Source: Methanolinea mesophila (lineage in GTDB: Archaea; Halobacteriota; Methanomicrobia; Methanomicrobiales; Methanospirillaceae). From it: 64,000 nucleotides of DNA. Below are positions 1-64,000 of this stretch, in pieces; the first letter of the stretch is position 1; each line of letters begins with the position of its first letter. The notes below the pieces were generated by a model. That model searched no databases, was not told the origin of the DNA, and saw only the letters and a list, made by a program, of their open reading frames with translations. Where the stretch lies: assembly GCF_017873855.1 (NCBI RefSeq), contig NZ_JAGGKR010000001.1:1617529-1681528 (forward strand), given 5' to 3'. A program made the position numbers and the translations under genes.

Positions 1-362
1 CAGGGACTCCCCCTGTCGCCCGGGATCTACAGGGTCAGGCGAATGGGACGGCACCCGTCCCTGACGGGGATGGGGCCCGGGTCCAGCCCGCGGGCATCCC
101 GCCCGATGGAGGAGCGACGGGGCCGGGAGGCCGGATGATGGAGTTCGACCTCGCTGCTGCAGCGGAAACGTTAGGGGTGACCGAGGAGGAGTTATCTGCC
201 GCCCTCGGGGATACGAGCCAGGGTCCGGGAGATATCGCCGCGGCAGCGCAAGTGCTCGGTGTGACCGAACAGGAGCTCCAGGCTGCCCTGGGCGGACCCG
301 CAGGAGCCCCTCCGGGAGATCAACCGACAGGAAACCCGCCGTCGGGGGCGCCGCCGCAATGA
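1..362 (+). CDS. C-terminal part of a Gly/Pro-rich protein with two short helical repeats (5' partial)
   Basis: The reading frame is open from the first bases of the window through a TGA at 360-362, so this is the end of a longer gene and not a 75-residue protein starting at 135. The visible part starts with a Gly/Pro/Ala-rich stretch, then carries two copies of a roughly 30-residue unit with the pattern A-A-A-x-x-L-G-V-T-E-x-E-L-x-A-A-L-G, and ends in a Pro/Gly tail. Such Leu/Glu units look like small helical hairpins and could form a calcium-independent binding or assembly module; this is inference. No catalytic motif is visible. A hairpin at 383-403 follows the stop. Confidence 0.7.
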   Translation, partial: GTPPVARDLQGQANGTAPVPDGDGARVQPAGIPPDGGATGPGGRMMEFDLAAAAETLGVTEEELSAALGDTSQGPGDIAAAAQVLGVTEQELQAALGGPAGAPPGDQPTGNPPSGAPPQ

Positions 363-382
363 GCGAATGATGTGGGAACATG

Positions 383-403
383 TCCGGCCTGTCCCGGGCC
401 GGA
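383..403. terminator. Possible terminator hairpin
   Basis: TCCGGCC at 383-389 pairs perfectly with GGCCGGA at 397-403 over a 7-base loop and is followed by a T-rich run. It lies 20 bases after the stop of the partial first gene and before the end of the possible minus-strand ORF at 436-669, so it could serve both. Confidence 0.4.
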
Positions 404-435
404 ATTCATGAAATCTTTCTTTTCGTTCTCCGGGA

Positions 436-669
436 TTACTGGAAGCGCCTCCAGGTCTTCTTTATGGTATTTCCTTCACGTTTGAGTCGCTCGCGGAAAT
501 CATGCCGCTCGATATCCCGAACTTCCATCCTGAGATCGGAGAACTCCAAATTGAGCGCCTCCCCGAGCACCAATGCCTCCGCCCCCGGGGAGATCGGGGC
601 GAACCATCTTTTCCACCATCCGCCCGTTGACTGTTCGCGGGTTTTATTTTTATCATCGGAAACCGGCAA
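436..669 (-). CDS. Possible small charged protein
   Basis: A 77-residue frame on the minus strand starting with TTG at 669. The product is Trp- and Arg/Glu-rich, with a predicted amphipathic C-terminal helix ending in K-K-T-W-R-R-F-Q, and reads more like a real protein than the usual antisense shadow. A GGAGGA lies 15 bases before the TTG, which is rather far for a ribosome site, and a weak AT box (TTGATAATC) lies near 702-710. No family is recognised. It fills most of an otherwise empty 440-base gap between the first two genes. The alternative is that the gap is simply non-coding. Confidence 0.35.
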   Translation of the reverse strand: MPVSDDKNKTREQSTGGWWKRWFAPISPGAEALVLGEALNLEFSDLRMEVRDIERHDFRERLKREGNTIKKTWRRFQ

Positions 670-806
670 CCAGGACGCGTGGAGTCCTCCAGACTGGAGA
701 TTATCAAGGTTCCAGGACGGAATACCAGTCCTTCCGGAGGGATTCTTCCCCGTTCTCCCCTCGCAAAAAAATTATGCTTATATATTCACAAGGTGAGCTG
801 ATCGCT

Positions 807-1934
807 ATGGAAGGGAAGAAGATAGGGCGGGAGGACTTTGAAGCGCTCATAAAAGGCGAAAAGGACATCACCTCCTATATCGAACTCGACACCGCGGCCG
901 GCGTATATTCGGTGTTCGGGGTGAGAACGGCCAGCAATCCCAATTACCTGGTCAAGGCCATTTACGAGATGTACGAGGCGAACCTCAACAGGAAACTCGC
1001 CGTCATGGCCGTGAAAAACCTGTTCCGGTCCGTCGGCCTGGGCTCGGTCGGCCTGAACAACCTGCTCAAAAAGCTCGGGCTCACCCTCAGCCCGTCGGAG
1101 TTCCTGATGCTGGTCTTTACGCTCCAGCACCAGCAGGGCTGGGGAGCCCCGTTCGAGCTCGTGGAGGCGAAAGAGACGCGGGTGGTGCTCCGCACGAAAC
1201 AGACCTTCGAGGCGGCGGTAATGAAAGACTGGCAGATCCCGGTCTGCGGGATCCACCGGGGCTGGATCGAAGGGGTACTCACGGCGGTCACCGGGAAGAA
1301 CTGGTTCTGCCTGGAAACGAAATGCGTCGCGAACGGCGACGAGTACTGCGAGTTCGTGGCGGACCAGCGTGAGGCGAGCTGGAAGTGGAAGGCCGAGGCG
1401 ATTGCCAAGGGCGATTCGGCCATCACCGAGTACATCGAGCACAAACCGCTCGAGGGCAAAATGAAGCTGATCGACGACCCGGTGGTGATCATGCCCCGGT
1501 TCATCTTCACCTCGATGATGAACTCGCTGAAAAAGACCATGGGCGAAGCCCCTGCGAGCGGGGTCAACTACCGGGCCTACATGGAGGTCGGAAAGGAGAA
1601 CGTCCAGCATTACAAAACCATGGGGATTACGAACCCGAACACGCTCTCGGACATGGCGTTTGCCTTCTACTCCCAGATGGGCTGGTTCCGCATCGTAAAG
1701 ATGGAATGGAACGAAGCCAAGAAGTGCAAGACTATCACCCTGGACTACACTGCGGAGTCCGAGGCATTCGGGAAGAGCGAGAAGAACGTCTGTTTCTGCA
1801 CCGCCGGGCTCCTCGCCGGGATCATCGAGGGCGCGTTCGGGATAAAGGTCCAGGGAAAAGAGATCCAGTGCCGCTCGAAGGGCGACCCGCACTGCGTCTT
1901 CACCATCACCAACCGGCAGGACAATAATAAGTAA
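807..1934 (+). CDS. Protein with two V4R (4-vinyl reductase) domains
   Basis: A 375-residue soluble protein. The start chosen is ATG 807, preceded by AGGTGA 10 bases upstream; the open frame runs further left without protein-like character. Two V4R-type small-molecule binding modules are seen: the first ends near residue 185 with a Cys cluster (F-C-L-E-T-K-C-V then Y-C-E-F), the second ends the protein with V-C-F-C-T-A-G-L-L-A-G and Q-C-R-S-K-G-D-P-H-C. V4R domains are known to bind small hydrophobic ligands and often metal through such Cys/His sets, and occur in methanogen sensors and in bacteriochlorophyll enzymes. Here there is no output domain, so it may be a stand-alone ligand sensor or carrier. 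A TATA-like TTATATATT at 779-787 lies just upstream, so the leader is short. Function is not assigned beyond the family. Confidence 0.8.
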   Translation: MEGKKIGREDFEALIKGEKDITSYIELDTAAGVYSVFGVRTASNPNYLVKAIYEMYEANLNRKLAVMAVKNLFRSVGLGSVGLNNLLKKLGLTLSPSEFLMLVFTLQHQQGWGAPFELVEAKETRVVLRTKQTFEAAVMKDWQIPVCGIHRGWIEGVLTAVTGKNWFCLETKCVANGDEYCEFVADQREASWKWKAEAIAKGDSAITEYIEHKPLEGKMKLIDDPVVIMPRFIFTSMMNSLKKTMGEAPASGVNYRAYMEVGKENVQHYKTMGITNPNTLSDMAFAFYSQMGWFRIVKMEWNEAKKCKTITLDYTAESEAFGKSEKNVCFCTAGLLAGIIEGAFGIKVQGKEIQCRSKGDPHCVFTITNRQDNNK

Positions 1935-1941
1935 TTCCCTG

Positions 1942-1957
1942 CCGAATCTTTTTTCGG
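1942..1957. terminator. Hairpin between convergent genes
   Basis: CCGAA at 1942-1946 pairs with TTCGG at 1953-1957 around a T-rich loop, directly after the V4R stop. The following 95 bases to the next convergent gene hold nothing else recognisable apart from an A run before 2053. Confidence 0.4.
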
Positions 1958-2052
1958 GAAGAGCCGGCTCCCTTCATGTTATTCAAAGGGGGAGCAGAGA
2001 AATCCGCCCGCACTCTGCAGCTCAGCGCGTACTCAATAAAAAAAGACGGTTA

Positions 2053-2553
2053 TCAGGGATACCCTTTCGAGTCGGGAGGGATGACAAACCAGAGCCCTCC
2101 GAACTGGTTCAGACCCTGGCCGGTGGTCTGGCCGGGGCTCGAGTCGGCGACATAGTAATAGAGCGGCATTCCTTTGTAGGCAGTCTGCATCTTCCCGTCG
2201 CTCCGGGTGAACGATCCGAAGTCGGAGGCGTTCAGGCCGGAGGGGACCGTGATCGTCGGGGCATAGAAGATCGGCCACACCCCCACGCACCCGCCGGTGC
2301 AGGCGCTCTTGTCCCGTGAATCGATGGTGAAGTTATAGAGGGTTATGCCTTTCCCGTCGACCAGGAAGGTACCTAGGGCGCTCGTGGAGCCGGTCTTGAC
2401 CGTGTACGCGGGATCCGTCGCAGCCGGTGTTGCGGTCGCTGCGGGGGTAGAGGGAGAGGTGGGCGTGCCGGTCCCGCCGGGGGTGGAAGTGCACCCGGCA
2501 ATCAGGAGTGCTGCGATGACCGCAGCGATAAGTAAGATCCATCTTTTCTGCAT
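2053..2553 (-). CDS. Secreted-repeat lipoprotein (Lipoprotein_15-like)
   Basis: A 166-residue lipoprotein: hydrophobic signal, lipobox I-A-G-C near residues 18-21, then a Thr/Pro/Ala-rich linker to about residue 45. The globular part contains the G-I-T-L-Y-N-F-T-x-D motif followed by C-T-G-G-C-V-G-V-W-P, and a second copy of the fold with M-P-L-Y-Y-Y-V-A-D, ending G-G-L-W-F-V-I. This is the paired Yx(F/W/Y)xxD pattern of the widespread secreted repeat family of unknown function, found in bacteria and archaea. The two Cys probably form a disulfide outside the membrane. No partner gene is evident; the neighbours are convergent or separately promoted. Confidence 0.85.
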   Translation of the reverse strand: MQKRWILLIAAVIAALLIAGCTSTPGGTGTPTSPSTPAATATPAATDPAYTVKTGSTSALGTFLVDGKGITLYNFTIDSRDKSACTGGCVGVWPIFYAPTITVPSGLNASDFGSFTRSDGKMQTAYKGMPLYYYVADSSPGQTTGQGLNQFGGLWFVIPPDSKGYP

Positions 2554-2712
2554 GGTCGGTGCTCCATTCAGTGAGTAGGAACTATCTTACGATATTTAAC
2601 GGTTTGGTTCGGGCGGCCTCCGCTGCCCGGGACTGACCTCAAGGCCGGCCCCGCCGGGTTCGCAATCACCCCACTCCTCATCCGGGATGGCACGCCACGG
2701 GAAAACCGGAGA

Positions 2713-3057
2713 TCAGTGATATCCTCCCACCAGCCAGTATACTCCGGCGAGGGAGACGACCCAGACCAGGTACGCTCCCCCGAGGCTTTCGAAAAAGGAG
2801 AACCGGTTCAGGAAGAGGAACATCGCGGCCATGAAGAGTGCGGTGGGGATGACGAAATAGAAGGAGTTCAACGCGAGCTGTTGCGCCGTGGCCGCGTTCG
2901 TCTCCGCGTATACGAAATAGAATGCGAGCGTGGTGATGATCGGGGCGGTTGCGAGGATACCTCCCCATTTCGGGTTGATCTGCTCGGTAAGGACGGTCGT
3001 CCCGGCGACTACAGCCCCGCCGACCACGAACTTGAGGAGCAGTGCGGAATAGTCCAT
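2713..3057 (-). CDS. Small integral membrane protein (DUF3147/GlpM-like)
   Basis: A 114-residue membrane protein with four predicted helices. ATG 3057 is preferred over an in-frame TTG at 3090, because the protein then begins M-D-Y-S-A-L-L-L-K-F-V-V-G-G, the usual N-terminus of short DUF3147/GlpM-type proteins; the 11 residues gained by the TTG are poorly protein-like. An AT-rich AAGATATTTT about 35-45 bases upstream may be the promoter. The family has no firmly known function. Its similarity to DUF3147 is by length and helix pattern rather than a diagnostic motif. Confidence 0.65.
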   Translation of the reverse strand: MDYSALLLKFVVGGAVVAGTTVLTEQINPKWGGILATAPIITTLAFYFVYAETNAATAQQLALNSFYFVIPTALFMAAMFLFLNRFSFFESLGGAYLVWVVSLAGVYWLVGGYH

Positions 3058-3320
3058 AGTGTCCCGGAGGGGTATGAGTGCGATGGGCAAAATATCTTGG
3101 GAGGGACGGCACGGGGTTCGAAGGAGTAGGAAGATTTCTTGGGATGATCATGCATTCCCTTCTATTTATGCACTATTGTAATAACAGGGCGAATTCCATG
3201 AAGGTTTAGGATTTATCTCGTGAAACCTGGCCCGAACGATACAAGGATTACGAAAAAGAGTATCCGGAGAGTAACATGATCAATGCCCGCGAATGACTGG
3301 CTCCGGCGTTCGGGTTTCGT

Positions 3321-4220
3321 TCAATAAAGGGTGTAGCCTTCGATGAAGTGATACCGGACCTTGCTCTCGAACTCGTAATATCCAAGGGACCGTGCGTGCT
3401 CATAACACGCGAGCGCCTGATCCTCATCTCCCAGGATATCGAGGGAACGGCCTTTTTCGTACCATGCCGCACCGCAGGACGGGTCCAGTGCGATGACCCG
3501 GTCGTAGGAATGTACCGCCTCCTCATTTCGCCGCCAGCCGGCAAGGCAGAGCCCCCGTTCGAACCATGCCAGGGTGTTCGAGGGTTCGAGAGAGAGGGAT
3601 CGGTCGAAACAGAACAGGGCCTGCTCGAATCTTCCGGCGCGAACCAGGCACCTCCCGAGAGTGATCCACACCGGCACCGCAGCGGGGTGCAGATCGAGTG
3701 CGATGGAGTAACATTCGGCAGCCTCGTCGTACTTCCCCTCTTGGAAGAGGGCATCTCCCTTCCCCGTCCAGGCATCCACGTAGGTCCGGTTTTCGGCGAG
3801 CACGTGGTCAAAGTACGGAACTGCATCACGGGATCGCCCCAGCCGGGTGAGACACCTGCCAATCCCCACCCATGCGTCGGGAAGCGCCGGGTCGACTTTT
3901 TGGTCCCGTTCGAACCAGGTGAGGGCCTCTTCATACTTACCCAGGTGTTCCAGGCAGATCGCTTTTCCTGCCATAGCCTCGGAGTTTTTCGGGGCGAAGG
4001 CAAGTATACGGTCGTAATACCCGAGCGCCTCCTCGTAACGGCCCATGCGTTCGAGGCTTATCGCGATCCCGGACAGGGCGGACAGGCTCTTCTGATCCTT
4101 ACCAAGCACCCGGGTGAAGGAGAGGATCGCCTCCTCGTGGTGCCCGCCGAACAGAAGCCCCTCTCCGCGGACCAGGTCCGGGTCCTCGGGCGCACTCCGG
4201 AATCGTGAAAACAGCGACAT
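3321..4220 (-). CDS. TPR-repeat protein
   Basis: A 299-residue protein made almost entirely of about eight 34-residue tetratricopeptide repeats; each shows the G-x-(C/A)-L-x-x-L-G-(R/K)-Y-E-E-A and D-P-x-x-A-W pattern. ATG 4220 is the start because the repeats begin a few residues later; the open frame upstream to 4748 is Gly/Pro/Ser-rich shadow. TPR arrays mediate protein-protein contacts and are numerous in Methanomicrobiales. No signal peptide or membrane segment is seen, so it is cytoplasmic. Nothing in the context names a partner: a long gene-poor stretch lies upstream and a 260-base gap downstream. Confidence 0.9.
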   Translation of the reverse strand: MSLFSRFRSAPEDPDLVRGEGLLFGGHHEEAILSFTRVLGKDQKSLSALSGIAISLERMGRYEEALGYYDRILAFAPKNSEAMAGKAICLEHLGKYEEALTWFERDQKVDPALPDAWVGIGRCLTRLGRSRDAVPYFDHVLAENRTYVDAWTGKGDALFQEGKYDEAAECYSIALDLHPAAVPVWITLGRCLVRAGRFEQALFCFDRSLSLEPSNTLAWFERGLCLAGWRRNEEAVHSYDRVIALDPSCGAAWYEKGRSLDILGDEDQALACYEHARSLGYYEFESKVRYHFIEGYTLY

Positions 4221-4362
4221 TCTTGTGCCCGGGTCGTTACGGAACCCTTGCGGCGGCGGATACTTTAACGTATGCAATGAGGCCGGTCCGGCCGGAAATC
4301 CGGCAGGGGCCGAATAGAGGGCGGACTCCGTGGTATCGTGACCATGACTGTACAACACTTCC

Positions 4363-4400
4363 CGGTCCGCTATAACCTCCAGGTTCAATAAATTCAAATA
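4363..4400 (+). repeat. Dispersed repeat element, copy A
   Basis: Contains TATAACCTCC followed by GGTTCAATAAATTCAAATA. Copy B at 4791-4827 shares about 80 percent of the bases including the AAATTCAAATA end. The reverse strand reads TATTTGAATTTATTGAACC and could be a promoter. Confidence 0.6.
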
Positions 4401-4790
4401 GGATGGAAATACTTCCCCTGCTATCGATGGTCCGGATCCCCACGCCGGCCCGGTACCAAGGTGGAGGGAAGACGACCCTCCGGAGGGGGCTCCTGCCAGG
4501 CTCCCGCCGGGGATCGTATTCCCTGCTGCCGGGCACGTGCCGGGGTCCACCCGACCTGAGATGCCGTCGCCGGGACGAGATGATCCCTGACCAGGAGGGC
4601 AACTGCAGCACCATCCACCCCCCGGTGATGACCACACACCACCCTCGTCACCATCAATGGCCGCCGGTACACCCGCTCGAGTCCTCTGGGTGGCGGCCAT
4701 TGACCGATTCATATTCTTCCGGAGGGAATACACACCCGTCCGGGTCACCCCGCCGGTATGCCTGACGCTGCTTCCGTCTCCTGAAAAATC

Positions 4791-4827
4791 CGGTTCGTAT
4801 AACCGCCCGGTTCAAAAAATTCAAATA
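4791..4827 (+). repeat. Dispersed repeat element, copy B
   Basis: CGGTTCGTATAACCGCCC then GGTTCAAAAAATTCAAATA, matching copy A. It is followed after 24 bases by TTGTATAATGGCC, a block also seen after the weaker copy C. Confidence 0.6.
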
Positions 4828-5526
4828 CCTCCGGCCGGTGTTCTTGTATAATGGCCTGAAATCCGGTTCCGCCGGGTGCCAGGCGGGAAGAGCAGGGCTC
4901 CGGGACCCCCTCCCGGCTCTGCACCACGCTCTTCTTTCCTGGCAGCCCGGTGGATCGTTCCGGCCAGACCGAGAGGGGATGCGGGGGGAACAATAACCCT
5001 CTTTATGGCACACGCACCTTTGCCCACCACCTTGTTACCTCTCCCCGGATCCCCACACCGCCAGAGACTACCTGATGTATACCTGTTCAACGCATAGTGG
5101 AACTGCTATTCATCCCGCGGGATCCGTGATGTTCCAGGACAGCACGGGAGACGTCACACCATGCAGCCCCGCGAATGCGACCCGACAGGCCGTGTGCGGA
5201 ACCACGGCTTTGGGAAAAGAGCGTGATCAACATCCTTACCACGTGACATTCCTGGAAGCTTCGCCCCTGCCACTGTTCCAGCCCCCGGAGCGATATCTCC
5301 TGCAGTAATGTACCCTGGCAAATATCGCTCAATATGAAATAAATAAAAGGATCCCGGACTTCCCACGTTCAGGCGTATCCTGTCGGGGCGCAGCAGCGGC
5401 CGGGCGAAGCCCCGGAGCGTCATATGCCATGGAGTTCTTTTCTTCAACTACCCTTAGTGAAGCCCTGAATAGTGTGGCATATACGAATGAAATCGAGGAT
5501 GTCAACAGAGTGTAAATGAGAAAAAG

Positions 5527-7515
5527 TTAGAGGGCTCCCTGCCCGGAGAGTACCGGCGTCGGCTCGGGGGTTGCTCCCGGCGGGAGGGGGACCACGTTGA
5601 CCGTCACGCTCGACACCACGGGCGGTGAGAGCGGGGTGTGGTCGTTGTTCACCAGTTCGACCGAGAAGGTGTGCTTCCCGGGGGTCACGTTCGTCCAGAG
5701 ATAATAGGCGTAGGGAGTGGGCACGTAGGTGCCTGCGGCCGTTATTGCCGGCTGCCCGGGTGTCGTGGGCGCGTCGACATCCATGAAGTAGTGGAGGTGC
5801 CCTTCACCGGCGACGTTCGATTTGCCCAGTTCGCTCACAAGGTCGAAGTTCTTCACCCAGGCAGTAACTATCACGTTGGTCCCTTCTACTGTTCCACCCT
5901 CTGCCGGCCTTGCGATTCCCAGCTGCGGCGCTGCGCCCGGGGTGCCCAGATCGAAGGCCACCACCGACGGTGCGGATCCCGATCCCACCGGCCAGATAAG
6001 ATAGTTTCCTGCCGCTGCGGGCCAGGCATTAATGAGACCGGGTGCCTGGTGGGTCCAGAGGATCTTCCCGGTATCCTTGTTTACGGCGTAGATCATGCCA
6101 TCGAAGGTCGCGGTGAAGACCAGGTCGTTCACGACCGTTACCCCCGAGAAGATCTCCGAGTCGAAGTTCCGCTCCCAGAGGATCTTCCCTGTGTCCACCT
6201 GAATCGCGGTCAGGTTGCTGGTCCCCTGGCCGTAGGGCTGGAGCCCGCCGCCCGGCGGGAAGGAGATATAGGGTGCCCAGTTCGCGTAGAGGTTGTTCGT
6301 CCCGGTATAGACCACCCCGTCGGCATACGCCATGGGAGTTTCGATCCCTCCCTGGTAACCGGGATAGACGATGACGGTCTCGTTAGGGAGGTTTACCAGG
6401 TTGTCGTTTAAGTGAATCCCCACCTGGGTGACCCAGAGGATCGCCCCGGTGTCACGGTTGAACGCGAAGACCCGTCCCCACTTGCCGCCGCCGATGGCGA
6501 TCTCCTGGGTGACCCCGTTGATGTTCGCGGTGGTCAGGATGGGGGAGAGCTGGAAGTCCATGTCGGTATTGTCGTGGGCGATGGTCTGGGTGTACCACTG
6601 GAGCTTCCCGTTGTTATCGAGGGTGACGAGCGAGTCGCAGTACAAATTGTTCCCCGGCCTGGATGCCCCGTTGGGGTATTCGGGCGTACCTGCAAAGGGT
6701 GCAGGGTTCCCGGTGCCCCAGAAGGAGTTCCCGGTGTTCACGTCGATGGATGCCGGGAACCAGCAGCCTCCTCCGCTGTTCAGCTCGGGGTGGCCCCAGA
6801 AGTCGGGCGACTGGATGGTGTTGAACTGCCAGAGGACTTTGCCGGTCTGCTGGTCGAGGGCGTAGATGATCCCTGCTGCACCTGCACGGTAGCCCTGGGG
6901 GGTTGTGGAGATGAGCACCTTGCCATCGTAGACAGTGGGCTGGTCGAGGATCCCGATGGGGGCACCGAAGGAGAGGTTGGTGGTCCAGAGTTTGTCCCCT
7001 GTCTTTGCATCGACGGCCGATACGCTCGTGGGGTTGCTCGCCCCGAAGACCTTACCGTAACCGACTGCCGGGCCGTTCGGGCCCACCACGCCGGTGGAGT
7101 CAAAGGTGGTCATCCACGTGATCGCGCCGGTATCCCGGTCGATGGCAAAGAGCCGTCCAAGGAGGTCCTGGAAGTACACGGTGTTTCCCATGATCAGGGG
7201 GTTTGTCGATGCCCCGCCGAAGACTCCCGATGCGGTGATGGGCATCATCCAGGCGACCTCGAGGTTCTGGACTGTCGCCGAGCTGATGGCGGAGTCGGTG
7301 GTCCACCGGGTGCTCTCATAGTCCCTCATCGGGAGTGGCCAGTCTTTCGCGTACTGGGTTACTTCGGACGGGACGCTCCCCGCACCCGCAGAAGGTCCGG
7401 TGGTTGGCGTCGGTGTCGCAGCTCCTCCGCCTGGGTTCTGGGTGCATCCTGCACACAGGATGAAGGCACCTGCCACGAGCAGAAGAAGAAGAGAAAAAAC
7501 TACGCGGGTTCTCAT
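5527..7515 (-). CDS. Secreted PQQ-type beta-propeller lipoprotein (quinoprotein dehydrogenase-like)
   Basis: A 662-residue protein with a signal and lipobox C-A-G-C near residue 24, then a Gly/Pro/Thr linker. Residues from about 60 to 520 form the propeller of the PQQ alcohol dehydrogenase type, with repeated W-motif ends such as A-x-D-x-x-T-G-x-x-L-W. Features of true quinoproteins are kept: G-T-G-N-P-A-P-F (the region of the catalytic Asn), R-P-G-N-N-L-Y followed by S-L-V-T-L-D (region of the catalytic Asp), and H-D-N-T-D-M-D. The last 130 residues form a separate beta domain and a Pro-rich tail. It is probably a membrane-anchored extracellular oxidoreductase or propeller binding protein. 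PQQ synthesis is not expected in methanogens, so cofactor use is uncertain. It stands alone, with gaps on both sides. Confidence 0.85.
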   Translation of the reverse strand: MRTRVVFSLLLLLVAGAFILCAGCTQNPGGGAATPTPTTGPSAGAGSVPSEVTQYAKDWPLPMRDYESTRWTTDSAISSATVQNLEVAWMMPITASGVFGGASTNPLIMGNTVYFQDLLGRLFAIDRDTGAITWMTTFDSTGVVGPNGPAVGYGKVFGASNPTSVSAVDAKTGDKLWTTNLSFGAPIGILDQPTVYDGKVLISTTPQGYRAGAAGIIYALDQQTGKVLWQFNTIQSPDFWGHPELNSGGGCWFPASIDVNTGNSFWGTGNPAPFAGTPEYPNGASRPGNNLYCDSLVTLDNNGKLQWYTQTIAHDNTDMDFQLSPILTTANINGVTQEIAIGGGKWGRVFAFNRDTGAILWVTQVGIHLNDNLVNLPNETVIVYPGYQGGIETPMAYADGVVYTGTNNLYANWAPYISFPPGGGLQPYGQGTSNLTAIQVDTGKILWERNFDSEIFSGVTVVNDLVFTATFDGMIYAVNKDTGKILWTHQAPGLINAWPAAAGNYLIWPVGSGSAPSVVAFDLGTPGAAPQLGIARPAEGGTVEGTNVIVTAWVKNFDLVSELGKSNVAGEGHLHYFMDVDAPTTPGQPAITAAGTYVPTPYAYYLWTNVTPGKHTFSVELVNNDHTPLSPPVVSSVTVNVVPLPPGATPEPTPVLSGQGAL

Positions 7516-7648
7516 GACCGAGCCATATCCGGTGAAAGGAGATATAGATTTCTCCTCTTTCGATCGGAGATCGGAGAGATCTTCAGGTGGTAACCTGCAG
7601 GATGGGGATGTGTGGAATGAAAAAAAGAGTTGGTGGACCTGGTGGTAA

Positions 7649-8866
7649 TCAGTGTAAGATCATGATAGTGAACTTGGCGATGTCTTGCTGTATCTCCTCG
7701 GTTACCCTGAGGTAGCTGTAATCCCCAATGAGATCGCTCCAATCTGACATGTCCGGGCCTAACTGCGTAGTCAGATTCAGGTAATACTCACCACCCGTCC
7801 CCGTGAGATGGTACGACTGGAGGGTTGAATTGATAACAAAGGGGGAATCGGTTCCGGGGAGATCCTGCCCGGAATCTGCATGGATGATGGAACCGTTCGT
7901 GATCCCGTTCAAGGAGGAAACATTCCCCTGGCCGTCATACGTGAGGTTGGTCCATGTCCAGTATGACCCGCCCCGGTCGGAAACACCCGTGGCAATCTTC
8001 CCGCCTGTCCCGTCAAGGGTGACATTCTGCCAGGCGGCCGCCCCGGTGTCCCCCGTATCGGAGGGAAGGAACGCGAGAAGGTTGCAGATCGTGCCCGCCG
8101 CCGCCTCCTGGTCGAAGTAGAGGCTGCCGTTGTGTACTTCGGACCATGCAGACGCGGAATCTCCTTCCGCATCGGTCCCCGTTGCGGATGCATAGCCGTT
8201 GTTGACGACGAGGCTTCCGAAATCACCGTCCTGCCGGGCATACGCCCCGCTGCCGAACACCACATCAGTTCCGGTCACGGTGATGAACCCGGTTCCCGCC
8301 CGGCCGGTCTGGTTGAAGTCGAACGGGCCGTCGGTTGCGGCTTCCACGATCGCCCGGTCTCCCCTGGCCGACATCCCCACGCTGGCCGAGGAGAGAGAGC
8401 TCCCGAACGTGCTTCCATTCGCGTGCTGTGACGCGTATACTCCATCGAAACCGGGAACCAGGCCGAGCAGCACGACTTCGGTGCCCAGGGTCCCTGCTTC
8501 CTGTTCAACGCTGGCGGAACCCCCTGATACCAGCGTCGCAGTCCAGGCCTTGTCCCCGGACGGGCCGATCACCGAGCAGCCGGCAAACGCCTCCCCCGCT
8601 TCCGCTTCCAGGGACAGGTCCTGTGATACGACGGGCTCGGTGAAGATCGGTCCCGGTTCCAGATTCAGGGTTCCCTGAGAGACGGGAGTGATCGTCCCTC
8701 CCGAGACCGCCGCAAGGGACAGTCCTTTCGTGCCGTCATCTCCCACCACGAGCGTCCCGGAATACTGGCCGCTCCCGGTGGCTCCCTCGAACGTAAAGGT
8801 CGCGGCACTCGCCGCGGCGACGATCAGGGCCAAAACGAGAAATCCCGCTATATATATCGGTTTCAT
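7649..8866 (-). CDS. Secreted family B protein (Ala/Gly/Ser-rich beta pattern), pair 1
   Basis: A 405-residue exported protein, signal peptide to about residue 21 (A-A-A-S-A-A). The mature N-terminus has the block F-E-G-A-T-G-S-G-Q-Y-S-G-T-L-V-V-G-D-D-G shared with the proteins at 10013-12514 and 43442-44662, then G-C-S-V-I-G-P-S-G-D. The rest is a long run of short Gly/Ala/Ser/Asp-rich beta segments, suggestive of a beta-solenoid. No anchor or enzyme motif is seen. ATG 8866 overlaps the TGA of the upstream family A gene by ATGA, so the two are translated together. I do not recognise the family; a role in an extracellular or cell-surface structure is inference. Confidence 0.85.
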   Translation of the reverse strand: MKPIYIAGFLVLALIVAAASAATFTFEGATGSGQYSGTLVVGDDGTKGLSLAAVSGGTITPVSQGTLNLEPGPIFTEPVVSQDLSLEAEAGEAFAGCSVIGPSGDKAWTATLVSGGSASVEQEAGTLGTEVVLLGLVPGFDGVYASQHANGSTFGSSLSSASVGMSARGDRAIVEAATDGPFDFNQTGRAGTGFITVTGTDVVFGSGAYARQDGDFGSLVVNNGYASATGTDAEGDSASAWSEVHNGSLYFDQEAAAGTICNLLAFLPSDTGDTGAAAWQNVTLDGTGGKIATGVSDRGGSYWTWTNLTYDGQGNVSSLNGITNGSIIHADSGQDLPGTDSPFVINSTLQSYHLTGTGGEYYLNLTTQLGPDMSDWSDLIGDYSYLRVTEEIQQDIAKFTIMILH

Positions 8867-9795
8867 GATATTCTCCGGATTCCGGACTGATAGGAGAGCA
8901 CCTTCGAGAACGCAGTGATCTCCCCGGATACCGTGGTCGTCTCGCTGTACTGGACGTCCTCGCCCTTTCCGATCAGGTATGCGTCCACGTCACCGAAGGG
9001 CTCGAAGTTAAAGGTCCCAAGGGTGGTGGTCGTCCCTTCCTGCAGGTGGGCGCCGATGAATGCCGAAGCGGACCCCGAAGCCGGGATGTCGCCGAACCCG
9101 GTCACTGTTATGGAGTAATCGGCGGCAACCGGTACATCGGCCGATGCCGCAACGTTTCGCTCCGACGCGGTCGTGGCAAGAGACATGAGGGTCATGTCCA
9201 CATCGCCGCCCATTTCAACAATGTTGCAGAACTCCGGGGTGATGCCGGTCGATGCGGCGGCAAAAGGACAGATGAACAAATCGTCGGTGATCCCGATCGA
9301 TCCCGCTCCGTCAACCACCATGTCTTCCGAGGAGACCGCCCTTCCGGTGTCAAATCCTACGAACTCCAGGACTTTCGAGGTCTCGAGGTTTCTCGTCCCC
9401 ACGACCTGGTTCGCGGTGTCGAGGGCCGAAGACTTGACATAGCCGATAAGGCCCTGGTCCGCAACGGTATTTTCAGAATATGCTATGGAATACTGTACCT
9501 CACCGGGCGTATCGGTAAGGATATCATCAAAAACGGGCAGTTCGGGGACCAGTACGGCCCCACCGTCCGTGGAGACCAGTACGCTTCCGGCAGGACTCAG
9601 GAGTGCATCGAGGACCAGGTTCGAGATCTGCCAGGTCATGGAATCGGATTCCGTCGCGGTGCCGAGCACCGTCATGGTTGTTGCCGAAGAGAACCCCTGC
9701 GTCTCGGGGACCGCAGGAGGCGGGATGTCTGCACATGCGAGCGGGAATAGGAACAGCAGTGCGATCACTATCGTTATTTGAATACGCGGTTTCAC
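8863..9795 (-). CDS. Secreted family A protein (PETQGF motif), pair 1
   Basis: 310 residues, GTG start at 9795 with GGTGG six bases before it. The signal peptide ends near residue 22 (L-A-C-A). Landmarks shared by all family A members follow: PETQGF at 30-35, G-T-A-T-E-x-D-S at about 45-52, Y-S-E-N-T-V-A-D-Q-G-L near 106-116, F-D-T-G-R-A-V-S-S-E near 148-157, C-P-F-A with Cys 176 and E-F-C-N-I-V with Cys 190, G-F-G-D-I-P-A-S-G-S-A-S-A-F at 233-246, and Y-S-E-T-T-T-V-S-G-E-I near 283-293, ending I-R-R. The two Cys are conserved and likely disulfide-bonded. There is no anchor. It is the first gene of a two-gene unit with 7649-8866. Function unknown; the family is not one I can name. Confidence 0.88.
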   Translation of the reverse strand: MKPRIQITIVIALLFLFPLACADIPPPAVPETQGFSSATTMTVLGTATESDSMTWQISNLVLDALLSPAGSVLVSTDGGAVLVPELPVFDDILTDTPGEVQYSIAYSENTVADQGLIGYVKSSALDTANQVVGTRNLETSKVLEFVGFDTGRAVSSEDMVVDGAGSIGITDDLFICPFAAASTGITPEFCNIVEMGGDVDMTLMSLATTASERNVAASADVPVAADYSITVTGFGDIPASGSASAFIGAHLQEGTTTTLGTFNFEPFGDVDAYLIGKGEDVQYSETTTVSGEITAFSKVLSYQSGIRRIS

Positions 9796-9810
9796 TGGTT
9801 ACCACCGTTT

Positions 9811-9822
9811 CACTGAGCAGTG
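9811..9822. promoter_or_regulatory. Inverted repeat near probable transcript start of pair 1
   Basis: CACTG at 9811-9815 and CAGTG at 9818-9822 form a perfect short inverted repeat 16 bases before the GTG start of the A gene. A TATA-like CTTTATG on the minus strand is at 9852-9858, about 33 bases further upstream. Confidence 0.45.
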
Positions 9823-10012
9823 TCAGTTGATGGTGCTGGAACCGGTGCCGGCATAAAGATTCCTCTTACGGGCCTCCGGGTCGATGGCGGTTCAGCGTTA
9901 TCGGTCGTGAAAAGGGATACTACTGCACGATCTTTTCGGATCCGGGTACCGGCCGGACTTAGGGGACACGTATGAAAATCGGGAGAATTAAAAAAAAACG
10001 AGGGGGATCGGG

Positions 10013-12514
10013 TTAATGGTTCCCGACCTTCGCGTCAAAGTCGCCGAGCCCGGTATAGGCATAGGCGTAGTGAAGATTCACTTTCCCGGTCTTCGAATCG
10101 ATGTCCGATCCCAGTCCTTCGAGGTTTGCATATGCAGTCATGTTGTAGTTGTTCAGCGTGCCGTTACGGCCGAACTCGTACAACCCGGCCCCGGTGCCGG
10201 AGATGGAATCGTCCCCGATCACAGGGATGAGGTACGGCGAGTTCACGGTACCTGCACCTGCCGCAGACGCGGAGGCGATGTACCCGATCTTGTTCTTGTT
10301 CGTGTTGCTGAACGTGACGTTCACCAGGGATTCGTCACCTATTGCATTCGAACTCTTCGCGAGGACCTGCCCGTCGGAACCGGTTACGTTACTTACCTGG
10401 AGGGCAAGTGCAGCGGTCACGTTCCCGGGCTCTCCCGCATCGACCTCACCGGCCAGTGCGAGCTGGGCGAACTCCAGAGTGCCGTTCTCTGACGATGAGA
10501 GCACGAATCCGCGGTCTCGCTGGGAATCGACCCCGAATGCGAGGGCAACGGATTCCTGGGGACCTGGTGCGGTCTTCTCGAAGGTGCCGATCTGGCCGGC
10601 AAGTGCGCCGTTGACCAGGAAGTCATCCGAGTGTTCACACCCGGTATCGACATTCACACCGCCGGCGACCCCTACCTGGGCAAGCCTCCCGGTCGAGTTC
10701 CCGGAAGAGGCCGCGACCACGAGGGCGGCGTCATGTCCGGCTGAGAATGCACCCGTAACTGATTCGATCTCTCCGCCAGCGGTCTCTCCCTCTACTGCCT
10801 GGAAGCCGAACGCACCCGAACCTTCCGCATGCGGGTCATCGCCGGAGCTTCCCAGCATGTCCGCATCGAGGTCGACGTCGGCATTTCCAGCACCCACGAT
10901 CTGGAGGAAGGAGAGCGAGCCGTTCTCCACGCGTGAATCGGTGAAGACCCTGTTGTCGTTCGAGTCCGATGCCCTGCCGGACACCATCCCGTTCCCGGCG
11001 ACACTGTTCCAGAACTCTCCACCCTGGCCGGCGAGGGCCGCGTCAACTCCCACGCTGGAGTCACCATGGCTCGCCGATACGGTGCCCGCAAGGGCTCCCT
11101 GGCCATAATTGAAGAAGTTCCCGTTTGTCCGGAGCCTTACCTCAGCGTCGTTCCCTTCTGCCGAGGAAGCCTCCGTCACTGATGAAATCGAACCGGTAAC
11201 ATCTCCCTCCAGATACTGGATGCCGAAGGCACCGGAGCCTGATGCCTGGGGACTGGAACCGGCCGCTTCAAGGAGGCCGGCGTCGAAATCCACGCCGGTG
11301 TTTCCGGCTCCGACGACCTGGACGAAGAAGAGGGAGCCGCTCTCCATTCTGGTTTCGGTGAAGGCCCAGTTCCCGTCCGAGTCCGATGCCTTGCCAGATA
11401 CTATCCCTCGTTCATCGGTCCCTAAATCTCCTCCCTGGCCTGCGAGGGCACAGTCGAGTCCTACATCCGCCGGTCCGAGATCTGCCGAAGCAGAGCCCGC
11501 GAGCGCAGCCTGAATGTATTCGAAGGAACCGTCAGTGCGTACTCTTACGGCTGCACCGTTGCCCCCTGCAGATTCTGAGATCGTGCTGGACGAAACCTGC
11601 GAAGCGGCGAATCCGTCGATATCCTGCACGGCGAAGGCGCCCAAAGCGTTTCCTCCAAGCGCATCTTCCACGGGCCCGCCTGCGAGCAGGTCGACTGCCA
11701 CATCAAGGGTGCCTGCACCGACGACCTGGTCAAAGAAGAGAAAACCGTCCACTACATCAGTGCGGGTCGCTGCGGTGCTGCCCTGTGCATCCACGGCGGT
11801 CCCGGATATGCGTACGTTACCTGTGCCGTCAGATCCGAGGGTCCCGGTTCCCTGGATGTCGCTTCCCGACACCCCGCTCTGGCCTGCGATTGCACCGTTC
11901 ACTCCCACGGAGACGGGGTCAAATGCGACCGAAGCGCTCCCGGCCGCAGCACCCTGGATAAGGTCCAGCATGCCGGTGGTATTCACGTCCACCGAAGCAC
12001 TGTCTCCCTTCAGGGAAGTCGCTGCGCTGGCCGAATGCACGAATCCTACGGGGGCCGGACTCGACAGAGCACCGAAGCCTCCCGTCGAGACCTCCTGGCC
12101 GGCGTATACGCCGGTGAGGTCGAGCATCCATATCGAACCGTCGAAGGTCCCGGCTTCCTGGCTGATCGTCGCCGCTGTTCCGGCCAGGTCGGTCGCAGTC
12201 CAGGCCTGGTCGCCCGAAGCGCCGATGACCGAACAGCCTACGAACCCTTCGCCGCCTGTGGCGTCAACGGTCCATTCCTGTGATACCATAGGGTCGTTCT
12301 CGGGCTCTACGGCGGTAGTGGAATATTCGGGTTCTTTCATCGTCCCGCCGGAAACACCTGCGAGGGACAATGCCTTCGAGCCGTCGTCCCCGACGACCAG
12401 CGTCCCCGAGTACTGCCCGTTTGAAGTCGTGCCTTCAAAATTGAAGGTCTGTGCGCCCGCCGCCCCGACCAACAGGGCGACAAGCAGGACTCCGGCAAGA
12501 TACGTCAGTTTCAT
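10013..12514 (-). CDS. Large secreted family B protein with tandem repeats, pair 2
   Basis: 833 residues, signal peptide to about residue 21 (A-G-A-Q). The N-terminal block F-E-G-T-T-S-N-G-Q-Y-S-G-T-L-V-V-G-D-D-G and G-C-S-V-I-G-A-S-G-D tie it to the other two B proteins. The middle holds at least three tandem units of about 145 residues, each with E-(N/S)-G-S-L-x-F-x-Q-(I/V)-V-G-A-G-N, G-S-G-A-F-G and A-L-A-G-Q-G-G; variation between units makes them an old duplication rather than a recent one. Composition is very rich in Gly, Ala, Ser and Asp and poor in Lys, as expected of a long secreted beta structure. ATG 12514 overlaps the stop of the family A gene by ATGA. It is twice the length of its paralogues, the extra length being repeats. 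Role unknown. Confidence 0.88.
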   Translation of the reverse strand: MKLTYLAGVLLVALLVGAAGAQTFNFEGTTSNGQYSGTLVVGDDGSKALSLAGVSGGTMKEPEYSTTAVEPENDPMVSQEWTVDATGGEGFVGCSVIGASGDQAWTATDLAGTAATISQEAGTFDGSIWMLDLTGVYAGQEVSTGGFGALSSPAPVGFVHSASAATSLKGDSASVDVNTTGMLDLIQGAAAGSASVAFDPVSVGVNGAIAGQSGVSGSDIQGTGTLGSDGTGNVRISGTAVDAQGSTAATRTDVVDGFLFFDQVVGAGTLDVAVDLLAGGPVEDALGGNALGAFAVQDIDGFAASQVSSSTISESAGGNGAAVRVRTDGSFEYIQAALAGSASADLGPADVGLDCALAGQGGDLGTDERGIVSGKASDSDGNWAFTETRMESGSLFFVQVVGAGNTGVDFDAGLLEAAGSSPQASGSGAFGIQYLEGDVTGSISSVTEASSAEGNDAEVRLRTNGNFFNYGQGALAGTVSASHGDSSVGVDAALAGQGGEFWNSVAGNGMVSGRASDSNDNRVFTDSRVENGSLSFLQIVGAGNADVDLDADMLGSSGDDPHAEGSGAFGFQAVEGETAGGEIESVTGAFSAGHDAALVVAASSGNSTGRLAQVGVAGGVNVDTGCEHSDDFLVNGALAGQIGTFEKTAPGPQESVALAFGVDSQRDRGFVLSSSENGTLEFAQLALAGEVDAGEPGNVTAALALQVSNVTGSDGQVLAKSSNAIGDESLVNVTFSNTNKNKIGYIASASAAGAGTVNSPYLIPVIGDDSISGTGAGLYEFGRNGTLNNYNMTAYANLEGLGSDIDSKTGKVNLHYAYAYTGLGDFDAKVGNH

Positions 12515-13449
12515 GCCGTTCTCCGTATTCCGGACTGGTAGGAGAGCACCTTCGAGAATGCGGTGATCTCCCCGGATACCGTGGTCATCTCGCTGTACTG
12601 GACGTCCTCACCCTTGTCGGTCAGGTATGCATCCACGGCACCGAAGGGCTCGAAGTTAAAGGTCCCCAGGTACGTGGAGGATCCTTCCTGAAGGTGGGCG
12701 TCGATGAACGCTGAAGCGGACCCCGATGCCGGTACATCCCCGAACCCGGTCACCGCGATCACATAGTCCGCGGCAACAGGAACATCGGCCGATGCCGCTA
12801 CATTGCGCTCAGATGCGCCCGTAGCGAGCGACATTATGGTCATGTCCACAGTGCTGCCCATCTCCACGATATTGCAGAATTCGGGAGTGATGCCGGTCGA
12901 CGCGGCGGCAAACGGACAGATGAACAGGTCGTCGGTGATCCCGATCGATCCCGCCCCGTCAACCACCATGTCTTCCGAGGAGACCGCCCTTCCGGTATCT
13001 AACCCTACGAATTCCAGGACTTTCGAGGTCTCGAGGTTTCTCGTCCCCACTACCTGGTTCGCGGTGTCAAGGTCCGACGACTTGGCATAGGACACGAGGC
13101 CCTGGTCCGCAAGGGTATTTTCCGAGTATGCAACGGTATACTGCACCTCTCCCGGCGTATCGCCGAGGATATCGTCAAAGACAGGAAGGTCCGGGACCAG
13201 CACGGCCCCGCCGTCAGTGGATATCAGTGCGCCCCCGGCGGCACTCAAAGTTCCGTCAAGGTTCAGGTTCGAGATCTGCCATGTCATGGAATCAATTTCC
13301 GTGGCCGTCCCGAGGACCTGCATGGTAGTCATTGAAGAAAATCCCTGGGTTTCCGGAACAGCCGCGGGCGGGACATCCGCACAGACCGCCGGACACAGGA
13401 TGAGCAGCGCAATGGCTGCCGCTAAAAGAAAAAATGGCTTATAGGTCAA
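12511..13449 (-). CDS. Secreted family A protein (PETQGF motif), pair 2
   Basis: 312 residues, TTG start at 13449 supported by GGGAGG seven bases upstream. The protein is very close to the A protein of pair 1 over its whole length (same PETQGF, D-Q-G-L, C-P-F-A-A-A-S-T-G-I-T-P-E-F-C-N-I-V and Y-S-E-M-T-T-V-S-G-E-I blocks, ending I-R-R-T-A). This and the nearly equal arrangement of the two units show that pairs 1 and 2 arose by duplication of the whole two-gene unit, after which the B partners diverged in length. Signal peptide ends near residue 24 (A-V-C-A). The promoter lies in the 190 bases shared with the divergent superoxide reductase gene. Confidence 0.88.
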   Translation of the reverse strand: MTYKPFFLLAAAIALLILCPAVCADVPPAAVPETQGFSSMTTMQVLGTATEIDSMTWQISNLNLDGTLSAAGGALISTDGGAVLVPDLPVFDDILGDTPGEVQYTVAYSENTLADQGLVSYAKSSDLDTANQVVGTRNLETSKVLEFVGLDTGRAVSSEDMVVDGAGSIGITDDLFICPFAAASTGITPEFCNIVEMGSTVDMTIMSLATGASERNVAASADVPVAADYVIAVTGFGDVPASGSASAFIDAHLQEGSSTYLGTFNFEPFGAVDAYLTDKGEDVQYSEMTTVSGEITAFSKVLSYQSGIRRTA

Positions 13450-13465
13450 TATGTATCCTCCCTAC

Positions 13466-13482
13466 CCTGACATCTGGTCAGG
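13466..13482. promoter_or_regulatory. Inverted repeat at probable transcript start of pair 2
   Basis: CCTGAC (13466-13471) and GTCAGG (13477-13482) are a perfect inverted repeat. A minus-strand TATA box TTTATCC lies at 13506-13512, centred 27 bases from the outer edge of the repeat, so the mRNA should start with this hairpin. Confidence 0.6.
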
Positions 13483-13546
13483 AGTAATTAGCTTACTTCA
13501 GTAGTGGATAAAGGTTCTGATTTCGATTAGGGACAAGATACGCAGG

Positions 13547-13589
13547 GATTTCCACTGCAACGCACAAGTTCCCATCTCCAGTGGAAATC
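13547..13589. promoter_or_regulatory. Long-spaced inverted repeat, candidate operator
   Basis: GATTTCCACTG at 13547-13557 and its exact complement CAGTGGAAATC at 13579-13589, half-site centres 32 bases apart. It sits between the divergent promoters of family A pair 2 and the superoxide reductase, just before the TATA (TTTTATAG, near 13600) of the latter. A sister site is at 45718-45749. Confidence 0.55.
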
Positions 13590-13639
13590 TTGGGAAAATA
13601 TTTTATAGTAGAAGTCATTCTCCTCACCTGGTGGATCGA

Positions 13640-14026
13640 ATGCTCGAGATCATGAGATGTAATCTCTGTGGGAAACTCGCCATGATCATCCGCGACGGGG
13701 GGAGACGTACCATCTGCTGCGACCAGCTCATGGAGAAGCTCGCCGAACAGGGCCCCGGGGTGCCGGGCGAAGACCATGTCCCGGTGATCGAGAAGAAGGG
13801 AACGGGCATCCGGGTCAGGGTGCCTGGTATAGAATCGCCAATGGAGGCGGACCACTTCGTCGAGTGGATCGAGGTGACCGAAGGAAAGAAACTCCAGGTG
13901 ATGGGACTGTCCCCCGGCGACACCCCGGAGGCGGAATTTTTCGGGGTCGGCCCCGGGTCGAAAGTTAGGGTCTACTGCGAAGATCACGGCCTCTGGTCGA
14001 ACCGGCCGTCAAAACCGAAGGGGTGA
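13640..14026 (+). CDS. Desulfoferrodoxin-type superoxide reductase with an altered iron ligand
   Basis: About 128 residues. The N-terminal desulforedoxin domain has C-N-L-C-G and the adjacent C-C pair for a rubredoxin-like iron. The catalytic neelaredoxin domain shows E-D-H-V-P-V-I-E-K, P-M-E-A-D-H-F-V-E-W-I and Y-C-E-D-H-G. This family reduces superoxide to peroxide in the cytoplasm and protects anaerobes during oxygen exposure. The usual His-Pro-Met motif, whose His is one of four iron ligands, reads E-S-P-M here (codon TCG at about 13837), so one ligand looks lost. ATG 13640 is chosen over GTG 13631 because GGTGG lies five bases before it; ATG 13652 is another option. A TATA-like TTTTATAG lies about 35 bases upstream. 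The gene is divergent from family A pair 2. Confidence 0.85.
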   Translation: MLEIMRCNLCGKLAMIIRDGGRRTICCDQLMEKLAEQGPGVPGEDHVPVIEKKGTGIRVRVPGIESPMEADHFVEWIEVTEGKKLQVMGLSPGDTPEAEFFGVGPGSKVRVYCEDHGLWSNRPSKPKG

Positions 14027-14330
14027 ACAGGTCGCGGTCACCCGGGAAAAGTCCAAAAGATCCCGTTATTTCATGTCCTTTTTCTCTCACGGGTACATGC
14101 TGATTCCGGCGTTGATTCGTCATCGGGATGATCCCGCGGGGGATATCCCTCGCACTGCAGAGTGCCTCGTCCTGTCGATACTCCCGGGAGACTGGTCTGA
14201 ACCGACCATAGTCATGGTGTTCACAGGCCGGTGGGTGGGTAGGGACCAGGTATCGGAATGATGCAGGGACCGGTCCGCCAGGACCCGGAATGATTCATCA
14301 GCATTGAGAAAGAGATCCACATGGGAAAAA
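14027..14330. other. Intergenic, no gene seen
   Basis: About 300 bases between the superoxide reductase and the next lipoprotein. A short frame at 14073-14261 has no ribosome site and no protein-like character. Nothing else recognisable. Confidence 0.5.
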
Positions 14331-14666
14331 ATGAAGAAGATCTCGCTTGTGTGTATCGCCGCGCTCGCGTGCGTTCTTATTTCCGGCTGCCTCGACGAGG
14401 GCGGGGACCGGGTTATCGGCACCTGGGAATGGTCGGACGGGAAAAACTATACCGAACGGTACACGTTCAACGAGGACCATACCTTCTCTGCCGAGGCGCT
14501 GGGTTCGACCTTTACCGGTACCTGGGAAGAGGAGTCGCCGGGCCATTACCTGGTGACCTATTGTAACGACGTCGATCCCGGATGTGCCGAACCTCTCATC
14601 GAGACCGTGCTCTATGACGAGACAACGGACGCGATCTATTTCCCGGCGCACTACCGGACCGGCTGA
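14331..14666 (+). CDS. Small lipoprotein
   Basis: 111 residues, signal with lipobox L-I-S-G-C near residue 20. The mature part begins L-D-E-G-G-D-R-V-I-G-T-W-E-W and continues with alternating beta strands (Y-T-F-N-E-D-H-T-F, F-T-G-T-W-E-E), the pattern of small lipocalin-like lipoproteins that open with a V-x-G-T-W motif. It carries a Cys pair in Y-C-N-D-V-D-P-G-C. ATG 14331 gives the proper signal sequence; TTG 14304 would add nine unneeded residues. Probably anchored to the outside of the membrane. No function can be given. Confidence 0.75.
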   Translation: MKKISLVCIAALACVLISGCLDEGGDRVIGTWEWSDGKNYTERYTFNEDHTFSAEALGSTFTGTWEEESPGHYLVTYCNDVDPGCAEPLIETVLYDETTDAIYFPAHYRTG

Positions 14667-14994
14667 AGGGTGAGGCCCGGGGGCTACGAGGGGACTCCCG
14701 GGAAGCGAGGCGGCGGTCTTCCGGGAAACACTCCCTTCAGGCGGAAGCATATACTGATGATGGATAGGATTTCCGCAATCAGAACCCGCCACCGGGTAGC
14801 GTCCAACGTGACATTTGAAATAATGAGATGACTTTTTTATTGAATTCAGGAGCGTATCATGCAGTTCCTGCTCGCCCATTCCGGTCCAGGGATCCTCTCC
14901 GGAGAACCCCGGTACTATCGGAATTATCGCGGTTACGCTGATCGTGAGAACGAATTACACGAGCTGATCAGTTGACGATTCTAAAAAATGGGGG
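14667..14994. other. Intergenic, convergent genes
   Basis: About 330 bases between convergent genes. A T-rich run near 14829-14840 may help termination. A minus-strand frame across this stretch is a shadow. Confidence 0.45.
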
Positions 14995-15759
14995 TTATAC
15001 CGTCAGGCGGGATATGCCCGACTCGTAGCCGATGTTCTTGTCGAACACCCAGATCAGACCGCTGGCGGTCGAAGACTGGGAGAACACGATATCCGTGGCT
15101 TTATCGGTGGTGTTTCCCCGGCCCTCCTCGATATGGCCGTTCGTGTACGCCCCTGCCGAACCCACCGCAGGCCCGCTCCCGAGACCGGTGAGGCTCACGT
15201 CGTAGTTAAGAGCCACCGGGACATCAGCAGTGGGGGTCACGGTCCGTGACTGCGCCCGGGTCGCGAGCGACCCCTGGGAAAGGTCGAAGGAGCTCCCTGC
15301 GTTGACCGTGTTGTGGAATGCAGGTATCACTGTATTTTCCAGGAACGGGTTCACGCTCACGGATGACGCGTTCCTCGGCATTCCCATGGTATCGATCCCG
15401 ATGTTCTCGGTCGATACCGCCCGTCCGGTACCGTTCCCGTCCCCGATCCCGTCGAACGAAAAGATCCTGGTCGAGTCCACGTTATACTGGCCCCGGGGTT
15501 TGTTCGCGGTATCGAGGGTAAATACCTTGTAGTACCCCGAAGTGCCACCGGTCGCGTGGGTGGATTCCCCGTACGTGCTCGTCGACTGGGCCTCTCCAGG
15601 CACCAGCACGCCATCGATCGCGTCTGAAGAGATCGTCCAGACCAGCGAGCTCGTCTCCGAGATGTCTCCGGTGGCGACAGTCGCCGCAGCGGCAAACCCT
15701 CCCGCGGAGAGGACCATCGCGAGTGCGATGGAAATTATGAAAATGCTGCTTTTTCTCAT
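14995..15759 (-). CDS. Secreted protein distantly related to family A
   Basis: 254 residues from ATG 15759, which is preferred over the longer frame because a full signal peptide (M-R-K-S-S-I-F-I-I-S-I-A, cut near A-A-A) starts there and AAGGAAAGAG lies upstream. It lacks PETQGF and the conserved Cys pair but shares the architecture of family A: T-G-R-A-V-S-T-E-N, L-T-G-L-G-S-G-P-A-V-G-S-A-G-A-Y, G-H-I-E-E-G-R, and the C-terminal F-S-Q-S-S-T-A-S-G-L-I-W-V-F-D-K and Y-E-S-G-I-S-R. I read it as a diverged member. There is no family B gene next to it. Function unknown. Confidence 0.75.
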   Translation of the reverse strand: MRKSSIFIISIALAMVLSAGGFAAAATVATGDISETSSLVWTISSDAIDGVLVPGEAQSTSTYGESTHATGGTSGYYKVFTLDTANKPRGQYNVDSTRIFSFDGIGDGNGTGRAVSTENIGIDTMGMPRNASSVSVNPFLENTVIPAFHNTVNAGSSFDLSQGSLATRAQSRTVTPTADVPVALNYDVSLTGLGSGPAVGSAGAYTNGHIEEGRGNTTDKATDIVFSQSSTASGLIWVFDKNIGYESGISRLTV

Positions 15760-16242
15760 GGTATAATGCTCTTTCCTTACTGTACCGGGACATTCCGGCA
15801 CCTGTACTCCCGGTTGACTCCCTGAAAATATCAACACGATTGTAGTGGCAATAGCTTCAATTCTATTGGAAGTTATGGATCCCCCGGAAGATATGATCCG
15901 CCGGGCGCGGCATGTCCGCGTGATAGCACCCCGGACCGATCATCAGTTCCAGGGAGTGGAATAACTACGATGTCGGGAGTATCGAAGAAGTCTGATGTAA
16001 CCGAAATGACGTTCCGGGTGATCTGCCTGGCAGTTGCTCACCCCGGCAGGGCCTGCCGGCTTCGACCGTCCGGGTTCTTCTTATCGGTTGATCGCGAGCG
16101 ATGTCCGCCAGGGTTAAACTAATGCGGAGGCTATCGCGCCGCGGTTGGCCCGAAGTGGCGGGTACAACGCCCGGGGAACATCACGAGGCAAGGATGCCGG
16201 CAAAGCCGGAAAAAAGTTAAAATCGGATCCGGGAGGCTTCAG
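15760..16242. other. Intergenic, promoter of the A-like gene
   Basis: About 480 bases. Near 15824-15830 a minus-strand TATTTTC may be the TATA box of the A-like gene, and CCGG-6-CCGG at 15785-15798 a weak inverted repeat after it. The remainder is GC-rich with no protein-like frame. Confidence 0.45.
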
Positions 16243-16755
16243 TTAATGTTTCGGGAGGAGATAGAGGGCGGCCGCGAGGAGTGCGATGGTGATGGGAATT
16301 ATCAGGACCTCCCAGGCAAGGTTCTCGTATCCCACGATGATGATGTTCTCCAGCACGTTGACGAAGAGGATGATGATGATCACCCCGGCGAGGCTTGTCT
16401 TCAACTCCCCGATACTGTTGATCTGGAGCCAGGAGGGGATCTTCTGCTTCTCCGGCTCGTCGGGATTCAGGATGAACAGGGTATAGATCCCGATCCCGAA
16501 GATCATCAGCACCAGGGCGAAGAGGAACACATCCACCGCCTGGACGATAAGCACCGTGACGAGCCCGTCCTCGGAGAGATGGGCCGGGAGGTTCATGTCG
16601 GTGTGGATATTGATGTCGGTGAAGAGCACCACCATGCCTTCGAATATCCGGGAAAGGCCGATGTAGAGGAGGAGGAACGAGCCTATGAGCGAGCCGATAA
16701 CGGCGAGAAACGTGAGGTACCTGAATTTGTAGAGAGAATGAAAGGCCCTGGCCAT
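16243..16755 (-). CDS. YqhA/UPF0114 family membrane protein
   Basis: 170 residues with three to four membrane helices: 12-35, 63-95 and a C-terminal pair near 120-165. The N-terminus F-R-Y-L-T-F-L-A-V-I-G-S-L-I-G-S-F and the segment L-F-x-L-N-P-D-E-P match the UPF0114 (YqhA) pattern, as does S-I-G-E-L-K-T-S-L-A. The family is widespread but its function is not established. The gene stands alone, with about 350 bases of non-coding DNA on its upstream side. Confidence 0.8.
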   Translation of the reverse strand: MARAFHSLYKFRYLTFLAVIGSLIGSFLLLYIGLSRIFEGMVVLFTDINIHTDMNLPAHLSEDGLVTVLIVQAVDVFLFALVLMIFGIGIYTLFILNPDEPEKQKIPSWLQINSIGELKTSLAGVIIIILFVNVLENIIIVGYENLAWEVLIIPITIALLAAALYLLPKH

Positions 16756-17108
16756 GATGAATTATCGATTTTTTTGCACATTAAGGAAGTGGTTTTCAAT
16801 GTCTGCCGGATCCGGGAGGCACAGGATGCCGGCGCCCGGATATCGGTGTCCGGGTCACACAATCTGCCGGTCTCAGATACCGTTCTGAACATGCCGCTCT
16901 TCAGTTTTTGAATCCGCCAGGAATCAGAATATCGGAGATCGCGGTGAAAGCTATGAGATCCGTGAGGTCTGCGACAACATCCTCACAGGGCTTTTGATAC
17001 CCCGGGGGAACGATAACCGCAAAAAGAACTCCCCGCGGGTGGTCGCAGGTGCGACCCGGTGGAGTTCCATTCCCTGAATAAAGAAATGGATTGTCCGCCG
17101 AGGAAGGT
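16756..17108. other. Intergenic
   Basis: About 350 bases between two minus-strand genes. The first 45 bases next to 16755 are AT-rich (TTATCGATTTTTTTGCACATTAAG region) and probably hold the yqhA-like gene promoter. Nothing else seen. Confidence 0.45.
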
Positions 17109-17669
17109 TCATCCGCCGAAGAACCTGGCGATCCAGCGTGTATGCTTCCCGTGAAAGATCCTCCCCTCCTCGCTCACCTTCCGGATGTCCTCCACGGTGA
17201 AGAGCAGGTCGGGATAGTCTTTCTTCAGCAGGGCCACCAGGTTCTCGAGCTCTTTTCGGGGTACGATGAGGAGGAGCACCGAGACGTTCGGGGAGAACCG
17301 CCCTGTCCCCTCGACACGGGTGATCCCGTAGCCCATCTCCCCCAGCCGCTCGACCAGCGGGGCGGGGTCCCGGGGGCTGATGATCCGGACCAGCACGTTC
17401 CCGATACTGATCCGGTCTTCGATATTCATCCCCAGGATGGTACCGATACCGAATCCCACGATATAGGCGAGGATCCCGGGAATATTCTGCAGGTTGGTGA
17501 GCACCAGCCCGGTGGAGAGGAGCCAGATGCCGACCTTGACCACGCCTATCCCGGCGGCGAGGTACTTGTGACCCCGGCTGATGTAGACGGTCCGGATGGT
17601 CTCCATGCTGGTCTCCACGATCCGGGCCACCAGGATTATAAGGGGGAGATAGATCTCCGGGTTTGACAT
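17109..17669 (-). CDS. DUF2179/UPF0316-type membrane protein
   Basis: 186 residues from ATG 17669. The first 100 residues form three membrane helices with R-I-V-E-T-S-M-E-T-I-R-T-V-Y-I-S-R-G and G-x-G-x-x-L-G-M-x-I-E-D, the signature of the UPF0316 membrane part. The C-terminal 80 residues are the small alpha/beta DUF2179 domain (V-R-I-I-S-P-R-D, G-Y-G-I-T-R-V-E-G-T-G). The frame continues upstream to 17819, but those 50 residues look like shadow and would precede the usual start. Function of the family is not known; DUF2179 domains are thought to bind nucleotides or small ligands. Independent of the redox pair upstream by a gap of 160 bases. Confidence 0.8.
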   Translation of the reverse strand: MSNPEIYLPLIILVARIVETSMETIRTVYISRGHKYLAAGIGVVKVGIWLLSTGLVLTNLQNIPGILAYIVGFGIGTILGMNIEDRISIGNVLVRIISPRDPAPLVERLGEMGYGITRVEGTGRFSPNVSVLLLIVPRKELENLVALLKKDYPDLLFTVEDIRKVSEEGRIFHGKHTRWIARFFGG

Positions 17670-17831
17670 TCGCAGAGAGAAGGTGGCGTGTTCAAAGGTA
17701 AGGAGATTATGGTCCGACGAGTTCCGGAGGACCGCCCTCGTGAAAGAGAGCCGCCGGGTCTGCATGAAGAGAATCTTGGAAACGGGGCGGATACAAGAGG
17801 GTTTGCCCCCGCCGGACACTTGACCTCGGTG

Positions 17832-18668
17832 TCAGACTGAAAACGCCAGGAATATCCCGGTGGCGATCCCGGCCGCCATCAGCCCGGCCGTGAGGTAGCC
17901 CATACGGATATGCAGGCTGCGGACGATCGGTTTCCTGCTCTTCAGGTAAACCTTCGCGATCCCCGCCGCGAGCACGGTTACCGCCCCCAGGACGGCGATC
18001 CCCCCGATATAGGCATGGGGGACCCGGAGGTGCGGGCCTCCGGAGACGGCAACCATGTACATCGCTACCCCGAGTCCGGCGACCACGAACCCCGCCCCGG
18101 CGTGAGAGAGCCCTTTGTGCATCCGGAACCAGGCGGGCGTTGATCTCCGGGTCCTGGCGATGAACACTGCCGACCCGATGCAGGCGAACCCGACGAGGAT
18201 GAGCCCCATGTGCAACGGCCAGATCGAAGGAATCCCCGAAGCGGCGGCCGAGCTGGGTAACGCGGCGACCTGCAGCTGCTCGGTGAGCGACCCGTACTTG
18301 TTGCAGGTTGCGGTCACTTCCAGGACCTCTCCTTGTTGTCCCTTAACCGGGTACTGGTAGGTGAACCTCGCATTCGCGGGCTGGGAGGTATACTGGTCCG
18401 CGATCACGACCTGCCCCCCGGACCGGACCACGACCTCTTTTATGTAATGGTCGCTCGTGTTGGTCACAAAATGGGTGATATCCACCGTGAGCTGCCCGGC
18501 GGAAGGATCGTAGGAGAGGGCGATGGCGGAGGGGGGGTGTGCGGTTACCGGCACGGCCAGGAAGGCGACGAGGAGGATAAAAACGAAAAAGGAGATCCGC
18601 CGCCGCCTCCCGTTCCGATTGCCCCCGGGAACCCGCAACGCTCCACTGCCACCTCTTTTTCCGGGCAT
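17832..18668 (-). CDS. Membrane protein: extracellular beta domain plus cytochrome b561-like helices
   Basis: 278 residues from ATG 18668, preceded by repeated GGAGTGGAG. After an N-terminal signal/anchor near residues 25-45 comes a beta-sandwich domain of about 90 residues with H-P-P-S-A-I, I-T-H-F-V-T-N-T-S-D-H-Y-I and T-A-T-C-N-K-Y-G-S, a layout like small desulfoferrodoxin-type domains. Then four or five helices follow with His at W-P-L-H, R-M-H-K, L-S-H-A-G, V-P-H-A and S-L-H-I-R-M-G, the spacing of b561-type heme ligands. The product is likely a heme-bearing membrane electron carrier. The cupredoxin lipoprotein gene lies 45 bases upstream on the same strand, so the two probably form an operon and a redox couple; this is inference from context. 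Confidence 0.75.
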   Translation of the reverse strand: MPGKRGGSGALRVPGGNRNGRRRRISFFVFILLVAFLAVPVTAHPPSAIALSYDPSAGQLTVDITHFVTNTSDHYIKEVVVRSGGQVVIADQYTSQPANARFTYQYPVKGQQGEVLEVTATCNKYGSLTEQLQVAALPSSAAASGIPSIWPLHMGLILVGFACIGSAVFIARTRRSTPAWFRMHKGLSHAGAGFVVAGLGVAMYMVAVSGGPHLRVPHAYIGGIAVLGAVTVLAAGIAKVYLKSRKPIVRSLHIRMGYLTAGLMAAGIATGIFLAFSV

Positions 18669-18713
18669 GATCCCGCTCCACTCCACTCCACTCCTCTCCA
18701 TTCCTCACTGTTG

Positions 18714-19436
18714 CTACTGTACGATCACGATTGCATGCTCGGTCTCGGGATGGTCGCTGCAATGGTTCGGATACACGCCGGGTTTGTCAAGCACCAGGGT
18801 GAACGTGTCCCCGGGGGTGAGGTCGCCCGAGTCCATCTCCGGGTAATTGGAGTGGGTCATGTGGGTATCCGAGTCGGCAGTGTGGTTCACGGTATCCATG
18901 TTCGTCCAGGTAACGGTGGTACCCGGGCTGACGATCACGTATCGCGGGTCTTTCTCACCGTTCACGATGTTGATGACGACCGCCGACTGTCCCCGGAGGT
19001 CGGTATAGGAACTCGCGAGAGACCGGTTTATAGAGAACTGGTAGGTCCCCTGCTCGCATCCCCCGGTCTCCAAGCAAGTAGTATAGGTCACCGTGTAGGT
19101 TCCGTCGGGTGCATCCGGGGAGAACATTTGCCGGAGGGTAACCCCGCTCTCGTCGACGGTTGCCGGCCCGACCCCGTATTCCACGCCGTTGTTCTTCACG
19201 CTCATGGACGAACCGGAGACCATGCGGGTATCGGTATCCACAACCACGTTGACCGGCGGGCCGGGGAATACCTCGCCCGCATAAGGGAGCGCATCCATGT
19301 AATGCGAGACCTGTTTCACCGCGGGCGCTGCCGCGGGCGATTGCGGGACCGGCGTGGTACACCCTGCACACCACACCGCGAGGATCAGGACGATCCCCGC
19401 GACCAGAACTGCAGATGATACGGACTTACGTGTCAT
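18714..19436 (-). CDS. Cupredoxin lipoprotein with CopC-like domain
   Basis: 240 residues. Signal and lipobox W-C-A-G-C near residue 26. Residues about 60-155 resemble a CopC/YobA-like beta domain (V-D-E-S-G-V-T-L-R-Q, A-P-D-G-T-Y-T-V-T-Y). The C-terminal 90 residues are a plastocyanin-type cupredoxin: V-S-P-G-T-T-V-T-W-T-N-M-D, then V-N-H-T-A-D-S-D with the first His ligand and Y-P-N-H-C-S-D-H-P with Cys and second His. The axial Met usual five residues later is missing; E-T-E-H is there instead. It is anchored outside the cell and probably carries copper and electrons, possibly to the b561-like protein encoded next. Two copper-type domains in one methanogen lipoprotein are notable. Confidence 0.82.
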   Translation of the reverse strand: MTRKSVSSAVLVAGIVLILAVWCAGCTTPVPQSPAAAPAVKQVSHYMDALPYAGEVFPGPPVNVVVDTDTRMVSGSSMSVKNNGVEYGVGPATVDESGVTLRQMFSPDAPDGTYTVTYTTCLETGGCEQGTYQFSINRSLASSYTDLRGQSAVVINIVNGEKDPRYVIVSPGTTVTWTNMDTVNHTADSDTHMTHSNYPEMDSGDLTPGDTFTLVLDKPGVYPNHCSDHPETEHAIVIVQ

Positions 19437-19641
19437 GATGTTCCTTCTTTACCGAGGAGTGGCTGTATACTGAGGAACTATTTAATGATTCTCTCCCGCA
19501 ATCCGGGATTCGGGGCCGAGGTGGATAGTATGCCAAAAAAGTCCTGAAAAACATCCTTTTCTTTCTCCCTCCCGCCTCACCCGGCACATGCGGATAACAA
19601 ACCGTAAAACCTATCCCGGGGCTCGTCCTATCGCTTGATTT

Positions 19642-20427
19642 ATGAATAAATTTGAGCAGAAGTGGGGGATTGTGCTTAAGGCGGCCGGCATTGTCATCGT
19701 ACTGCTGCTCGTCCGTCTCGCAATCGACACATTCGGGCTCGACCTCATCACGGTGAATACGGTTGTGGGTTCCTTCGTCGGAGGAGCAATCTTCACGCTG
19801 GCCATCATCCTTACCGGAACCCTTGTGGATTTCAAGGAAGCAGAGAAAATTCCTGCGGAACTTGCCGGGGCATTCAAGAACGTGTACCAGGATGCACGGC
19901 TGATCCAGGTGGGGGATACTCGTACGGTGCGGGCAGTTCAGGAGCATGCGCAAAGGCTCCTTGCGGTGATCAATAGCAATTTCAAGGGGAACAGGTGGGA
20001 TTCCCGGGAGATTACGGGTGCGATCGACCTCCTGAACGACGACATTGCGGCGCTCGCCATGCAGAACGTCCCCCCGCAGTTCCTGGTCAAACTGCGTGCA
20101 GAGGTCTCCGCAATCGAGCGGCTCACCAACCGGGTCCAGGTCATTGCCCGGACCTCGTTCATTCCGGCGGCGTATGCGATCGCGGAACTGGCAACGGTGG
20201 GGGTGTTGATTGTGCTCCTCTTCATCAAGCTTGACCCGTATTACGAAGGGCTGGTGATCTTCTTTGTCATCGCGGTGACGATCATCGGGCTCCTGCTACT
20301 TATCAAGGACATGGACGACCCGTTCGAATATGGAGCCCATGCGTATGCAGATGTCGATTTTACCATACTGTTCGAGATGGAGAATTACTTTTTGGAAAAA
20401 GAAGGAATCCCGGGCCCTGAACATTAA
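19642..20427 (+). CDS. Bestrophin-like (DUF4239-type) membrane protein
   Basis: 261 residues. Two helices near 10-30 and 40-60, a helical cytoplasmic region of about 110 residues (A-E-K-I-P-A-E-L-A onward), and two more helices near 175-197 and 203-222, followed by a D-M-D-D-P-F-E-Y motif and an acidic tail. This layout, with D-x-x-x-P-F close after the last helix, matches the bestrophin-like DUF4239 family. A channel role is possible but untested in archaea. The gene is divergent from the cupredoxin gene, with 205 bases between them that must hold both promoters. Confidence 0.7.
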   Translation: MNKFEQKWGIVLKAAGIVIVLLLVRLAIDTFGLDLITVNTVVGSFVGGAIFTLAIILTGTLVDFKEAEKIPAELAGAFKNVYQDARLIQVGDTRTVRAVQEHAQRLLAVINSNFKGNRWDSREITGAIDLLNDDIAALAMQNVPPQFLVKLRAEVSAIERLTNRVQVIARTSFIPAAYAIAELATVGVLIVLLFIKLDPYYEGLVIFFVIAVTIIGLLLLIKDMDDPFEYGAHAYADVDFTILFEMENYFLEKEGIPGPEH

Positions 20428-20527
20428 ATAAGGGTTGAAAGGGCGGGATTTTTCAGCAGTGCGGGAAAATCCGGCCCTGCCCGGCAATGCACCGTTCAGG
20501 TGTACCCCGGGACCTGGGGAATTAATT

Positions 20528-21028
20528 TCATTCTTCCGGGAACGTGCCCTGCACTTCCCGCACGAACTCCTCGATCTGCGGGCCTACCGTCCGGGCATCC
20601 ACATCCTTTTCGATGGTGAACCCCGAGGCTACGAAGAGCATCCCCTTCTCCCCGAGGATCTTCCGGACGAACATGATCGCGTAATCCGCTCCTCTGCCGC
20701 CCATCTCGGCAAATACGGAGAAATTCTTCCCCTCACAGTTGCTCACCCGGGAGAGATACTCGTGGACGTAGGGGGGGACCTTCCCGGACCATACGGGGGT
20801 GGCGACGACCAGGTGATCGATCCCCGAAAGGTCGGTCTGGCAGGGCCTGATCTTCTCTCTTCTCGTGAACAGGGCCTTCATTGCCTTGCCGAACATGCCC
20901 GGTCCGGGGTCGGCGAGCGGCTCTATTTTTACCAGCGGGGCGCCGAGTTTTCCTGCAATCTCTTGTGCGAGATATTCGGTGTGCCCTTTCCAGGAATAAT
21001 ACACGACAAGCACGTTCATAGGGATCAT
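20528..21028 (-). CDS. Flavodoxin family protein
   Basis: 166 residues. The first strand is followed by the phosphate loop Y-Y-S-W-K-G-H-T-E, and V-A-T-P-V-W-S-G-K-V-P-P-Y and A-E-M-G-G-R-G give the two flavin-contacting loops. The fold binds FMN and moves one or two electrons in the cytoplasm. It has no extra iron-sulfur domain. ATG 21028 and ATG 21019 are both possible; the second starts right at M-N-V-L-V-V-Y-Y, neither has a clear ribosome site. It is convergent with the upstream bestrophin-like gene, so no operon partner is given by context. Confidence 0.85.
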   Translation of the reverse strand: MIPMNVLVVYYSWKGHTEYLAQEIAGKLGAPLVKIEPLADPGPGMFGKAMKALFTRREKIRPCQTDLSGIDHLVVATPVWSGKVPPYVHEYLSRVSNCEGKNFSVFAEMGGRGADYAIMFVRKILGEKGMLFVASGFTIEKDVDARTVGPQIEEFVREVQGTFPEE

Positions 21029-21456
21029 GAAGCAATGACCCGCACAGGATAAAAGACCTGCCCCCGGGACCGGGGATCGAACGGTCCCGGTTATTCCTCC
21101 CCCTGTTCTTCCGTCCCGGATCAGTCCGGCCAGTCCCGACCTCCATCACGACAGGTCATGGACCCGCATCCCCCGGCACCCGGTCCGGAAACGCGGAATC
21201 TTCATCCTTTTTGTCCTAAATTCGTGGAATATCCTTTAAAACTTCGTTATCGGCCCCGCAGGAACCGGAGTGGAGTTGTGTGGGCATCGCACATGCGGGA
21301 AAAAAGTTGCGCAGGATCCGGGGTGTCCGAAGGCCTCCCTTCCCAAACGGGAAATCCGGAATGCCCGGACCTGTGGAAATTAATTTATTTAACAATAATT
21401 ATAATATCACGTAATACTTATTAACCCTTACAGAAGAGTACTTAGAAGGCATCAAC
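21029..21456. other. Intergenic with strong AT-rich promoter
   Basis: About 430 bases between divergent genes. The right end, 21378-21425, is almost pure AT (TTAATTTATTTAAC, ATTATAATATC, TTATTAACC) and should contain the promoter of the PEGA protein gene. The rest is GC-rich without a protein-like frame. Confidence 0.5.
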
Positions 21457-23064
21457 ATGAGAATATCAACTACTGTCTTTCTGATCGTTCTGGTCATTTT
21501 CGGCATTGTCTTTATCGCGCCTGTTCTTGCCGACGAACAAGGCGGGGATGCAGGAAATGTCACGTCTTCCGGTGATGAGGCGCTGACCAGCACCGTGAAC
21601 GCCCTGGTTGCCGCTACCACCGCGACTACTGCCCCGACCCCCACCCCGTATGTCCCCTCCGGGAGCATCCAGGTCTCCTCGAATCCTACGGGAGCGTCGG
21701 TATGGGTGGACGGGGTCGCGAGCGGGATGACCCCGATCGTGGTCACCGGGCTTGCCCAGGGAAATCACCTGATTGAAGTTGAAAAGACCGGGTACAAGGA
21801 CTGGGAATCATCGGTCTATGTCCAGGTGGGCTCGACGACCAATGTCTTTGCCGGACTTGTCGAGGGGGTCAGCCCCACCGTATCGGCCACCGCGACCACC
21901 GTGGCACCCACCACGGCGGGTACCACCGCGGTTCCCACCCCTGCATTTGGAAATCTCCAGATAGTCTCCGATCCGGAGGCCGCGAAGATCTACATCGACA
22001 ACGCCTATCGCGGAATCACCCCCGGGATCATCTCGGACCTCACCACCGGGTACCACCTGGTGAGACTTGATAAGACCGGGTATCATTCGTGGGTACAGCA
22101 GGTCTATGTCTGGGGAGGCGAAACCACCCAGGTCCTCGCCACCCTGACTCCGGGCGACAGCACAGTCACGCCTACCGGGACCACCACCACGACCGTGACT
22201 GCGACAGCTACCCCCACTGCAACAACCACTCCGGTCAACAACTATACGGTCTCCGCAACGTTCGGGATCTACTCAACCCCTGCGAACGCATCGATTTACA
22301 TAGATTCCGTTTACCGGGGAATGACCCCCCTGGTGGTCACCGGGCTTACCCAGGGATCTCATACGGTGAAGCTCCAGAAGACCGGCTATAAAACCTGGGA
22401 GACGACCGCCTACGGCCAGATAGGCGCCCTCACTACGATATATACCGCGCTGGTACCGGGTGCCGATCCCACCCCCACCGGGAACACGACGGGAACTGCT
22501 ACCGTCACCACGATCCCCACACCCTCAACACCGCCCCATTACGGAACGCTCTCGGTGGTGTCTTTCCCCACCGGCGCAGCGATCTGGGTCGACGGGGTCA
22601 GTAAAGGACTCACCCCGGTCAACCTTGCCGGGACCCTCATCGGGAACCACACCGTGAAACTGGAGAAGACCGGCTACAAAACATGGCAGACCGTGGCCAC
22701 TGTAACTGAAGGGAACACCACCAGGGTGAACGCGGAACTGGTACCGGTATCGGTGCCGAATACTTCCCCGACTCCCACCAAGACCGTGATCCCCACGTTC
22801 CCCACGCCCACCAAGACACCGACCCCCACCAAGACCCCGGTCCCGGCCGGGAACCTGATGGTGGTATCCAATCCGACCGGGGGAACGATTTACATCGATA
22901 ATGTGCTCAAGGGAGATGCACCCCAGATCATCTCGAACATCCCCGCAGGGAATCATACCGTGATGGTGAACCTGACCGGGTACGAGAGCTGGAAGAGCAC
23001 GGTCAATATCCAGCAGGGAACGCTCACCAGGATAGTCGCAAACCTGGTGCCCGGGTTCCTGTAA
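21457..23064 (+). CDS. Secreted PEGA-domain repeat protein
   Basis: 535 residues with a signal peptide (cut near V-L-A, residue 25). Five PEGA domains of about 70 residues follow, each with the layout S-x-P-x-G-A-x-(V/I)-(W/Y)-(V/I)-D-x-V, G-x-T-P and G-x-H-x-V-x-x-x-K-(T)-G-Y-x-x-W, separated by Thr/Pro-rich linkers that are probably O-glycosylated. PEGA domains are common in surface proteins of Methanomicrobiales and are thought to serve in cell wall or S-layer assembly; no enzyme part is seen. AGAAGG lies before the ATG. The protein has no C-terminal anchor. A second, longer PEGA array is at 54348-56426. Confidence 0.9.
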   Translation: MRISTTVFLIVLVIFGIVFIAPVLADEQGGDAGNVTSSGDEALTSTVNALVAATTATTAPTPTPYVPSGSIQVSSNPTGASVWVDGVASGMTPIVVTGLAQGNHLIEVEKTGYKDWESSVYVQVGSTTNVFAGLVEGVSPTVSATATTVAPTTAGTTAVPTPAFGNLQIVSDPEAAKIYIDNAYRGITPGIISDLTTGYHLVRLDKTGYHSWVQQVYVWGGETTQVLATLTPGDSTVTPTGTTTTTVTATATPTATTTPVNNYTVSATFGIYSTPANASIYIDSVYRGMTPLVVTGLTQGSHTVKLQKTGYKTWETTAYGQIGALTTIYTALVPGADPTPTGNTTGTATVTTIPTPSTPPHYGTLSVVSFPTGAAIWVDGVSKGLTPVNLAGTLIGNHTVKLEKTGYKTWQTVATVTEGNTTRVNAELVPVSVPNTSPTPTKTVIPTFPTPTKTPTPTKTPVPAGNLMVVSNPTGGTIYIDNVLKGDAPQIISNIPAGNHTVMVNLTGYESWKSTVNIQQGTLTRIVANLVPGFL

Positions 23065-23142
23065 TCTTCAGAATACCCTTTTTTCTCGAGATCAGGGCGT
23101 AGTACCCCCGGACGGGTTCTCTCTCAAAAAAAACACTCTCTC

Positions 23143-23964
23143 TCAGACGTGCCTGAGTACTCTCGCGGCACCCGGACCAGTCTTTACCGCTTCCGCCTCG
23201 AGCCTTACCATCCGGACGTGGGTCCGGCCTTCCCGGTCAGTCGGGTGGAACGCAAGGTAGCGGTCGACAACCTCGCCGATGAACTCTTCCTGTTTGCATG
23301 CAGGGAGTCGCTCCAGGAACGGGATCCAGGTGGTGCGGACCCATCCTTCGAGCCCCTGTCTGTCAGCGTGGACCATGTCCACCGGAACGAGATCGACACG
23401 AAGAGGGATGAATCCTGCCGCTTCCAGCAGCACGGAATATTCCCTGTCGGAACAGAACCGCCAGGGGGGTGTGAATCCTTCGAAAAATGATTTCCACTGG
23501 TATTCGGTGGCAATCGTGGTGGCAATAACAAAGAAATCCTCTGCGTTGCCGTATCCCCCCATCTGGAAGAGAAGCCTTCCACCGGGTTTCAATGCCCGGG
23601 AGAGCCGTTCAAGCAGTTGTCCCTGCTCACGGATCCAATGCAGGGCGGCGTTGGAGAATGCGAGGTCGAACTCCGACTCGAAGATCATCTCCCGGGCATC
23701 GACCGCGATAAAGTGGCAGTTGGGGTACTCCGCGACAGGGTAACGGAACCGTGCGTGGGCGATCATCTCCCCGGAGCGATCAATACCGGTGACCTCGCCC
23801 CGGGGAAGCAGGGAGGCGATCATCGCGGTGAGGGCACCGTCTCCGCATCCGATGTCGAGGACCCGCTCATCCCCCCGAAGGGAAAGTTTCCCGATCAGGT
23901 CTTCGCCCCACTTTTTCTGGGCCGAAGAATGCCGTGCGTAGTCGCCGGGGTTCCAGGTGTACAC
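23143..23964 (-). CDS. Class I SAM-dependent methyltransferase
   Basis: 273 residues. Motif I is V-L-D-I-G-C-G-D-G-A-L-T (residues about 36-47), followed by G-I-D-R-S-G-E-M (acidic loop) and F-D-L-A-F-S-N-A-A-L-H-W-I (motif IV region), and L-K-P-G-G-R-L-L-F. The N-terminus Y-x-W-N-P-x-x-Y-A-x-x-S-x-x-Q and the H-W-I motif are those of the trans-aconitate methyltransferase-like group, small-molecule methyltransferases of varied substrate. The substrate here cannot be told. The gene follows a stretch with two 64-base repeats and is not obviously in an operon. Confidence 0.88.
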   Translation of the reverse strand: MYTWNPGDYARHSSAQKKWGEDLIGKLSLRGDERVLDIGCGDGALTAMIASLLPRGEVTGIDRSGEMIAHARFRYPVAEYPNCHFIAVDAREMIFESEFDLAFSNAALHWIREQGQLLERLSRALKPGGRLLFQMGGYGNAEDFFVIATTIATEYQWKSFFEGFTPPWRFCSDREYSVLLEAAGFIPLRVDLVPVDMVHADRQGLEGWVRTTWIPFLERLPACKQEEFIGEVVDRYLAFHPTDREGRTHVRMVRLEAEAVKTGPGAARVLRHV

Positions 23965-24052
23965 GGGATCCGTTCCTCAAAGGATTACTGCGCGCTGCAC
24001 CATGAAAAACAAGAGGGCGGGAGGGACAAACAATCGATCCACCCCGGTCAGG

Positions 24053-24210
24053 GATTGTATCCGAAACACCGCCATACCATCGCCAGGGGCGCAATGCCAT
24101 ACTCCCGGGGGCTGTATGCGTGAAGGACCGGGGTTCCTTGTCCGTGATTGTATCCGAAACGCCGCCATAATGCCACCCGGTGGCTCAATGCAACGCTCCC
24201 GGGGGCTGTA
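24053..24210. repeat. Two-copy 64-base direct repeat
   Basis: Units at 24053-24116 and 24146-24210 both begin GATTGTATCCGAAAC(A/G)CCGCCATA and both end CTCCCGGGGGCTGTA, with a diverged middle that keeps local pairing potential. The 29 bases between them (GAAGGACCGGGGTTCCTTGTCCG part) resemble the stretch after unit 2. They lie between two minus-strand genes, upstream of the methyltransferase. Confidence 0.65.
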
Positions 24211-24247
24211 GATGAGCAGGACCATAAGTCCCTGTCCGGAGCCCGGG

Positions 24248-26770
24248 TTATTTACGGCGCTCTTCCTCGGCCCCGTAGTGTTTCCGCATGAATTCCCGGA
24301 CCTTTGCGGATTCGATCCACCCCTGGTCGAGCTGGGTGATGATGGCATTGATCTCCTCGGCCTGCCGGATGATCTTTTCCCCGGTCTCGCCCCCCTCGAG
24401 GGATGCAAGCCCCACGATCACCGAGAGGGGGTTCCGGATCTCGTCGTTTAAGATCGCCATCTGCATGAAGTTCTTGTCAATCTGGCTGAATGCCTCCCGT
24501 TTCAGTTCTTCGATCCTGACCCGGTCCGTGACGTCATGCATCACATTGACATACCCGTCGATCTTGTGGTCCGGATCACGCGTCGCGATGGTGATGAGGT
24601 CCACGTAGAGGAGCGTCCCATCCTTTTTCCGCTGCCTGGTCTGCCCGTACCAGACTCCTTTCTCCCTGCTGGCCCGGTAGTTCTCCCTCTCTTCAATTCC
24701 GGGAAACTGGCTCCGGAGAAGGTCTTCAAGCTTCTTTCCGGTCGCCTCGTCGCGCTCCCAGCCAAACATCGCCACCGCTTTCGGGCTCCAGGAGGTGATC
24801 CGGAAGTTCTCGTCCACCGTCACGATCGCCTCGGCCACCTCGGAGAGCAGGCGCCCCTGGTAGGCGATACGTTCCTCCGCGTTCTTCATGTCGGAAACAT
24901 CGATGAACGAGGCCATCATGCAGAGCGGCGTCCCTGTCCCGTCGTGCACCAGGTTCACCAGGAGGTCCGCGTAAAACTTCGTCCCGTCGCGCCTGACGGG
25001 CTCGACCTGGCCGATCCACCCGCCGTCTTTCATCGTAGTATCGATGATGGTCTTGATCAGCTCTTTTTCGAACTCGTTCCGTGGGTCGAAGGAGAAAATG
25101 GAATTGCCAAGCACCTCTTCCGCACGGGTATAGCCGAACATTTTCAGGAACGAGTCATTGACGTAGGTGAACCGTCCGTCGAGGTTCGCGAGAGCGATCC
25201 CGGAGACCGAGGAGTTGAGGGCGTACCCCTTTACCAGGAGCTCTTTTTCTGCCGCGTCCCTCGCAACCCTGGTTCGGATGGACCGGACCCCGAAGGAGAG
25301 ATCGGCCGAGAGCTGCAGGAGGAGCGCCACCTCTTCGTTGTCAAACGCTTCACTGCTCGTGGAATAGATGACCAGCACGAGGGGCGACGGATCGCCGGAG
25401 AGCAGCGACAGGGCTATCAGGGACCTGCAGTCCGGACAGAGTGCGCATTCCGTACGGAGAGGGTCTTCCGTCCCCGGCTCCGGACACCTCATGATAACGG
25501 GAGAAGACTTCGCCACGGCCTGTTCCGCGATCGATTCCTCCCTCGAAAGGTCCCGCCCTCGAGAAAAAATGTCTTCTCCCTTCACCCCCGGGGACCTTGC
25601 ACATACCAGGGGAGACAGGCGGTGCGGATGGTTCCGGGGTGAAAGCGACCCTACCCAGCTGAACGGATAGTCCCCCGAGGTGACCAGGATGTCGCAGATC
25701 TGCTGGAGGAGTTCGGGCTCGGTCTTTGCCTTGACCAGGTCGGAGTTGTATTCGCTGATCACCTCGAGCGCCCGGTTCATCTTCTTCAGGGTCGCCTTTT
25801 CCTGTTCCAGGTCCCGGGTCCTCTCCTTCACCGCCCGGGTAAGCGAGGAATGAGAGGATATTCCCAGGAATACGAGGCCGCTCACCAGGAAGAGGGTGGC
25901 GAGGCCCCCGGCCCAGAAGACTCCCATCCGCCCTGCAACCGCGGCGTCCCACCCGCCGGGAGGGGTTGCGGCGAAGTCCCAGAACCCGTCCTGGACGCTT
26001 ATCCTCCGGATGACAGGAGATTCGCCAAATACGGCGGGATCACCGTAGAAGACCTCACCGGACCCGTCCCGTATCGCAAGCGCAAGCGCCGAGGTATTCC
26101 CGGGCCCGAGCGATTCCTGGAGAAGGGGGGAGAGATCGAAGGTTACGGTGAGGATGCCCCATACCTCGCTCTCGTTCCGGATTGCCTTCCTGATCACCAG
26201 GGTCTGGCTCCCGTCAGGGTGTGTCATGGGACGCCCCACCACCACGTCGTTCGACTCCAGGGCACGTGCCACTTCAGTCCTCACCTCAGGGTCAGAGGAA
26301 TGGACGAGGTCGACCCGGGGGTTCCCGGTCGGGTTATTTGAGGAGTACTGGTACTCCACAACTCCCCCGGGGGCTATGGAGATGTCCTGAATGGCGGGAT
26401 TGGAAGAGGCGGTAATGAAAAGAATTTCATAAAAATCAGGAGGGGCTGTTGATTCCACCTGACCCTCGACCGTCGCGCCGGTATCCCGGACCAATACGAT
26501 CCGGGAATAGAGGGAATTTTCAAGGCCGTTCCTGTACACCATCAGGTGCCGGTCGGTGACAATCCTGTCCTGGCCCTCCAGGCTGTCGACGTAGACTTGG
26601 GCGCCCCAGCTGAGGAGCAGGAGAAGAACTACGAAGATGACGATCGCTCCAAGGAAGGGGTGGGCCCTGAGCCGATGCCTGAACGCCTGGATATTCTGGT
26701 CCTTGCCGGAAGGGGCTGCCATCTGAAACATCACCGGTTTCCCGGGAATGGGGTGGTGGGGAGGTTCCAT
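24248..26770 (-). CDS. Membrane sensor: extracytoplasmic domain, GAF, two PAS, kinase-like H-box remnant without ATPase
   Basis: 840 residues from ATG 26770. A minus-strand TATA (ACTTATATAC, 26803-26812) puts the transcript start near 26783, so the longer frame to 26914 is unlikely; ATG 26731 is an alternative. Layout: helix 41-56, extracytoplasmic sensing region to about 280 (CHASE-like), helix 283-304, coiled coil, GAF about 345-505 with a Cys-rich insert (R-C-P-E and E-C-A-L-C-P-D-C), PAS about 515-625 and 640-750, and a C-terminal helical segment with L-N-D-E-I-R-N-P-L where a kinase has S-H-E-L-R-T-P-L. The phosphate-accepting His is thus Asp and no HATPase domain follows. The protein must signal by contact with partners rather than by its own kinase activity. 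The end resembles that of 35950-41226. Confidence 0.85.
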   Translation of the reverse strand: MEPPHHPIPGKPVMFQMAAPSGKDQNIQAFRHRLRAHPFLGAIVIFVVLLLLLSWGAQVYVDSLEGQDRIVTDRHLMVYRNGLENSLYSRIVLVRDTGATVEGQVESTAPPDFYEILFITASSNPAIQDISIAPGGVVEYQYSSNNPTGNPRVDLVHSSDPEVRTEVARALESNDVVVGRPMTHPDGSQTLVIRKAIRNESEVWGILTVTFDLSPLLQESLGPGNTSALALAIRDGSGEVFYGDPAVFGESPVIRRISVQDGFWDFAATPPGGWDAAVAGRMGVFWAGGLATLFLVSGLVFLGISSHSSLTRAVKERTRDLEQEKATLKKMNRALEVISEYNSDLVKAKTEPELLQQICDILVTSGDYPFSWVGSLSPRNHPHRLSPLVCARSPGVKGEDIFSRGRDLSREESIAEQAVAKSSPVIMRCPEPGTEDPLRTECALCPDCRSLIALSLLSGDPSPLVLVIYSTSSEAFDNEEVALLLQLSADLSFGVRSIRTRVARDAAEKELLVKGYALNSSVSGIALANLDGRFTYVNDSFLKMFGYTRAEEVLGNSIFSFDPRNEFEKELIKTIIDTTMKDGGWIGQVEPVRRDGTKFYADLLVNLVHDGTGTPLCMMASFIDVSDMKNAEERIAYQGRLLSEVAEAIVTVDENFRITSWSPKAVAMFGWERDEATGKKLEDLLRSQFPGIEERENYRASREKGVWYGQTRQRKKDGTLLYVDLITIATRDPDHKIDGYVNVMHDVTDRVRIEELKREAFSQIDKNFMQMAILNDEIRNPLSVIVGLASLEGGETGEKIIRQAEEINAIITQLDQGWIESAKVREFMRKHYGAEEERRK

Positions 26771-26935
26771 CCGGGATTTGTATGCCTCAATTATGCTCGC
26801 GGGTATATAAGTTGCTCTATGAAATCCGTCGGAATAAATTGCCTGATATACTTCGGATCCTATGGAGTGCCGGGGGCCGCAGGGCGGAAAGTGCCGGACA
26901 GGATATTCCCACAAAATTCCGGTGATACGGAGTTT

Positions 26936-27613
26936 TCAAGGGATCTTCACCGCGTCTCCCCTCACCATGGCCCCGTGAGCGATGTGGATCCTGGCCGGAT
27001 GGTATGAGAGCAGGGTCCGGATGCTCATCTTCGCGGTCTCGACGTCTTCGGCCCAGAAGGGGAGCCCGGGGCGCCCGGAAGGCGGGTGGGCGAAAAGAAG
27101 GTCCCCTGCGAGTGCATCTCCGGAGGAGAGAAGAATGGAGACCGATCCCGGGGTGTGGCCGGGGGTACATAGTACCGTGCCGGATATCCCGTAGGGTTCA
27201 AGGCTCATTCCCTCCCGAAGGACCAGGTCCGGGTCCAGTGAAGGAAACGAGGATTTCTTTTTTCCTCCGAAGAACGGCCCGAGGACTCTCCCCAAAAGAC
27301 TTGTGGGACGGAGGCACCCCTGGTCGCCGCACCGGAGCATCTCCGCATCGGCGGGGTGGATGGCAACCCCGGCCCCGGTCCGGGCACGGAGCTCCGCGGC
27401 CGAGCCCGCGTGGTCGGCATGGCCGTGGGTCAGGAGAATCAGGCGGACATCCCGGGGCGCAATGGTATTTTGCTCCATTACCCGGAGGATCGTATCCGCA
27501 CTCCCGGGAAACCCGGTATCAACGAGGATCACCCCCTTTTGCCTTACGATGAATGCCGTGGTGATACCGAGCCTGACCGGGATAACCTCGGGCACTGGTC
27601 TTGTCTCCTGCAT
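26936..27613 (-). CDS. Metallo-beta-lactamase-fold hydrolase
   Basis: 225 residues from ATG 27613, with GGGAG a few bases upstream; the frame to 27682 is a poor extension. The full metal site is present: L-T-H-G-H-A-D-H, then P-G-H-T-P-G-S, A-G-D-L-L-F and I-H-I-A-H-G at the end. This is the glyoxalase II-like branch of the fold; the substrate is not known, with thioesters or small esters most likely. An insertion rich in Lys/Phe (F-F-G-G-K-K-K-S-S-F) lies between the second and third motif. The gene is divergent from the small ferredoxin. Confidence 0.88.
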   Translation of the reverse strand: MQETRPVPEVIPVRLGITTAFIVRQKGVILVDTGFPGSADTILRVMEQNTIAPRDVRLILLTHGHADHAGSAAELRARTGAGVAIHPADAEMLRCGDQGCLRPTSLLGRVLGPFFGGKKKSSFPSLDPDLVLREGMSLEPYGISGTVLCTPGHTPGSVSILLSSGDALAGDLLFAHPPSGRPGLPFWAEDVETAKMSIRTLLSYHPARIHIAHGAMVRGDAVKIP

Positions 27614-27724
27614 CGTGCTCCCAGAAGAAGGACGGATACCAAGGGGATAAACATTTTCAGGATTAATACTCCCCGCCACCAAAGAAATCCCGCAAGGTGC
27701 TCCCTGATTACTCCCCGTTCGGAT

Positions 27725-27750
27725 TTTTTGGGTTAACTTTTTGGGTTAAC
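27725..27750. promoter_or_regulatory. Tandem 13-base repeat before the ferredoxin gene
   Basis: TTTTTGGGTTAAC occurs twice in perfect head-to-tail order (27725-27737 and 27738-27750), each ending in the palindrome GTTAAC, and runs straight into the TATA-like AACTATATG. Two in-phase sites next to a core promoter look like a regulator binding site. Confidence 0.55.
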
Positions 27751-27799
27751 TATATGCCCGATATTCGCAGAGAGAACATTACCGCCGGGGGGCGGCCCA

Positions 27800-28018
27800 A
27801 TGCAATCCACGCCGATATCGCTGTTCATCGAGATATACGTTGATCCCTCGATATGCACCGGGTGCGGGACCTGCGTGGACCAGTGCTCCATGGGGGTGTT
27901 CGAGATGGCGAAGAAGGTCGCTGAACCGATCCGGGGGAATTCATGCATCGGGTGCTTCCAGTGCAAGAATTTCTGCCCAACGGGGGCGATTCAGACCCGG
28001 TGGGTTATGCGGGCGTGA
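27800..28018 (+). CDS. Two-cluster [4Fe-4S] ferredoxin
   Basis: 72 residues with two full cluster motifs: C-T-G-C-G-T-C-V-D-Q-C and C-I-G-C-F-Q-C-K-N-F-C-P-T-G-A-I. The N-terminal stretch I-S-L-F-I-E-I-Y-V-D-P-S-I-C is typical of the polyferredoxin-like small carriers of methanogens. It carries electrons in the cytoplasm between oxidoreductases. A CCGCC-GGGG-GGCGG hairpin at about 27782-27795 lies in the leader just before the ATG and may bury the G-rich ribosome site. Its promoter carries a perfect 13-base tandem repeat, pointing to specific control. Confidence 0.92.
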   Translation: MQSTPISLFIEIYVDPSICTGCGTCVDQCSMGVFEMAKKVAEPIRGNSCIGCFQCKNFCPTGAIQTRWVMRA

Positions 28019-28239
28019 CGAATCCGGTTCATGGCTCTTTACCGGCCGTCGCATGGATGTATTCCTGCCACCTCGCAATCGAAGCGGGAAAATGTGTTCC
28101 GGTACATGATGCCGCATAGATCCCTGAAACGCCATTATATACCTGATTTTTTGCCGAACGTGAAGAATATCAGTACCAGACCCGGGAACCTCTCCGATAT
28201 CTTCCGGCACTCGAAAAAAGAAGGAATGGAGGCCGGTTA

Positions 28240-29127
28240 TTATCCTACGAGGTACTCGCCCGGGGCAGTGATCCGGGATGTATAGCTCATGACCTTCTGG
28301 AAGAGGGTAATCTCGCCGCTTGCGGTCGATGTCTCGGAGTAGACCAGATCCTCGGCTTTCACGTCCTCCATAGCACTGTAGTACCTTGCTTCCTGGACAT
28401 GCACATCGATATACGATTCCGCACTGCCCATCGCGGGGATATCCCCAAACCCGGTCAGCTTGATGTTGTAGTTCGATTCGACACCCGGATCGGAGACCGG
28501 GAGATCCCATCCCTCGATCCCTCCCCGGATACCTCCCTTCTCCATGATATAACGCTGTTCGGTGTCCGTGGCAAGCGAACCGAGAGTCAGGTCGACGACG
28601 CTCCCTTCCTGGACGATATTGCAGAAGTCAGGGTTAACGGTAAGCCCCGGGCTGGCGAAGGGACAGATCATGATATCTTCATCCATGAATGCCGATCCCG
28701 CCCCGTCAAGTACAGAGTTTTCGGATGAGGTCATCCGGCCGGTATCCGTCCCGATGAACTCGACCACTTTATCGGTCCTGATATTGAACAGGCCAGTCGT
28801 TGCGGCACCGGCAGTATCGGTGGTCATTCCCTTGGCATAGGTGACGAGCCCCTGGTCGGCGATGGTGTTCTCGGTATAGGTACTGGTATATTCGGCCCGC
28901 TCCGTAGTCCCTGCGAGTGGGTAAGGCAGCGTTGATCCCTCTTCGACGTAGTTTGCGATGATGTTCACAACGCTGTCGGTCTCGGTCACCGTACCGATTG
29001 CAGACATTGCGGTCGAGGTGACGAACCCCTGGGTCTCGGGGACCTGGGGACAACCGGTGTCGGCCATGGCGGGGAGGGTACAAAGTACCAGCGCAATAGC
29101 GGACAAAACCAAAATCTCTTTGATCAT
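28240..29127 (-). CDS. Secreted family A protein, tandem cluster copy 1
   Basis: 295 residues, ATG 29127 with GGTGA just before. Signal peptide M-I-K-E-I-L-V-L-S-A-I-A ends at A-M-A near residue 22, followed by D-T-G-C-P-Q-V-P-E-T-Q-G-F. It has the family blocks T-E-T-D-S-V-V-N-I-I-A-N, Y-T-E-N-T-I-A-D-Q-G-L-V-T-Y, C-P-F-A ... F-C-N-I-V-Q-E-G-S, G-F-G-D-I-P-A-M-G-S-A and Y-S-E-T-S-T-A-S-G-E-I-T-L-F-Q-K. Compared with pairs 1 and 2 it has an extra C-P in the N-terminal motif and an inserted loop around residue 205. No B gene is next to it. First of four tandem copies in 28-34 kb, with the PKD protein gene lying between copies 1 and 2. Confidence 0.88.
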   Translation of the reverse strand: MIKEILVLSAIALVLCTLPAMADTGCPQVPETQGFVTSTAMSAIGTVTETDSVVNIIANYVEEGSTLPYPLAGTTERAEYTSTYTENTIADQGLVTYAKGMTTDTAGAATTGLFNIRTDKVVEFIGTDTGRMTSSENSVLDGAGSAFMDEDIMICPFASPGLTVNPDFCNIVQEGSVVDLTLGSLATDTEQRYIMEKGGIRGGIEGWDLPVSDPGVESNYNIKLTGFGDIPAMGSAESYIDVHVQEARYYSAMEDVKAEDLVYSETSTASGEITLFQKVMSYTSRITAPGEYLVG

Positions 29128-29571
29128 AATTCACCCTTTTCGGACAGGTGCTGAACAAATCAGCACGAAAAAATAAAATTTTCGATAATAAAAATGTTTT
29201 TATTGTTTTTGAGAAGGTCTTTCTCTTCTCTGCCAGGTGGGATGAGCGCCTGGCGAACATAGGATGCCCGATGTCGCCGGTCCATCGATGTGAAAACCAC
29301 AACGCGATGAGTTCCACCTTCCGAAGAATCCCAATTTTTGCCTCTTCCCGCACTCGAATCGGTCCGGGACAATTTTGTATACGAGGGTTTCGCGAATATG
29401 AGCCGCTCCCCGGTGAGCCGAGAGGCATCGAGAGGGTGCAGCCAACGGGAAATATTTACAGGGAGGAGAGAGAATTCTGGTACACGCCCGGGAACGGAAT
29501 GCCCGGAGTATCACACCATGCCCGAAGAGATGAATCACAGGTCCCGTAAAGTCCCGGGAGAGCCACGTACT
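29128..29571. other. Divergent promoter region
   Basis: About 440 bases between family A copy 1 and the PKD gene. The left 80 bases are AT-rich; AATAAAAA-TG-TTTTTATT at 29187-29204 is a perfect inverted repeat covering the expected TATA position of the A gene. A G-rich GGAGAG before 29572 may be a ribosome site. The remainder has only shadow frames. Confidence 0.5.
29148..29166. promoter_or_regulatory. Inverted repeat at probable transcript start of A copy 1
   Basis: GTGCTGA (29148-29154) and TCAGCAC (29160-29166), perfect, 5-base loop. The minus-strand TATA-like TTTTATTATC is centred about 23 bases beyond its outer edge. Confidence 0.6.
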
Positions 29572-30624
29572 ATGAAGACTGCCCTGATACCCGGGGTCCC
29601 GGCAGTGCTTCTGGTCATTGCACTCGTGCTCATCATGATCGCTATTCCTGCGGCGGTATGCGCCGACAACACCACAGTGACGACCACGCAGACGACGAAC
29701 GCCACCACAACAGCGCCGACGGGCACGCAGACGACCTCGGAGACCACGGTCCAGACCACCGTCACCACGACGAACACCCAGACGACAATAGCGTCATCTG
29801 CGCCGGTTGCCGCGGTCGCCTGGTTCGCTGCAGAACCCCTCTACGGGAGCGCCCCGTTGGGCGTCCAGTTCACCGATACCTCGACGGGAGGAACTCCCAC
29901 GTCGTGGGAATGGTTTTTCGGCGACGGTACAACTGCGTATGTACAAAATCCGTACCATATCTATACCGAACCAGGGACCTACAGCGTGAGCATGAACACG
30001 GTCATCGGCGGGTTTAGTTACACCGCCATCAGGAACGATTTGATCGAGGTGAGAACGCCCGAGACCACTGCGACCACCACGGCAACCACGACCGCCACAA
30101 CCACCACGACCTCGGTTACCACGACATCGTCGACCGGATCCGGGGTTGAGGCGGCATTCTTCGGGGCACCCCGCAGAGGAAGCGCGCCGCTCACCGTAAC
30201 ATTCATGGATGCATCGACGGGGTCTCCCGGGTCCTGGCAGTGGGACTTTGGAGATGGCGAGACCAGTACCCTTGCCAACCCGTCCCATACGTACACCCAG
30301 ACCGGGGCTTACACGGTGACCCTGACCGTCACGGGGGGGGGTGCCAGCGATGAAATGAAACTCCCCAACTACGTCACGGTGTCAGCCCCCACCTCCCCGG
30401 TTACGACGCAGACGACGGCACCGGTATCCGTCACGGGAACAACCCGGGCACCCGGAACGGGTGCATCGTTATCCACGGAATCCACCGCGGCAGTGCCATC
30501 CGGCGGAGGGATTGACCTCGGCGGGTTATCCGGTATCATCATCGCTATCGTGGTGATCGCGATCATTGCAGCAATAGCGGTTATGATCTATCGCAGGCGC
30601 AACCGCTACGATCTCCTGAAATAA
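29572..30624 (+). CDS. Surface protein with two PKD domains and C-terminal anchor
   Basis: 350 residues from ATG 29572, where a complete signal peptide begins (M-K-T-A-L-I-P-G ... V-C-A); ATG 29518 would give a longer N-region and has GGAG at good spacing, so it remains possible. A Thr-rich stalk leads to PKD domain 1 ([16 protein letters not shown] ... W-F-F-G-D-G), a second Thr stalk, and PKD domain 2 ([12 protein letters not shown] ... W-D-F-G-D-G). After a third low-complexity stretch comes one helix and [10 protein letters not shown] inside. PKD proteins of methanogens sit in the cell envelope and mediate contacts. It interrupts the row of family A genes on the opposite strand. Confidence 0.88.
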
Positions 30625-30842
30625 ATTTTTCCGCAGGGCTTCTGCTGGATCGTGGCGATCCGGACTGGACAGCTGTCAGTACGAGGGTGGAAACAATACG
30701 ACATCCCGAAGGGTTACCGGTCCGCAAAATAATAGGAAATCTTGGAATTATGCCGCCATTGCCCGGCGAATGGGAGTGAAATTCAACTACCATGGGAGCG
30801 CGGCGATGAAAGATTCGTCGTGCTATAACTCAAAAAAAAAAA

Positions 30843-31751
30843 TTATGTCGGGGGCGTAAATACGCCCGGGGAGGTAATCTTTGAGTTATAGTTCATTACC
30901 TTCTGGAAGAGGGTAATATCTCCGCTTGCGGTTGTAGTCTCGGAGTAGACCAGATCTTCCGCTTTGGGATACAAGGGCTCAATGCCCGGCCCCGGCTCGC
31001 CATAGAGCGACCTCCCTTCCTGAACATGTACATCGATGTAGGCCTCGGCGCTGCCCATAGCAGGAACATCACCGAACCCGGTTAATTTTATGGAATAATC
31101 GGACTCGACACCGGGATCTGAGACCGGTACATCAATGGCCGTGTCACTTGCCGACTTTTTCATGATGTACCGCTGATCGCTCGTGGTGGCGAGTGAACCG
31201 AGTGTCAGGTCGACGCTGCTCCCTTCCTGAACGATATTGCAGAATCCCGCATTGAATTGCCCCTGCCCTGCTGCAAAGGGACAGATCATGATTGACTGGG
31301 TCAGGAATGAGGTTGCCGCGCCGTCAATGACGCTGTTCTCATCGGAAGTCATCCGGCCGGTATCGGTCCCGACGAACTCCACGACTTTGTCGGTGTGCAC
31401 ATTGAACAGGTTCTCGGTTGCCATGCCGGAGGTATCAGTGCTCATACCCTTTGTGTACGTGACAAGTCCCTGATCGGCGATGGTGTTCTCGGTATATGTG
31501 CCGACATATTCCGTTTGATCTATGTAAAGAGTGGTCAGTGGAGCGGGTATCGGCAAGTTCAATGCGAGGCTTCCCACGATATTTACCACACTATCTGTCT
31601 CGGTCACCGTGCCGAGTGCGGAAATCGCCGTGGAAGTCGAAAATCCCTGGGTCTCGGGGACCTGAGGGACTCCGGTATCGGCCATCGCACCAAAGGTACA
31701 GAGTACGAGTGCGATTGCCGTGAGTAGAATAATTTTTTTAATGGTAAACAT
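30843..31751 (-). CDS. Secreted family A protein, tandem cluster copy 2
   Basis: 302 residues counted from ATG 31751. All family landmarks are present: D-T-G-V-P-Q-V-P-E-T-Q-G-F after the signal, Y-T-E-N-T-I-A-D-Q-G-L, C-P-F-A ... F-C-N-I-V-Q-E-G-S, G-F-G-D-V-P-A-M-G-S-A-E-A-Y-I-D-V-H-V-Q-E-G-R, Y-S-E-T-T-T-A-S-G-D-I. The ATG lies only one base after the G-rich ribosome site (GGGGG), too close for normal use, whereas the in-frame ATT at 31742 lies 10 bases after it and starts a perfect signal (I-K-K-I-I-L-L-T-A-I-A). The two neighbours show the same layout but no usable ATG, so ATT may be the real start here too. Confidence 0.87.
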   Translation of the reverse strand: MFTIKKIILLTAIALVLCTFGAMADTGVPQVPETQGFSTSTAISALGTVTETDSVVNIVGSLALNLPIPAPLTTLYIDQTEYVGTYTENTIADQGLVTYTKGMSTDTSGMATENLFNVHTDKVVEFVGTDTGRMTSDENSVIDGAATSFLTQSIMICPFAAGQGQFNAGFCNIVQEGSSVDLTLGSLATTSDQRYIMKKSASDTAIDVPVSDPGVESDYSIKLTGFGDVPAMGSAEAYIDVHVQEGRSLYGEPGPGIEPLYPKAEDLVYSETTTASGDITLFQKVMNYNSKITSPGVFTPPT

Positions 31752-31764
31752 TCCCCCTACATTT

Positions 31765-31780
31765 TGCTGATTTCTCAGCA
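31765..31780. promoter_or_regulatory. Inverted repeat at probable transcript start of A copy 2
   Basis: TGCTGA (31765-31770) and TCAGCA (31775-31780), perfect, loop TTTC. The TATA box TATATATA at 31801-31808 is centred 24 bases beyond the outer edge. Confidence 0.65.
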
Positions 31781-31892
31781 GATAAAAATGAAATTCAACT
31801 TATATATAAGTGCATCTATGAAATGCGTGCCGGTTTCGCTCTTAAATGTAATTCCAGGGAGTATAGGATTCCGGTGTGGTAATCTATCATCA

Positions 31893-31958
31893 ATAATTCA
31901 TCACTTTCCGGAAGCGTATTGATACTCTCCGCTCGCAGCGGAGTGTTCTGAATATGCC
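31893..31958 (-). pseudogene. Relic of a family A gene end (first)
   Basis: The plus-strand text TTCATCACTTTCCGGAAG and the following CTCCGCTCGCAGCGGAGTGT align base by base with the reverse-read end of the A genes, where TTCATCACTTTCTGGAAG precedes the YSETTTASG block. Translated on the minus strand it gives F-R-K-V-M-N-Y followed by stops, against F-Q-K-V-M-N-Y in intact copies. Only the last part of a gene is left. Confidence 0.6.
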
Positions 31959-32006
31959 TTCAATCGGGGAATAAAGTTATCCCGGGGAGGGGATGGAGAC
32001 GGTGCA

Positions 32007-32175
32007 GTGATTTTTGAATTGGAACTCGTACCCTTCTCAAAGAGGGTAGGTTCTCACCGCGTGCGGCGGAGGGCTTGACGAGAAGGTTGGCCCGCCTTCG
32101 GGGTGCGGTCGGTTCCGACCGTGAACTCGATAATCTCTCTCCCTTCCTTAAGAGGCACATCGATGTGGTGGTATC
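32007..32175 (-). pseudogene. Relic of a family A gene end (second)
   Basis: Plus-strand GTGATTTTTGAATTGGAAC resembles the GTGATCTTTGAATTATAGT end of copy 4. About 160 bases on, CTCCCTTCCTTAAGAGGCAC then ATCGATGTGG matches the block that encodes I-D-V-H-V-Q-E-G-R, and the distance between the blocks is kept at about 160 bases. The minus strand reads I-D-V-P-L-K-E-G-R. The frame is broken in between. Together with the first relic this shows gene loss in the tandem cluster. Confidence 0.65.
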
Positions 32176-32237
32176 GTTCTCTAACGTGGTGCAAGAGACA
32201 GAAGATGGTCCTCTTTCAAAAGAAAAAAAAAGTGAAA

Positions 32238-33134
32238 TTAAGCTCCAGTCGGAATGATCGATGTTCCCGTCCCTGTAATCTTTGAGTTGTAGCTCATTAC
32301 TTTCTGGAACAGGCTGATATCCCCGCTGGCGGTAGTGGTCTCGGAGTATACCAGGTCTTCGGCCTTGGGGTCATGAATTCCTGGTACCGGGAATGACAGG
32401 TGGATCCGGCCTTCCTGGGCATGGACATCGATGGAAGCCTCTGCACTTCCCATGGCAGGGATATCCCCAAATCCGGTGAGCTTGATGCTGTAATCAGACT
32501 CGACACCCGGGTCCGAGACCGGCAGATCGGGATCACCGTCTCCACTCGCCTTTTTCATGATATAGCGCTGCTGTGTCCCGGTGGTGAGCGAACCGAGGGT
32601 CAGGTCGACACTGCTCCCTTCCTGAACGATATTGCAGAATGCCGGGTTAACATTGTTAGTTCCCGATGCAAACGGGCATATCAGGATCTCCGAATCAAGG
32701 AATGATATACCGGCGCCGTCAAGGACCGTGTTCTCGTCCGAGGTCATGCGTCCGGTATCGCTGCCGATGAACTCGACTACTTTGTCAGTCTCCACATTGA
32801 ACAGGTTGGGGGTTGGCACTCCGGCCGTATCAGTGGTCATTGATTTTGCATAGGTGACCAGGCCCTGGTCTGCGATCGTGCTTTCGGTATACGTGCTGGT
32901 GTATTCGGCGTGATCTCTGACCAGGAGCCCCAGCGGATAAGGCAGGGTCTCATGGCCGCAGTTCGCGATAATGTTCACGACGCTGTCGGTCTCGGTGACC
33001 GTCCCGATCGCTGACATAGTCGTTGAGGTCGAGAATCCCTGGGTTTCGGGGACCTGAGGGACTCCGGTATCGGCCATCGCGAGCCCGGTACAGAGTACGA
33101 GCGCGATAGCAGTCAGTAGAACAAATCTCTTAAT
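32238..33134 (-). CDS. Secreted family A protein, tandem cluster copy 3, non-AUG start
   Basis: 298 residues if begun at ATT 33134. The nearest usable canonical codon is ATG 33077, which would remove the whole signal peptide. Reading on in frame upstream gives I-K-R-F-V-L-L-T-A-I-A-L-V-L-C-T-G-L-A-M-A, a complete signal matching copy 2. Compared with copy 2, one C (plus strand) is missing, which destroys the ATG: GGTAAA-ATTCCCCC against GGTAAAC-ATTCCCCC. GGGGG lies nine bases before the ATT. The mature protein is intact (PETQGF, D-Q-G-L, C-P-F-A ... F-C-N-I-V, G-F-G-D-I-P-A-M-G-S-A, Y-S-E-T-T-T-A-S-G-D-I). Either initiation is at AUU, or the gene has lost export. Confidence 0.8.
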   Translation of the reverse strand: MKRFVLLTAIALVLCTGLAMADTGVPQVPETQGFSTSTTMSAIGTVTETDSVVNIIANCGHETLPYPLGLLVRDHAEYTSTYTESTIADQGLVTYAKSMTTDTAGVPTPNLFNVETDKVVEFIGSDTGRMTSDENTVLDGAGISFLDSEILICPFASGTNNVNPAFCNIVQEGSSVDLTLGSLTTGTQQRYIMKKASGDGDPDLPVSDPGVESDYSIKLTGFGDIPAMGSAEASIDVHAQEGRIHLSFPVPGIHDPKAEDLVYSETTTASGDISLFQKVMSYNSKITGTGTSIIPTGA

Positions 33135-33154
33135 GGTAAAATTCCCCCTACTTT

Positions 33155-33172
33155 CTGCTGATTTCTCAGCAG
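33155..33172. promoter_or_regulatory. Inverted repeat at probable transcript start of A copy 3
   Basis: CTGCTGA (33155-33161) and TCAGCAG (33166-33172), perfect, loop TTTC. TATATATA at 33192-33199 is centred 24 bases beyond the outer edge. Confidence 0.65.
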
Positions 33173-33243
33173 ATACGATTAAAATTTAACGTATATATAA
33201 AACCATCTATTGAAAAATTCACGTTTTTATGTGAGAAAAAAGG

Positions 33244-34113
33244 TTAAATGAATATCCGGTACCCGGGACCGGTGATCTTTGAATTATAGTTCATCACTTT
33301 CTGGAAGAGGGTGATGTCGCCGCTTGCGGTCGTGGTCTCCGAGTATACCAGGTCTTCTGCTTTATCAAAACCTAACCGGGATTCCTGGGCATGCACCTCG
33401 ATAGAGGCTTCCGCACTCCCCATCGCAGGGATGTCACCGAAGCCGGTAAGCTTGATCGAATAATCTGACTCGACTCCCGGATCTGAAACCGGATATTGAT
33501 AATCAGGGTTCATGACCGAAGGACCGGCGTTTTCCATGATATATCGCTGAGCAGTCTCCGTGGTGAGCGAGCCGAGGGTGAGATCAACACCGGATCCTTC
33601 CTGAACAATGTTGCAGAACGGCGGATTTATATTAATACCCGGGCTGGCGAAGGGGCAAATAAGTATATTGCTATCACCGAACATCGTTCCGGCTCCGTCG
33701 AGAACAGTGTTTTCATCCGAGACCATTCTGCCGGTGTCGGTCCCGATAAACTCGACTACTTTGCTGGTCTGCACATTGAACAGATTTGTCGTCGCCATCC
33801 CGGACGTATCGGTGCTCATACCCTTTGTGTAAGTGATAAGACCCTGGTCTGCGATGGTCTCTTCAGTGTAGGTGCTGGTGTACTCTGATTGTTCCCCAAC
33901 CGCACCCATAGGGAATGGAAGGGTGGGTCCTCCATGATTGGCAATGATATTTACAATATTGTCAGTTTCGGTCACCGTCCCCAGAACGGACATCGCAGTG
34001 GCCGTGGTAAACCCCTGGGTCTCAGGGACCTGGGGGCAGCCGGTATCTGCCATTGCATATCCCGTGCCAAGCACGAAGACAAGAGTCATCAAGAGAATGA
34101 GATTTTTACGGAT
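33244..34113 (-). CDS. Secreted family A protein, tandem cluster copy 4, non-AUG start
   Basis: 289 residues if begun at ATC 34113, nine bases after GGAGG. The signal then reads I-R-K-N-L-I-L-L-M-T-L-V-F-V-L-G-T-G-Y-A-M-A, equal in length and charge to the other copies. An ATG three codons further up exists in the DNA but is out of frame by one missing base and meets a stop after ten codons. The canonical choice, TTG 34092, gives an uncharged 15-residue leader. The mature part has all family blocks (C-P-Q-V-P-E-T-Q-G-F, Y-T-E-E-T-I-A-D-Q-G-L, C-P-F-A-S-P-G ... F-C-N-I-V, G-F-G-D-I-P-A-M-G-S-A). Confidence 0.8.
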   Translation of the reverse strand: MRKNLILLMTLVFVLGTGYAMADTGCPQVPETQGFTTATAMSVLGTVTETDNIVNIIANHGGPTLPFPMGAVGEQSEYTSTYTEETIADQGLITYTKGMSTDTSGMATTNLFNVQTSKVVEFIGTDTGRMVSDENTVLDGAGTMFGDSNILICPFASPGININPPFCNIVQEGSGVDLTLGSLTTETAQRYIMENAGPSVMNPDYQYPVSDPGVESDYSIKLTGFGDIPAMGSAEASIEVHAQESRLGFDKAEDLVYSETTTASGDITLFQKVMNYNSKITGPGYRIFI

Positions 34114-34136
34114 CGTAACATTCCTCCTACGTTTTT

Positions 34137-34152
34137 TGCTGAATACTCAGCA
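34137..34152. promoter_or_regulatory. Inverted repeat at probable transcript start of A copy 4
   Basis: TGCTGA (34137-34142) and TCAGCA (34147-34152), perfect, loop ATAC. A minus-strand ATTTTATA box at about 34175-34182 is centred 26 bases beyond the outer edge. Confidence 0.65.
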
Positions 34153-34927
34153 GATATTCTGTGAAAGTTATAGGATATAAAATATTTTTGGTGAAAAATG
34201 TGATTTTTCAGAGAAAATCTGTTGATATCCCTAGTTATGCAGTAAAGGAATTCGGAAAATAGTTCAATGGAGCGAACCGGCGGTGAGGGGGATGTGACAC
34301 CATGCCGAGGTGCACTCTTACCTGACGGATGGCAACGGTAGAGGAAAGGCCACTATCCCTCGGATCCATGAAGACCACAGGCGTGCGTACAGCCGCACCC
34401 GACCTGACGAAGAACCCTTTTGCAGGCGTTCGCGAGGAATTTTGCCGCACGTTTCACCTGAATGAACCGACAAGTTCAACAAATTGATATATGGTCTGCT
34501 CATATCTTTTGTACAATGGTCCGGGACTCCATCATGAGGCTCCGGCGGCAGGAGATCGGGTTTTTCATGAAATCCTGCTGGGAAGGCTTTTTGTCTTCCC
34601 CTTCCCGCCCCACGGATATTCAGTAAGTCCCGGAACAGGATAGAGGGGAAACGCGGATACTCACTTCAGTGCCCGGGGGAGTGCAATCCCCCCCACGAGA
34701 CCTCCCGGTTATGCCCGCGTTTCTCCTCCACACACATCGCCATATTTTTCAGGTCTTTTTCCTTTCACGAGCCGTGGCGAGGTTTCCCCATCCCATCCGG
34801 GCCCGATGGTATGGATTGGGGATGCTCCGGACTGGGGCAGACAGGGAATCACCAGCACGAGCATCTGGTGCAGGGTCACACTATGCGTGCCCGTACCCTT
34901 TATACCAGGGAGTGCCACAGGAACCGC
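34153..34927. other. Intergenic with a weak copy of the dispersed repeat
   Basis: About 775 bases. The left 90 bases are AT-rich promoter DNA of family A copy 4. GAACCGACAAGTTCAAC then AAATTGATATA at 34464-34491 resembles repeat copies A and B near 4.4 and 4.8 kb, and is followed 15 bases on by TTGTACAATGGTCC, as after copy B. GGGAAG/CTTCCC at 34580-34600 forms a hairpin with T-rich loop. TTTATACC at 34900-34907 is the probable TATA box of the glycosylase gene. No gene seen. Confidence 0.5.
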
Positions 34928-35866
34928 ATGCACCTCTCCATGCGTCATCAGTTCAGGCTCCGGATCCCCGAGCCGTTCGATTTTCCGCTCACTGTTGCCA
35001 AGCCCGCGGGGTGGCACTGGGCCACTCCGAAAGAGACGTTCGAGGACGGAGTCCTTTGGAGCGGGATCCGTATCGGGGACGTCCCGGTCGGCCTGAAGAT
35101 GCAGTCGGGGACATCGGGGGTAAATGTCCGTGTATTCTGTGAGGAATCCCTTGACTCAGGGACACTCGGGGAGTTACAAGCCCAGGTAGGGACGGGCCTC
35201 GGCGCAGGGGAGGACCTTGCCGGGTTCTACCGGTTCGCCCGGGATGATCCCGTTCTCTCTGCCACTGTCGACGACCTCTACGGGATGCGGGTAGGGATGT
35301 TCGACGACATCTTCGGGGACACCATACTCGCGATCCTTCTCCAGATGGCGCCCATGACCAGGAGCAACCAGATGATGCAGGCGGTGCTGGATCTTTACGG
35401 CACGGCCCTCGAATTTGATGATAAAGCGGTGACCCTCTGGCCTACCGCCCGGAAGATTGCCGGGGTCGATCCTGGAGAGCTCCGTGGGAAGGCAAAACTC
35501 GGGTACCGGGCGGAACGGCTGGTGCAGGCGGCGCACTACCTGGCAGAGCACCCCCTTTCCATGAGGGAGCTCTCCCGGCTCCCCCCGGACCAAGCCGAAA
35601 GGATGGTGAGGGACATTCCGGGCATCGGTCCATATTCCGCGGGGATCATTCTCGGGGGGAGCTCCCTCCCGGTGGATACCTGGTCCGTGATGTTCCTCTC
35701 GGAGCTCTTCCTCGGGGCGACACCGGAACACCCCCGTAAGGAGATCCCCCGCGTGGTAACGGAACTTACTGCGAGGTGGGGAGAGTGGAGCTGGATGGCC
35801 TTCGTGTACGTGGCAAACGATCTCCCGAACCTCGCCAAAACATACAAACTCTCCAGGATAACCTGA
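34928..35866 (+). CDS. HhH-GPD DNA glycosylase (AlkA/OGG-like)
   Basis: 312 residues. The N-terminal beta part (F-R-L-R-I-P-E-P-F-D-F-P-L-T) is the AlkA/OGG N-domain. The helical core ends with the hairpin L-P-P-D-Q-A-E-R-M-V-R-D-I-P-G-I-G-P-Y-S-A and the catalytic Asp in P-V-D-T-W-S. The hairpin lacks the Lys of bifunctional OGG enzymes, so it should be a monofunctional glycosylase that removes damaged bases, perhaps alkylated ones. ATG 34928 is chosen: TATA at 34900-34907 puts the transcript start at about 34928, so the mRNA is probably leaderless; ATG 34940 is the alternative. No C-terminal iron-sulfur cluster is present. Confidence 0.85.
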   Translation: MHLSMRHQFRLRIPEPFDFPLTVAKPAGWHWATPKETFEDGVLWSGIRIGDVPVGLKMQSGTSGVNVRVFCEESLDSGTLGELQAQVGTGLGAGEDLAGFYRFARDDPVLSATVDDLYGMRVGMFDDIFGDTILAILLQMAPMTRSNQMMQAVLDLYGTALEFDDKAVTLWPTARKIAGVDPGELRGKAKLGYRAERLVQAAHYLAEHPLSMRELSRLPPDQAERMVRDIPGIGPYSAGIILGGSSLPVDTWSVMFLSELFLGATPEHPRKEIPRVVTELTARWGEWSWMAFVYVANDLPNLAKTYKLSRIT

Positions 35867-35949
35867 AAAAAACCCTAAAATTCGGGCATTTTTTTCACCG
35901 GTAGCAATTTATAACCGGAGGTCTATGGCACAGTATATGAGGTGGGGGT

Positions 35950-38900
35950 TTGGCTGACCCTGAAGGGCGGGAATACGCGGGAGAGCGGTTCGGCGTGCTC
36001 ACCGACAGGGGCCGGCCGGTCTTCGGGATCACCGGCCGGATCTGGGAGGCGCTGATACTTCTCAGCGTCGTGATCACCCTCGCGGTCACCCTTTACTCCC
36101 TCTCTCTCGGCGTGACCACGGTGTTCGCCCAGCTCTACTATATCCCCATCGTCCTCCTCGCGTTTTATTACCGGAGAACCGGGGTGTTCCTGTCGGTGCT
36201 CCTGAGCCTCGTGTATCTCGCGCTTACGGCGCTCTTCATGCCCGGAAACATAGTGGAGATCTGGGGGGCAGGTATACGGGTATTTTTTTTCATCGTGGTC
36301 GCGGTCCTCGTCGCACTGCTCTCCGAACAACTGTCCCGGAGCAGGGACGAACTGCGGGATGTCGCCGATCTCCTGGAGAGCAGCATGATGAACGCACAGG
36401 TATGGCTCACCGTGCTCGGCGCGAACGGGACGGTCCTCCTGTGGAACAAGGCGGCGGAGCGCATCAGCGGGTACCCTGCGACAGACGTGGTCGGGAAGAA
36501 CGATATCTGGAAGAAACTCTACCCGGACCCGGAGTACAGGCGGGTGATGACCTCGAATATTACCCGAATTATCGGGGAGAAGGACTTCCTTTCCAATCTG
36601 GAGGCCACCATCGTATGCAGGGACGGAGAGAAAAAGACCATCTCCTGGAATACCCGCATGCTCCCTGTTCATGGTGAAGCGAGGTTCATCGTCATCGGGG
36701 TCGATATCACCGAGCAGAAACGGGCGGAATCCATCTCTTCCGAGTATATTCTCTATCTTGAGGATCTGGAAAAAATTGAGGAGATCATCCGCAAAGAGGC
36801 AGATCCAGACCGGATGATAACGCGGGTCCTCGACCTCGCACGGGAAATCCTCGAGAGCGACCGGGCCTGGCTTCTCTACCCGGGAGACCCGGAGGCCGGC
36901 TCGTTCCGTGTCCCGATGATCCGGTCCCGGGAAGAGTGGGCATTAGACTTCTCTCCCGACGCGGAGATCGCGGTCACCCCCGATGTTGCGGACGCGTTCA
37001 GGGACGCGCTTAGGACCGAGGGCCCGGTGATATTCGACCCCACGAGCGCCCGGGCAGTTCCTCTCGGAGACCGGTTCTCCATCAGGTCCCAGATCATCAT
37101 GGCGCTCCATCCCCGGAGAGGGAAGGCATGGATCTTCGGGCTGCATCACTGTACCCACCCCCATGCCTGGACCAACAAGGAACAGCGTTTGTTCACCGAG
37201 ATCGGCAGAAGGCTCGCCGACGGGCTCTCTTCCATGCTCCTTCTTTCGGAACTGCGGGAGAGCGAGAAGAAGTATCGTACCGTCTTTGAGACGACCGGTA
37301 CCGCGATGGTGGTGCTTGAGGGCGACACCACTATCAGCCTGGCGAACAGCGAGTTCGTCCGATTGAGCGGGTTTCCCCGCGAGGCGCTGGAGGGAAAGAA
37401 ACACTGGACCGAGTTTGTCCTGCCCGAAGATCTGGACAGGATGAAAAACCAGCATATGCTCCGCAGGGAGAACCCGGAACAGGCCCTCAGGCAGTATGAA
37501 TTCCGGTTTTTAAGGGGGAACGGTGAGGTCAGGGATATTCTCCTCACTGTCGACATCATCCCGGGCACGAGGAAGAGCGTCGCGTCGCTCCTCGATATTA
37601 CCGCGAGAAAAGAGGAGGAGAGGGCGCTTAAACAGGCCTACGACGACATCAGCGAACTCGACTTCATCGTCCGGAACAGCCCTGCAGTCGCCTTCCTGTG
37701 GAGGGCGGTCGAAGGATGGCCGGTGGAGTACGTATCCGCCAATATAGAATATTTCGGATACTCACCCGATGACTTTACTTCCGGCCGGATCCCCTATTCG
37801 ACCATTATTCTTCCCGAAGACCTCTCCCGGGTGACCTCTGAGATCGGCCGGTACAGCGCCGAACCAGGACGAACCCATTTCACCCAGGAATACCGGATCC
37901 TTACCTCCGGAAGGGAGATCAGGTGGGTGGAGGACTGGACCTGGATACGGAGGGACGACAAGGGGACGATCACTCATTACCAGGGAATAATTTCCGATAT
38001 CACCACCCGGAAAGAAGCCGAAGCGGCATTAAAAACGAGCGAAGAAAACTACCGCGACCTGGTGGAGAACATCAACGATATCATCATCTCGCTCGACACC
38101 CGGGGAGTCGTCACCTACATCAGCCCGGTGGTGAAGCAGGTGACCGGGTATACACCCGAAGAGATCGTCGGGCACCCGTATGTCGAGTTCGTGTATCCCG
38201 GAGATATTCCGGCGATAAACGAGGCGTTCCGGGAGACTCTGGCAGGCCACTCAATGCACGTCGAGTTCCGGCTTGTCAGGCCGGACGGTTCCCTGATCTG
38301 GTTTCGGACCAGGAGCCGGATCATCGCCGGTCCCGACGGAACCCCCCAGGGACTCTATGGAGTAGTCTCTGACATAAGTGAGCAGAAGGAGGCAGAAGAA
38401 GCGCGAAAGGCGACAGAAGAGCGCTACCATAACGTCCTCGACACCATGATGGAAGGGTGCCAGATCATCGACTTCGACTGGCGCTACCGGTACGTGAACG
38501 AAGCGGTCGCCCTGCAGGGCAGGCGGACTCGGGAGGAACTGCTCGGTGAGCGGATGATGGATGCGTATCCGGGGATAGAGCATACCGAACTGTTCGAGGT
38601 TCTGAACCACTGCATGAAAGACCGGGTCCAGACGCGGATCGTCAATAAGTTCGTGTATCCCGGCGGGGGGTCGGGCTGGTTCGAACTGAGTATCCAGCCC
38701 GTCCCGGAAGGAATTTTCATCCTTTCCATGGACGTCACGGACCGGAAGAACGCCGAGGATATGCTCGCCGAGAGCGAAAAACGGTTCCGCACCCTCTACG
38801 AGACGATGACGGAAGGGGTGATCTACCAGGACCGTTACGGAAAGGTCCTTTTCGCCAACCCGGCGGCCGAACGAATCCTCGGGCTTTCCATCGACCAGAT

Positions 38901-41226
38901 GCAGGGCAGGAAACCCATGGACCCGCGGTGGCAGGCGGTACGCGAGGACGGGGCCGTCTTCCCCCTGGAGGAGCAGCCGGCGATGCGTACCCTCCGTTCC
39001 GGAGAACCCTCGAAGGAGATGCTGGGGATATTCAACCCTGAACGCGGGCAGTTCAACTGGCTGATGGTCAATTCCGTCCCGCTGATAGAACCCGGAGAGG
39101 AACGACCGTCCGGGGTTTACACCACCTTCGAGGATATCACGGCGCAGCAGAACGCCCGGGAGAGCCTTGCCCACCTGAACCGCGTGCTCATGACCATCCG
39201 CTCGGTCAACCGGCTGATCACGGAGGCATCGGACCGCGATACGCTGATGGACAGGGTAGCGGTGTCACTCGTCCAGGAACGGGGGTATTCCCAGGTATGG
39301 ATCCTGATCCAGGACCCGACCGGCCGGCCCCTCCACCTGAGCAGTGCAGGTATGGAGGAATGCGAGCAGGAGTTCCGGCGTTGGATCGCCGAAGGCCGGT
39401 TCCCCGCATGTGTCGGGGAGGCACGGGACCATTCCGGGGTAGTCCACGTCCTCGAAAACACCCCGGAATGTAACGGGTGCCCGCTCCGGGGGCTGGGGAA
39501 GGACATACTGGTAAGCGGGCTCCGGGCGGAAGGAGTGATATACGGGGTGATCTCGGCGGTGCTCCCCGGTGGGCTCTCGATCGATCCCGAAGAGGAGGAG
39601 ATATTCTCGGAGGTGGCCCATGATCTCGGATTCGCCCTTCACCACCTGGAGGTCTGGGAACGGGAGAGGGCGGCGGTGGCCGCACTCGCCCAGAGCGAGG
39701 AAAACTACCGGAACCTGGTGGAGAACATCGCGGAGGTGATCTATACCGTGGACACCACCGGACTCATCACCTATTTCAGCCCGGCGATACGGGAGATGCT
39801 CGGGTACCTTCCGGAAGAGGTGATCGGCCGGCCGTTCATGGACTACGTCGTGCCGGAAGACCGGGAGGCGCTCGCAAAGGTGTACCAGGAAAGCCTTAAA
39901 GGACGGAATGTCCGTGTGGAATTCCGGGGTTACGATCGGCAGGGGGGTATTCACGTCCTTTCCGCGATGAGCAACGCCGTCTATGAGGACGGGGGGACCA
40001 CGGTAACCGGGCTGACCGGGATCCTCACGGACGTGACCGAGCAGAAGAGGATTGAAACCGAACGCGAGTTACAGAATGCGAGGGTCCGTGCCCTGCTGGA
40101 GATCCACGCCCTCGCGGAAGCCCCGGAGGACGATATACGGAATAGTGCCCTGGAAGGGGGAATCAGGATCACCGGGAGCAGGTTCGGATTCCTCGGTCTG
40201 GTCAGCGAGGACGAGTCCGTGCTCTCCATTCACGCCTGGTCGAAGGGGACCATGCCCAAATGTGCCGTATCACGGGTGCCGCTCCACTATCCTGTCGCAA
40301 CGGCCGGGATATGGGCCGAATGCATCCGGAGCAGGAGGGCGATCGTGGTGAACGACTATCCCGCCTACGAGGGAAAAAAAGGATATCCCGAGGGCCATGT
40401 GCCCATACTCCGCTTCATGGCGGTGCCGGTATTCGAAGGGAATCGCATAAGGACGGTGGTCGCGGTCGCGAACAAGGAGGGGCCGTACACCGAAGAGGAC
40501 GTGGGGGCGCTCACCACGCTCGGGAACACGTTCTGGGAACTGATCCAGCGGAGGAGTGCCGAACAGGACCTCCGCACCCGCCAGCACCAGCTCGTGGAGG
40601 CCCAGTCGCTCGCCCACGTGGGGAGCCTCGAGTATAACATCCCTGAGGGTACCCTGGTGTGGTCGGACGAGCTCTCGAAGATCGTGGGGATCACGCCCGA
40701 ACAGGTGCCGGCAAGCCCCGAGGAGTTCATCAGGTTTATCGTCCCCGAGGACCGGGAGAGGGTACGGGCGGCAATGGAGGAGGTAATCCGTGACGGTGGG
40801 GAGCGGGACCTTGAACACGGGATCATCCGTCAGGATGGCTCCATAAAAATTGTGCACTTCCGTATCAGGACGATCACGGACGGGCAGGGTAACCCGGTGA
40901 GGGTGATCGGCACCAGCCAGGATATCACCGAGCAGAAGGAGGCCGAGGAGCGGATCGCGTCCGCCATCGCCCAGATCGCGAGGAACCTGGAACAGATGGC
41001 AATTCTGAACGACTCCATCAGGAACCCGCTCTCGGTGATCGTGGGACTCGCCGATATGGGCGGGGGCCGGACGAACGAAAAGATCATCCGGGCGGCGAAA
41101 GAGATCGACGATATCATCACCGAACTGGACCGGGGCTGGATAGAATCCGACAAGGTCAGACGGTTTCTCCAGCTCCACCACCACCTGTATGGTGAAGCGG
41201 AGCGGGAAGAGCAGGAGAAGCAGTAA
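35950..41226 (+). CDS. Giant membrane PAS/GAF sensor without ATPase domain
   Basis: 1758 residues from TTG 35950, with GAGGTG shortly upstream; the nearby ATG is out of frame. Four membrane helices (about 30-120) are followed by, in order, PAS (135-255), GAF (275-435), PAS (435-555), PAS (565-690), PAS (700-815), PAS (825-935), PAS (945-1060), GAF (1080-1233), PAS (1250-1365), GAF (1377-1533), PAS (1550-1660) and a C-terminal helical segment with L-N-D-S-I-R-N-P-L. That segment is the dimer/H-box region of a histidine kinase with Asp in place of His, and no ATP-binding domain follows. The second GAF has a Cys set (F-P-A-C and E-C-N-G-C-P-L) that might bind metal. It probably integrates many signals and acts on a separate kinase or regulator. 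Adjacent PAS copies are divergent. Confidence 0.88.
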   Translation: MADPEGREYAGERFGVLTDRGRPVFGITGRIWEALILLSVVITLAVTLYSLSLGVTTVFAQLYYIPIVLLAFYYRRTGVFLSVLLSLVYLALTALFMPGNIVEIWGAGIRVFFFIVVAVLVALLSEQLSRSRDELRDVADLLESSMMNAQVWLTVLGANGTVLLWNKAAERISGYPATDVVGKNDIWKKLYPDPEYRRVMTSNITRIIGEKDFLSNLEATIVCRDGEKKTISWNTRMLPVHGEARFIVIGVDITEQKRAESISSEYILYLEDLEKIEEIIRKEADPDRMITRVLDLAREILESDRAWLLYPGDPEAGSFRVPMIRSREEWALDFSPDAEIAVTPDVADAFRDALRTEGPVIFDPTSARAVPLGDRFSIRSQIIMALHPRRGKAWIFGLHHCTHPHAWTNKEQRLFTEIGRRLADGLSSMLLLSELRESEKKYRTVFETTGTAMVVLEGDTTISLANSEFVRLSGFPREALEGKKHWTEFVLPEDLDRMKNQHMLRRENPEQALRQYEFRFLRGNGEVRDILLTVDIIPGTRKSVASLLDITARKEEERALKQAYDDISELDFIVRNSPAVAFLWRAVEGWPVEYVSANIEYFGYSPDDFTSGRIPYSTIILPEDLSRVTSEIGRYSAEPGRTHFTQEYRILTSGREIRWVEDWTWIRRDDKGTITHYQGIISDITTRKEAEAALKTSEENYRDLVENINDIIISLDTRGVVTYISPVVKQVTGYTPEEIVGHPYVEFVYPGDIPAINEAFRETLAGHSMHVEFRLVRPDGSLIWFRTRSRIIAGPDGTPQGLYGVVSDISEQKEAEEARKATEERYHNVLDTMMEGCQIIDFDWRYRYVNEAVALQGRRTREELLGERMMDAYPGIEHTELFEVLNHCMKDRVQTRIVNKFVYPGGGSGWFELSIQPVPEGIFILSMDVTDRKNAEDMLAESEKRFRTLYETMTEGVIYQDRYGKVLFANPAAERILGLSIDQMQGRKPMDPRWQAVREDGAVFPLEEQPAMRTLRSGEPSKEMLGIFNPERGQFNWLMVNSVPLIEPGEERPSGVYTTFEDITAQQNARESLAHLNRVLMTIRSVNRLITEASDRDTLMDRVAVSLVQERGYSQVWILIQDPTGRPLHLSSAGMEECEQEFRRWIAEGRFPACVGEARDHSGVVHVLENTPECNGCPLRGLGKDILVSGLRAEGVIYGVISAVLPGGLSIDPEEEEIFSEVAHDLGFALHHLEVWERERAAVAALAQSEENYRNLVENIAEVIYTVDTTGLITYFSPAIREMLGYLPEEVIGRPFMDYVVPEDREALAKVYQESLKGRNVRVEFRGYDRQGGIHVLSAMSNAVYEDGGTTVTGLTGILTDVTEQKRIETERELQNARVRALLEIHALAEAPEDDIRNSALEGGIRITGSRFGFLGLVSEDESVLSIHAWSKGTMPKCAVSRVPLHYPVATAGIWAECIRSRRAIVVNDYPAYEGKKGYPEGHVPILRFMAVPVFEGNRIRTVVAVANKEGPYTEEDVGALTTLGNTFWELIQRRSAEQDLRTRQHQLVEAQSLAHVGSLEYNIPEGTLVWSDELSKIVGITPEQVPASPEEFIRFIVPEDRERVRAAMEEVIRDGGERDLEHGIIRQDGSIKIVHFRIRTITDGQGNPVRVIGTSQDITEQKEAEERIASAIAQIARNLEQMAILNDSIRNPLSVIVGLADMGGGRTNEKIIRAAKEIDDIITELDRGWIESDKVRRFLQLHHHLYGEAEREEQEKQ

Positions 41227-41626
41227 AACAGGGACGGGACCCGGATTTCTATTCCCGCGATCTCAACAGGTATAATTCCGCCCGAAGTCTGGATCGACGG
41301 CGGGTGAGCCGGCAGTGCTGTTGAGGGATATTCCGGATATGAGAGTCGAATCCGCCCGGAAGGCACGAATCAATCACGTTTACGGATCAGACCCGAGCGG
41401 TTCTGAAAACCCAGGAATTTTGCCGGATATTTCCCCTGGCTGAAGCCTGGGAACACAGGGCCACTTTTATCTCCCTGTCACTTGTATACGCCGGGGATCC
41501 AAACCCCGAAACAAAATGCCGTTTTCCACCCCGCAATTGTCAAGCCATATTCGCTGCACTGCTGCTTCCGGAAACAGATAGTTTTATGAGGCTTCAGCAT
41601 CCGGATCTTATTATACAGGTGGCAAA
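41227..41626. other. Intergenic with promoter of the PKD protein
   Basis: About 400 bases. AGTTTTATGAGG near 41580-41591 is a fair TATA box for the next gene and CAGGTGG at 41617-41622 region its ribosome site. The rest is non-coding to the eye. Confidence 0.45.
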
Positions 41627-43066
41627 ATGGAAAAAACCAGATGCGGATACCTCCTTCCGGCAATCGCCCTGTTGATCTGCATGGCGATCCTGACTGCCGG
41701 TGCAGGAGCGGAGATCCTGGAAGATGAGGGCAACGAATCGGCGACCTATACGATCACGGCTACTGCAGGACCGGACGGTTCGATCGACCCTGCCGGGAGT
41801 ATTGCTGTCGCCGCAGGCGAAAACCAGAGTTTCATCGCCACTCCCGATCCCGGGAATGTCAACTGCTGGGGTGCAGGGACCCGGTACGTGGTATGGAACT
41901 TTACGGTAGACGGGCAGCCGTACAGTTTCGGGGAGCCCTCGCTCCAGCCGGTGACTTATACCTTCACTGATGTTTCGGAGAACCACACCATCCAGGCGAA
42001 CTTCGCGAAAATGTTCATCACCGCCCGTCCTACCCTGCAGTTCGATGCCGAGCCGCAGTCGGGGTTCATCCCTCTCGAGGTGAATTTCACGCAGACGGAC
42101 GTGAGCACCCATGACTCGGTCCTCTGGGATTTCGGTGACAATACGACCTCCACGGATGAGAATCCGGCGCATACCTACGAACTGGAGGGGAGTTACAATG
42201 TATCGCTCACCATATTTTGCGGTAACGACTCATATTCCTCAACAAAGGATGATTTCATCACAGCATGGGCCCCAATTGTAATCGGTGGCGACAAGGGGTA
42301 TTACCTCGTCCACTGTAATGTCGACGGGGCACGAGTATATTTCGGGGATTCCTATGTGGGAAGCATCGAGAACGGGACCCTCCTGGTCCAGGTCTGCCTG
42401 ACCTGCACCCCGTTCTTCGATTATACGGTTGAAAAGCCGGGGTACGAGCCGTTCACCGCTGCGATCACGGACCGGCCCGCCAAGGACGAGACCGTGGACC
42501 TCTATGCGGAGCTGGTCCCGGTCGAGACCTTCGAGGTCCCGCTCGGGAACGGATGGAACCTTCTCTCCACCCCCTTCGAGACCCAGTGGGAGGAGTCCAC
42601 CCTGGAAACAATCCTGGACATCAGGGGACAGCCCCAGATCAGGTCGGTGCTCGGGTGGAACGGGTACTGGTACATCCCTTCGGGGTCTGACACCCTCTCC
42701 CCGCTCGACGCCCTCTACGTGAATGTGGACGGTTCGGCCACTGCGTATCTCTCGCCGTCCACAGGAGTGACCTCCCCGCCCTCCCGGGTGCTCAACGAAG
42801 GGCCAAACCTCATCGGGTCGTCGCCGTTCTACGAGAACGGGACGTTCCCGGCGATACCGCTAAACCAGGCCCTGATAAGCATCAACGAGACCTCCGGGGG
42901 AGGGACCGGTTACATCATCGTGATCAGCCCGGGGAACAACCAGCCGGGATGGGGGTATGCCCGGGGGATGACCATTCCCGATATCCTGCCGTTCAAGGGG
43001 TACTGGGTCGTAATGGAAAACTCCGACACCCTCTACGGGTTCTGTACAACCCCGCTCGGGGGCTGA
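41627..43066 (+). CDS. Secreted PKD protein with a C-terminal beta domain
   Basis: 479 residues, ATG 41627 with AGGTGG just upstream. Signal peptide ends near residue 28 (G-A-G-A). A first beta domain (I-T-A-T-A-G-P-D-G-S-I-D-P-A-G) of the InlB-B-repeat or bacterial Ig type is followed by a PKD domain (P-Q-S-G-F-I-P-L-E-V-N-F-T ... W-D-F-G-D-N), a PEGA-like unit with Cys (D-G-A-R-V-Y-F-G-D-S-Y-V-G), and a last domain of about 170 residues starting L-G-N-G-W-N-L-L-S-T-P-F that resembles the W-N-L-(I/L)-S-x-P domain of archaeal surface proteins. Many N-x-(S/T) sites suggest glycosylation. No anchor. Confidence 0.85.
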   Translation: MEKTRCGYLLPAIALLICMAILTAGAGAEILEDEGNESATYTITATAGPDGSIDPAGSIAVAAGENQSFIATPDPGNVNCWGAGTRYVVWNFTVDGQPYSFGEPSLQPVTYTFTDVSENHTIQANFAKMFITARPTLQFDAEPQSGFIPLEVNFTQTDVSTHDSVLWDFGDNTTSTDENPAHTYELEGSYNVSLTIFCGNDSYSSTKDDFITAWAPIVIGGDKGYYLVHCNVDGARVYFGDSYVGSIENGTLLVQVCLTCTPFFDYTVEKPGYEPFTAAITDRPAKDETVDLYAELVPVETFEVPLGNGWNLLSTPFETQWEESTLETILDIRGQPQIRSVLGWNGYWYIPSGSDTLSPLDALYVNVDGSATAYLSPSTGVTSPPSRVLNEGPNLIGSSPFYENGTFPAIPLNQALISINETSGGGTGYIIVISPGNNQPGWGYARGMTIPDILPFKGYWVVMENSDTLYGFCTTPLGG

Positions 43067-43441
43067 ACTAATTTCCGCCACCTCATTTTTCGACCGGCCG
43101 GTACGAAGGTCCTGTGAATCCGGGAGACATTCGGGTATTGACCGATGAACCCGACCCCAAATCCTCACCCCTTGGGACCGGCCCATAACAGCCTGTTTTT
43201 GCTCCTTCCGTCCGGTACGCACGAACCGGGTCGGTAAAAAATGCCGGTGTGGCACGCACGGGCGCATCTTCCCGGGAATTTCTTCTCGCAGAAAGGGTTC
43301 CCCTGTACAGTTCCCGATCTGCCTGTCATTGTACCGATCGGAGGCGCTTCCTGAAAATGTCAGGCTGGATCTCCATGGCCGTGCGAACCTGAATCCCGGG
43401 AGATCACGAGAAAACAGATATGATAACCGGTAAAAAAGTGG
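43067..43441. other. Intergenic, convergent genes
   Basis: About 375 bases between convergent genes. GACCGGCCGGTAC near 43090-43103 is a short palindrome shortly after the PKD stop. No protein-like frame. Confidence 0.45.
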
Positions 43442-44662
43442 TTAGTAATGATGGATCCTGAACACTTTCGCGAAGTTCCAGTCATCATCACTTTTTGCGA
43501 TTGCCAGATAGTCTTTCCGGCAACAGCCATCCCTGCTGTCCGAATCGATCCCTAAGGCATTCCCGGCTTCGGCATAGATACCGAAATCGTCCAGGGTGCT
43601 GTGACGGCACGACGGGTCGATCACGAGACCTGCCTCCGTATCGGTATCGTAATTGTCATTCTCCAGTTCTGCCCAGGATTTCGCCTCCAGCGAACCGGTG
43701 GGGATCCATCCGCCGCAGTGGGGTCCGTTGGTGAAGTTTGCCAGCACCTGTGAATAAATCACTCCGGTGGAATCGGCAGAGAACGACTCTACGGTCCCGG
43801 AGGTCCCTTTCAGGTCCACGCACTGTTCTGCTTCGAGCTCGCTGCCCGAGAAGCCGTTCACTCCCAGTGTTCCTTTTAAGGACCCTTCAATAGTCTTCGC
43901 TTTTGCATGCTGGTCGAACTTCAGGGTCCCGTTGAAGACCTCGGTAGAGACCAGGGAAATGCAGCCGTCCTCATCCATGGCGGTCGCCTCAACGGCGGCC
44001 CAGTCTGCGGAGTCGCATCTGCCACCGATCATACCTTCCTGGTTTGCATACGCGACCGAACCGGAAGACGAGGTGGAAGTCCCGAGTTGACCGGTTTCAA
44101 GGACGCCGCCCCACGACTTTGTGCCGGCATACTGGTCCAGCCATCTGATGGTGCCGCTTGCGTATGCTTCCACCTCGGCCCAGTCACCGTTCGCCGACTC
44201 AGATGCGGTCTCGGCCTGGATCAGGTCTGCCTCGGAGTGACAGATCTCCTGGGATGAGTACACCCCGGAGTCTTTCCCGTAGAACCCGACCTCCTGTTCG
44301 GTGTTCACTACGCCGTTGTACACGTTCACGTAGGTATCCGCATGGTTCCCCTGGGCATCATCGAGGGTGCATGACGCAAATCCCTGGCCGTTCTCGGCAT
44401 CGATGGTATACTGCTGGGAAAGCACGGGTGAACCCGAGGACCCGAGGCTATTCTGCGGGGAGTTTACAGGACCATCGGCGGAAAATGTCCCGCCGACAAC
44501 CCCGACGATGGAGAGTCCGACCTCGCCGTTCTCTCCCATGTAGAGGGTCCCGGCCCATTCACCGTTCTGGTTGCTCCCGTAACAGTCATAGGTCTGCGCA
44601 GAAACCACTCCTGCGAGAAGGAGCATCAGGGTAAGAACGAGTCCCGCGACACACTTCTTCAT
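43442..44662 (-). CDS. Secreted family B protein, Cys-rich, pair 3
   Basis: 406 residues. Signal ends near residue 22 (V-V-S-A). The mature N-terminus Y-D-C-Y-G-S-N-Q-N-G-E-W-A-G-T-L-Y-M-G-E-N-G aligns with the start of the two other B proteins, and V-S-T-E-V-F-N-G-T-L-K-F-D-Q-H-A-K-A matches their N-G-S-L-x-F-x-Q repeats. Unlike them it has ten Cys in the mature chain, among them a C-C pair near the C-terminus, so it is likely cross-linked by disulfides. ATG 44662 overlaps the stop of the A gene by ATGA. Function unknown; secretion and coupling to A are the only firm points. Confidence 0.86.
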   Translation of the reverse strand: MKKCVAGLVLTLMLLLAGVVSAQTYDCYGSNQNGEWAGTLYMGENGEVGLSIVGVVGGTFSADGPVNSPQNSLGSSGSPVLSQQYTIDAENGQGFASCTLDDAQGNHADTYVNVYNGVVNTEQEVGFYGKDSGVYSSQEICHSEADLIQAETASESANGDWAEVEAYASGTIRWLDQYAGTKSWGGVLETGQLGTSTSSSGSVAYANQEGMIGGRCDSADWAAVEATAMDEDGCISLVSTEVFNGTLKFDQHAKAKTIEGSLKGTLGVNGFSGSELEAEQCVDLKGTSGTVESFSADSTGVIYSQVLANFTNGPHCGGWIPTGSLEAKSWAELENDNYDTDTEAGLVIDPSCRHSTLDDFGIYAEAGNALGIDSDSRDGCCRKDYLAIAKSDDDWNFAKVFRIHHY

Positions 44663-45597
44663 ACTCGCCTCACTCCCGACTGGTAGGACATCGCCTTCTG
44701 GAACAGGGTGATCTCGCCGGATGCCGTGGACATTTCACTGTACACCACATCTTCCCCTTTCCCGACGCTGTAGAGGTCAACGGAGTAATCCTCGTCCAGT
44801 ACGTGGATCGGGATCGTCATTACATACGCGGTCCTCCCTTCCTGGAGGTGCGTATCGATGAACGCAGAGGCTGAACCCATCGCCGGGATGTCACCGAACC
44901 CGGTTACCTTGATGTCATAGTCTGCTGCGACCGGAACATCGGAACTCGCGGCGATATGACGTTCGGAACTGTCGGTCACCAGGGACATCAGGGTCATGTC
45001 CACGTCGCTCCCCATCTCTACGATGTTGCAGTACTCCGGGGTCAGGTCGATCTGATCTGCGGCGAAGGGACAGATGAACTGCGATTCCGCCAGGCCGAAC
45101 TCACCTGCTCCGTCTACAACAAGGCTCTCCGAGGAGACGGCCCGCCCTGTGTCAAACCCAACGAACTCAACGATCTTTGAGGTCTGAAGGTTCCTGTTGT
45201 CTACAACCTGGTTTGAGGTATCCAGTCCGGTGTTCTTTGTATATGAAACCAGTCCCTGGTCCGCGACCGTGCTCTCGGAATATGCGACGGCATACTGTAC
45301 TTCACCCAGCACGTTCCCGTCACCGAACAGGGGATCGAGGATGGGTATGTGCACAACTCCGACGTACGGGCCGAAATTCAGGGCATCGACCTGAAGCGGC
45401 GCACCGTCCAGGGCGATGTTCGAAATCTGCAAGGTATATATGTCGTTTTCGGTCGCTGTTCCCGCGACCGCGATTGCAGTACCGGTTACAAACCCCTGAG
45501 TTTCGGGTGTTGCCGGCACGGGAGTGTCAGCGCATACCGCTGCAATCCCGAAGATTAGAACGATAGTTATCACTACTAAGTTAAGGGATCTTCTCAA
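44659..45597 (-). CDS. Secreted family A protein (PETQGF motif), pair 3
   Basis: 312 residues, TTG 45597 preceded by GGAGGGGGA. The signal ends at A-V-C-A (about residue 23), followed by D-T-P-V-P-A-T-P-E-T-Q-G-F. It keeps Y-S-E-S-T-V-A-D-Q-G-L, F-D-T-G-R-A-V-S-S-E, C-P-F-A-A-D ... Y-C-N-I-V-E-M-G, G-F-G-D-I-P-A-M-G-S-A-S-A-F and Y-S-E-M-S-T-A-S-G-E-I, ending G-V-R-R-V. It is closest to the A genes of pairs 1 and 2, and like them is first in an overlapping A-B unit although it lies over 30 kb away. So pairing with B goes along with the A subtype that has the E-M-G ending after the second Cys. Confidence 0.88.
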   Translation of the reverse strand: MRRSLNLVVITIVLIFGIAAVCADTPVPATPETQGFVTGTAIAVAGTATENDIYTLQISNIALDGAPLQVDALNFGPYVGVVHIPILDPLFGDGNVLGEVQYAVAYSESTVADQGLVSYTKNTGLDTSNQVVDNRNLQTSKIVEFVGFDTGRAVSSESLVVDGAGEFGLAESQFICPFAADQIDLTPEYCNIVEMGSDVDMTLMSLVTDSSERHIAASSDVPVAADYDIKVTGFGDIPAMGSASAFIDTHLQEGRTAYVMTIPIHVLDEDYSVDLYSVGKGEDVVYSEMSTASGEITLFQKAMSYQSGVRRV

Positions 45598-45615
45598 AGG
45601 ATTTCTCCCCCTCCT

Positions 45616-45629
45616 GCCGAGTCTTCGGC
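45616..45629. promoter_or_regulatory. Inverted repeat at probable transcript start of pair 3
   Basis: GCCGA (45616-45620) and TCGGC (45625-45629), perfect, 4-base loop. TATATAA at 45651-45657 is centred 25 bases beyond the outer edge. Confidence 0.6.
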
Positions 45630-45717
45630 CATCAGATTCCGCCTTTTTTGTATATAACTTTTCCGAAAAAAAACGATTTTATCATCTTTATATACTAATT
45701 GAGAGCGGAAAACATTG

Positions 45718-45749
45718 TATTTCCAGTGGAAAAATTTGCACTGGAAATA
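45718..45749. promoter_or_regulatory. Inverted repeat, candidate operator, sister of 13547-13589
   Basis: TATTTCCAGTG at 45718-45728 and its exact complement CACTGGAAATA at 45739-45749; half-site centres are 21 bases apart. It lies 121-152 bases before the start of A pair 3, about the same place as the 13547-13589 site relative to A pair 2 (98-140 bases). Confidence 0.55.
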
Positions 45750-46298
45750 CCCTGAAAATAGGGAAGGTTATTGCACTCGAATTTCTGCAAAGAGCTCCGC
45801 CGGGTGAAGTTGAGTTAACTACTTTTGAACAAGGTATCTGGGGCAGGGGTTAAGTGTGGCATGCAAAGGCGGATAAAACTTGAAATGAGGGCGAATAAAA
45901 GAATTAACAGGCTTCCGGGGTGAAATATGGCGTGGAAAAGTAGATTATTCATCACCGTAGGAGCGTTATCGCCCTTGGGAGCGGGATCCCCGGAACCCAG
46001 GTGCATAGGTCATGATCGGGCCGGGGGCGGTTTCCCCATTTCGACCCCGGGGCATTCAGGAGCGAGCCGCCTCCGGAAGAGGTACCTTCCGGATAACCTT
46101 CACCGCATGGTGCAATGGGGAATATCCTGATGATAAGGGTCATCGTTTTGCGGGTAGGGATGTGTGGACCGCCCTACCGGATATTCAGTACTGAACCCGG
46201 AAAAAAACCCAATCTTTATCCACGCATTCATTGGATGTAATCATCAATGAATTTCTCCTGTAGCGGGATGATATTTGGTGGAAGGAGGGATTGAAAAG
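45750..46298. other. Intergenic before the ClC gene
   Basis: About 550 bases. A 67-codon frame starts with ATG 45927 after GGGGTGAAAT and an AT-rich box, a fair start signal, but the product has no protein-like pattern. GGAGGG at 46284-46289 is the ribosome site of the ClC gene. Confidence 0.4.
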
Positions 46299-47621
46299 AT
46301 GCAGGAAACAGAAGTATGTTCGGGCCCGGCCATAAAAGAAGGGGATGAAGACAAGCACCCGGAGGGAACCGGATCAAAATTATGGCACATTATTCTCATC
46401 GCTCTCATCGCCATCGCCTTTACCGCTGCGTTCCTGACCCTCTACGGCGCATTGAACAACCTCATCTGGTTTGATAACGATTTTGTCGCCGCGAACCGGT
46501 GGACCATTCCTGTGGGAGTTATGATATTCTCGCTCGCAGTCGGGCTCTGCCAGAAATATCTCCATGCCCCCAACGAAATCAACGGCAGTTTCGTGGAATC
46601 TCTCAAGGGGGAGGGTGCGGAGATCAACTACCGGACCTTTCCCGGGGCGTTCCTTTCCTCGATCTTCTCGCTCCTTTCAGGGGCCAGCATCGGCCCGGAG
46701 GGGACTATCGCGGTCCTCGTCGGTGATATTGCGAGCTTCACCAGGCAGAAGCTGAAATTCGCGGTTCATTCGGCAGGGGATGCACTCGGTTTCGACGTCG
46801 CGGCCATGGCGTCCGCATTCAACGGCATTATAGGAAGCGTCCTGTTCACCGGTATCTTCGCGACCGAGTTCCAGGTGGGTGGGAAAAAGAACGCGCTGCG
46901 TTTTCTCACCTGGAACCTGCTCGCGGGCGCCATCGGGTACATGTTTTACGCCGCCATCGGGCTTCCCGCATTCGCCCAGGCGATCCCGTTTTCACCCATT
47001 GGAGATCTTCACCTGGTCTATATCCTCGATGCGTTCCTTCTCGGAGTGCTCGGGGCCCTGATTGCCATCTTTATGGGGATTTCCATGAAGGGTGCCGGCA
47101 AGTTATTCGACCGGGTTTTCGGGGAAAAAATTATGCTCAGGATCCTGGGAGCGGGAGCGATCATCGCCGTGGTATGCTACATCTTCCCGGAGGTAATGTT
47201 CTCCGGGGAGATCCAGGTCCGTACCCTGATCGATAACCCGGCGCTGTTCGGGGTTGCGATGCTGCTTCTCTTTGCGCTGCTGAAGATCCTGCTCCTCGCG
47301 GTCTCGTTCAAGGGCGGGTATCTTGGCGGACCAATCTTCCCGATCCTTTTCTCCTCCACGATGATCGGGCTTGCCCTATCCCTCGTGTTCCCCGGAGTCC
47401 CGGTCTCTATCCTGGTCCTGTGCATCGAAGTGGCCGCCATTACCCTTGCCCTGGGGGCGCCGCTCACGGCGATCCTCCTGGTCGCGGTCGTAGGGGCCGC
47501 CGATCCTCATACGGTTGCCTTGCTTGCCCTTTCTGCGGTAACTGCGATGATCCTCATGCAGGCACTCACGCGGTTCCGGGAGAAACGGGGTGCCGGAGGC
47601 GAGGAGGCACCGGGGGAATGA
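46299..47621 (+). CDS. ClC-type chloride channel/transporter
   Basis: 440 residues from ATG 46299, nine bases after AAGGAGGG; the frame could start at TTG 46275 but this would place the ribosome site inside the gene. About ten helices. G-A-S-I-G-P-E-G-T corresponds to the G-x-E-G-P motif and G-G-Y-L-G-G-P-I-F-P to the G-x-F-x-P motif of ClC proteins. The first motif, GSGIP, which lines the anion filter, is degenerate (N-G-S-F-V-E-S). It belongs to the divergent prokaryotic ClC group; whether it exchanges protons for anions cannot be told. Acidic cytoplasmic N-terminus of about 30 residues. Confidence 0.82.
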   Translation: MQETEVCSGPAIKEGDEDKHPEGTGSKLWHIILIALIAIAFTAAFLTLYGALNNLIWFDNDFVAANRWTIPVGVMIFSLAVGLCQKYLHAPNEINGSFVESLKGEGAEINYRTFPGAFLSSIFSLLSGASIGPEGTIAVLVGDIASFTRQKLKFAVHSAGDALGFDVAAMASAFNGIIGSVLFTGIFATEFQVGGKKNALRFLTWNLLAGAIGYMFYAAIGLPAFAQAIPFSPIGDLHLVYILDAFLLGVLGALIAIFMGISMKGAGKLFDRVFGEKIMLRILGAGAIIAVVCYIFPEVMFSGEIQVRTLIDNPALFGVAMLLLFALLKILLLAVSFKGGYLGGPIFPILFSSTMIGLALSLVFPGVPVSILVLCIEVAAITLALGAPLTAILLVAVVGAADPHTVALLALSAVTAMILMQALTRFREKRGAGGEEAPGE

Positions 47622-47998
47622 GCGGGCAGGGCGCAATATTTTTCCCGATCCCAAGGTTCTCGCGATGACGTTTATGTATTTTTGAAGTGGTTTTTCAGGC
47701 GGATCCGAGCCCGTCGGGTCGACAGGGCACATATGGTGGGGTCGGGCCGGGTCCTGCCGGGAAGCGGCATGAGGCGATTCCTGTGCAGGATCGGCAGAAC
47801 CCGGCTGCCGGGCGCAGAAACGTGAATAAAGACTATTTCATGACTTTTTTGAAAATCCTGCATGTTATGACATACCGGAGGCTGACGCTTTCGCCATCTG
47901 CGGCAGTCCCGGCGCGATATCGTCGAACCGCTTTCGCACCCGGATTGTAATAGCAGTAGTTGAGCTTCCGGATTTTTACGGAAACGTCAAAAAAAGGA
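47622..47998. other. Intergenic, convergent genes
   Basis: About 375 bases between convergent genes, with no protein-like frame and no clear hairpin with T run. Confidence 0.4.
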
Positions 47999-48541
47999 TT
48001 ATTTTCTCATCATGAACGAGCCTATGATGGCCACGATTCCGCCGAGGATGGCGAATCCACCCATAATGTAGGGGAGGAGAATCGCGGTGACCAGCGTGTT
48101 TCCGAGGATGATGATACCCAGGATGATCCCGATGATACCGAGGATCACCGCTCCCCAGTCCTTGGTCGCAAAGCCCCGGAAGAGGTAGACGAATCCCATA
48201 AACAGGCCCCAGACCCCAATCACGATGGCAAGCAGCGGGAGGATGAGAATCGTGCTGTAGTACGGATAGGTCAGTATGATCAGCCCGGCGATGATACCGA
48301 GAATTCCGAGCACCACTTTCCACGCGACATCCTGTTTCGTCATCGCCGCGCTGATAATTCCGAAAATACCGCTCACGAACCAGTACGCGCCGAGGAATAT
48401 CAACAGCACGAACAACGTCTGGAGCGGATACGCGATGAGATATCCTCCGATAATCAGGAGGATGATTCCCTGGATAAGGACGAGCCACCAGGGAATGAAC
48501 TGCATCATACGGGCGCCTTCGGCACCCACGGTTTCTTCCAT
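47999..48541 (-). CDS. HdeD-like (DUF308) membrane protein
   Basis: 180 residues with six membrane helices arranged as three hairpins: each shows the W-x-x-x-L-x-G-I-x-x-I-I-x-G-x-x-(I/L)-x-x-P pattern of DUF308/HdeD. ATG 48541 is chosen over GTG 48547 since GAGGTTG then lies at normal distance. In bacteria HdeD aids acid resistance; the role in archaea is unknown. The segment after helix 4, F-R-G-F-A-T-K-D-W-G-A, is a cytoplasmic loop typical of the family. Single gene. Confidence 0.85.
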   Translation of the reverse strand: MEETVGAEGARMMQFIPWWLVLIQGIILLIIGGYLIAYPLQTLFVLLIFLGAYWFVSGIFGIISAAMTKQDVAWKVVLGILGIIAGLIILTYPYYSTILILPLLAIVIGVWGLFMGFVYLFRGFATKDWGAVILGIIGIILGIIILGNTLVTAILLPYIMGGFAILGGIVAIIGSFMMRK

Positions 48542-48950
48542 TAACACAACCTCGTTACCTTTTGCGGTATAGTCAATAATCAGGCTTCAACATATTAACC
48601 TTTCGCAAAAATCAGGGGATACTCTCCCGCTAATAAGAATCGGAGTTCTATCATCACTTTTTTTAACGTGGGGCCGGCATGAAGGACTCATCAAGGCCGC
48701 CGCCCGGATTCCCGGTCAAAAAAGACTGTTCGCTCCCATAGTTCCCTTCAGGGGGCGTTTTTCATTTTCAACCGCGTGATTCGCGGTGTGCCACACGAAG
48801 AGATTCTCGCAGTCATTCCCTGCCCGGGAATGAGACCCAGGCCCTGTGAGCAGGATCCATCCGATGCCCGGCGAATGTCCCGGGATGTCCGGGGTCGTTT
48901 CAATCCGGATCGCGGTGTATATAGGGGTACAAGCCCCTATTCCTTGACCG
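48542..48950. other. Divergent promoter region
   Basis: About 410 bases between divergent genes. GTGTATATAGG at 48915-48924 is a clear TATA box for the rightward gene, and TAGGGG-TACAAG-CCCCTA (48921-48938) a perfect hairpin right after it. The rest is non-coding. Confidence 0.5.
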
Positions 48951-49526
48951 GTGATTATTTTGGGAGAACCGACCGCTGCAGCAAGGGGAGAGGTGGTGGA
49001 AAAGGTCCTCGGCCCTGTCCACACCGCAGTCCAGTACGCCCTCGTGGCATTCCTGTCATACGTTGCCGCTTCTAACGTGACCATAGCCATGGAGGGTACG
49101 GCCGATCTTGCCCTTATCGGGTCGCTCTGGGCAATGATATCCGGGATCGTGGTCATGCAGGAGACCCGGAAGACCACGCTCGACAGTGCCTGGCTCCGTA
49201 TCCTCGGGTCACTGGCAGGAGCGATAATCAGCGCGATATATCTTGTATTTCTCCCTTTCAGCCCGTTGGGGATGGCGATCCTGATCGGAGTGACCGTACT
49301 CATCTGCCAGGGCATCGGAATTCCCGGTCACGCCCGCCTCGCCGCACTGACCGTGGGGGTAGTGATGGTGGTATCGGGCATGAACCCTGAGATCAGCCCT
49401 CTTGTGAACGCCGCCACGCGGTTCATCGAGGTGATCATCGGGAGTGTCGTTGCGGTGGCAGTGGTCTGGATATGGCCGTACGTGACCCGGCCGACCGGCT
49501 CTTCGGGGGCAGGACGGCAGTCGTAA
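48951..49526 (+). CDS. FUSC/aromatic acid exporter-like membrane protein
   Basis: 191 residues, GTG 48951. The TATA box at 48915-48924 puts the transcript start near 48946, so translation is close to leaderless; TTG 48960 is an alternative. Six helices with a layout V-Q-Y-A-L-V-A-F-L-S-Y-V, I-A-M-E-G-T-A-D, W-A-M-I-S-G-I-V-V-M-Q-E-T, R-I-L-G-S-L-A-G-A and N-A-A-T-R-F-I-E-V-I-I-G-S-V-V-A typical of the FUSC-type (ArAE/DUF939) half-size membrane domain. Members export aromatic acids or are of unknown use. It lacks the C-terminal cytoplasmic domain of larger relatives. Confidence 0.8.
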   Translation: MIILGEPTAAARGEVVEKVLGPVHTAVQYALVAFLSYVAASNVTIAMEGTADLALIGSLWAMISGIVVMQETRKTTLDSAWLRILGSLAGAIISAIYLVFLPFSPLGMAILIGVTVLICQGIGIPGHARLAALTVGVVMVVSGMNPEISPLVNAATRFIEVIIGSVVAVAVVWIWPYVTRPTGSSGAGRQS

Positions 49527-49885
49527 CAGAGTGTATGCGATGGCATAGGACCGCATTCCGGTCATTCGCGAATATCTGGTGAGAATGTTTTGTTGAATTC
49601 CCGAGCGTTCGCAGTCAAGGCAGACTCACGGTGAATTTTTTTGAAATACCCTGCCAGTTTTTTTTAAAAAAAGTCAAATTATTTTACACGGGATGACACT
49701 CCCCAAGAACGTCAATAAGCAGGAATGTCAAACAAAAACGGGAAAAATTAAAAAAACGGCCCGCATCTGCATTTTTTATTTGACAGCCCGGGACCGCTCC
49801 CGGATGAAAAGAAAAGCTTGATACCGTCATATTCAAGAGTACGACCGAGCTTAAGAGCATCACATCCAGGGGGTACCACCATACG
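49527..49885. other. Intergenic before the histidine kinase
   Basis: About 360 bases. TTTTTTTTAAAAAAA near 49658-49674 and other A/T runs up to 49780 include probable terminator and TATA sequences (ATTTTTTATTTG near 49772-49782). AGGGGGT at 49868-49874 is the only ribosome-site-like sequence before the kinase. Confidence 0.45.
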
Positions 49886-51586
49886 ATTCTGCAATATTCT
49901 CCGTATTTTCTTCCCCTGTGTATCGCCACCGCAGTCCTTGCGGTCCTTACAGTAATTGCCTGGCAGTACCGCCACCTGAAGGAAGGCCGGGCGGTCATCC
50001 TCTACCTTGGCGCTGCGACCCTCTGGGCCGGAGCATATGCCGGGGAGGTAGCGAGCCCGGAGTTCGCCCTGAATTATCTCTTTGTGGTGCTCGCCTACAT
50101 CGGAGTGGTGACGGTCCCGGTGGCGTGGTTCATGTTTGTGCTGGTGTATACCGGGAAAGGAAAGCGGGTAAACACCTCCACGGTGATCGCCCTGTTCGTA
50201 GTCCCCCTCCTCACTCTGACCCTCGTGGTCACCAACCAGTACCACCACCTCTTTTACTCGTCGGCAACCGCGGTGGTCACCACTTCGGGAATAACGTGGG
50301 TCTATTCGTACGGGCCGCTTTTTCTCATCCATGCCCTGTATTCGTACGGCCTGATCGTAGCGGGGATCGCCCTCCTTGCGAGCCGTTACCCCGGATCGCC
50401 CGCCCTCTTCCGCCTCCAGATTGTCCTGCTGATCATCGCGGTAGGCGTTCCCTTCCTGGCGAACCTGTTGAGGGTCTTCAAGGCGGGACCTGTTACCGGG
50501 TTCGACACAACACCGGTGATATTCATTCTTACCGGGGTGATTCTCATCACCGCCATCACCCGGTTACGACTCTTTTCCCTCTCGCCCGTCGCCTACTCCT
50601 ATCTGTTCAACCACATGACCGACGGGGTGTTCGTCACCAACGAGCAGGACCTGGTGGTGAATATCAATCCCGCCGCGGCGGGGATGCTCGGGATCCAGAC
50701 TAAAGATGCTATCGGTCGCTCCGTCCAGGACCTGATCCCCGGGCTGTCACACGAGTTTCTCGGGTGCAAGGCGGAGATCCGGACGGAATGTGAGATTGCG
50801 CTTCCCAGGAAGGAGTCGGGGGAGCTCTACGAGGTGAGCTGCATGCCGCTCAGCCCCGGCCGCGAGATCACGAGCGGTCGCCTTGTGATCCTCCATAACA
50901 TCAATGCAAGGCACCGGGCGCAGACCGCGTTGCTGATGGCGAACCAGAAACTGAACCTGCTCAACGATGTTACGCGACACGATATGCTCAATACGCTCAC
51001 CGCCCTGCTCATGAACCTCGAATATGCGAGGACCCTTGAGGGGGACAAGAAAATATCGGGAATCCTCACCGATGCAGAGAAGTCGGCCAGGATCCTGCAG
51101 GAGCAGGTGGAGTTCACCAGGGATTACCAGGACATGGGGGTCCGTGAGCCGGCGTGGCAGGACCTCGGAGAAGCCCTCAGGAGGGCATTGGCCGGGATTT
51201 CTCCCGGCAGCGTGAGAATAGAGTCCGGGGTGAACGGGGTGTTCATCTATGCCGACCCGCTGCTCGAGAAGGTGCTCCACAACCTCGTCGAGAACGCCCT
51301 CAAATACGGTGAGCGCCTCACCTTCGTCAGGGTGCGGTACTCGACGGGCCCCGAAGGGCTGACCTGGTATGTAGAAGACGACGGGGTGGGGATCTCCCCG
51401 GACCTGAAAGAGACCATCTTCCGCAGAGGATTCGGAAGAGGATCCGGTCTCGGTCTCTTCCTCGCACGCGAGATCCTCTCCATCACCGGGATGCAAATCA
51501 GGGAGACCGGGACCTTCGGGAAGGGAGCACGGTTCGAGATCGCGGTGCCAGAAGGATCGTTTCGGATCGCCGGTATTTCTGAATAA
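49886..51586 (+). CDS. 7TM-PAS histidine kinase, AUU start
   Basis: 566 residues if begun at ATT 49886. The nearest canonical in-frame codon is GTG 50084, but the protein-like frame clearly goes further up: L-Q-Y-S-P-Y-F-L-P-L-C-I-A-T-A and A-W-Q-Y-R-H-L-K-E-G give the first helices of the seven-helix input domain of archaeal kinases, whose members start M-x-x-x-S-P-Y-x-L-P-L. Between the stop at 49805 and 50084 the frame has no ATG, GTG or TTG. AGGGGGT lies 11-12 bases before the ATT. Then follow seven helices to about residue 230, a PAS domain (H-M-T-D-G-V-F-V-T-N), the H-box T-R-H-D-M-L-N-T-L, and a HATPase with N-L-V-E-N-A-L-K-Y-G, D-D-G-V-G-I and G-R-G-S-G-L-G-L. It is the only complete kinase in the window. 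Confidence 0.85.
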   Translation: MLQYSPYFLPLCIATAVLAVLTVIAWQYRHLKEGRAVILYLGAATLWAGAYAGEVASPEFALNYLFVVLAYIGVVTVPVAWFMFVLVYTGKGKRVNTSTVIALFVVPLLTLTLVVTNQYHHLFYSSATAVVTTSGITWVYSYGPLFLIHALYSYGLIVAGIALLASRYPGSPALFRLQIVLLIIAVGVPFLANLLRVFKAGPVTGFDTTPVIFILTGVILITAITRLRLFSLSPVAYSYLFNHMTDGVFVTNEQDLVVNINPAAAGMLGIQTKDAIGRSVQDLIPGLSHEFLGCKAEIRTECEIALPRKESGELYEVSCMPLSPGREITSGRLVILHNINARHRAQTALLMANQKLNLLNDVTRHDMLNTLTALLMNLEYARTLEGDKKISGILTDAEKSARILQEQVEFTRDYQDMGVREPAWQDLGEALRRALAGISPGSVRIESGVNGVFIYADPLLEKVLHNLVENALKYGERLTFVRVRYSTGPEGLTWYVEDDGVGISPDLKETIFRRGFGRGSGLGLFLAREILSITGMQIRETGTFGKGARFEIAVPEGSFRIAGISE

Positions 51587-51664
51587 GACCGGAATGCCGG
51601 CCTTGCAGAGATGGGGCACCCTATGACCTGGCGATTCGAAATCCTGTGTATCGGTCGTGGAAAA

Positions 51665-52153
51665 TTACAGGTTCTTCTGGAAGACCAGAGTCTCCCGGCC
51701 GCAGGTGGAGTTGGCGATCACCGCGAGCGTGCCGGACCTCTCCGCCCCGGATACTGTCATCATCGCGCCTACCCGGGGTTCCAGGACTCCCACCGGTTCA
51801 CCGTCCACCAGGACTTCCAGGGTTCCGGTGATCGCGAGGTCCCCTCCCTGCACAATGAGGTCGATATTCCCTCCGGGTCGTGGCACCGCAAGTACTTGAA
51901 TGTTCCGCACCTCACACGGCGGCGGGGCCACGGTCACCACGATTCCCGGGCTGGCCGGGAGGTACCCTCCCCCGCCGGTCCCGGGGAAGGATCCGGTGAA
52001 GATCCCGAATCCCGCGACGATGATCACCAGGACCCCCACACCGGCGAGGAAACGGGTAAGCGGCCGATGCCGCTTCAGGAGCGGTGCACCGCACTGGGGG
52101 CACTGCCCCTGCCACTCCCCGTATTCCCATCCGCATTCCCGGCACCGTACCAT
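51665..52153 (-). CDS. Zinc-ribbon membrane protein
   Basis: 162 residues. The N-terminal 25 residues are a zinc ribbon, C-R-E-C-G-W ... C-P-Q-C-G, followed by a basic stretch (K-R-H-R-P-L-T-R-F) and one membrane helix (35-53). The rest lies outside: a Gly/Pro linker and a small beta domain of about 90 residues with a Cys pair (P-P-P-C-E-V and S-T-C-G-R-E). Zinc-ribbon plus single-helix proteins are frequent in archaea and often of unknown role. It is convergent with the histidine kinase gene. Confidence 0.8.
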   Translation of the reverse strand: MVRCRECGWEYGEWQGQCPQCGAPLLKRHRPLTRFLAGVGVLVIIVAGFGIFTGSFPGTGGGGYLPASPGIVVTVAPPPCEVRNIQVLAVPRPGGNIDLIVQGGDLAITGTLEVLVDGEPVGVLEPRVGAMMTVSGAERSGTLAVIANSTCGRETLVFQKNL

Positions 52154-52349
52154 ATAATGTACTCCGGAGTATTCTTTTGGATATATTCTTTTTGGCCCAT
52201 TATTAGGCGTATTCTCCCCGGGAAGTCCTGATTATTCTTCAAAATAAAAAAAGGAAAGTATAAATGGGGAATTTCAGGATAGGTCCTGCTAAAAAATCGA
52301 TATCTATTTCATGTTTCCCTCCCCCCTTCCGGGAACGGGTGAGGAGCCC

Positions 52350-53573
52350 ATGAGGGTAAGGAAGAGGAGGATAATTCCGGTATTTGTAACGGTCATTCTG
52401 ATAGTGGTGTGCATCGCTCCCACGCTCTGCAGCGCGGGACCTGCCGGGGCAGCAGTCCAGGTACCCGACCCGGGAGCCGGTCAGGCGCTCGTGGGGTGGG
52501 AGTCCCGGGATATCGACGGGACCGGGGAATACGGATATTCATTCTCGCTTGCGGTCGATACACACGGTACGCCTCATATTGCTTCAACAGAGTCAAGGAG
52601 CGAATTCAGCAGCAGCCTGGTCTATTTCACCCGGGATCTCGGAGGATGGAAGAAAGAGGTGGTGGATGACCAGTCGGCTGTGTTGAGCACACCACAAATC
52701 ACCACGGATCCGTTCGGCCAGCCGCACATCATTTATGGGTACCTGATAAACGGTGTCACGGCAGATTATGCGTTGAAATACGCCCATAAAGACCGGTTCG
52801 GCTGGCATATCGAGAACCTTACCGATACAATCGGGCAGACCTACGGGGACGCGTCCATCGCGGTAAACATCCAGGGGGCTCCCCGGATAGTGTATTCGTC
52901 GTTCCCTGAAGGAAGTTTGATGTATGCCTCAAAAGACGGTAATACCTGGCATACGGAGCAGATCGACCCTGACGACTCTTCATGGCCGATATTGCAGCTC
53001 GATCGGAACGGGGAGCCAAGAGTGCTCTACACCTATCTTCCCACGTACTACAGCCGGGAGAAACGGTACGCCTCGCGAAACCAGGGAGAATGGGGGATTG
53101 AGGTGATCGACCAGAACTATTCGGGACGGTTCTCAGGGTTCGTCCTCGATCTCCTGGGTACCCCGCATATCGCGTTTTATAGAGTCATCCCCGGTAATTA
53201 CTACGAAGAAGTGGTGTATTTCACCCGGGGTCGGGCCGGATGGCAGCAAGATACGGTTGCGAGTGGAAACCTTCGCGATTATGCGACCGTGGTGGCGAGC
53301 GGGAACGGGATCGTGGGGGTAAGTTACGCAGTCCAGGACGCCGAAGACCAGGTCACGTCGATCCTCTATGCCATCAGGACCCGCTCGGGATGGAACCGCG
53401 AGACGGTTTCGGTTAAAGGGGACTCTTTCCTGCTCCAGCCCGGTTTCTCGATGGCCGGCGGACCGGGAGGAGCGGTCTCTCTCACTGCGACCCGGACGAA
53501 CACCGTCGGAAATCCGCAACAGGTAACGCCGTTTCTCGCGACACGGGGGACCCGCACCCCGGTCGCGGGATAG
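52350..53573 (+). CDS. Secreted beta-propeller-like repeat protein
   Basis: 407 residues from ATG 52350 with GGTGAGGAG right before it; the frame goes up to 52311 without need. Signal peptide M-R-V-R-K-R-R-I-I-P-V ... L-C-S-A. The body is a set of about seven units of 45-50 residues with the pattern D-x-x-G-x-P-H-I-(A/I)-(F/Y), (L/V)-x-Y-(F/A)-x-(R/K)-(D/G)-x-x-G-W-x-x-E-x-(V/I)-D, as in BNR/sialidase-type propellers without catalytic residues. It ends T-R-T-P-V-A-G without anchor. Probably binds ligands or surfaces outside the cell. Confidence 0.82.
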   Translation: MRVRKRRIIPVFVTVILIVVCIAPTLCSAGPAGAAVQVPDPGAGQALVGWESRDIDGTGEYGYSFSLAVDTHGTPHIASTESRSEFSSSLVYFTRDLGGWKKEVVDDQSAVLSTPQITTDPFGQPHIIYGYLINGVTADYALKYAHKDRFGWHIENLTDTIGQTYGDASIAVNIQGAPRIVYSSFPEGSLMYASKDGNTWHTEQIDPDDSSWPILQLDRNGEPRVLYTYLPTYYSREKRYASRNQGEWGIEVIDQNYSGRFSGFVLDLLGTPHIAFYRVIPGNYYEEVVYFTRGRAGWQQDTVASGNLRDYATVVASGNGIVGVSYAVQDAEDQVTSILYAIRTRSGWNRETVSVKGDSFLLQPGFSMAGGPGGAVSLTATRTNTVGNPQQVTPFLATRGTRTPVAG

Positions 53574-53726
53574 TGAATTCTCTCTTTATTTTTCCGCGTG
53601 GGGTCGGATGAGGAGAATATCTGATGGACGGGATGAATCAGGAAAACTGATCCCGCCGCCGGTACGCTCAGGAAGCGTTGAAGAATTTTTATCGGGTTCG
53701 GCCCTGTATATCCTATTGAACGAACC

Positions 53727-54050
53727 ATGAGCCAGTATTTTCGGGGCGATGTCGTCCTTATATCGCTGCAGCTGCAGGGGAAGGGGGAGCGGAAGGTGAG
53801 GCCGGCGGTGGTGGTCAGGACCGGAGACCGCGGCGAACTGGTGGTGAGCCCGGTCTCATCCAGGCCCTCGTTTGACGCCCCTTCAGAGCCCCTGGTACTG
53901 GATGATTTCAGCGAGGGGGGCCTGGACATCTTCGGGGAGAGTTATGTCATCACCGCCGGACTCTGCAGGGTCCACACCTGGGATGTCATCGGGAAAAAGG
54001 GAAAATTACGGAAAGAAGCGATGGAAAAGCTGTTTCCTGAAAAGCAATGA
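53727..54050 (+). CDS. MazF/PemK-like toxin, no antitoxin seen
   Basis: 107 residues. The start Y-F-R-G-D-V-V-L-I-S-L, the K-x-R-P-A-V-V-V-R segment and P-V-S-S-R-P (the conserved P-(V/I)-(T/S)-S) are those of the MazF/PemK/Kid fold, which in the toxin members cuts mRNA at short sites. TTTTTATCGG about 35-42 bases upstream is a fair TATA box. There is no antitoxin-like frame between 53574 and 53726 or just after the gene, so this is an orphan; either the antitoxin is elsewhere, or the protein is a tame relative used in regulation. Confidence 0.85.
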   Translation: MSQYFRGDVVLISLQLQGKGERKVRPAVVVRTGDRGELVVSPVSSRPSFDAPSEPLVLDDFSEGGLDIFGESYVITAGLCRVHTWDVIGKKGKLRKEAMEKLFPEKQ

Positions 54051-54347
54051 AATGAACCCGAAATAAAGGTCGAGCCTCAGGGACAGGGGGGCGGCCCGGA
54101 CGTTCGGAGTGCATCTCCCGGGTGACAGGAGGCTTCTTCCCGACTCCGGCACGGAACAGTCTCTTTTTGTTCCATGACCGAGGGGGCACGCACTGATCCC
54201 TGCCTGCCACGGTAGTTCGTAATTTCAAAAATAACCGGTAATTAATGGTCAGATTACCGTTTCGGGTAATAATTAATACTCTTTTACCGTGACGAAATGT
54301 TTATCAGATTGGAGGACGGTGGAGGTGGCATAAGGAATGTGATATAG

Positions 54348-56426
54348 ATGAAAACCTATTCAATTGCCCTGATACTGACAATCCTCTGTATCGGGATTCT
54401 GGCCGTCCAGCCGGCCGCATCGGCACCTCCGTTCATCCTGGAAGGATCACTCCAGATAAGTTCGACACCTGCGGGGGCCACGATCTTTATTGATGGTGAA
54501 CAGGCGGGACTCACTCCCGCGACAGTCACGAACCTGACGCTCGGGTATCACGACGTGGTCCTCAGGAAGACGGGATACCAGGACTGGGGGACCCAGGCAT
54601 ATGTGCATTTCAGGCAGACGACCTCCGTTTCGGCGATACTTGTTCCCCTCGGCCCCACCGTGACACCTACCGTCACCCCGACCACCACCATAACTCCCAC
54701 TCCCACCACGATCACGCCTACTCCCACCATCACGCCTGTCCTTACCGGCTCCCTGTCGGTATTCTCCACCCCGACCAATGCCGCGGTCATGGTTGACAAC
54801 GTGTTCGTGGGGAGGACTCCTCTCATCCGTTCCGGTATAACAGCTGGTACGCATAAGGTGGAAGTGGATAAGGACGGGTACCATAGCTACGAGGTCCAGG
54901 TCACCGTCCAGTCGGGATCGACCACCACCGTGATCGCCAACCTCGTCCCTGAGACCCCCGCCACCACACCGATCACGACCGTACCGACTACCAGCCCCAC
55001 GACTACGATCCCCACGACGTCCCCGACCACGGAGCCCACCACGACGGCGACTACAACAGTTCCAACAACGACTCCGACGACGGTAACCCCCACCACGACG
55101 ACGACGGTGACCCCGACGGGGACGCTGCAGGTGTTCTCCACTCCGACAAATGCATCGGTGAGGGTGGATAATGTGTTCGTAGGGAAGACGCCGCTGTTCC
55201 TGAACGGAGTCGCGGCCGGGACCCACAAGGTAGAGGTGGATAAGGAAGGGTACCATAGCTACGAGACGCAGGTCACTGTCCAGGCGGGGTCGACGACCAC
55301 GCTCATCGCGACCCTGATCCCCGAGACCCCCACCCCGACTCCCACAATAACGCTCACGCCTCCGCCCACCTTCACGCCGACTACCAGCCCCACGACCACG
55401 ATCCCCACGACGTCCCCGACCACGGAGCCCACCACGACGGCGACTACGACCGTTCCGACAACGACTCCGACGACCGTAACCCCTACCACGACGACCACGG
55501 TGACCCCGACGGGGACGCTGCAGGTGTTCTCCACTCCGACAAACGCGTCGGTGAGGGTGGATAATGTGTTCGTAGGGAAGACGCCGCTGTTCCTGAACGG
55601 AGTCGCGGCCGGGACCCATAAGGTAGAGGTGGATAAAGAAGGGTTCCACAGTTATGAGGCGCAGGTCCAGGTCCAGGCGGGATCGACCACGACGGTGATC
55701 GCGACCCTGATCCCCGAGACCCAGACCGCGACCCCGACGACCACCACCACCGTTCCTACCACAAGTCCGACGACGGGGCCGACGACGACCACCCCGACGA
55801 CGTCCCCGACCACGGAGCCCACCACGACGGCGACTACGACTGTTCCGACAACTGCCCCGACGACCGTAACCCCCACCACGACAACGACGGTGACCCCGAC
55901 GGGGATGCTGCAGGTGTTCTCCACTCCGACAAACGCGTCGGTGATGGTGGATAATGTGTTCGTAGGGAAGACACCGCTGTTCCTGAACGGAGTTGCTGCC
56001 GGGACCCACAAGGTAGAGGTGGATAAAGAAGGGTACCACAGCTATGAGACCCTGGTCCAGGTCCAGGCGGGATCGACCACGACGGTGATCGCGACCCTGA
56101 TCCCCGAGACCCAGACCGCGACCCCTACAACCACTACCACCGTTCCTACCACAAGTCCGACGACGGGGCCGACGACAGTAACCCCTACCACGACGACGAC
56201 GGTGACCCCGACGGGGATGCTGCAGGTGTTCTCCACCCCGACAAACGCGTCAGTGAGGATGGATGATGCGTTCGCGGGGAGGACGCCGCTGTTCCTGAAC
56301 GGAGTCGCGGCCGGGACCCACAAGGTAGAGGTGGATAAGGAAGGGTACCACAGCTACGAGGCGCAGGTCCAGGTCCAGGGGGGATCGACCACGACGGTGA
56401 TCGCGACCCTGATCCCCGAGATCTAG
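54348..56426 (+). CDS. Secreted PEGA array, ended by an in-frame amber stop
   Basis: 692 residues. Signal peptide M-K-T-Y-S-I-A-L-I ... A-S-A. Six PEGA domains follow, the first two diverged, the other four nearly identical (L-Q-V-F-S-T-P-T-N-A-S-V-x-V-D-N-V-F-V-G, A-A-G-T-H-K-V-E-V-D-K-E-G), linked by long Thr/Pro stalks with T-T-T-V-T-P repeats. The TAG at 56424-56426 falls where the earlier repeats have CAG (T-Q-T-A-T-P), and the frame goes on for another PEGA domain to 56717, so the stop looks like a recent change. Very high DNA identity between the units favours unequal recombination and variable length. Surface role by family; no enzyme part. Confidence 0.9.
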   Translation: MKTYSIALILTILCIGILAVQPAASAPPFILEGSLQISSTPAGATIFIDGEQAGLTPATVTNLTLGYHDVVLRKTGYQDWGTQAYVHFRQTTSVSAILVPLGPTVTPTVTPTTTITPTPTTITPTPTITPVLTGSLSVFSTPTNAAVMVDNVFVGRTPLIRSGITAGTHKVEVDKDGYHSYEVQVTVQSGSTTTVIANLVPETPATTPITTVPTTSPTTTIPTTSPTTEPTTTATTTVPTTTPTTVTPTTTTTVTPTGTLQVFSTPTNASVRVDNVFVGKTPLFLNGVAAGTHKVEVDKEGYHSYETQVTVQAGSTTTLIATLIPETPTPTPTITLTPPPTFTPTTSPTTTIPTTSPTTEPTTTATTTVPTTTPTTVTPTTTTTVTPTGTLQVFSTPTNASVRVDNVFVGKTPLFLNGVAAGTHKVEVDKEGFHSYEAQVQVQAGSTTTVIATLIPETQTATPTTTTTVPTTSPTTGPTTTTPTTSPTTEPTTTATTTVPTTAPTTVTPTTTTTVTPTGMLQVFSTPTNASVMVDNVFVGKTPLFLNGVAAGTHKVEVDKEGYHSYETLVQVQAGSTTTVIATLIPETQTATPTTTTTVPTTSPTTGPTTVTPTTTTTVTPTGMLQVFSTPTNASVRMDDAFAGRTPLFLNGVAAGTHKVEVDKEGYHSYEAQVQVQGGSTTTVIATLIPEI
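54960..56420 (+). repeat. Near-identical tandem PEGA/stalk repeat units
   Basis: Units of about 300-400 bases start near 55020, 55420, 55805 and (shortened) 56160. Each runs from a CCGACCACGGAGCCCACC-type stalk through GGTGTTCTCCAC and GTTCCTGAACGGAGTCG to ACCCTGATCCCCGAG, with few base differences. Stalk length differs between units. Confidence 0.8.
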
Positions 56427-56717
56427 ACCGCGACCCCGACACCCACGGTGACCGGTATGGCGACCGGGACACTCCAGGTGTCGGGTAATCCCACGGCGGC
56501 GGGGGTATACATCGACGATGTCCTCCGGGGGATTCCCCCGCTGACGATCACCGGGATCCCGCAGGCGGTCCACACGGTGGAAGGTGACAAGGAAGGATAC
56601 CAGCGTTACCTGGCCCAGATCTCCATCCTGGGGGGGAATCATAACTCCATTGAATATCACCCTCTCACCCTCCCAATCGCAATAAAGGCCCCATTCCTCC
56701 ATTTTTCCGGACATTGA
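56427..56717 (+). pseudogene. Cut-off last PEGA domain of the array
   Basis: Same frame as 54348-56426. After the amber codon the text continues T-A-T-P-T-P-T-V-T-G and a full PEGA start (L-Q-V-S-G-N-P-T-A-A-G-V-Y-I-D-D-V-L-R-G, G-I-P-Q-A-V-H-T-V-E-G-D-K-E-G-Y). The end, I-L-G-G-N-H-N-S, departs from the usual G-S-T-T-T-V, perhaps from a second lesion. ATG 56458 could start it alone but no signal peptide is present. Confidence 0.65.
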
Positions 56718-56867
56718 CCGGGTGACCCCTTCAATAACGGTGTTTCCGGGGTTCAATCCAGGAAGTGGCCCGGTCTCCCGGGGCCTGGGGAGGAACCGCT
56801 CTTCAGAATGCTATACCACGGGATCCGCCGGAAAAAAGACGTTGAAAAAAGAAAAACCGGTATACGC

Positions 56868-57803
56868 CTATGGCGGCAGAGGCGGTAAGTCGATGATATA
56901 ACGTCCCGTACCGGTCAGTTTTCCCAGGTAATTCATGTTCTTTTCGAAGAGGGTGATGTCACCGGAGACCGTGGTGGACTCTGAATATGCAAGATCTTCG
57001 GATTTGGGGTAACGCTCGTCGTAGGGTCCCGTTCCATCCATGATGACGTCTCTCCCCTCCTGTACACGGGCAGAGATGTATGCGGTCGCAGAACCGGATG
57101 CAGGAATATCGCCGAACCCGGTAAGTGCAATGGAATAGTCAGATTCCGTCCCGGGGTCCGCGAGGGGGTAAGGCCATGCAATACCGTAACTGCTTGGTGT
57201 CGTATCGGGGACTGCAATCATGATGAACCGCTCCCTTGTAGCCGTCGAGAGCGAACCCGTCGTGATGTCCACAACACTTCCTTCCTGCACGATGTTGCAG
57301 AACGGAGGGTTGTAACCGCCCTCATCCCCGGCCGCGAAGGGGCAGGTAAGGGTGAGGTCCGGTGCGTCCTGGCCCGTCGACGCCCCGTCCATAGTTACCT
57401 GCTCCTCCGAGGTCATCCGCCCTGTCCCGGTTCCCACGAATTCGACCAGCTTTTCCGTCACCAGGTTGTACTGGTTCGGTACCGCCATTCCGGCGGTATC
57501 GAAATCCGCGCTCTTCATGTACGTCACCAATCCCTGGTCCGCGAGGGTATTCTCAGAATACGCGCTCGAGTAGATCACGGAGGTCGGTGGCAGGGGAGGT
57601 GCCGGGGGGAACGCAATCGTGTACCCGTCGTTCATATCGACCGCGATGCTGTCGATCTCCGCGGCGGTCCCGAAGACCTGCATCGCGGTGCTGGTGACAA
57701 ACCCCTGGGTTTCCTGGACCGCAGGTTCGCCGCTGTCGGCGAGGACCACGCCGGCCATCAGCGATCCCATAAGAAGGGCCGCCATAAATAAAGTAAATTT
57801 CAT
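56868..57803 (-). CDS. Secreted family A protein, single copy
   Basis: 311 residues, ATG 57803 with GGAG five bases upstream. Signal ends near residue 22 (V-V-L-A). The motif is V-Q-E-T-Q-G-F here. Other blocks: G-T-A-A-E-I-D-S, Y-S-E-N-T-L-A-D-Q-G-L-V-T-Y, G-T-G-T-G-R-M-T-S-E-E, C-P-F-A-A-G-D-E ... F-C-N-I-V-Q-E-G-S, G-F-G-D-I-P-A-S-G-S-A-T-A-Y and Y-S-E-S-T-T-V-S-G-D-I. By the Q-E-G-S ending after the second Cys it goes with the tandem cluster of 28-34 kb, not with the paired A genes. No B gene is next to it. Confidence 0.87.
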   Translation of the reverse strand: MKFTLFMAALLMGSLMAGVVLADSGEPAVQETQGFVTSTAMQVFGTAAEIDSIAVDMNDGYTIAFPPAPPLPPTSVIYSSAYSENTLADQGLVTYMKSADFDTAGMAVPNQYNLVTEKLVEFVGTGTGRMTSEEQVTMDGASTGQDAPDLTLTCPFAAGDEGGYNPPFCNIVQEGSVVDITTGSLSTATRERFIMIAVPDTTPSSYGIAWPYPLADPGTESDYSIALTGFGDIPASGSATAYISARVQEGRDVIMDGTGPYDERYPKSEDLAYSESTTVSGDITLFEKNMNYLGKLTGTGRYIIDLPPLPP

Positions 57804-57821
57804 GGTAACTCCAAAATTCGT

Positions 57822-57834
57822 TGATTCAGAATCA
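57822..57834. promoter_or_regulatory. Inverted repeat in the leader of the single A gene
   Basis: TGATTC (57822-57827), A, GAATCA (57829-57834), a perfect inverted repeat at the place where the other A genes have theirs. Confidence 0.5.
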
Positions 57835-57838
57835 TTGG

Positions 57839-57859
57839 TTTTTAAGGTGACCTTAAAAA
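57839..57859. promoter_or_regulatory. 21-base perfect palindrome over the promoter
   Basis: TTTTTAAGGT (57839-57848), G, ACCTTAAAAA (57850-57859): ten paired bases on each side. It covers the probable core promoter of the family A gene and looks like a dimeric regulator site; the T-rich half may also serve as TATA box. Confidence 0.55.
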
Positions 57860-57907
57860 AAGTTGTTATTTATCCGGGACTGGTGGGACGGGGTCGCTGG
57901 TGATCGC

Positions 57908-58192
57908 CTATTTTCCTTTCTCTCCGGTCCGGGTGATCTTCTTCTCCGGCTTTATGGGCCCTGGCTGGTTGGTATGAGGGCCGAGGTCTTCCCCGTGGGA
58001 GTGGGAATGGGGATGGTGCCGGGGAGGGAGTTCCGGCTTGTGCTGGGGGTGGTGCGGGAGGTGGAGGTCCTCGTGATCGGTTGCATGATGCTGAAGATCT
58101 TCCTCCTTTCTGTCCTTATCCTGGCTCTTTTTCCCCCCGGTATGGGAGCGGTGGTCGTGCGGCGTCGGCTCGGGGTCGTGTCTCGGTGCCAT
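57908..58192 (-). CDS. Small His-rich protein
   Basis: 94 residues from ATG 58192, of which 17 are His, mostly in H-x-H or H-H groups (D-L-H-L-P-H-H-P-Q-H, R-H-H-P-H-S-H-S-H), with many Pro, Asp, Glu and Lys and almost no hydrophobic residues. A minus-strand CTTTATTC at about 58219-58226 is a TATA box 30 bases before the ATG. The longer frame to 58411 overlaps the zinc-ribbon gene and is not protein-like. Such His tracts bind nickel or zinc, as in metal chaperone tails and HspA-like storage proteins; a nickel role would suit a methanogen but is inference. The other frames here, one of 170 codons on the plus strand, look like shadows. Confidence 0.5.
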   Translation of the reverse strand: MAPRHDPEPTPHDHRSHTGGKKSQDKDRKEEDLQHHATDHEDLHLPHHPQHKPELPPRHHPHSHSHGEDLGPHTNQPGPIKPEKKITRTGEKGK

Positions 58193-58331
58193 GGAAACCC
58201 ATGTAGGTGGATACAGAATAAAGGTTTTCTCGCGGTTACCGCAATGAAGCCCCGGTGGGTCAGCCTCGATTCCCGCCGGGAAAAAAATGACCGCTCCCCC
58301 GACCCGGTGGGGGCCCTGACCCTCTCCGACT

Positions 58332-58529
58332 CTATTTCTCCTTCTTTTCTGCCATCTTCCGGATCTTTTCGTTGATGTGCGGGCTGTTCTCCATGTGGTG
58401 CCATTCGTCATGGCTCATCCCCATGAAGAACCCGCAGGATGAACATTTCACCCATACCTCGTACTGGTCGGGGAATTCGGCAGCCAGGGTGGATTTCCCG
58501 CACCGGGGGCACACGAGTGTTGCAACCAT
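58332..58529 (-). CDS. Small zinc-ribbon protein
   Basis: 65 residues from ATG 58529, GGAG seven bases upstream. Two Cys pairs, C-P-R-C-G-K and C-S-S-C-G-F, enclose a short beta hairpin; the C-terminal half is helical and charged, ending in a Lys/Glu-rich tail (K-M-A-E-K-K-E-K). It is of the size and type of small archaeal zinc proteins that bind nucleic acid or protein partners. The HIT relic lies 22 bases upstream on the same strand and may share its transcript. Confidence 0.8.
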   Translation of the reverse strand: MVATLVCPRCGKSTLAAEFPDQYEVWVKCSSCGFFMGMSHDEWHHMENSPHINEKIRKMAEKKEK

Positions 58530-58550
58530 TATTTCGCTCCGGAATCAGGA

Positions 58551-58643
58551 TTAGTCATCCCCGGTAAAAACCATGCCGATACTATCTTCGGAGACCAGGA
58601 TCCGTTCCGGGTCCGGGTCGCAGTAAGGGCAGGGTTCAGGCAT
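58551..58643 (-). pseudogene. Truncated HIT-family relic
   Basis: A 30-codon frame from ATG 58643 to TAA at 58551-58553: M-P-E-P-C-P-Y-C-D-P-D-P-E-R-I-L-V-S-E-D and on to F-T-G-D-D. This is the typical N-terminus of HIT-family nucleotide hydrolases (C-x-x-C-x-P-x-x-x-R-I-x-x-E), but the protein stops before the active-site His triad, and no continuation is seen in other frames. GGGAACGGGGG precedes the ATG. It is either a leftover of a deleted gene or, less likely, a functional 30-residue zinc peptide. Confidence 0.5.
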
Positions 58644-58745
58644 CGGCCCCCGTTCCCTGTTGGGTGGACGGGTCATCACCACCGATGGGGCCTGCTTCCC
58701 GGAAAAGGTTCACGGATGAATCCTGTATCCGGCGGGAACGTTTCA

Positions 58746-59402
58746 TCAGGCTGTGTTCGCAGTGCGTTTTCGCCAGAATCCCCAGTGCCGTGCGAGCGAG
58801 ATGAGGATCGGGATGAGGAGGTAGGACCACATGCTGTCCTGCGGGCTGATGAACGACACCCCGATGGCAAACAGGCACACCGCGGGGATGATTACTCCCC
58901 GGGACAGCCCTAAACTGAAGGGTTCCAGTGTTTCGAGGGAGAGTTTCGAGAAATTACGGCGGATATACACCCAGAGCAGGGTGAGCATCAGGCTCCCGAG
59001 CAGGAGGTTGACATGGAACAGGAGGACCGCCTCGAGAACTGAGGTGTAATCGCCCGAGACGGAGGTGGTGAAGGGGATGAGCACCACGAAGAAAAGGACG
59101 AGGAAATTGATCCGGATTACCCACTCGTCCACAAAGTTTACCGGGCTCAGGATACGGTGATGCGAAAGCCAGAATCCGGAAAGGATGAAGAACGCAATCA
59201 CGAAGAGGATGAACTCGGGCCATATCTCGGCCAGTTTCCCCGGAAGTACGATTATGGCATCGGCGTCCGAGATCATGGGAACGGTCAGGGAGAGGACCAG
59301 AAGGGTCATGGCAAAGGCAAATATCCCGTCGCTCAGCGACTCCAGCCTTGATTTGTTCAGGGTCTCCCGGGGAGGGCTCGTTTCCGGTGGCATTGTCGTC
59401 AT
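58746..59402 (-). CDS. TMEM175-family (DUF1211) potassium channel-like protein
   Basis: 218 residues with six helices. The first helix has the family signature R-L-E-S-L-S-D-G-I-F-A-F-A-M-T-L-L-V-L, whose F-S-D core forms the pore in TMEM175 channels. It is followed by W-P-E-F-I-L-F-V-I-A-F-F, W-L-S-H-H-R and N-F-L-V-L-F-F-V-V-L-I-P-F-T-T, all standard for DUF1211. Prokaryotic members have one six-helix unit and assemble as tetramers to conduct potassium. ATG 59402 begins a short hydrophilic N-terminus. Downstream 100 bases separate it from the HIT relic. Confidence 0.9.
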   Translation of the reverse strand: MTTMPPETSPPRETLNKSRLESLSDGIFAFAMTLLVLSLTVPMISDADAIIVLPGKLAEIWPEFILFVIAFFILSGFWLSHHRILSPVNFVDEWVIRINFLVLFFVVLIPFTTSVSGDYTSVLEAVLLFHVNLLLGSLMLTLLWVYIRRNFSKLSLETLEPFSLGLSRGVIIPAVCLFAIGVSFISPQDSMWSYLLIPILISLARHWGFWRKRTANTA

Positions 59403-59611
59403 CGAGATGTGGGTGAAGAGAGTATTTTAAACCGGATGGTACGGGGTGACACAGGACCGCCTTATGGTGTGCCGGAACTTCTCACGGGGCCAGGGATTGT
59501 CGGGATCGCGTAACGATCCTTGATTTATCCGGGCAGGTGTTCGTGTAACCCGGAGGATCAAAATTTATTTATCACCCCGGGTTGGTGTTCACCATAACAG
59601 AGGGAATTTTT

Positions 59612-61189
59612 GTGAAACTATCCGTCCTGATATTATGTGCCGTGTTGCTGGTCTGTTTCTTCCCGGCATCGGGGCTCGACCTTTCGCGGTATCCGGAACT
59701 GCAGGCGAAATATTCCGGCTACGGGAGCGCGATCCAGGAGAAGTCTTTCGATCGACTGAACACCGACTTTGCCGACAGGGCGACGTCCAGGGACGCGGTG
59801 CTCCAGAAGATCGCATCCGGGCAGGACCCGGTAGCAATCCCCGTGGTGAAGGGTGCGGACTTCCCCGGAAACAGGCTTATGCTCTATTCTTCCTCGTCCG
59901 GTTACGGGGACATGATATCGAGCCGGTTACACAACATGACCTCTCTGAACGCGGGTTCGGCGAGGGCACTTCTCGACAATCACACCTTCAAAAACCCGGC
60001 CCTCGTGAAGCCCGTACCCGTGAAGGTCCCTGCAACCAGCGATGCCGGGATGAGCGTGGTGGAGGCAAACAACCGGTTCGCCCTGGACCTTTACTCTGCG
60101 CTGGCCGGTGAAAACCCGGAGGGGAACCTGTTTTTCTCCCCCTGGAGCCTCTCCTCCGCGCTCGCCATCACCTATGAAGGAGCACGAGGTACCACGGCGG
60201 ATGAGATCCGGTCGGTATTTCATTTCCCCGGGGACGACTCCACAAGGTGGAACGGGTACAAAGAGATTACCGACGGGCTGAACAATGGCAATTCAGGGTT
60301 TACCCTGGAATCCGCCAATGCACTCTGGGCAGAGGAGACCTATCCCCTCCTTCCCTCGTATCTCTCCACCGCGGACCGGTACTATTCCGCCCACGTGACC
60401 AATCTCGACTTCATAAAAAACCCCGAAGGGTCGCGGAAGACCATCAATACCTGGGTGGAAGGGAAAACAAGGAACAGGATACAGGACCTTTTACCTCCCG
60501 GTTCGATCGATTCCTCGACAACCCTGGTCATCACCAATGCCATCTACTTCAAGGGAACCTGGGCCGCCCAGTTCAGGAAAGAGAACACCGCAGAATCAGA
60601 TTTTATGATTACCCCGACGGAGTCCGTGCGTGTCCAGATGATGAAACGAACGGATGCTGAGGCGAAGTACTGGTATGCGGAGACCGACGCCCTTCAGGTG
60701 CTCGGGATGCCGTACGCCCACCAGAACGGAAGGGAACTCTCCATGCTGGTCATTCTTCCAAAAGACCAGGACCTTGCCGCAGCGGAGCAGTCCCTCGATA
60801 CTGCGAAACTCTCCGATTTACGACAGTCCCTGGAATATCAGCAGGTTATGGTCTATTTCCCCAAGTTTAAACTGGAGACGGGCTACCAGATGCGGGACAC
60901 CCTCTCCGGAATGGGGATGCCGTCGGTATTCAACCCCGGGCAGGCCGATCTTTCCGGGATGGACGGTACCAGGTCCCTGTTCGTCACGGACGTATTCCAC
61001 AAGGCATTCGTGGAGGTGAACGAGGAAGGTACCGAGGCAGCGGCGGCGACCGCCGTGCCCGTATCGAGGGCGCTGGCAGAGCCTGTCCCCGTGTTCCGTG
61101 CCGATCATCCCTTTATCTTCATCATCCAGGACAGTGAGAACGGGAACATCCTGTTCATGGGAAGAGTAGCTAATCCGGCAGGGGAATGA
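59612..61189 (+). CDS. Secreted serpin with N-terminal extension
   Basis: 525 residues from GTG 59612, six bases after GAGGGA; the frame up to TTG 59582 is not needed. Signal K-L-S-V-L-I-L-C-A-V-L-L-V ... P-A-S-G. About 130 residues with no known motif precede the serpin core, which starts near N-N-R-F-A-L-D-L-Y and has F-F-S-P-W-S-L-S-S-A-L-A, A-R-G-T-T, N-A-I-Y-F-K-G-T-W and D-H-P-F-I-F-I-I. The reactive loop hinge is E-E-G-T-E-A-A-A-A-T, as in inhibitory serpins, and canonical counting puts P1 at Ala in V-S-R-A-L (Arg at P2), suggesting an elastase- or subtilisin-like target. It may protect surface proteins from proteases of other microbes. Serpins are rare in archaea. Confidence 0.92.
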   Translation: MKLSVLILCAVLLVCFFPASGLDLSRYPELQAKYSGYGSAIQEKSFDRLNTDFADRATSRDAVLQKIASGQDPVAIPVVKGADFPGNRLMLYSSSSGYGDMISSRLHNMTSLNAGSARALLDNHTFKNPALVKPVPVKVPATSDAGMSVVEANNRFALDLYSALAGENPEGNLFFSPWSLSSALAITYEGARGTTADEIRSVFHFPGDDSTRWNGYKEITDGLNNGNSGFTLESANALWAEETYPLLPSYLSTADRYYSAHVTNLDFIKNPEGSRKTINTWVEGKTRNRIQDLLPPGSIDSSTTLVITNAIYFKGTWAAQFRKENTAESDFMITPTESVRVQMMKRTDAEAKYWYAETDALQVLGMPYAHQNGRELSMLVILPKDQDLAAAEQSLDTAKLSDLRQSLEYQQVMVYFPKFKLETGYQMRDTLSGMGMPSVFNPGQADLSGMDGTRSLFVTDVFHKAFVEVNEEGTEAAAATAVPVSRALAEPVPVFRADHPFIFIIQDSENGNILFMGRVANPAGE

Positions 61190-61247
61190 AGCTCGAAGGC
61201 TGCATTCTCCCCGTCACTGACTTTTTTTTTGGGTCCCGGTCTCCCGG

Positions 61248-61763
61248 CTAAAGATACTGCAGTATCACCCGCCACTCCGCAATCTTTTCTGCAAGTGAAT
61301 GCCTCGCATTTGCCGGGCTGGTAGAGGGGAGACGGTAGAGCGGGATCCTGCCAGGTATGGTCCCGCGGGGAAAAAGTGTCCATGCTTTCCCCCCGTTCAG
61401 GGCGATGCAGGCTATTGTAGGGTGATCCCTGAGGACGCCGGCGATGTCGTTGACCCGGATCTCCCGAAGGTCCCGGTCCATGCTTCCCGGCTGAAACCGG
61501 CGGGACGCAGCCACATCCCAGAGTGAAATGTGGTTCCGGACAAGGAATGCGGGGTAGTCCCGGGCCGGAACGCCCTCCTGGTCCAGGACAGGGAGATCGA
61601 GCAGGTTCCTCATCACCTCCCAGAACTGGTTCCGGGGATTTGCATAATACCACCCTTTCTCAAGGGAGGTCCTGCTCGGGAAACTGCCAAGTACAAGGAC
61701 CCTCGGGGCGTTCCCCACAAGCGGCATAAGTCCCGTTTCGCGTGGTTGTTCCATGATATGCAT
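61248..61763 (-). CDS. DNA-deoxyinosine/uracil glycosylase (UDG superfamily family 6-like)
   Basis: 171 residues. P-R-V-L-V-L-G-S-F-P-S-R-T-S-L then Y-Y-A-N-P-R-N-Q-F-W is the first active-site motif of the Mug/HDG branch (COG3663), with the Asn in N-P-R-N-Q-F-W thought to be catalytic, and A-L-N-G-G-K-A is the second motif. The branch removes hypoxanthine, and in some members uracil, from DNA, countering deamination. ATG 61763 and ATG 61754 are both possible. It is convergent with the serpin gene, with 58 bases and a T run between them. Confidence 0.87.
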   Translation of the reverse strand: MHIMEQPRETGLMPLVGNAPRVLVLGSFPSRTSLEKGWYYANPRNQFWEVMRNLLDLPVLDQEGVPARDYPAFLVRNHISLWDVAASRRFQPGSMDRDLREIRVNDIAGVLRDHPTIACIALNGGKAWTLFPRGTIPGRIPLYRLPSTSPANARHSLAEKIAEWRVILQYL

Positions 61764-62253
61764 GACCAGGCAGCGTTATCCGGTCGACAGCAATCCCTAT
61801 CAAGCTCCCGGTCGGGGTCCTTTCATAGAAGGACGGGATCGAGGGCAGTCTGTATCGAATACCACAGATATTGCCGGAAAATCTGTCCTTGTTGATATTC
61901 TCGCTTTGTGATATTCCAGGGGCTGCCTCTGGAGTGTCTTACAAAACACACCTGACTTCCTCGAGTATCCTGTCAGGTATTCGTCAAAAATGTATATCGT
62001 CAGTCCTTCTTGAATGATAGCGCAGGAAAAATTCAACAAGCCGGATAGTCCGAAAATACCTCCGTATCTATCCCTGGAATTCTCACGGTGGAAAAGCCAG
62101 GGATGAGGGGATAAAAGCCTTAATTCGTATAATCATATACGGAAATTGGTGATGTATAACTTTTAAATATAATAATTGGAGATACCATAGGAAGAGCGCG
62201 AAAAAAAACCGGCCCCCCCCGGGTAAAAGCTCTTTTTTTTTGTATAATTACGG

Positions 62254-62266
62254 GTAGGTATCCTAC
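62254..62266. promoter_or_regulatory. Inverted repeat in the fdhA upstream region
   Basis: GTAGG-TAT-CCTAC, perfect, followed at once by the palindrome TACGTA. It lies just after a GTATAATTA box and may be an operator or an early transcript hairpin. Confidence 0.45.
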
Positions 62267-62376
62267 GTAGTTAAATAAAAATCATTATTTCACTACATAC
62301 ATTAATAATATTTAATTTATATTTTTCAAAAAATCAAATAAATACAATTAATTAAGCTTTCATAAAATGGCTCACT

Positions 62377-62391
62377 GACGAATGATTCGTC
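62377..62391. promoter_or_regulatory. Inverted repeat at probable transcript start of fdhA
   Basis: GACGAAT (62377-62383), G, ATTCGTC (62385-62391), perfect. An AT box centred near 62351 lies 26 bases before it, and GAGGT (62392-62396) with ATG 62405 follows, so the fdhA transcript may begin with this hairpin. Confidence 0.55.
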
Positions 62392-62404
62392 GAGGTATCG
62401 AGTT

Positions 62405-64000
62405 ATGCAAATGAAATACGTTACTACTACATGCCCATATTGCGGAACGGGCTGTAGTTTCAATCTTGTGGTGTCCGACAACAAGGTGGCGGGGGTCGCA
62501 CCTTACCAGCGGTCGCCCGTCAATGAAGGCAAAGTCTGCCCCAAGGGGACCTACGCTCACGAGTTCGTCAATCACCCCGACCGTCTTACCACTCCGCTGA
62601 TCAAGAAGGACGGCAAGTTTGTCGAGGCGAGCTGGGACGAGGCCTACGACCTGATCGCCAAGAAGTTCAAGCAGTACAAGCCCGACGAGTGTGCCTGCCT
62701 CTCCTCCGCCCGCGTCTCTAACGAGGAGAACTACGCGATGATGAAGTTCGCCCGTGGCGTGATGAAGACCCGGCACATCGACCACTGCGCCAGGCTCTGC
62801 CATGCATCGACCGTGGCCGGGCTCGCGGCGACCTTCGGCTCCGGCGCGATGACCAACTCCATCCTGGACATCGCCGATTCGAAGTGCATGTTCATCATCG
62901 GCAGCAACACCTTCGAGCAGCACCCGCTGATCGGGCGGAAGGTCATGCAGGCCAAGATGAAGGGTGCGAAACTGATCTACGCGGACCCAAGGTTCACGCC
63001 CACCGGCAAGCAGGCCGACCTTTACATGCAGTTCCGCTCCGGTTCCGACGTGGCCATCTTCAACGGCCTGATGCAGGAGATCTTAAAGAACGGCTGGGAG
63101 GACAAGGAATTTGTCAAGAACCGGACCAAGGACTTCGACAAACTGAAGGAAGAGGTCATGAAGCCGATGTACTCCCTGGAGAACGTCTCCAAGATCTCCG
63201 GGATCCCGGTCGAACAGCTCAAGACCTGTGCGGAATGGTTTGCAAAGGCAGAGTCTGCATGCATCCTCTACTCCATGGGTATCACCCAGCACACGGTCGG
63301 CGTGGACAACGTCAAGTCCGTGGCCAACATCCAGATGCTGACCGGCAATCTGGGCAGGCCCGGCACCGGCGTGAACGCACTCCGTGGCCAGAACAACGTG
63401 CAGGGCGCCTGCGACATGGGAGCGCTCCCCGTAGTGTTCACCGGGTACCAGAAGGTCATCGACGAGGCCGCCCACAAGAAGTTCGCCGACGCGTGGGGAT
63501 TCCCCGACGGCATCTGCGAGCCCAAGAACGGGTACGAAGTCACCACCATGATGGATGTCCTCGCCGACAAGCCCGGCGAGCTGAAGTGCATGTACATCAT
63601 GGGCGAGAACCCCATGATCTCCGACCCCGACCTCCACCACGTGGAGAAGGCGATCAAGAACCTCGAGTTCCTGGTGGTACAGGACATCTTCATGACCGAG
63701 ACCGCCGAGCTTGCCGACGTGGTCCTCCCCGCCTCCTGTTACGCGGAGAAGGACGGGACACAGACTTCCACCGAGCGCCGCGTGCAGATGTGGAGAACCG
63801 CACAGGCTCCCCCCGGCAAGGCGAAGCTCGACTGGCAGATCATCGCCGAGATCGCCGCAAAGATGGGATACGGGAAGCAGTTCGCATGGAAGAGCGCCGA
63901 AGACATCTTTACCGAGATCTCCAAGGTCACTCCCTCCTACGGTGGAATGAACTATAAGCGGCTCAGCAGACCCGAAGCGCTCCACTGGCCGTGCCCCGCT
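62405..64000 (+). CDS. fdhA: Formate dehydrogenase, alpha (molybdopterin) subunit, 3' cut by window end
   Basis: The frame is open from ATG 62405 to the last base, 532 codons. ATG 62411 is an alternative but GAGGT is eight bases before 62405. Cys 10, 13, 17 and 45 (C-P-Y-C-G-T-G-C and V-C-P-K-G) bind a [4Fe-4S] cluster. H-C-A-R-L-C-H-A puts the metal ligand at Cys 132, where E. coli FdhF has selenocysteine; the codon is TGC, so this is the Cys form. Further matches: G-V-N-A-L-R-G-Q-N-N-V-Q-G-A-C-D-M-G-A-L-P, M-G-E-N-P and V-V-Q-D-I-F-M-T. The enzyme oxidises formate in the cytoplasm and passes electrons to F420 or to heterodisulfide reductase through the beta subunit, usually the next gene. 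About three quarters of the usual 680-690 residues are visible. Confidence 0.97.
   Translation, partial: MQMKYVTTTCPYCGTGCSFNLVVSDNKVAGVAPYQRSPVNEGKVCPKGTYAHEFVNHPDRLTTPLIKKDGKFVEASWDEAYDLIAKKFKQYKPDECACLSSARVSNEENYAMMKFARGVMKTRHIDHCARLCHASTVAGLAATFGSGAMTNSILDIADSKCMFIIGSNTFEQHPLIGRKVMQAKMKGAKLIYADPRFTPTGKQADLYMQFRSGSDVAIFNGLMQEILKNGWEDKEFVKNRTKDFDKLKEEVMKPMYSLENVSKISGIPVEQLKTCAEWFAKAESACILYSMGITQHTVGVDNVKSVANIQMLTGNLGRPGTGVNALRGQNNVQGACDMGALPVVFTGYQKVIDEAAHKKFADAWGFPDGICEPKNGYEVTTMMDVLADKPGELKCMYIMGENPMISDPDLHHVEKAIKNLEFLVVQDIFMTETAELADVVLPASCYAEKDGTQTSTERRVQMWRTAQAPPGKAKLDWQIIAEIAAKMGYGKQFAWKSAEDIFTEISKVTPSYGGMNYKRLSRPEALHWPCPA

Follow-up and report, generated by a model that had tools for sequence, protein, structure and literature searches.

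The 64,000-nucleotide stretch of Methanolinea mesophila DNA analysed here (the window) carries three pairs of genes, all on the minus strand and exactly where an earlier note on this DNA had placed them, in which a first gene (A) is followed by a second one (B). In the first pair, A1 (8863-9795; 310 aa, GTG start) leads into B1 (7649-8866; 405 aa); in the second, A2 (P0004; 12511-13449; 312 aa, TTG start) leads into a long B2 (P0003; 10013-12514; 833 aa); in the third, A3 (44659-45597; 312 aa, TTG start) leads into a Cys-rich B3 (43442-44662; 406 aa). The stop codon of A and the start codon of B share a 4-nt ATGA overlap in all three cases, as the note had reported, at 8863-8866, 12511-12514 and 44659-44662 respectively (junctions ..ATATCATGAAACC, ..ACGGCATGAAACT and ..CGAGTATGAAGAA). 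The claim that both proteins have a signal peptide and lack an anchor also stands: the sole hydrophobic segment of each A and B is N-terminal (19-residue Kyte-Doolittle maximum of 2.2-2.75, against at most 1.45 elsewhere), and it is from this N-terminal hydrophobicity, 2.3-2.75 in A, that the signal peptides are read. All three A and all three B proteins have a pI of about 4.05. Identity to the first A protein ranges from 59 to 84% (84% between A1 and A2), and the Cys pair and conserved C-terminal blocks noticed earlier are present in all three paired A. Elsewhere in the window, the gene that comes after the first cassette, in the same orientation (5527-7515), encodes a PQQ-repeat-like secreted lipoprotein of 662 aa, and large multi-PAS sensor proteins are encoded at 24248-26914 and 35950-41226, the former with a HisKA match and no ATPase domain listed.

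The earlier note could name neither family; this holds for B, which has no match in any library, but A can now be named. A profile built from the A proteins of this genome only, with no Methanospirillum sequence, matches MspA of M. hungatei JF-1 (Mhun_2271, WP_011449234.1; 377 aa, 40.5 kDa) with E=4.3e-45 and two more M. hungatei SH proteins with E=1.9e-46 and 7.7e-43. The reference locus carries D43, T86, S144, N157, C257, C271 and K363, as in the cryoET paper (PMC10593813), and Cys178 and Cys192 of A2 (12874-12918, minus strand) align with C257 and C271 of MspA. On the strength of this profile match and aligned Cys pair, A is by homology a member of the published archaeal sheath protein family SH/MspA. 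The MspA gene itself (L045:11901-13034) encodes two cysteines, C257 and C271, in the genome sequence; the 2018 paper gives one and the cryoET paper two. Mass spectrometry and cryoET have shown that MspA/SH builds the Methanospirillum sheath (PMC6242892, PMC10593813). Its monomers have an amyloid-like core of two six-stranded beta-sheets joined by beta-arches and stack edge to edge through these arches into rings, which form hoops around the cell; the cysteines are proposed to link the rings in a disulfide network, and a cap domain faces the outside of the sheath (PMC10593813). The confident structural model of A2 (pLDDT 87, pTM 0.81) consists of beta structure throughout; its six elements, each about 26 residues long, would fit six beta-arches. 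The likeness to MspA extends over the signal peptide, a PE(T/N)Q N-terminal block, the Cys pair, the C-terminal block, the all-beta model and the multicopy state. Sequence searches of Pfam, NCBIfam, PHROGs and the PDB, the last set holding no SH sequence, gave no match to A, and its model has no significant fold match in a viral structure set. Among the 61 relatives searched, A was found within its own taxonomic family and in none outside it.

The description of the cassette as present three times is correct for the A-B pairs, but A is not confined to these copies: by profile search, the window contains nine A genes and the 2.66-Mb genome about 26 full-length copies, of which three are followed by B and 23 are not. 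The six unpaired copies of the window, again on the minus strand, comprise a divergent SH paralogue at 14995-15837 and paralogues at 28240-29127, 30843-31751, 32238-33077, 33244-34092 and 56868-57803. The SH genes of this genome are spread over at least 10 places on both contigs, in contrast to the single cluster reported for Methanomicrobiales (PMC11576556). Moreover, B is absent from every Methanospirillum genome searched. Since most A genes here and all searched Methanospirillum genomes do without it, B is dispensable for a sheath. The paired A also differ from MspA, which is described as lying outside any operon (PMC6242892), in having a coupled partner gene.

Other neighbours of SH genes were also encountered. 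In M. hungatei JF-1, 94 nt separate an SH gene (probably Mhun_1947) from a downstream gene for a secreted protein resembling DUF3821 S-layer proteins (L047:8070-11151), an arrangement kept at a second locus (L035). In another genus (g9; L024, L062, L063), a TPR-like lipoprotein of about 450-660 aa is encoded after SH genes and may be a second conserved SH neighbour, and in ANME-1-type genomes a conserved secreted protein of about 225 residues is encoded between or after SH genes (L139:1604-2296, L140:7453-8148, L145:4191-4865).

Within the family, B follows A closely. B occurs in 9 of 108 genomes, distributed over six genera, and A in 53 of 108; all nine B-bearing genomes are among these 53 (P=0.0011). 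The earlier note had considered that A and B might mostly lie apart in other genomes; this was checked and does not hold for B, which adjoins an A gene in all ten cases that the contigs allow to check, a count that leaves out one genome (G010) where the B locus is at a contig edge. The order is A then B in seven of them (gap of -4 to 83; three in this genome and one each in G007, G028, G068 and G069), B then A in two (G029 and G061, gaps of 13 and 15), and the genes are convergent in one (G024). Within the family, the ATGA overlap is seen in this genome only, the other genera having gaps of 13-83 nt or convergent genes. Adjacency that is kept while order and spacing vary is the pattern expected of a functional tie. 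In a tree of 97 A proteins, B-adjacency is clustered, with 4 changes against 9.7 in shuffles; the B-adjacent A are nevertheless distributed over four groups, one of them remote from the others. These few groups are well supported, with one outlier from another genus (G061). One relative (G021, L089:2719-4067) has an A gene almost the same as the B-linked A of G029, but with a transposase-like ORF in the place of B, at a contig edge.

The A proteins next to B differ in structure from most others. Two inserts, of 36-48 and 25-48 residues, are found in 10 of 10 B-adjacent A and in 7 of 87 other A; as these counts, like those of adjacency, span related and non-independent sequences, the Fisher value of 1.5e-9 is overstated. 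In A2, insert 1 covers residues 62-101 (13147-13266, minus strand; position computed from alignment anchors) and insert 2 residues 256-282 (12604-12684, minus strand). Insert 1 sits at the published outward-facing cap site of MspA, where MspA itself has a region of about 120 residues instead of about 40, and the second insert has no counterpart in MspA. The first loop is short (10-22 residues) in 21 of the 23 unpaired A of this genome, the exceptions being L052, where the loops at the two sites are both long, and L057, where the first alone is. Even the outlier G061 conforms: its B-adjacent A has both inserts, whereas its nearest relatives lack them. B is thus tied genetically to one structural subtype of A. 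It could be supposed that B is an independent surface adhesin which shares an operon with A only because both are surface proteins, and genes for S-layer-like proteins and TPR lipoproteins do adjoin SH genes in relatives; however, the adjacency has outlasted changes in gene order, the family yielded no unlinked B, and the presence of B goes with the A subtype, which makes such independence improbable.

B matches nothing in Pfam, NCBIfam, PHROGs or the PDB in sequence and profile searches, weak matches to TIGR03027 and to transhydrogenase being dismissed as chance, and it is by these searches an orphan, unnamed family. Its members are acidic, Lys-poor and Gly/Ala/Ser-rich, with a hydrophobic N-terminus, and range from 405 to 1019 aa. 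The common N-terminal block described earlier is present; the 145-residue repeats are not a general feature, since the imperfect repeat unit is about 50-75 residues family-wide and a super-repeat of about 139 residues is found in B2 only. One relative's B gene contains a recent 240-bp tandem array (94% matched). Gln and small residues are conserved. A Cys occurs at an equivalent place in the three B of this genome (C97, C94 and C98), B3 having many more, and the alignment shows it to be missing from the B of G007 and G028. The B1 model (core pLDDT of about 80-94, pTM 0.75) predicts a run of antiparallel strands of about 9 residues joined by short turns. Foldseek finds nothing significant for it in the PDB; the nearest shapes, single-layer OspA and parts of outer-membrane barrels, reach Z 7-8, too low to speak for kinship. 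OspA-type single-layer beta-sheet proteins share the run of short antiparallel strands but have no sequence relation to B, and kinship with OspA was rejected, since the VIA-align Z of 7.1-7.3 over about 170 residues is below 8, the level of kinship, and may reflect only a common arrangement. Functional amyloids such as curli CsgA and FapC likewise combine small and polar residues with imperfect repeats; B has no profile match in any library used. A relationship between A and B finds no support in sequence, profile comparison aligning the signal peptide only. Single-protein scans revealed no relatives of A or B in viral contigs, although the viral SH-like proteins known from the literature have diverged too far to be picked up by such scans. 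Matches of the B profile in Methanosarcina (G233, G425 and G450, with G385 of the same kind) were discarded as signal-peptide matches to unrelated secreted proteins.

Based on the homology of A and the linkage of B to it, B is probably a dedicated second component of the sheath predicted for this organism. The earlier note had proposed an extracellular structure, a sheath being among its examples, with B as the variable part; this gains from A being an MspA homologue with B beside it, but has to accommodate the 23 of 26 A genes that stand without B. In the scheme that we favour, B would be made in step with its own A through the overlapping start codon, would be exported by the same signal-peptide route and would fold into a run of short antiparallel strands. 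It would then dock on the cap formed by the two inserts of A, and its repeats would extend away from the cell as a coat or adhesin of variable length. We give this docking on the SH cap and outward coat somewhat less than an even chance. B would do in trans what the Ig-extended SH proteins of Methanotrichales and ANME-1 ('sheath adhesins') are thought to do in cis, namely provide a variable surface extension on an SH base (PMC11576556); the difference is that the proposed extension is here a separate polypeptide with other repeats. No Ig domains have been reported in the SH proteins of Methanomicrobiales (PMC11576556).

The main rival to an outward coat is that B co-polymerises in the ring itself, as a nucleator, hoop terminator, plug part or ring-to-ring linker within the beta-sheet or disulfide network. 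B is indeed predicted to consist entirely of antiparallel strands and conserves Gln and small residues, the equivalent Cys of each B here, and the additional ones of B3, could join the inter-ring disulfide network (PMC10593813), and a linker would need a fixed ratio to A, which suits the coupling. However, it is not obvious how strands of about 9 residues would stack edge to edge in one sheet with A elements of about 26, the equivalent Cys is lost in the B of G007 and G028, and B length varies from 405 to 1019 aa within the family; we regard a place in the ring as unlikely. Coupled translation and a 1:1 gene ratio would also suit a chaperone, and the assembly of the amyloid-like SH needs spatial control (PMC10593813), so that B might be an export partner which prevents premature polymerisation of its A monomer and afterwards passes into the medium. 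Yet most A genes do without B, and a widely varying repeat number, with a recent 240-bp tandem expansion in one gene, is more usual for surface-exposed parts; we consider that there is little chance of B being such a partner.

Relatives of B extend beyond this family. The B profile matches proteins in 7 of 50 genomes of another family, which we take to be that of Methanothrix (including M. thermoacetophila PT and M. harundinacea 6Ac), and in one genome of an ANME-1-type family, a label inferred from SH gene content and published distribution. These B-like proteins score 32-143 bits, whereas shuffling at equal composition leaves no score above 6.6 bits, and the reverse test gives the same outcome; composition thus does not explain the matches. 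Directly downstream of the B-like gene lies a gene for a secreted protein of about 300 residues (family X, for instance L173:10342-11241) in nine pairs from five Methanothrix genomes, with an ATGA overlap at two junctions and a zero-base gap at four. An X homologue lies 16 nt downstream of the ANME-1-type B-like gene as well, but no X adjoins several of the B-like genes in Methanothrix. X is found in 50 of 50 Methanotrichaceae genomes, with 1-14 matches each, in agreement with the published distribution of SH proteins, which every member of Methanotrichales has, mostly as several copies (PMC11576556). In a genome taken as M. thermoacetophila, a distant X relative (E=1.3e-4) is one of three clustered genes for secreted proteins, some 11 kb away from an S-layer gene. 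Based on this distribution and on the position of the distant relative, X is probably the Methanothrix sheath protein. An hhalign comparison of X with the SH profiles of Methanomicrobiales or ANME-1 finds no relation, and a direct SH search of two genomes (G350 and G374) gave marginal matches only; the SH proteins of Methanotrichales were reported as recognised by structure (PMC11576556), so that the missing profile match of X weighs neither for nor against its membership.

The 2024 survey of SH proteins described no conserved genomic context and no further protein associated with the sheath (PMC11576556), and we found no earlier description of B in the open-licence literature. A is a known family, while the coupled A-B cassette is new and B is an unnamed family. 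We tentatively propose, at somewhat less confidence than the outward coat, that the sheaths of two orders, those of Methanomicrobiales and of Methanothrix, are two-component structures, B being made in translational step with the matching sheath subunit and displayed on the sheath. If this is true, each genome could build several alternative sheath surfaces from its cassettes. In B there is a concrete candidate for a sheath partner, whose predicted docking site belongs to a defined SH subtype, and through it the search for accessory sheath proteins becomes open to direct proteomic tests. B could also account for the way in which methanogens with a sheath alter their surface, be it within syntrophic aggregates or against viruses.
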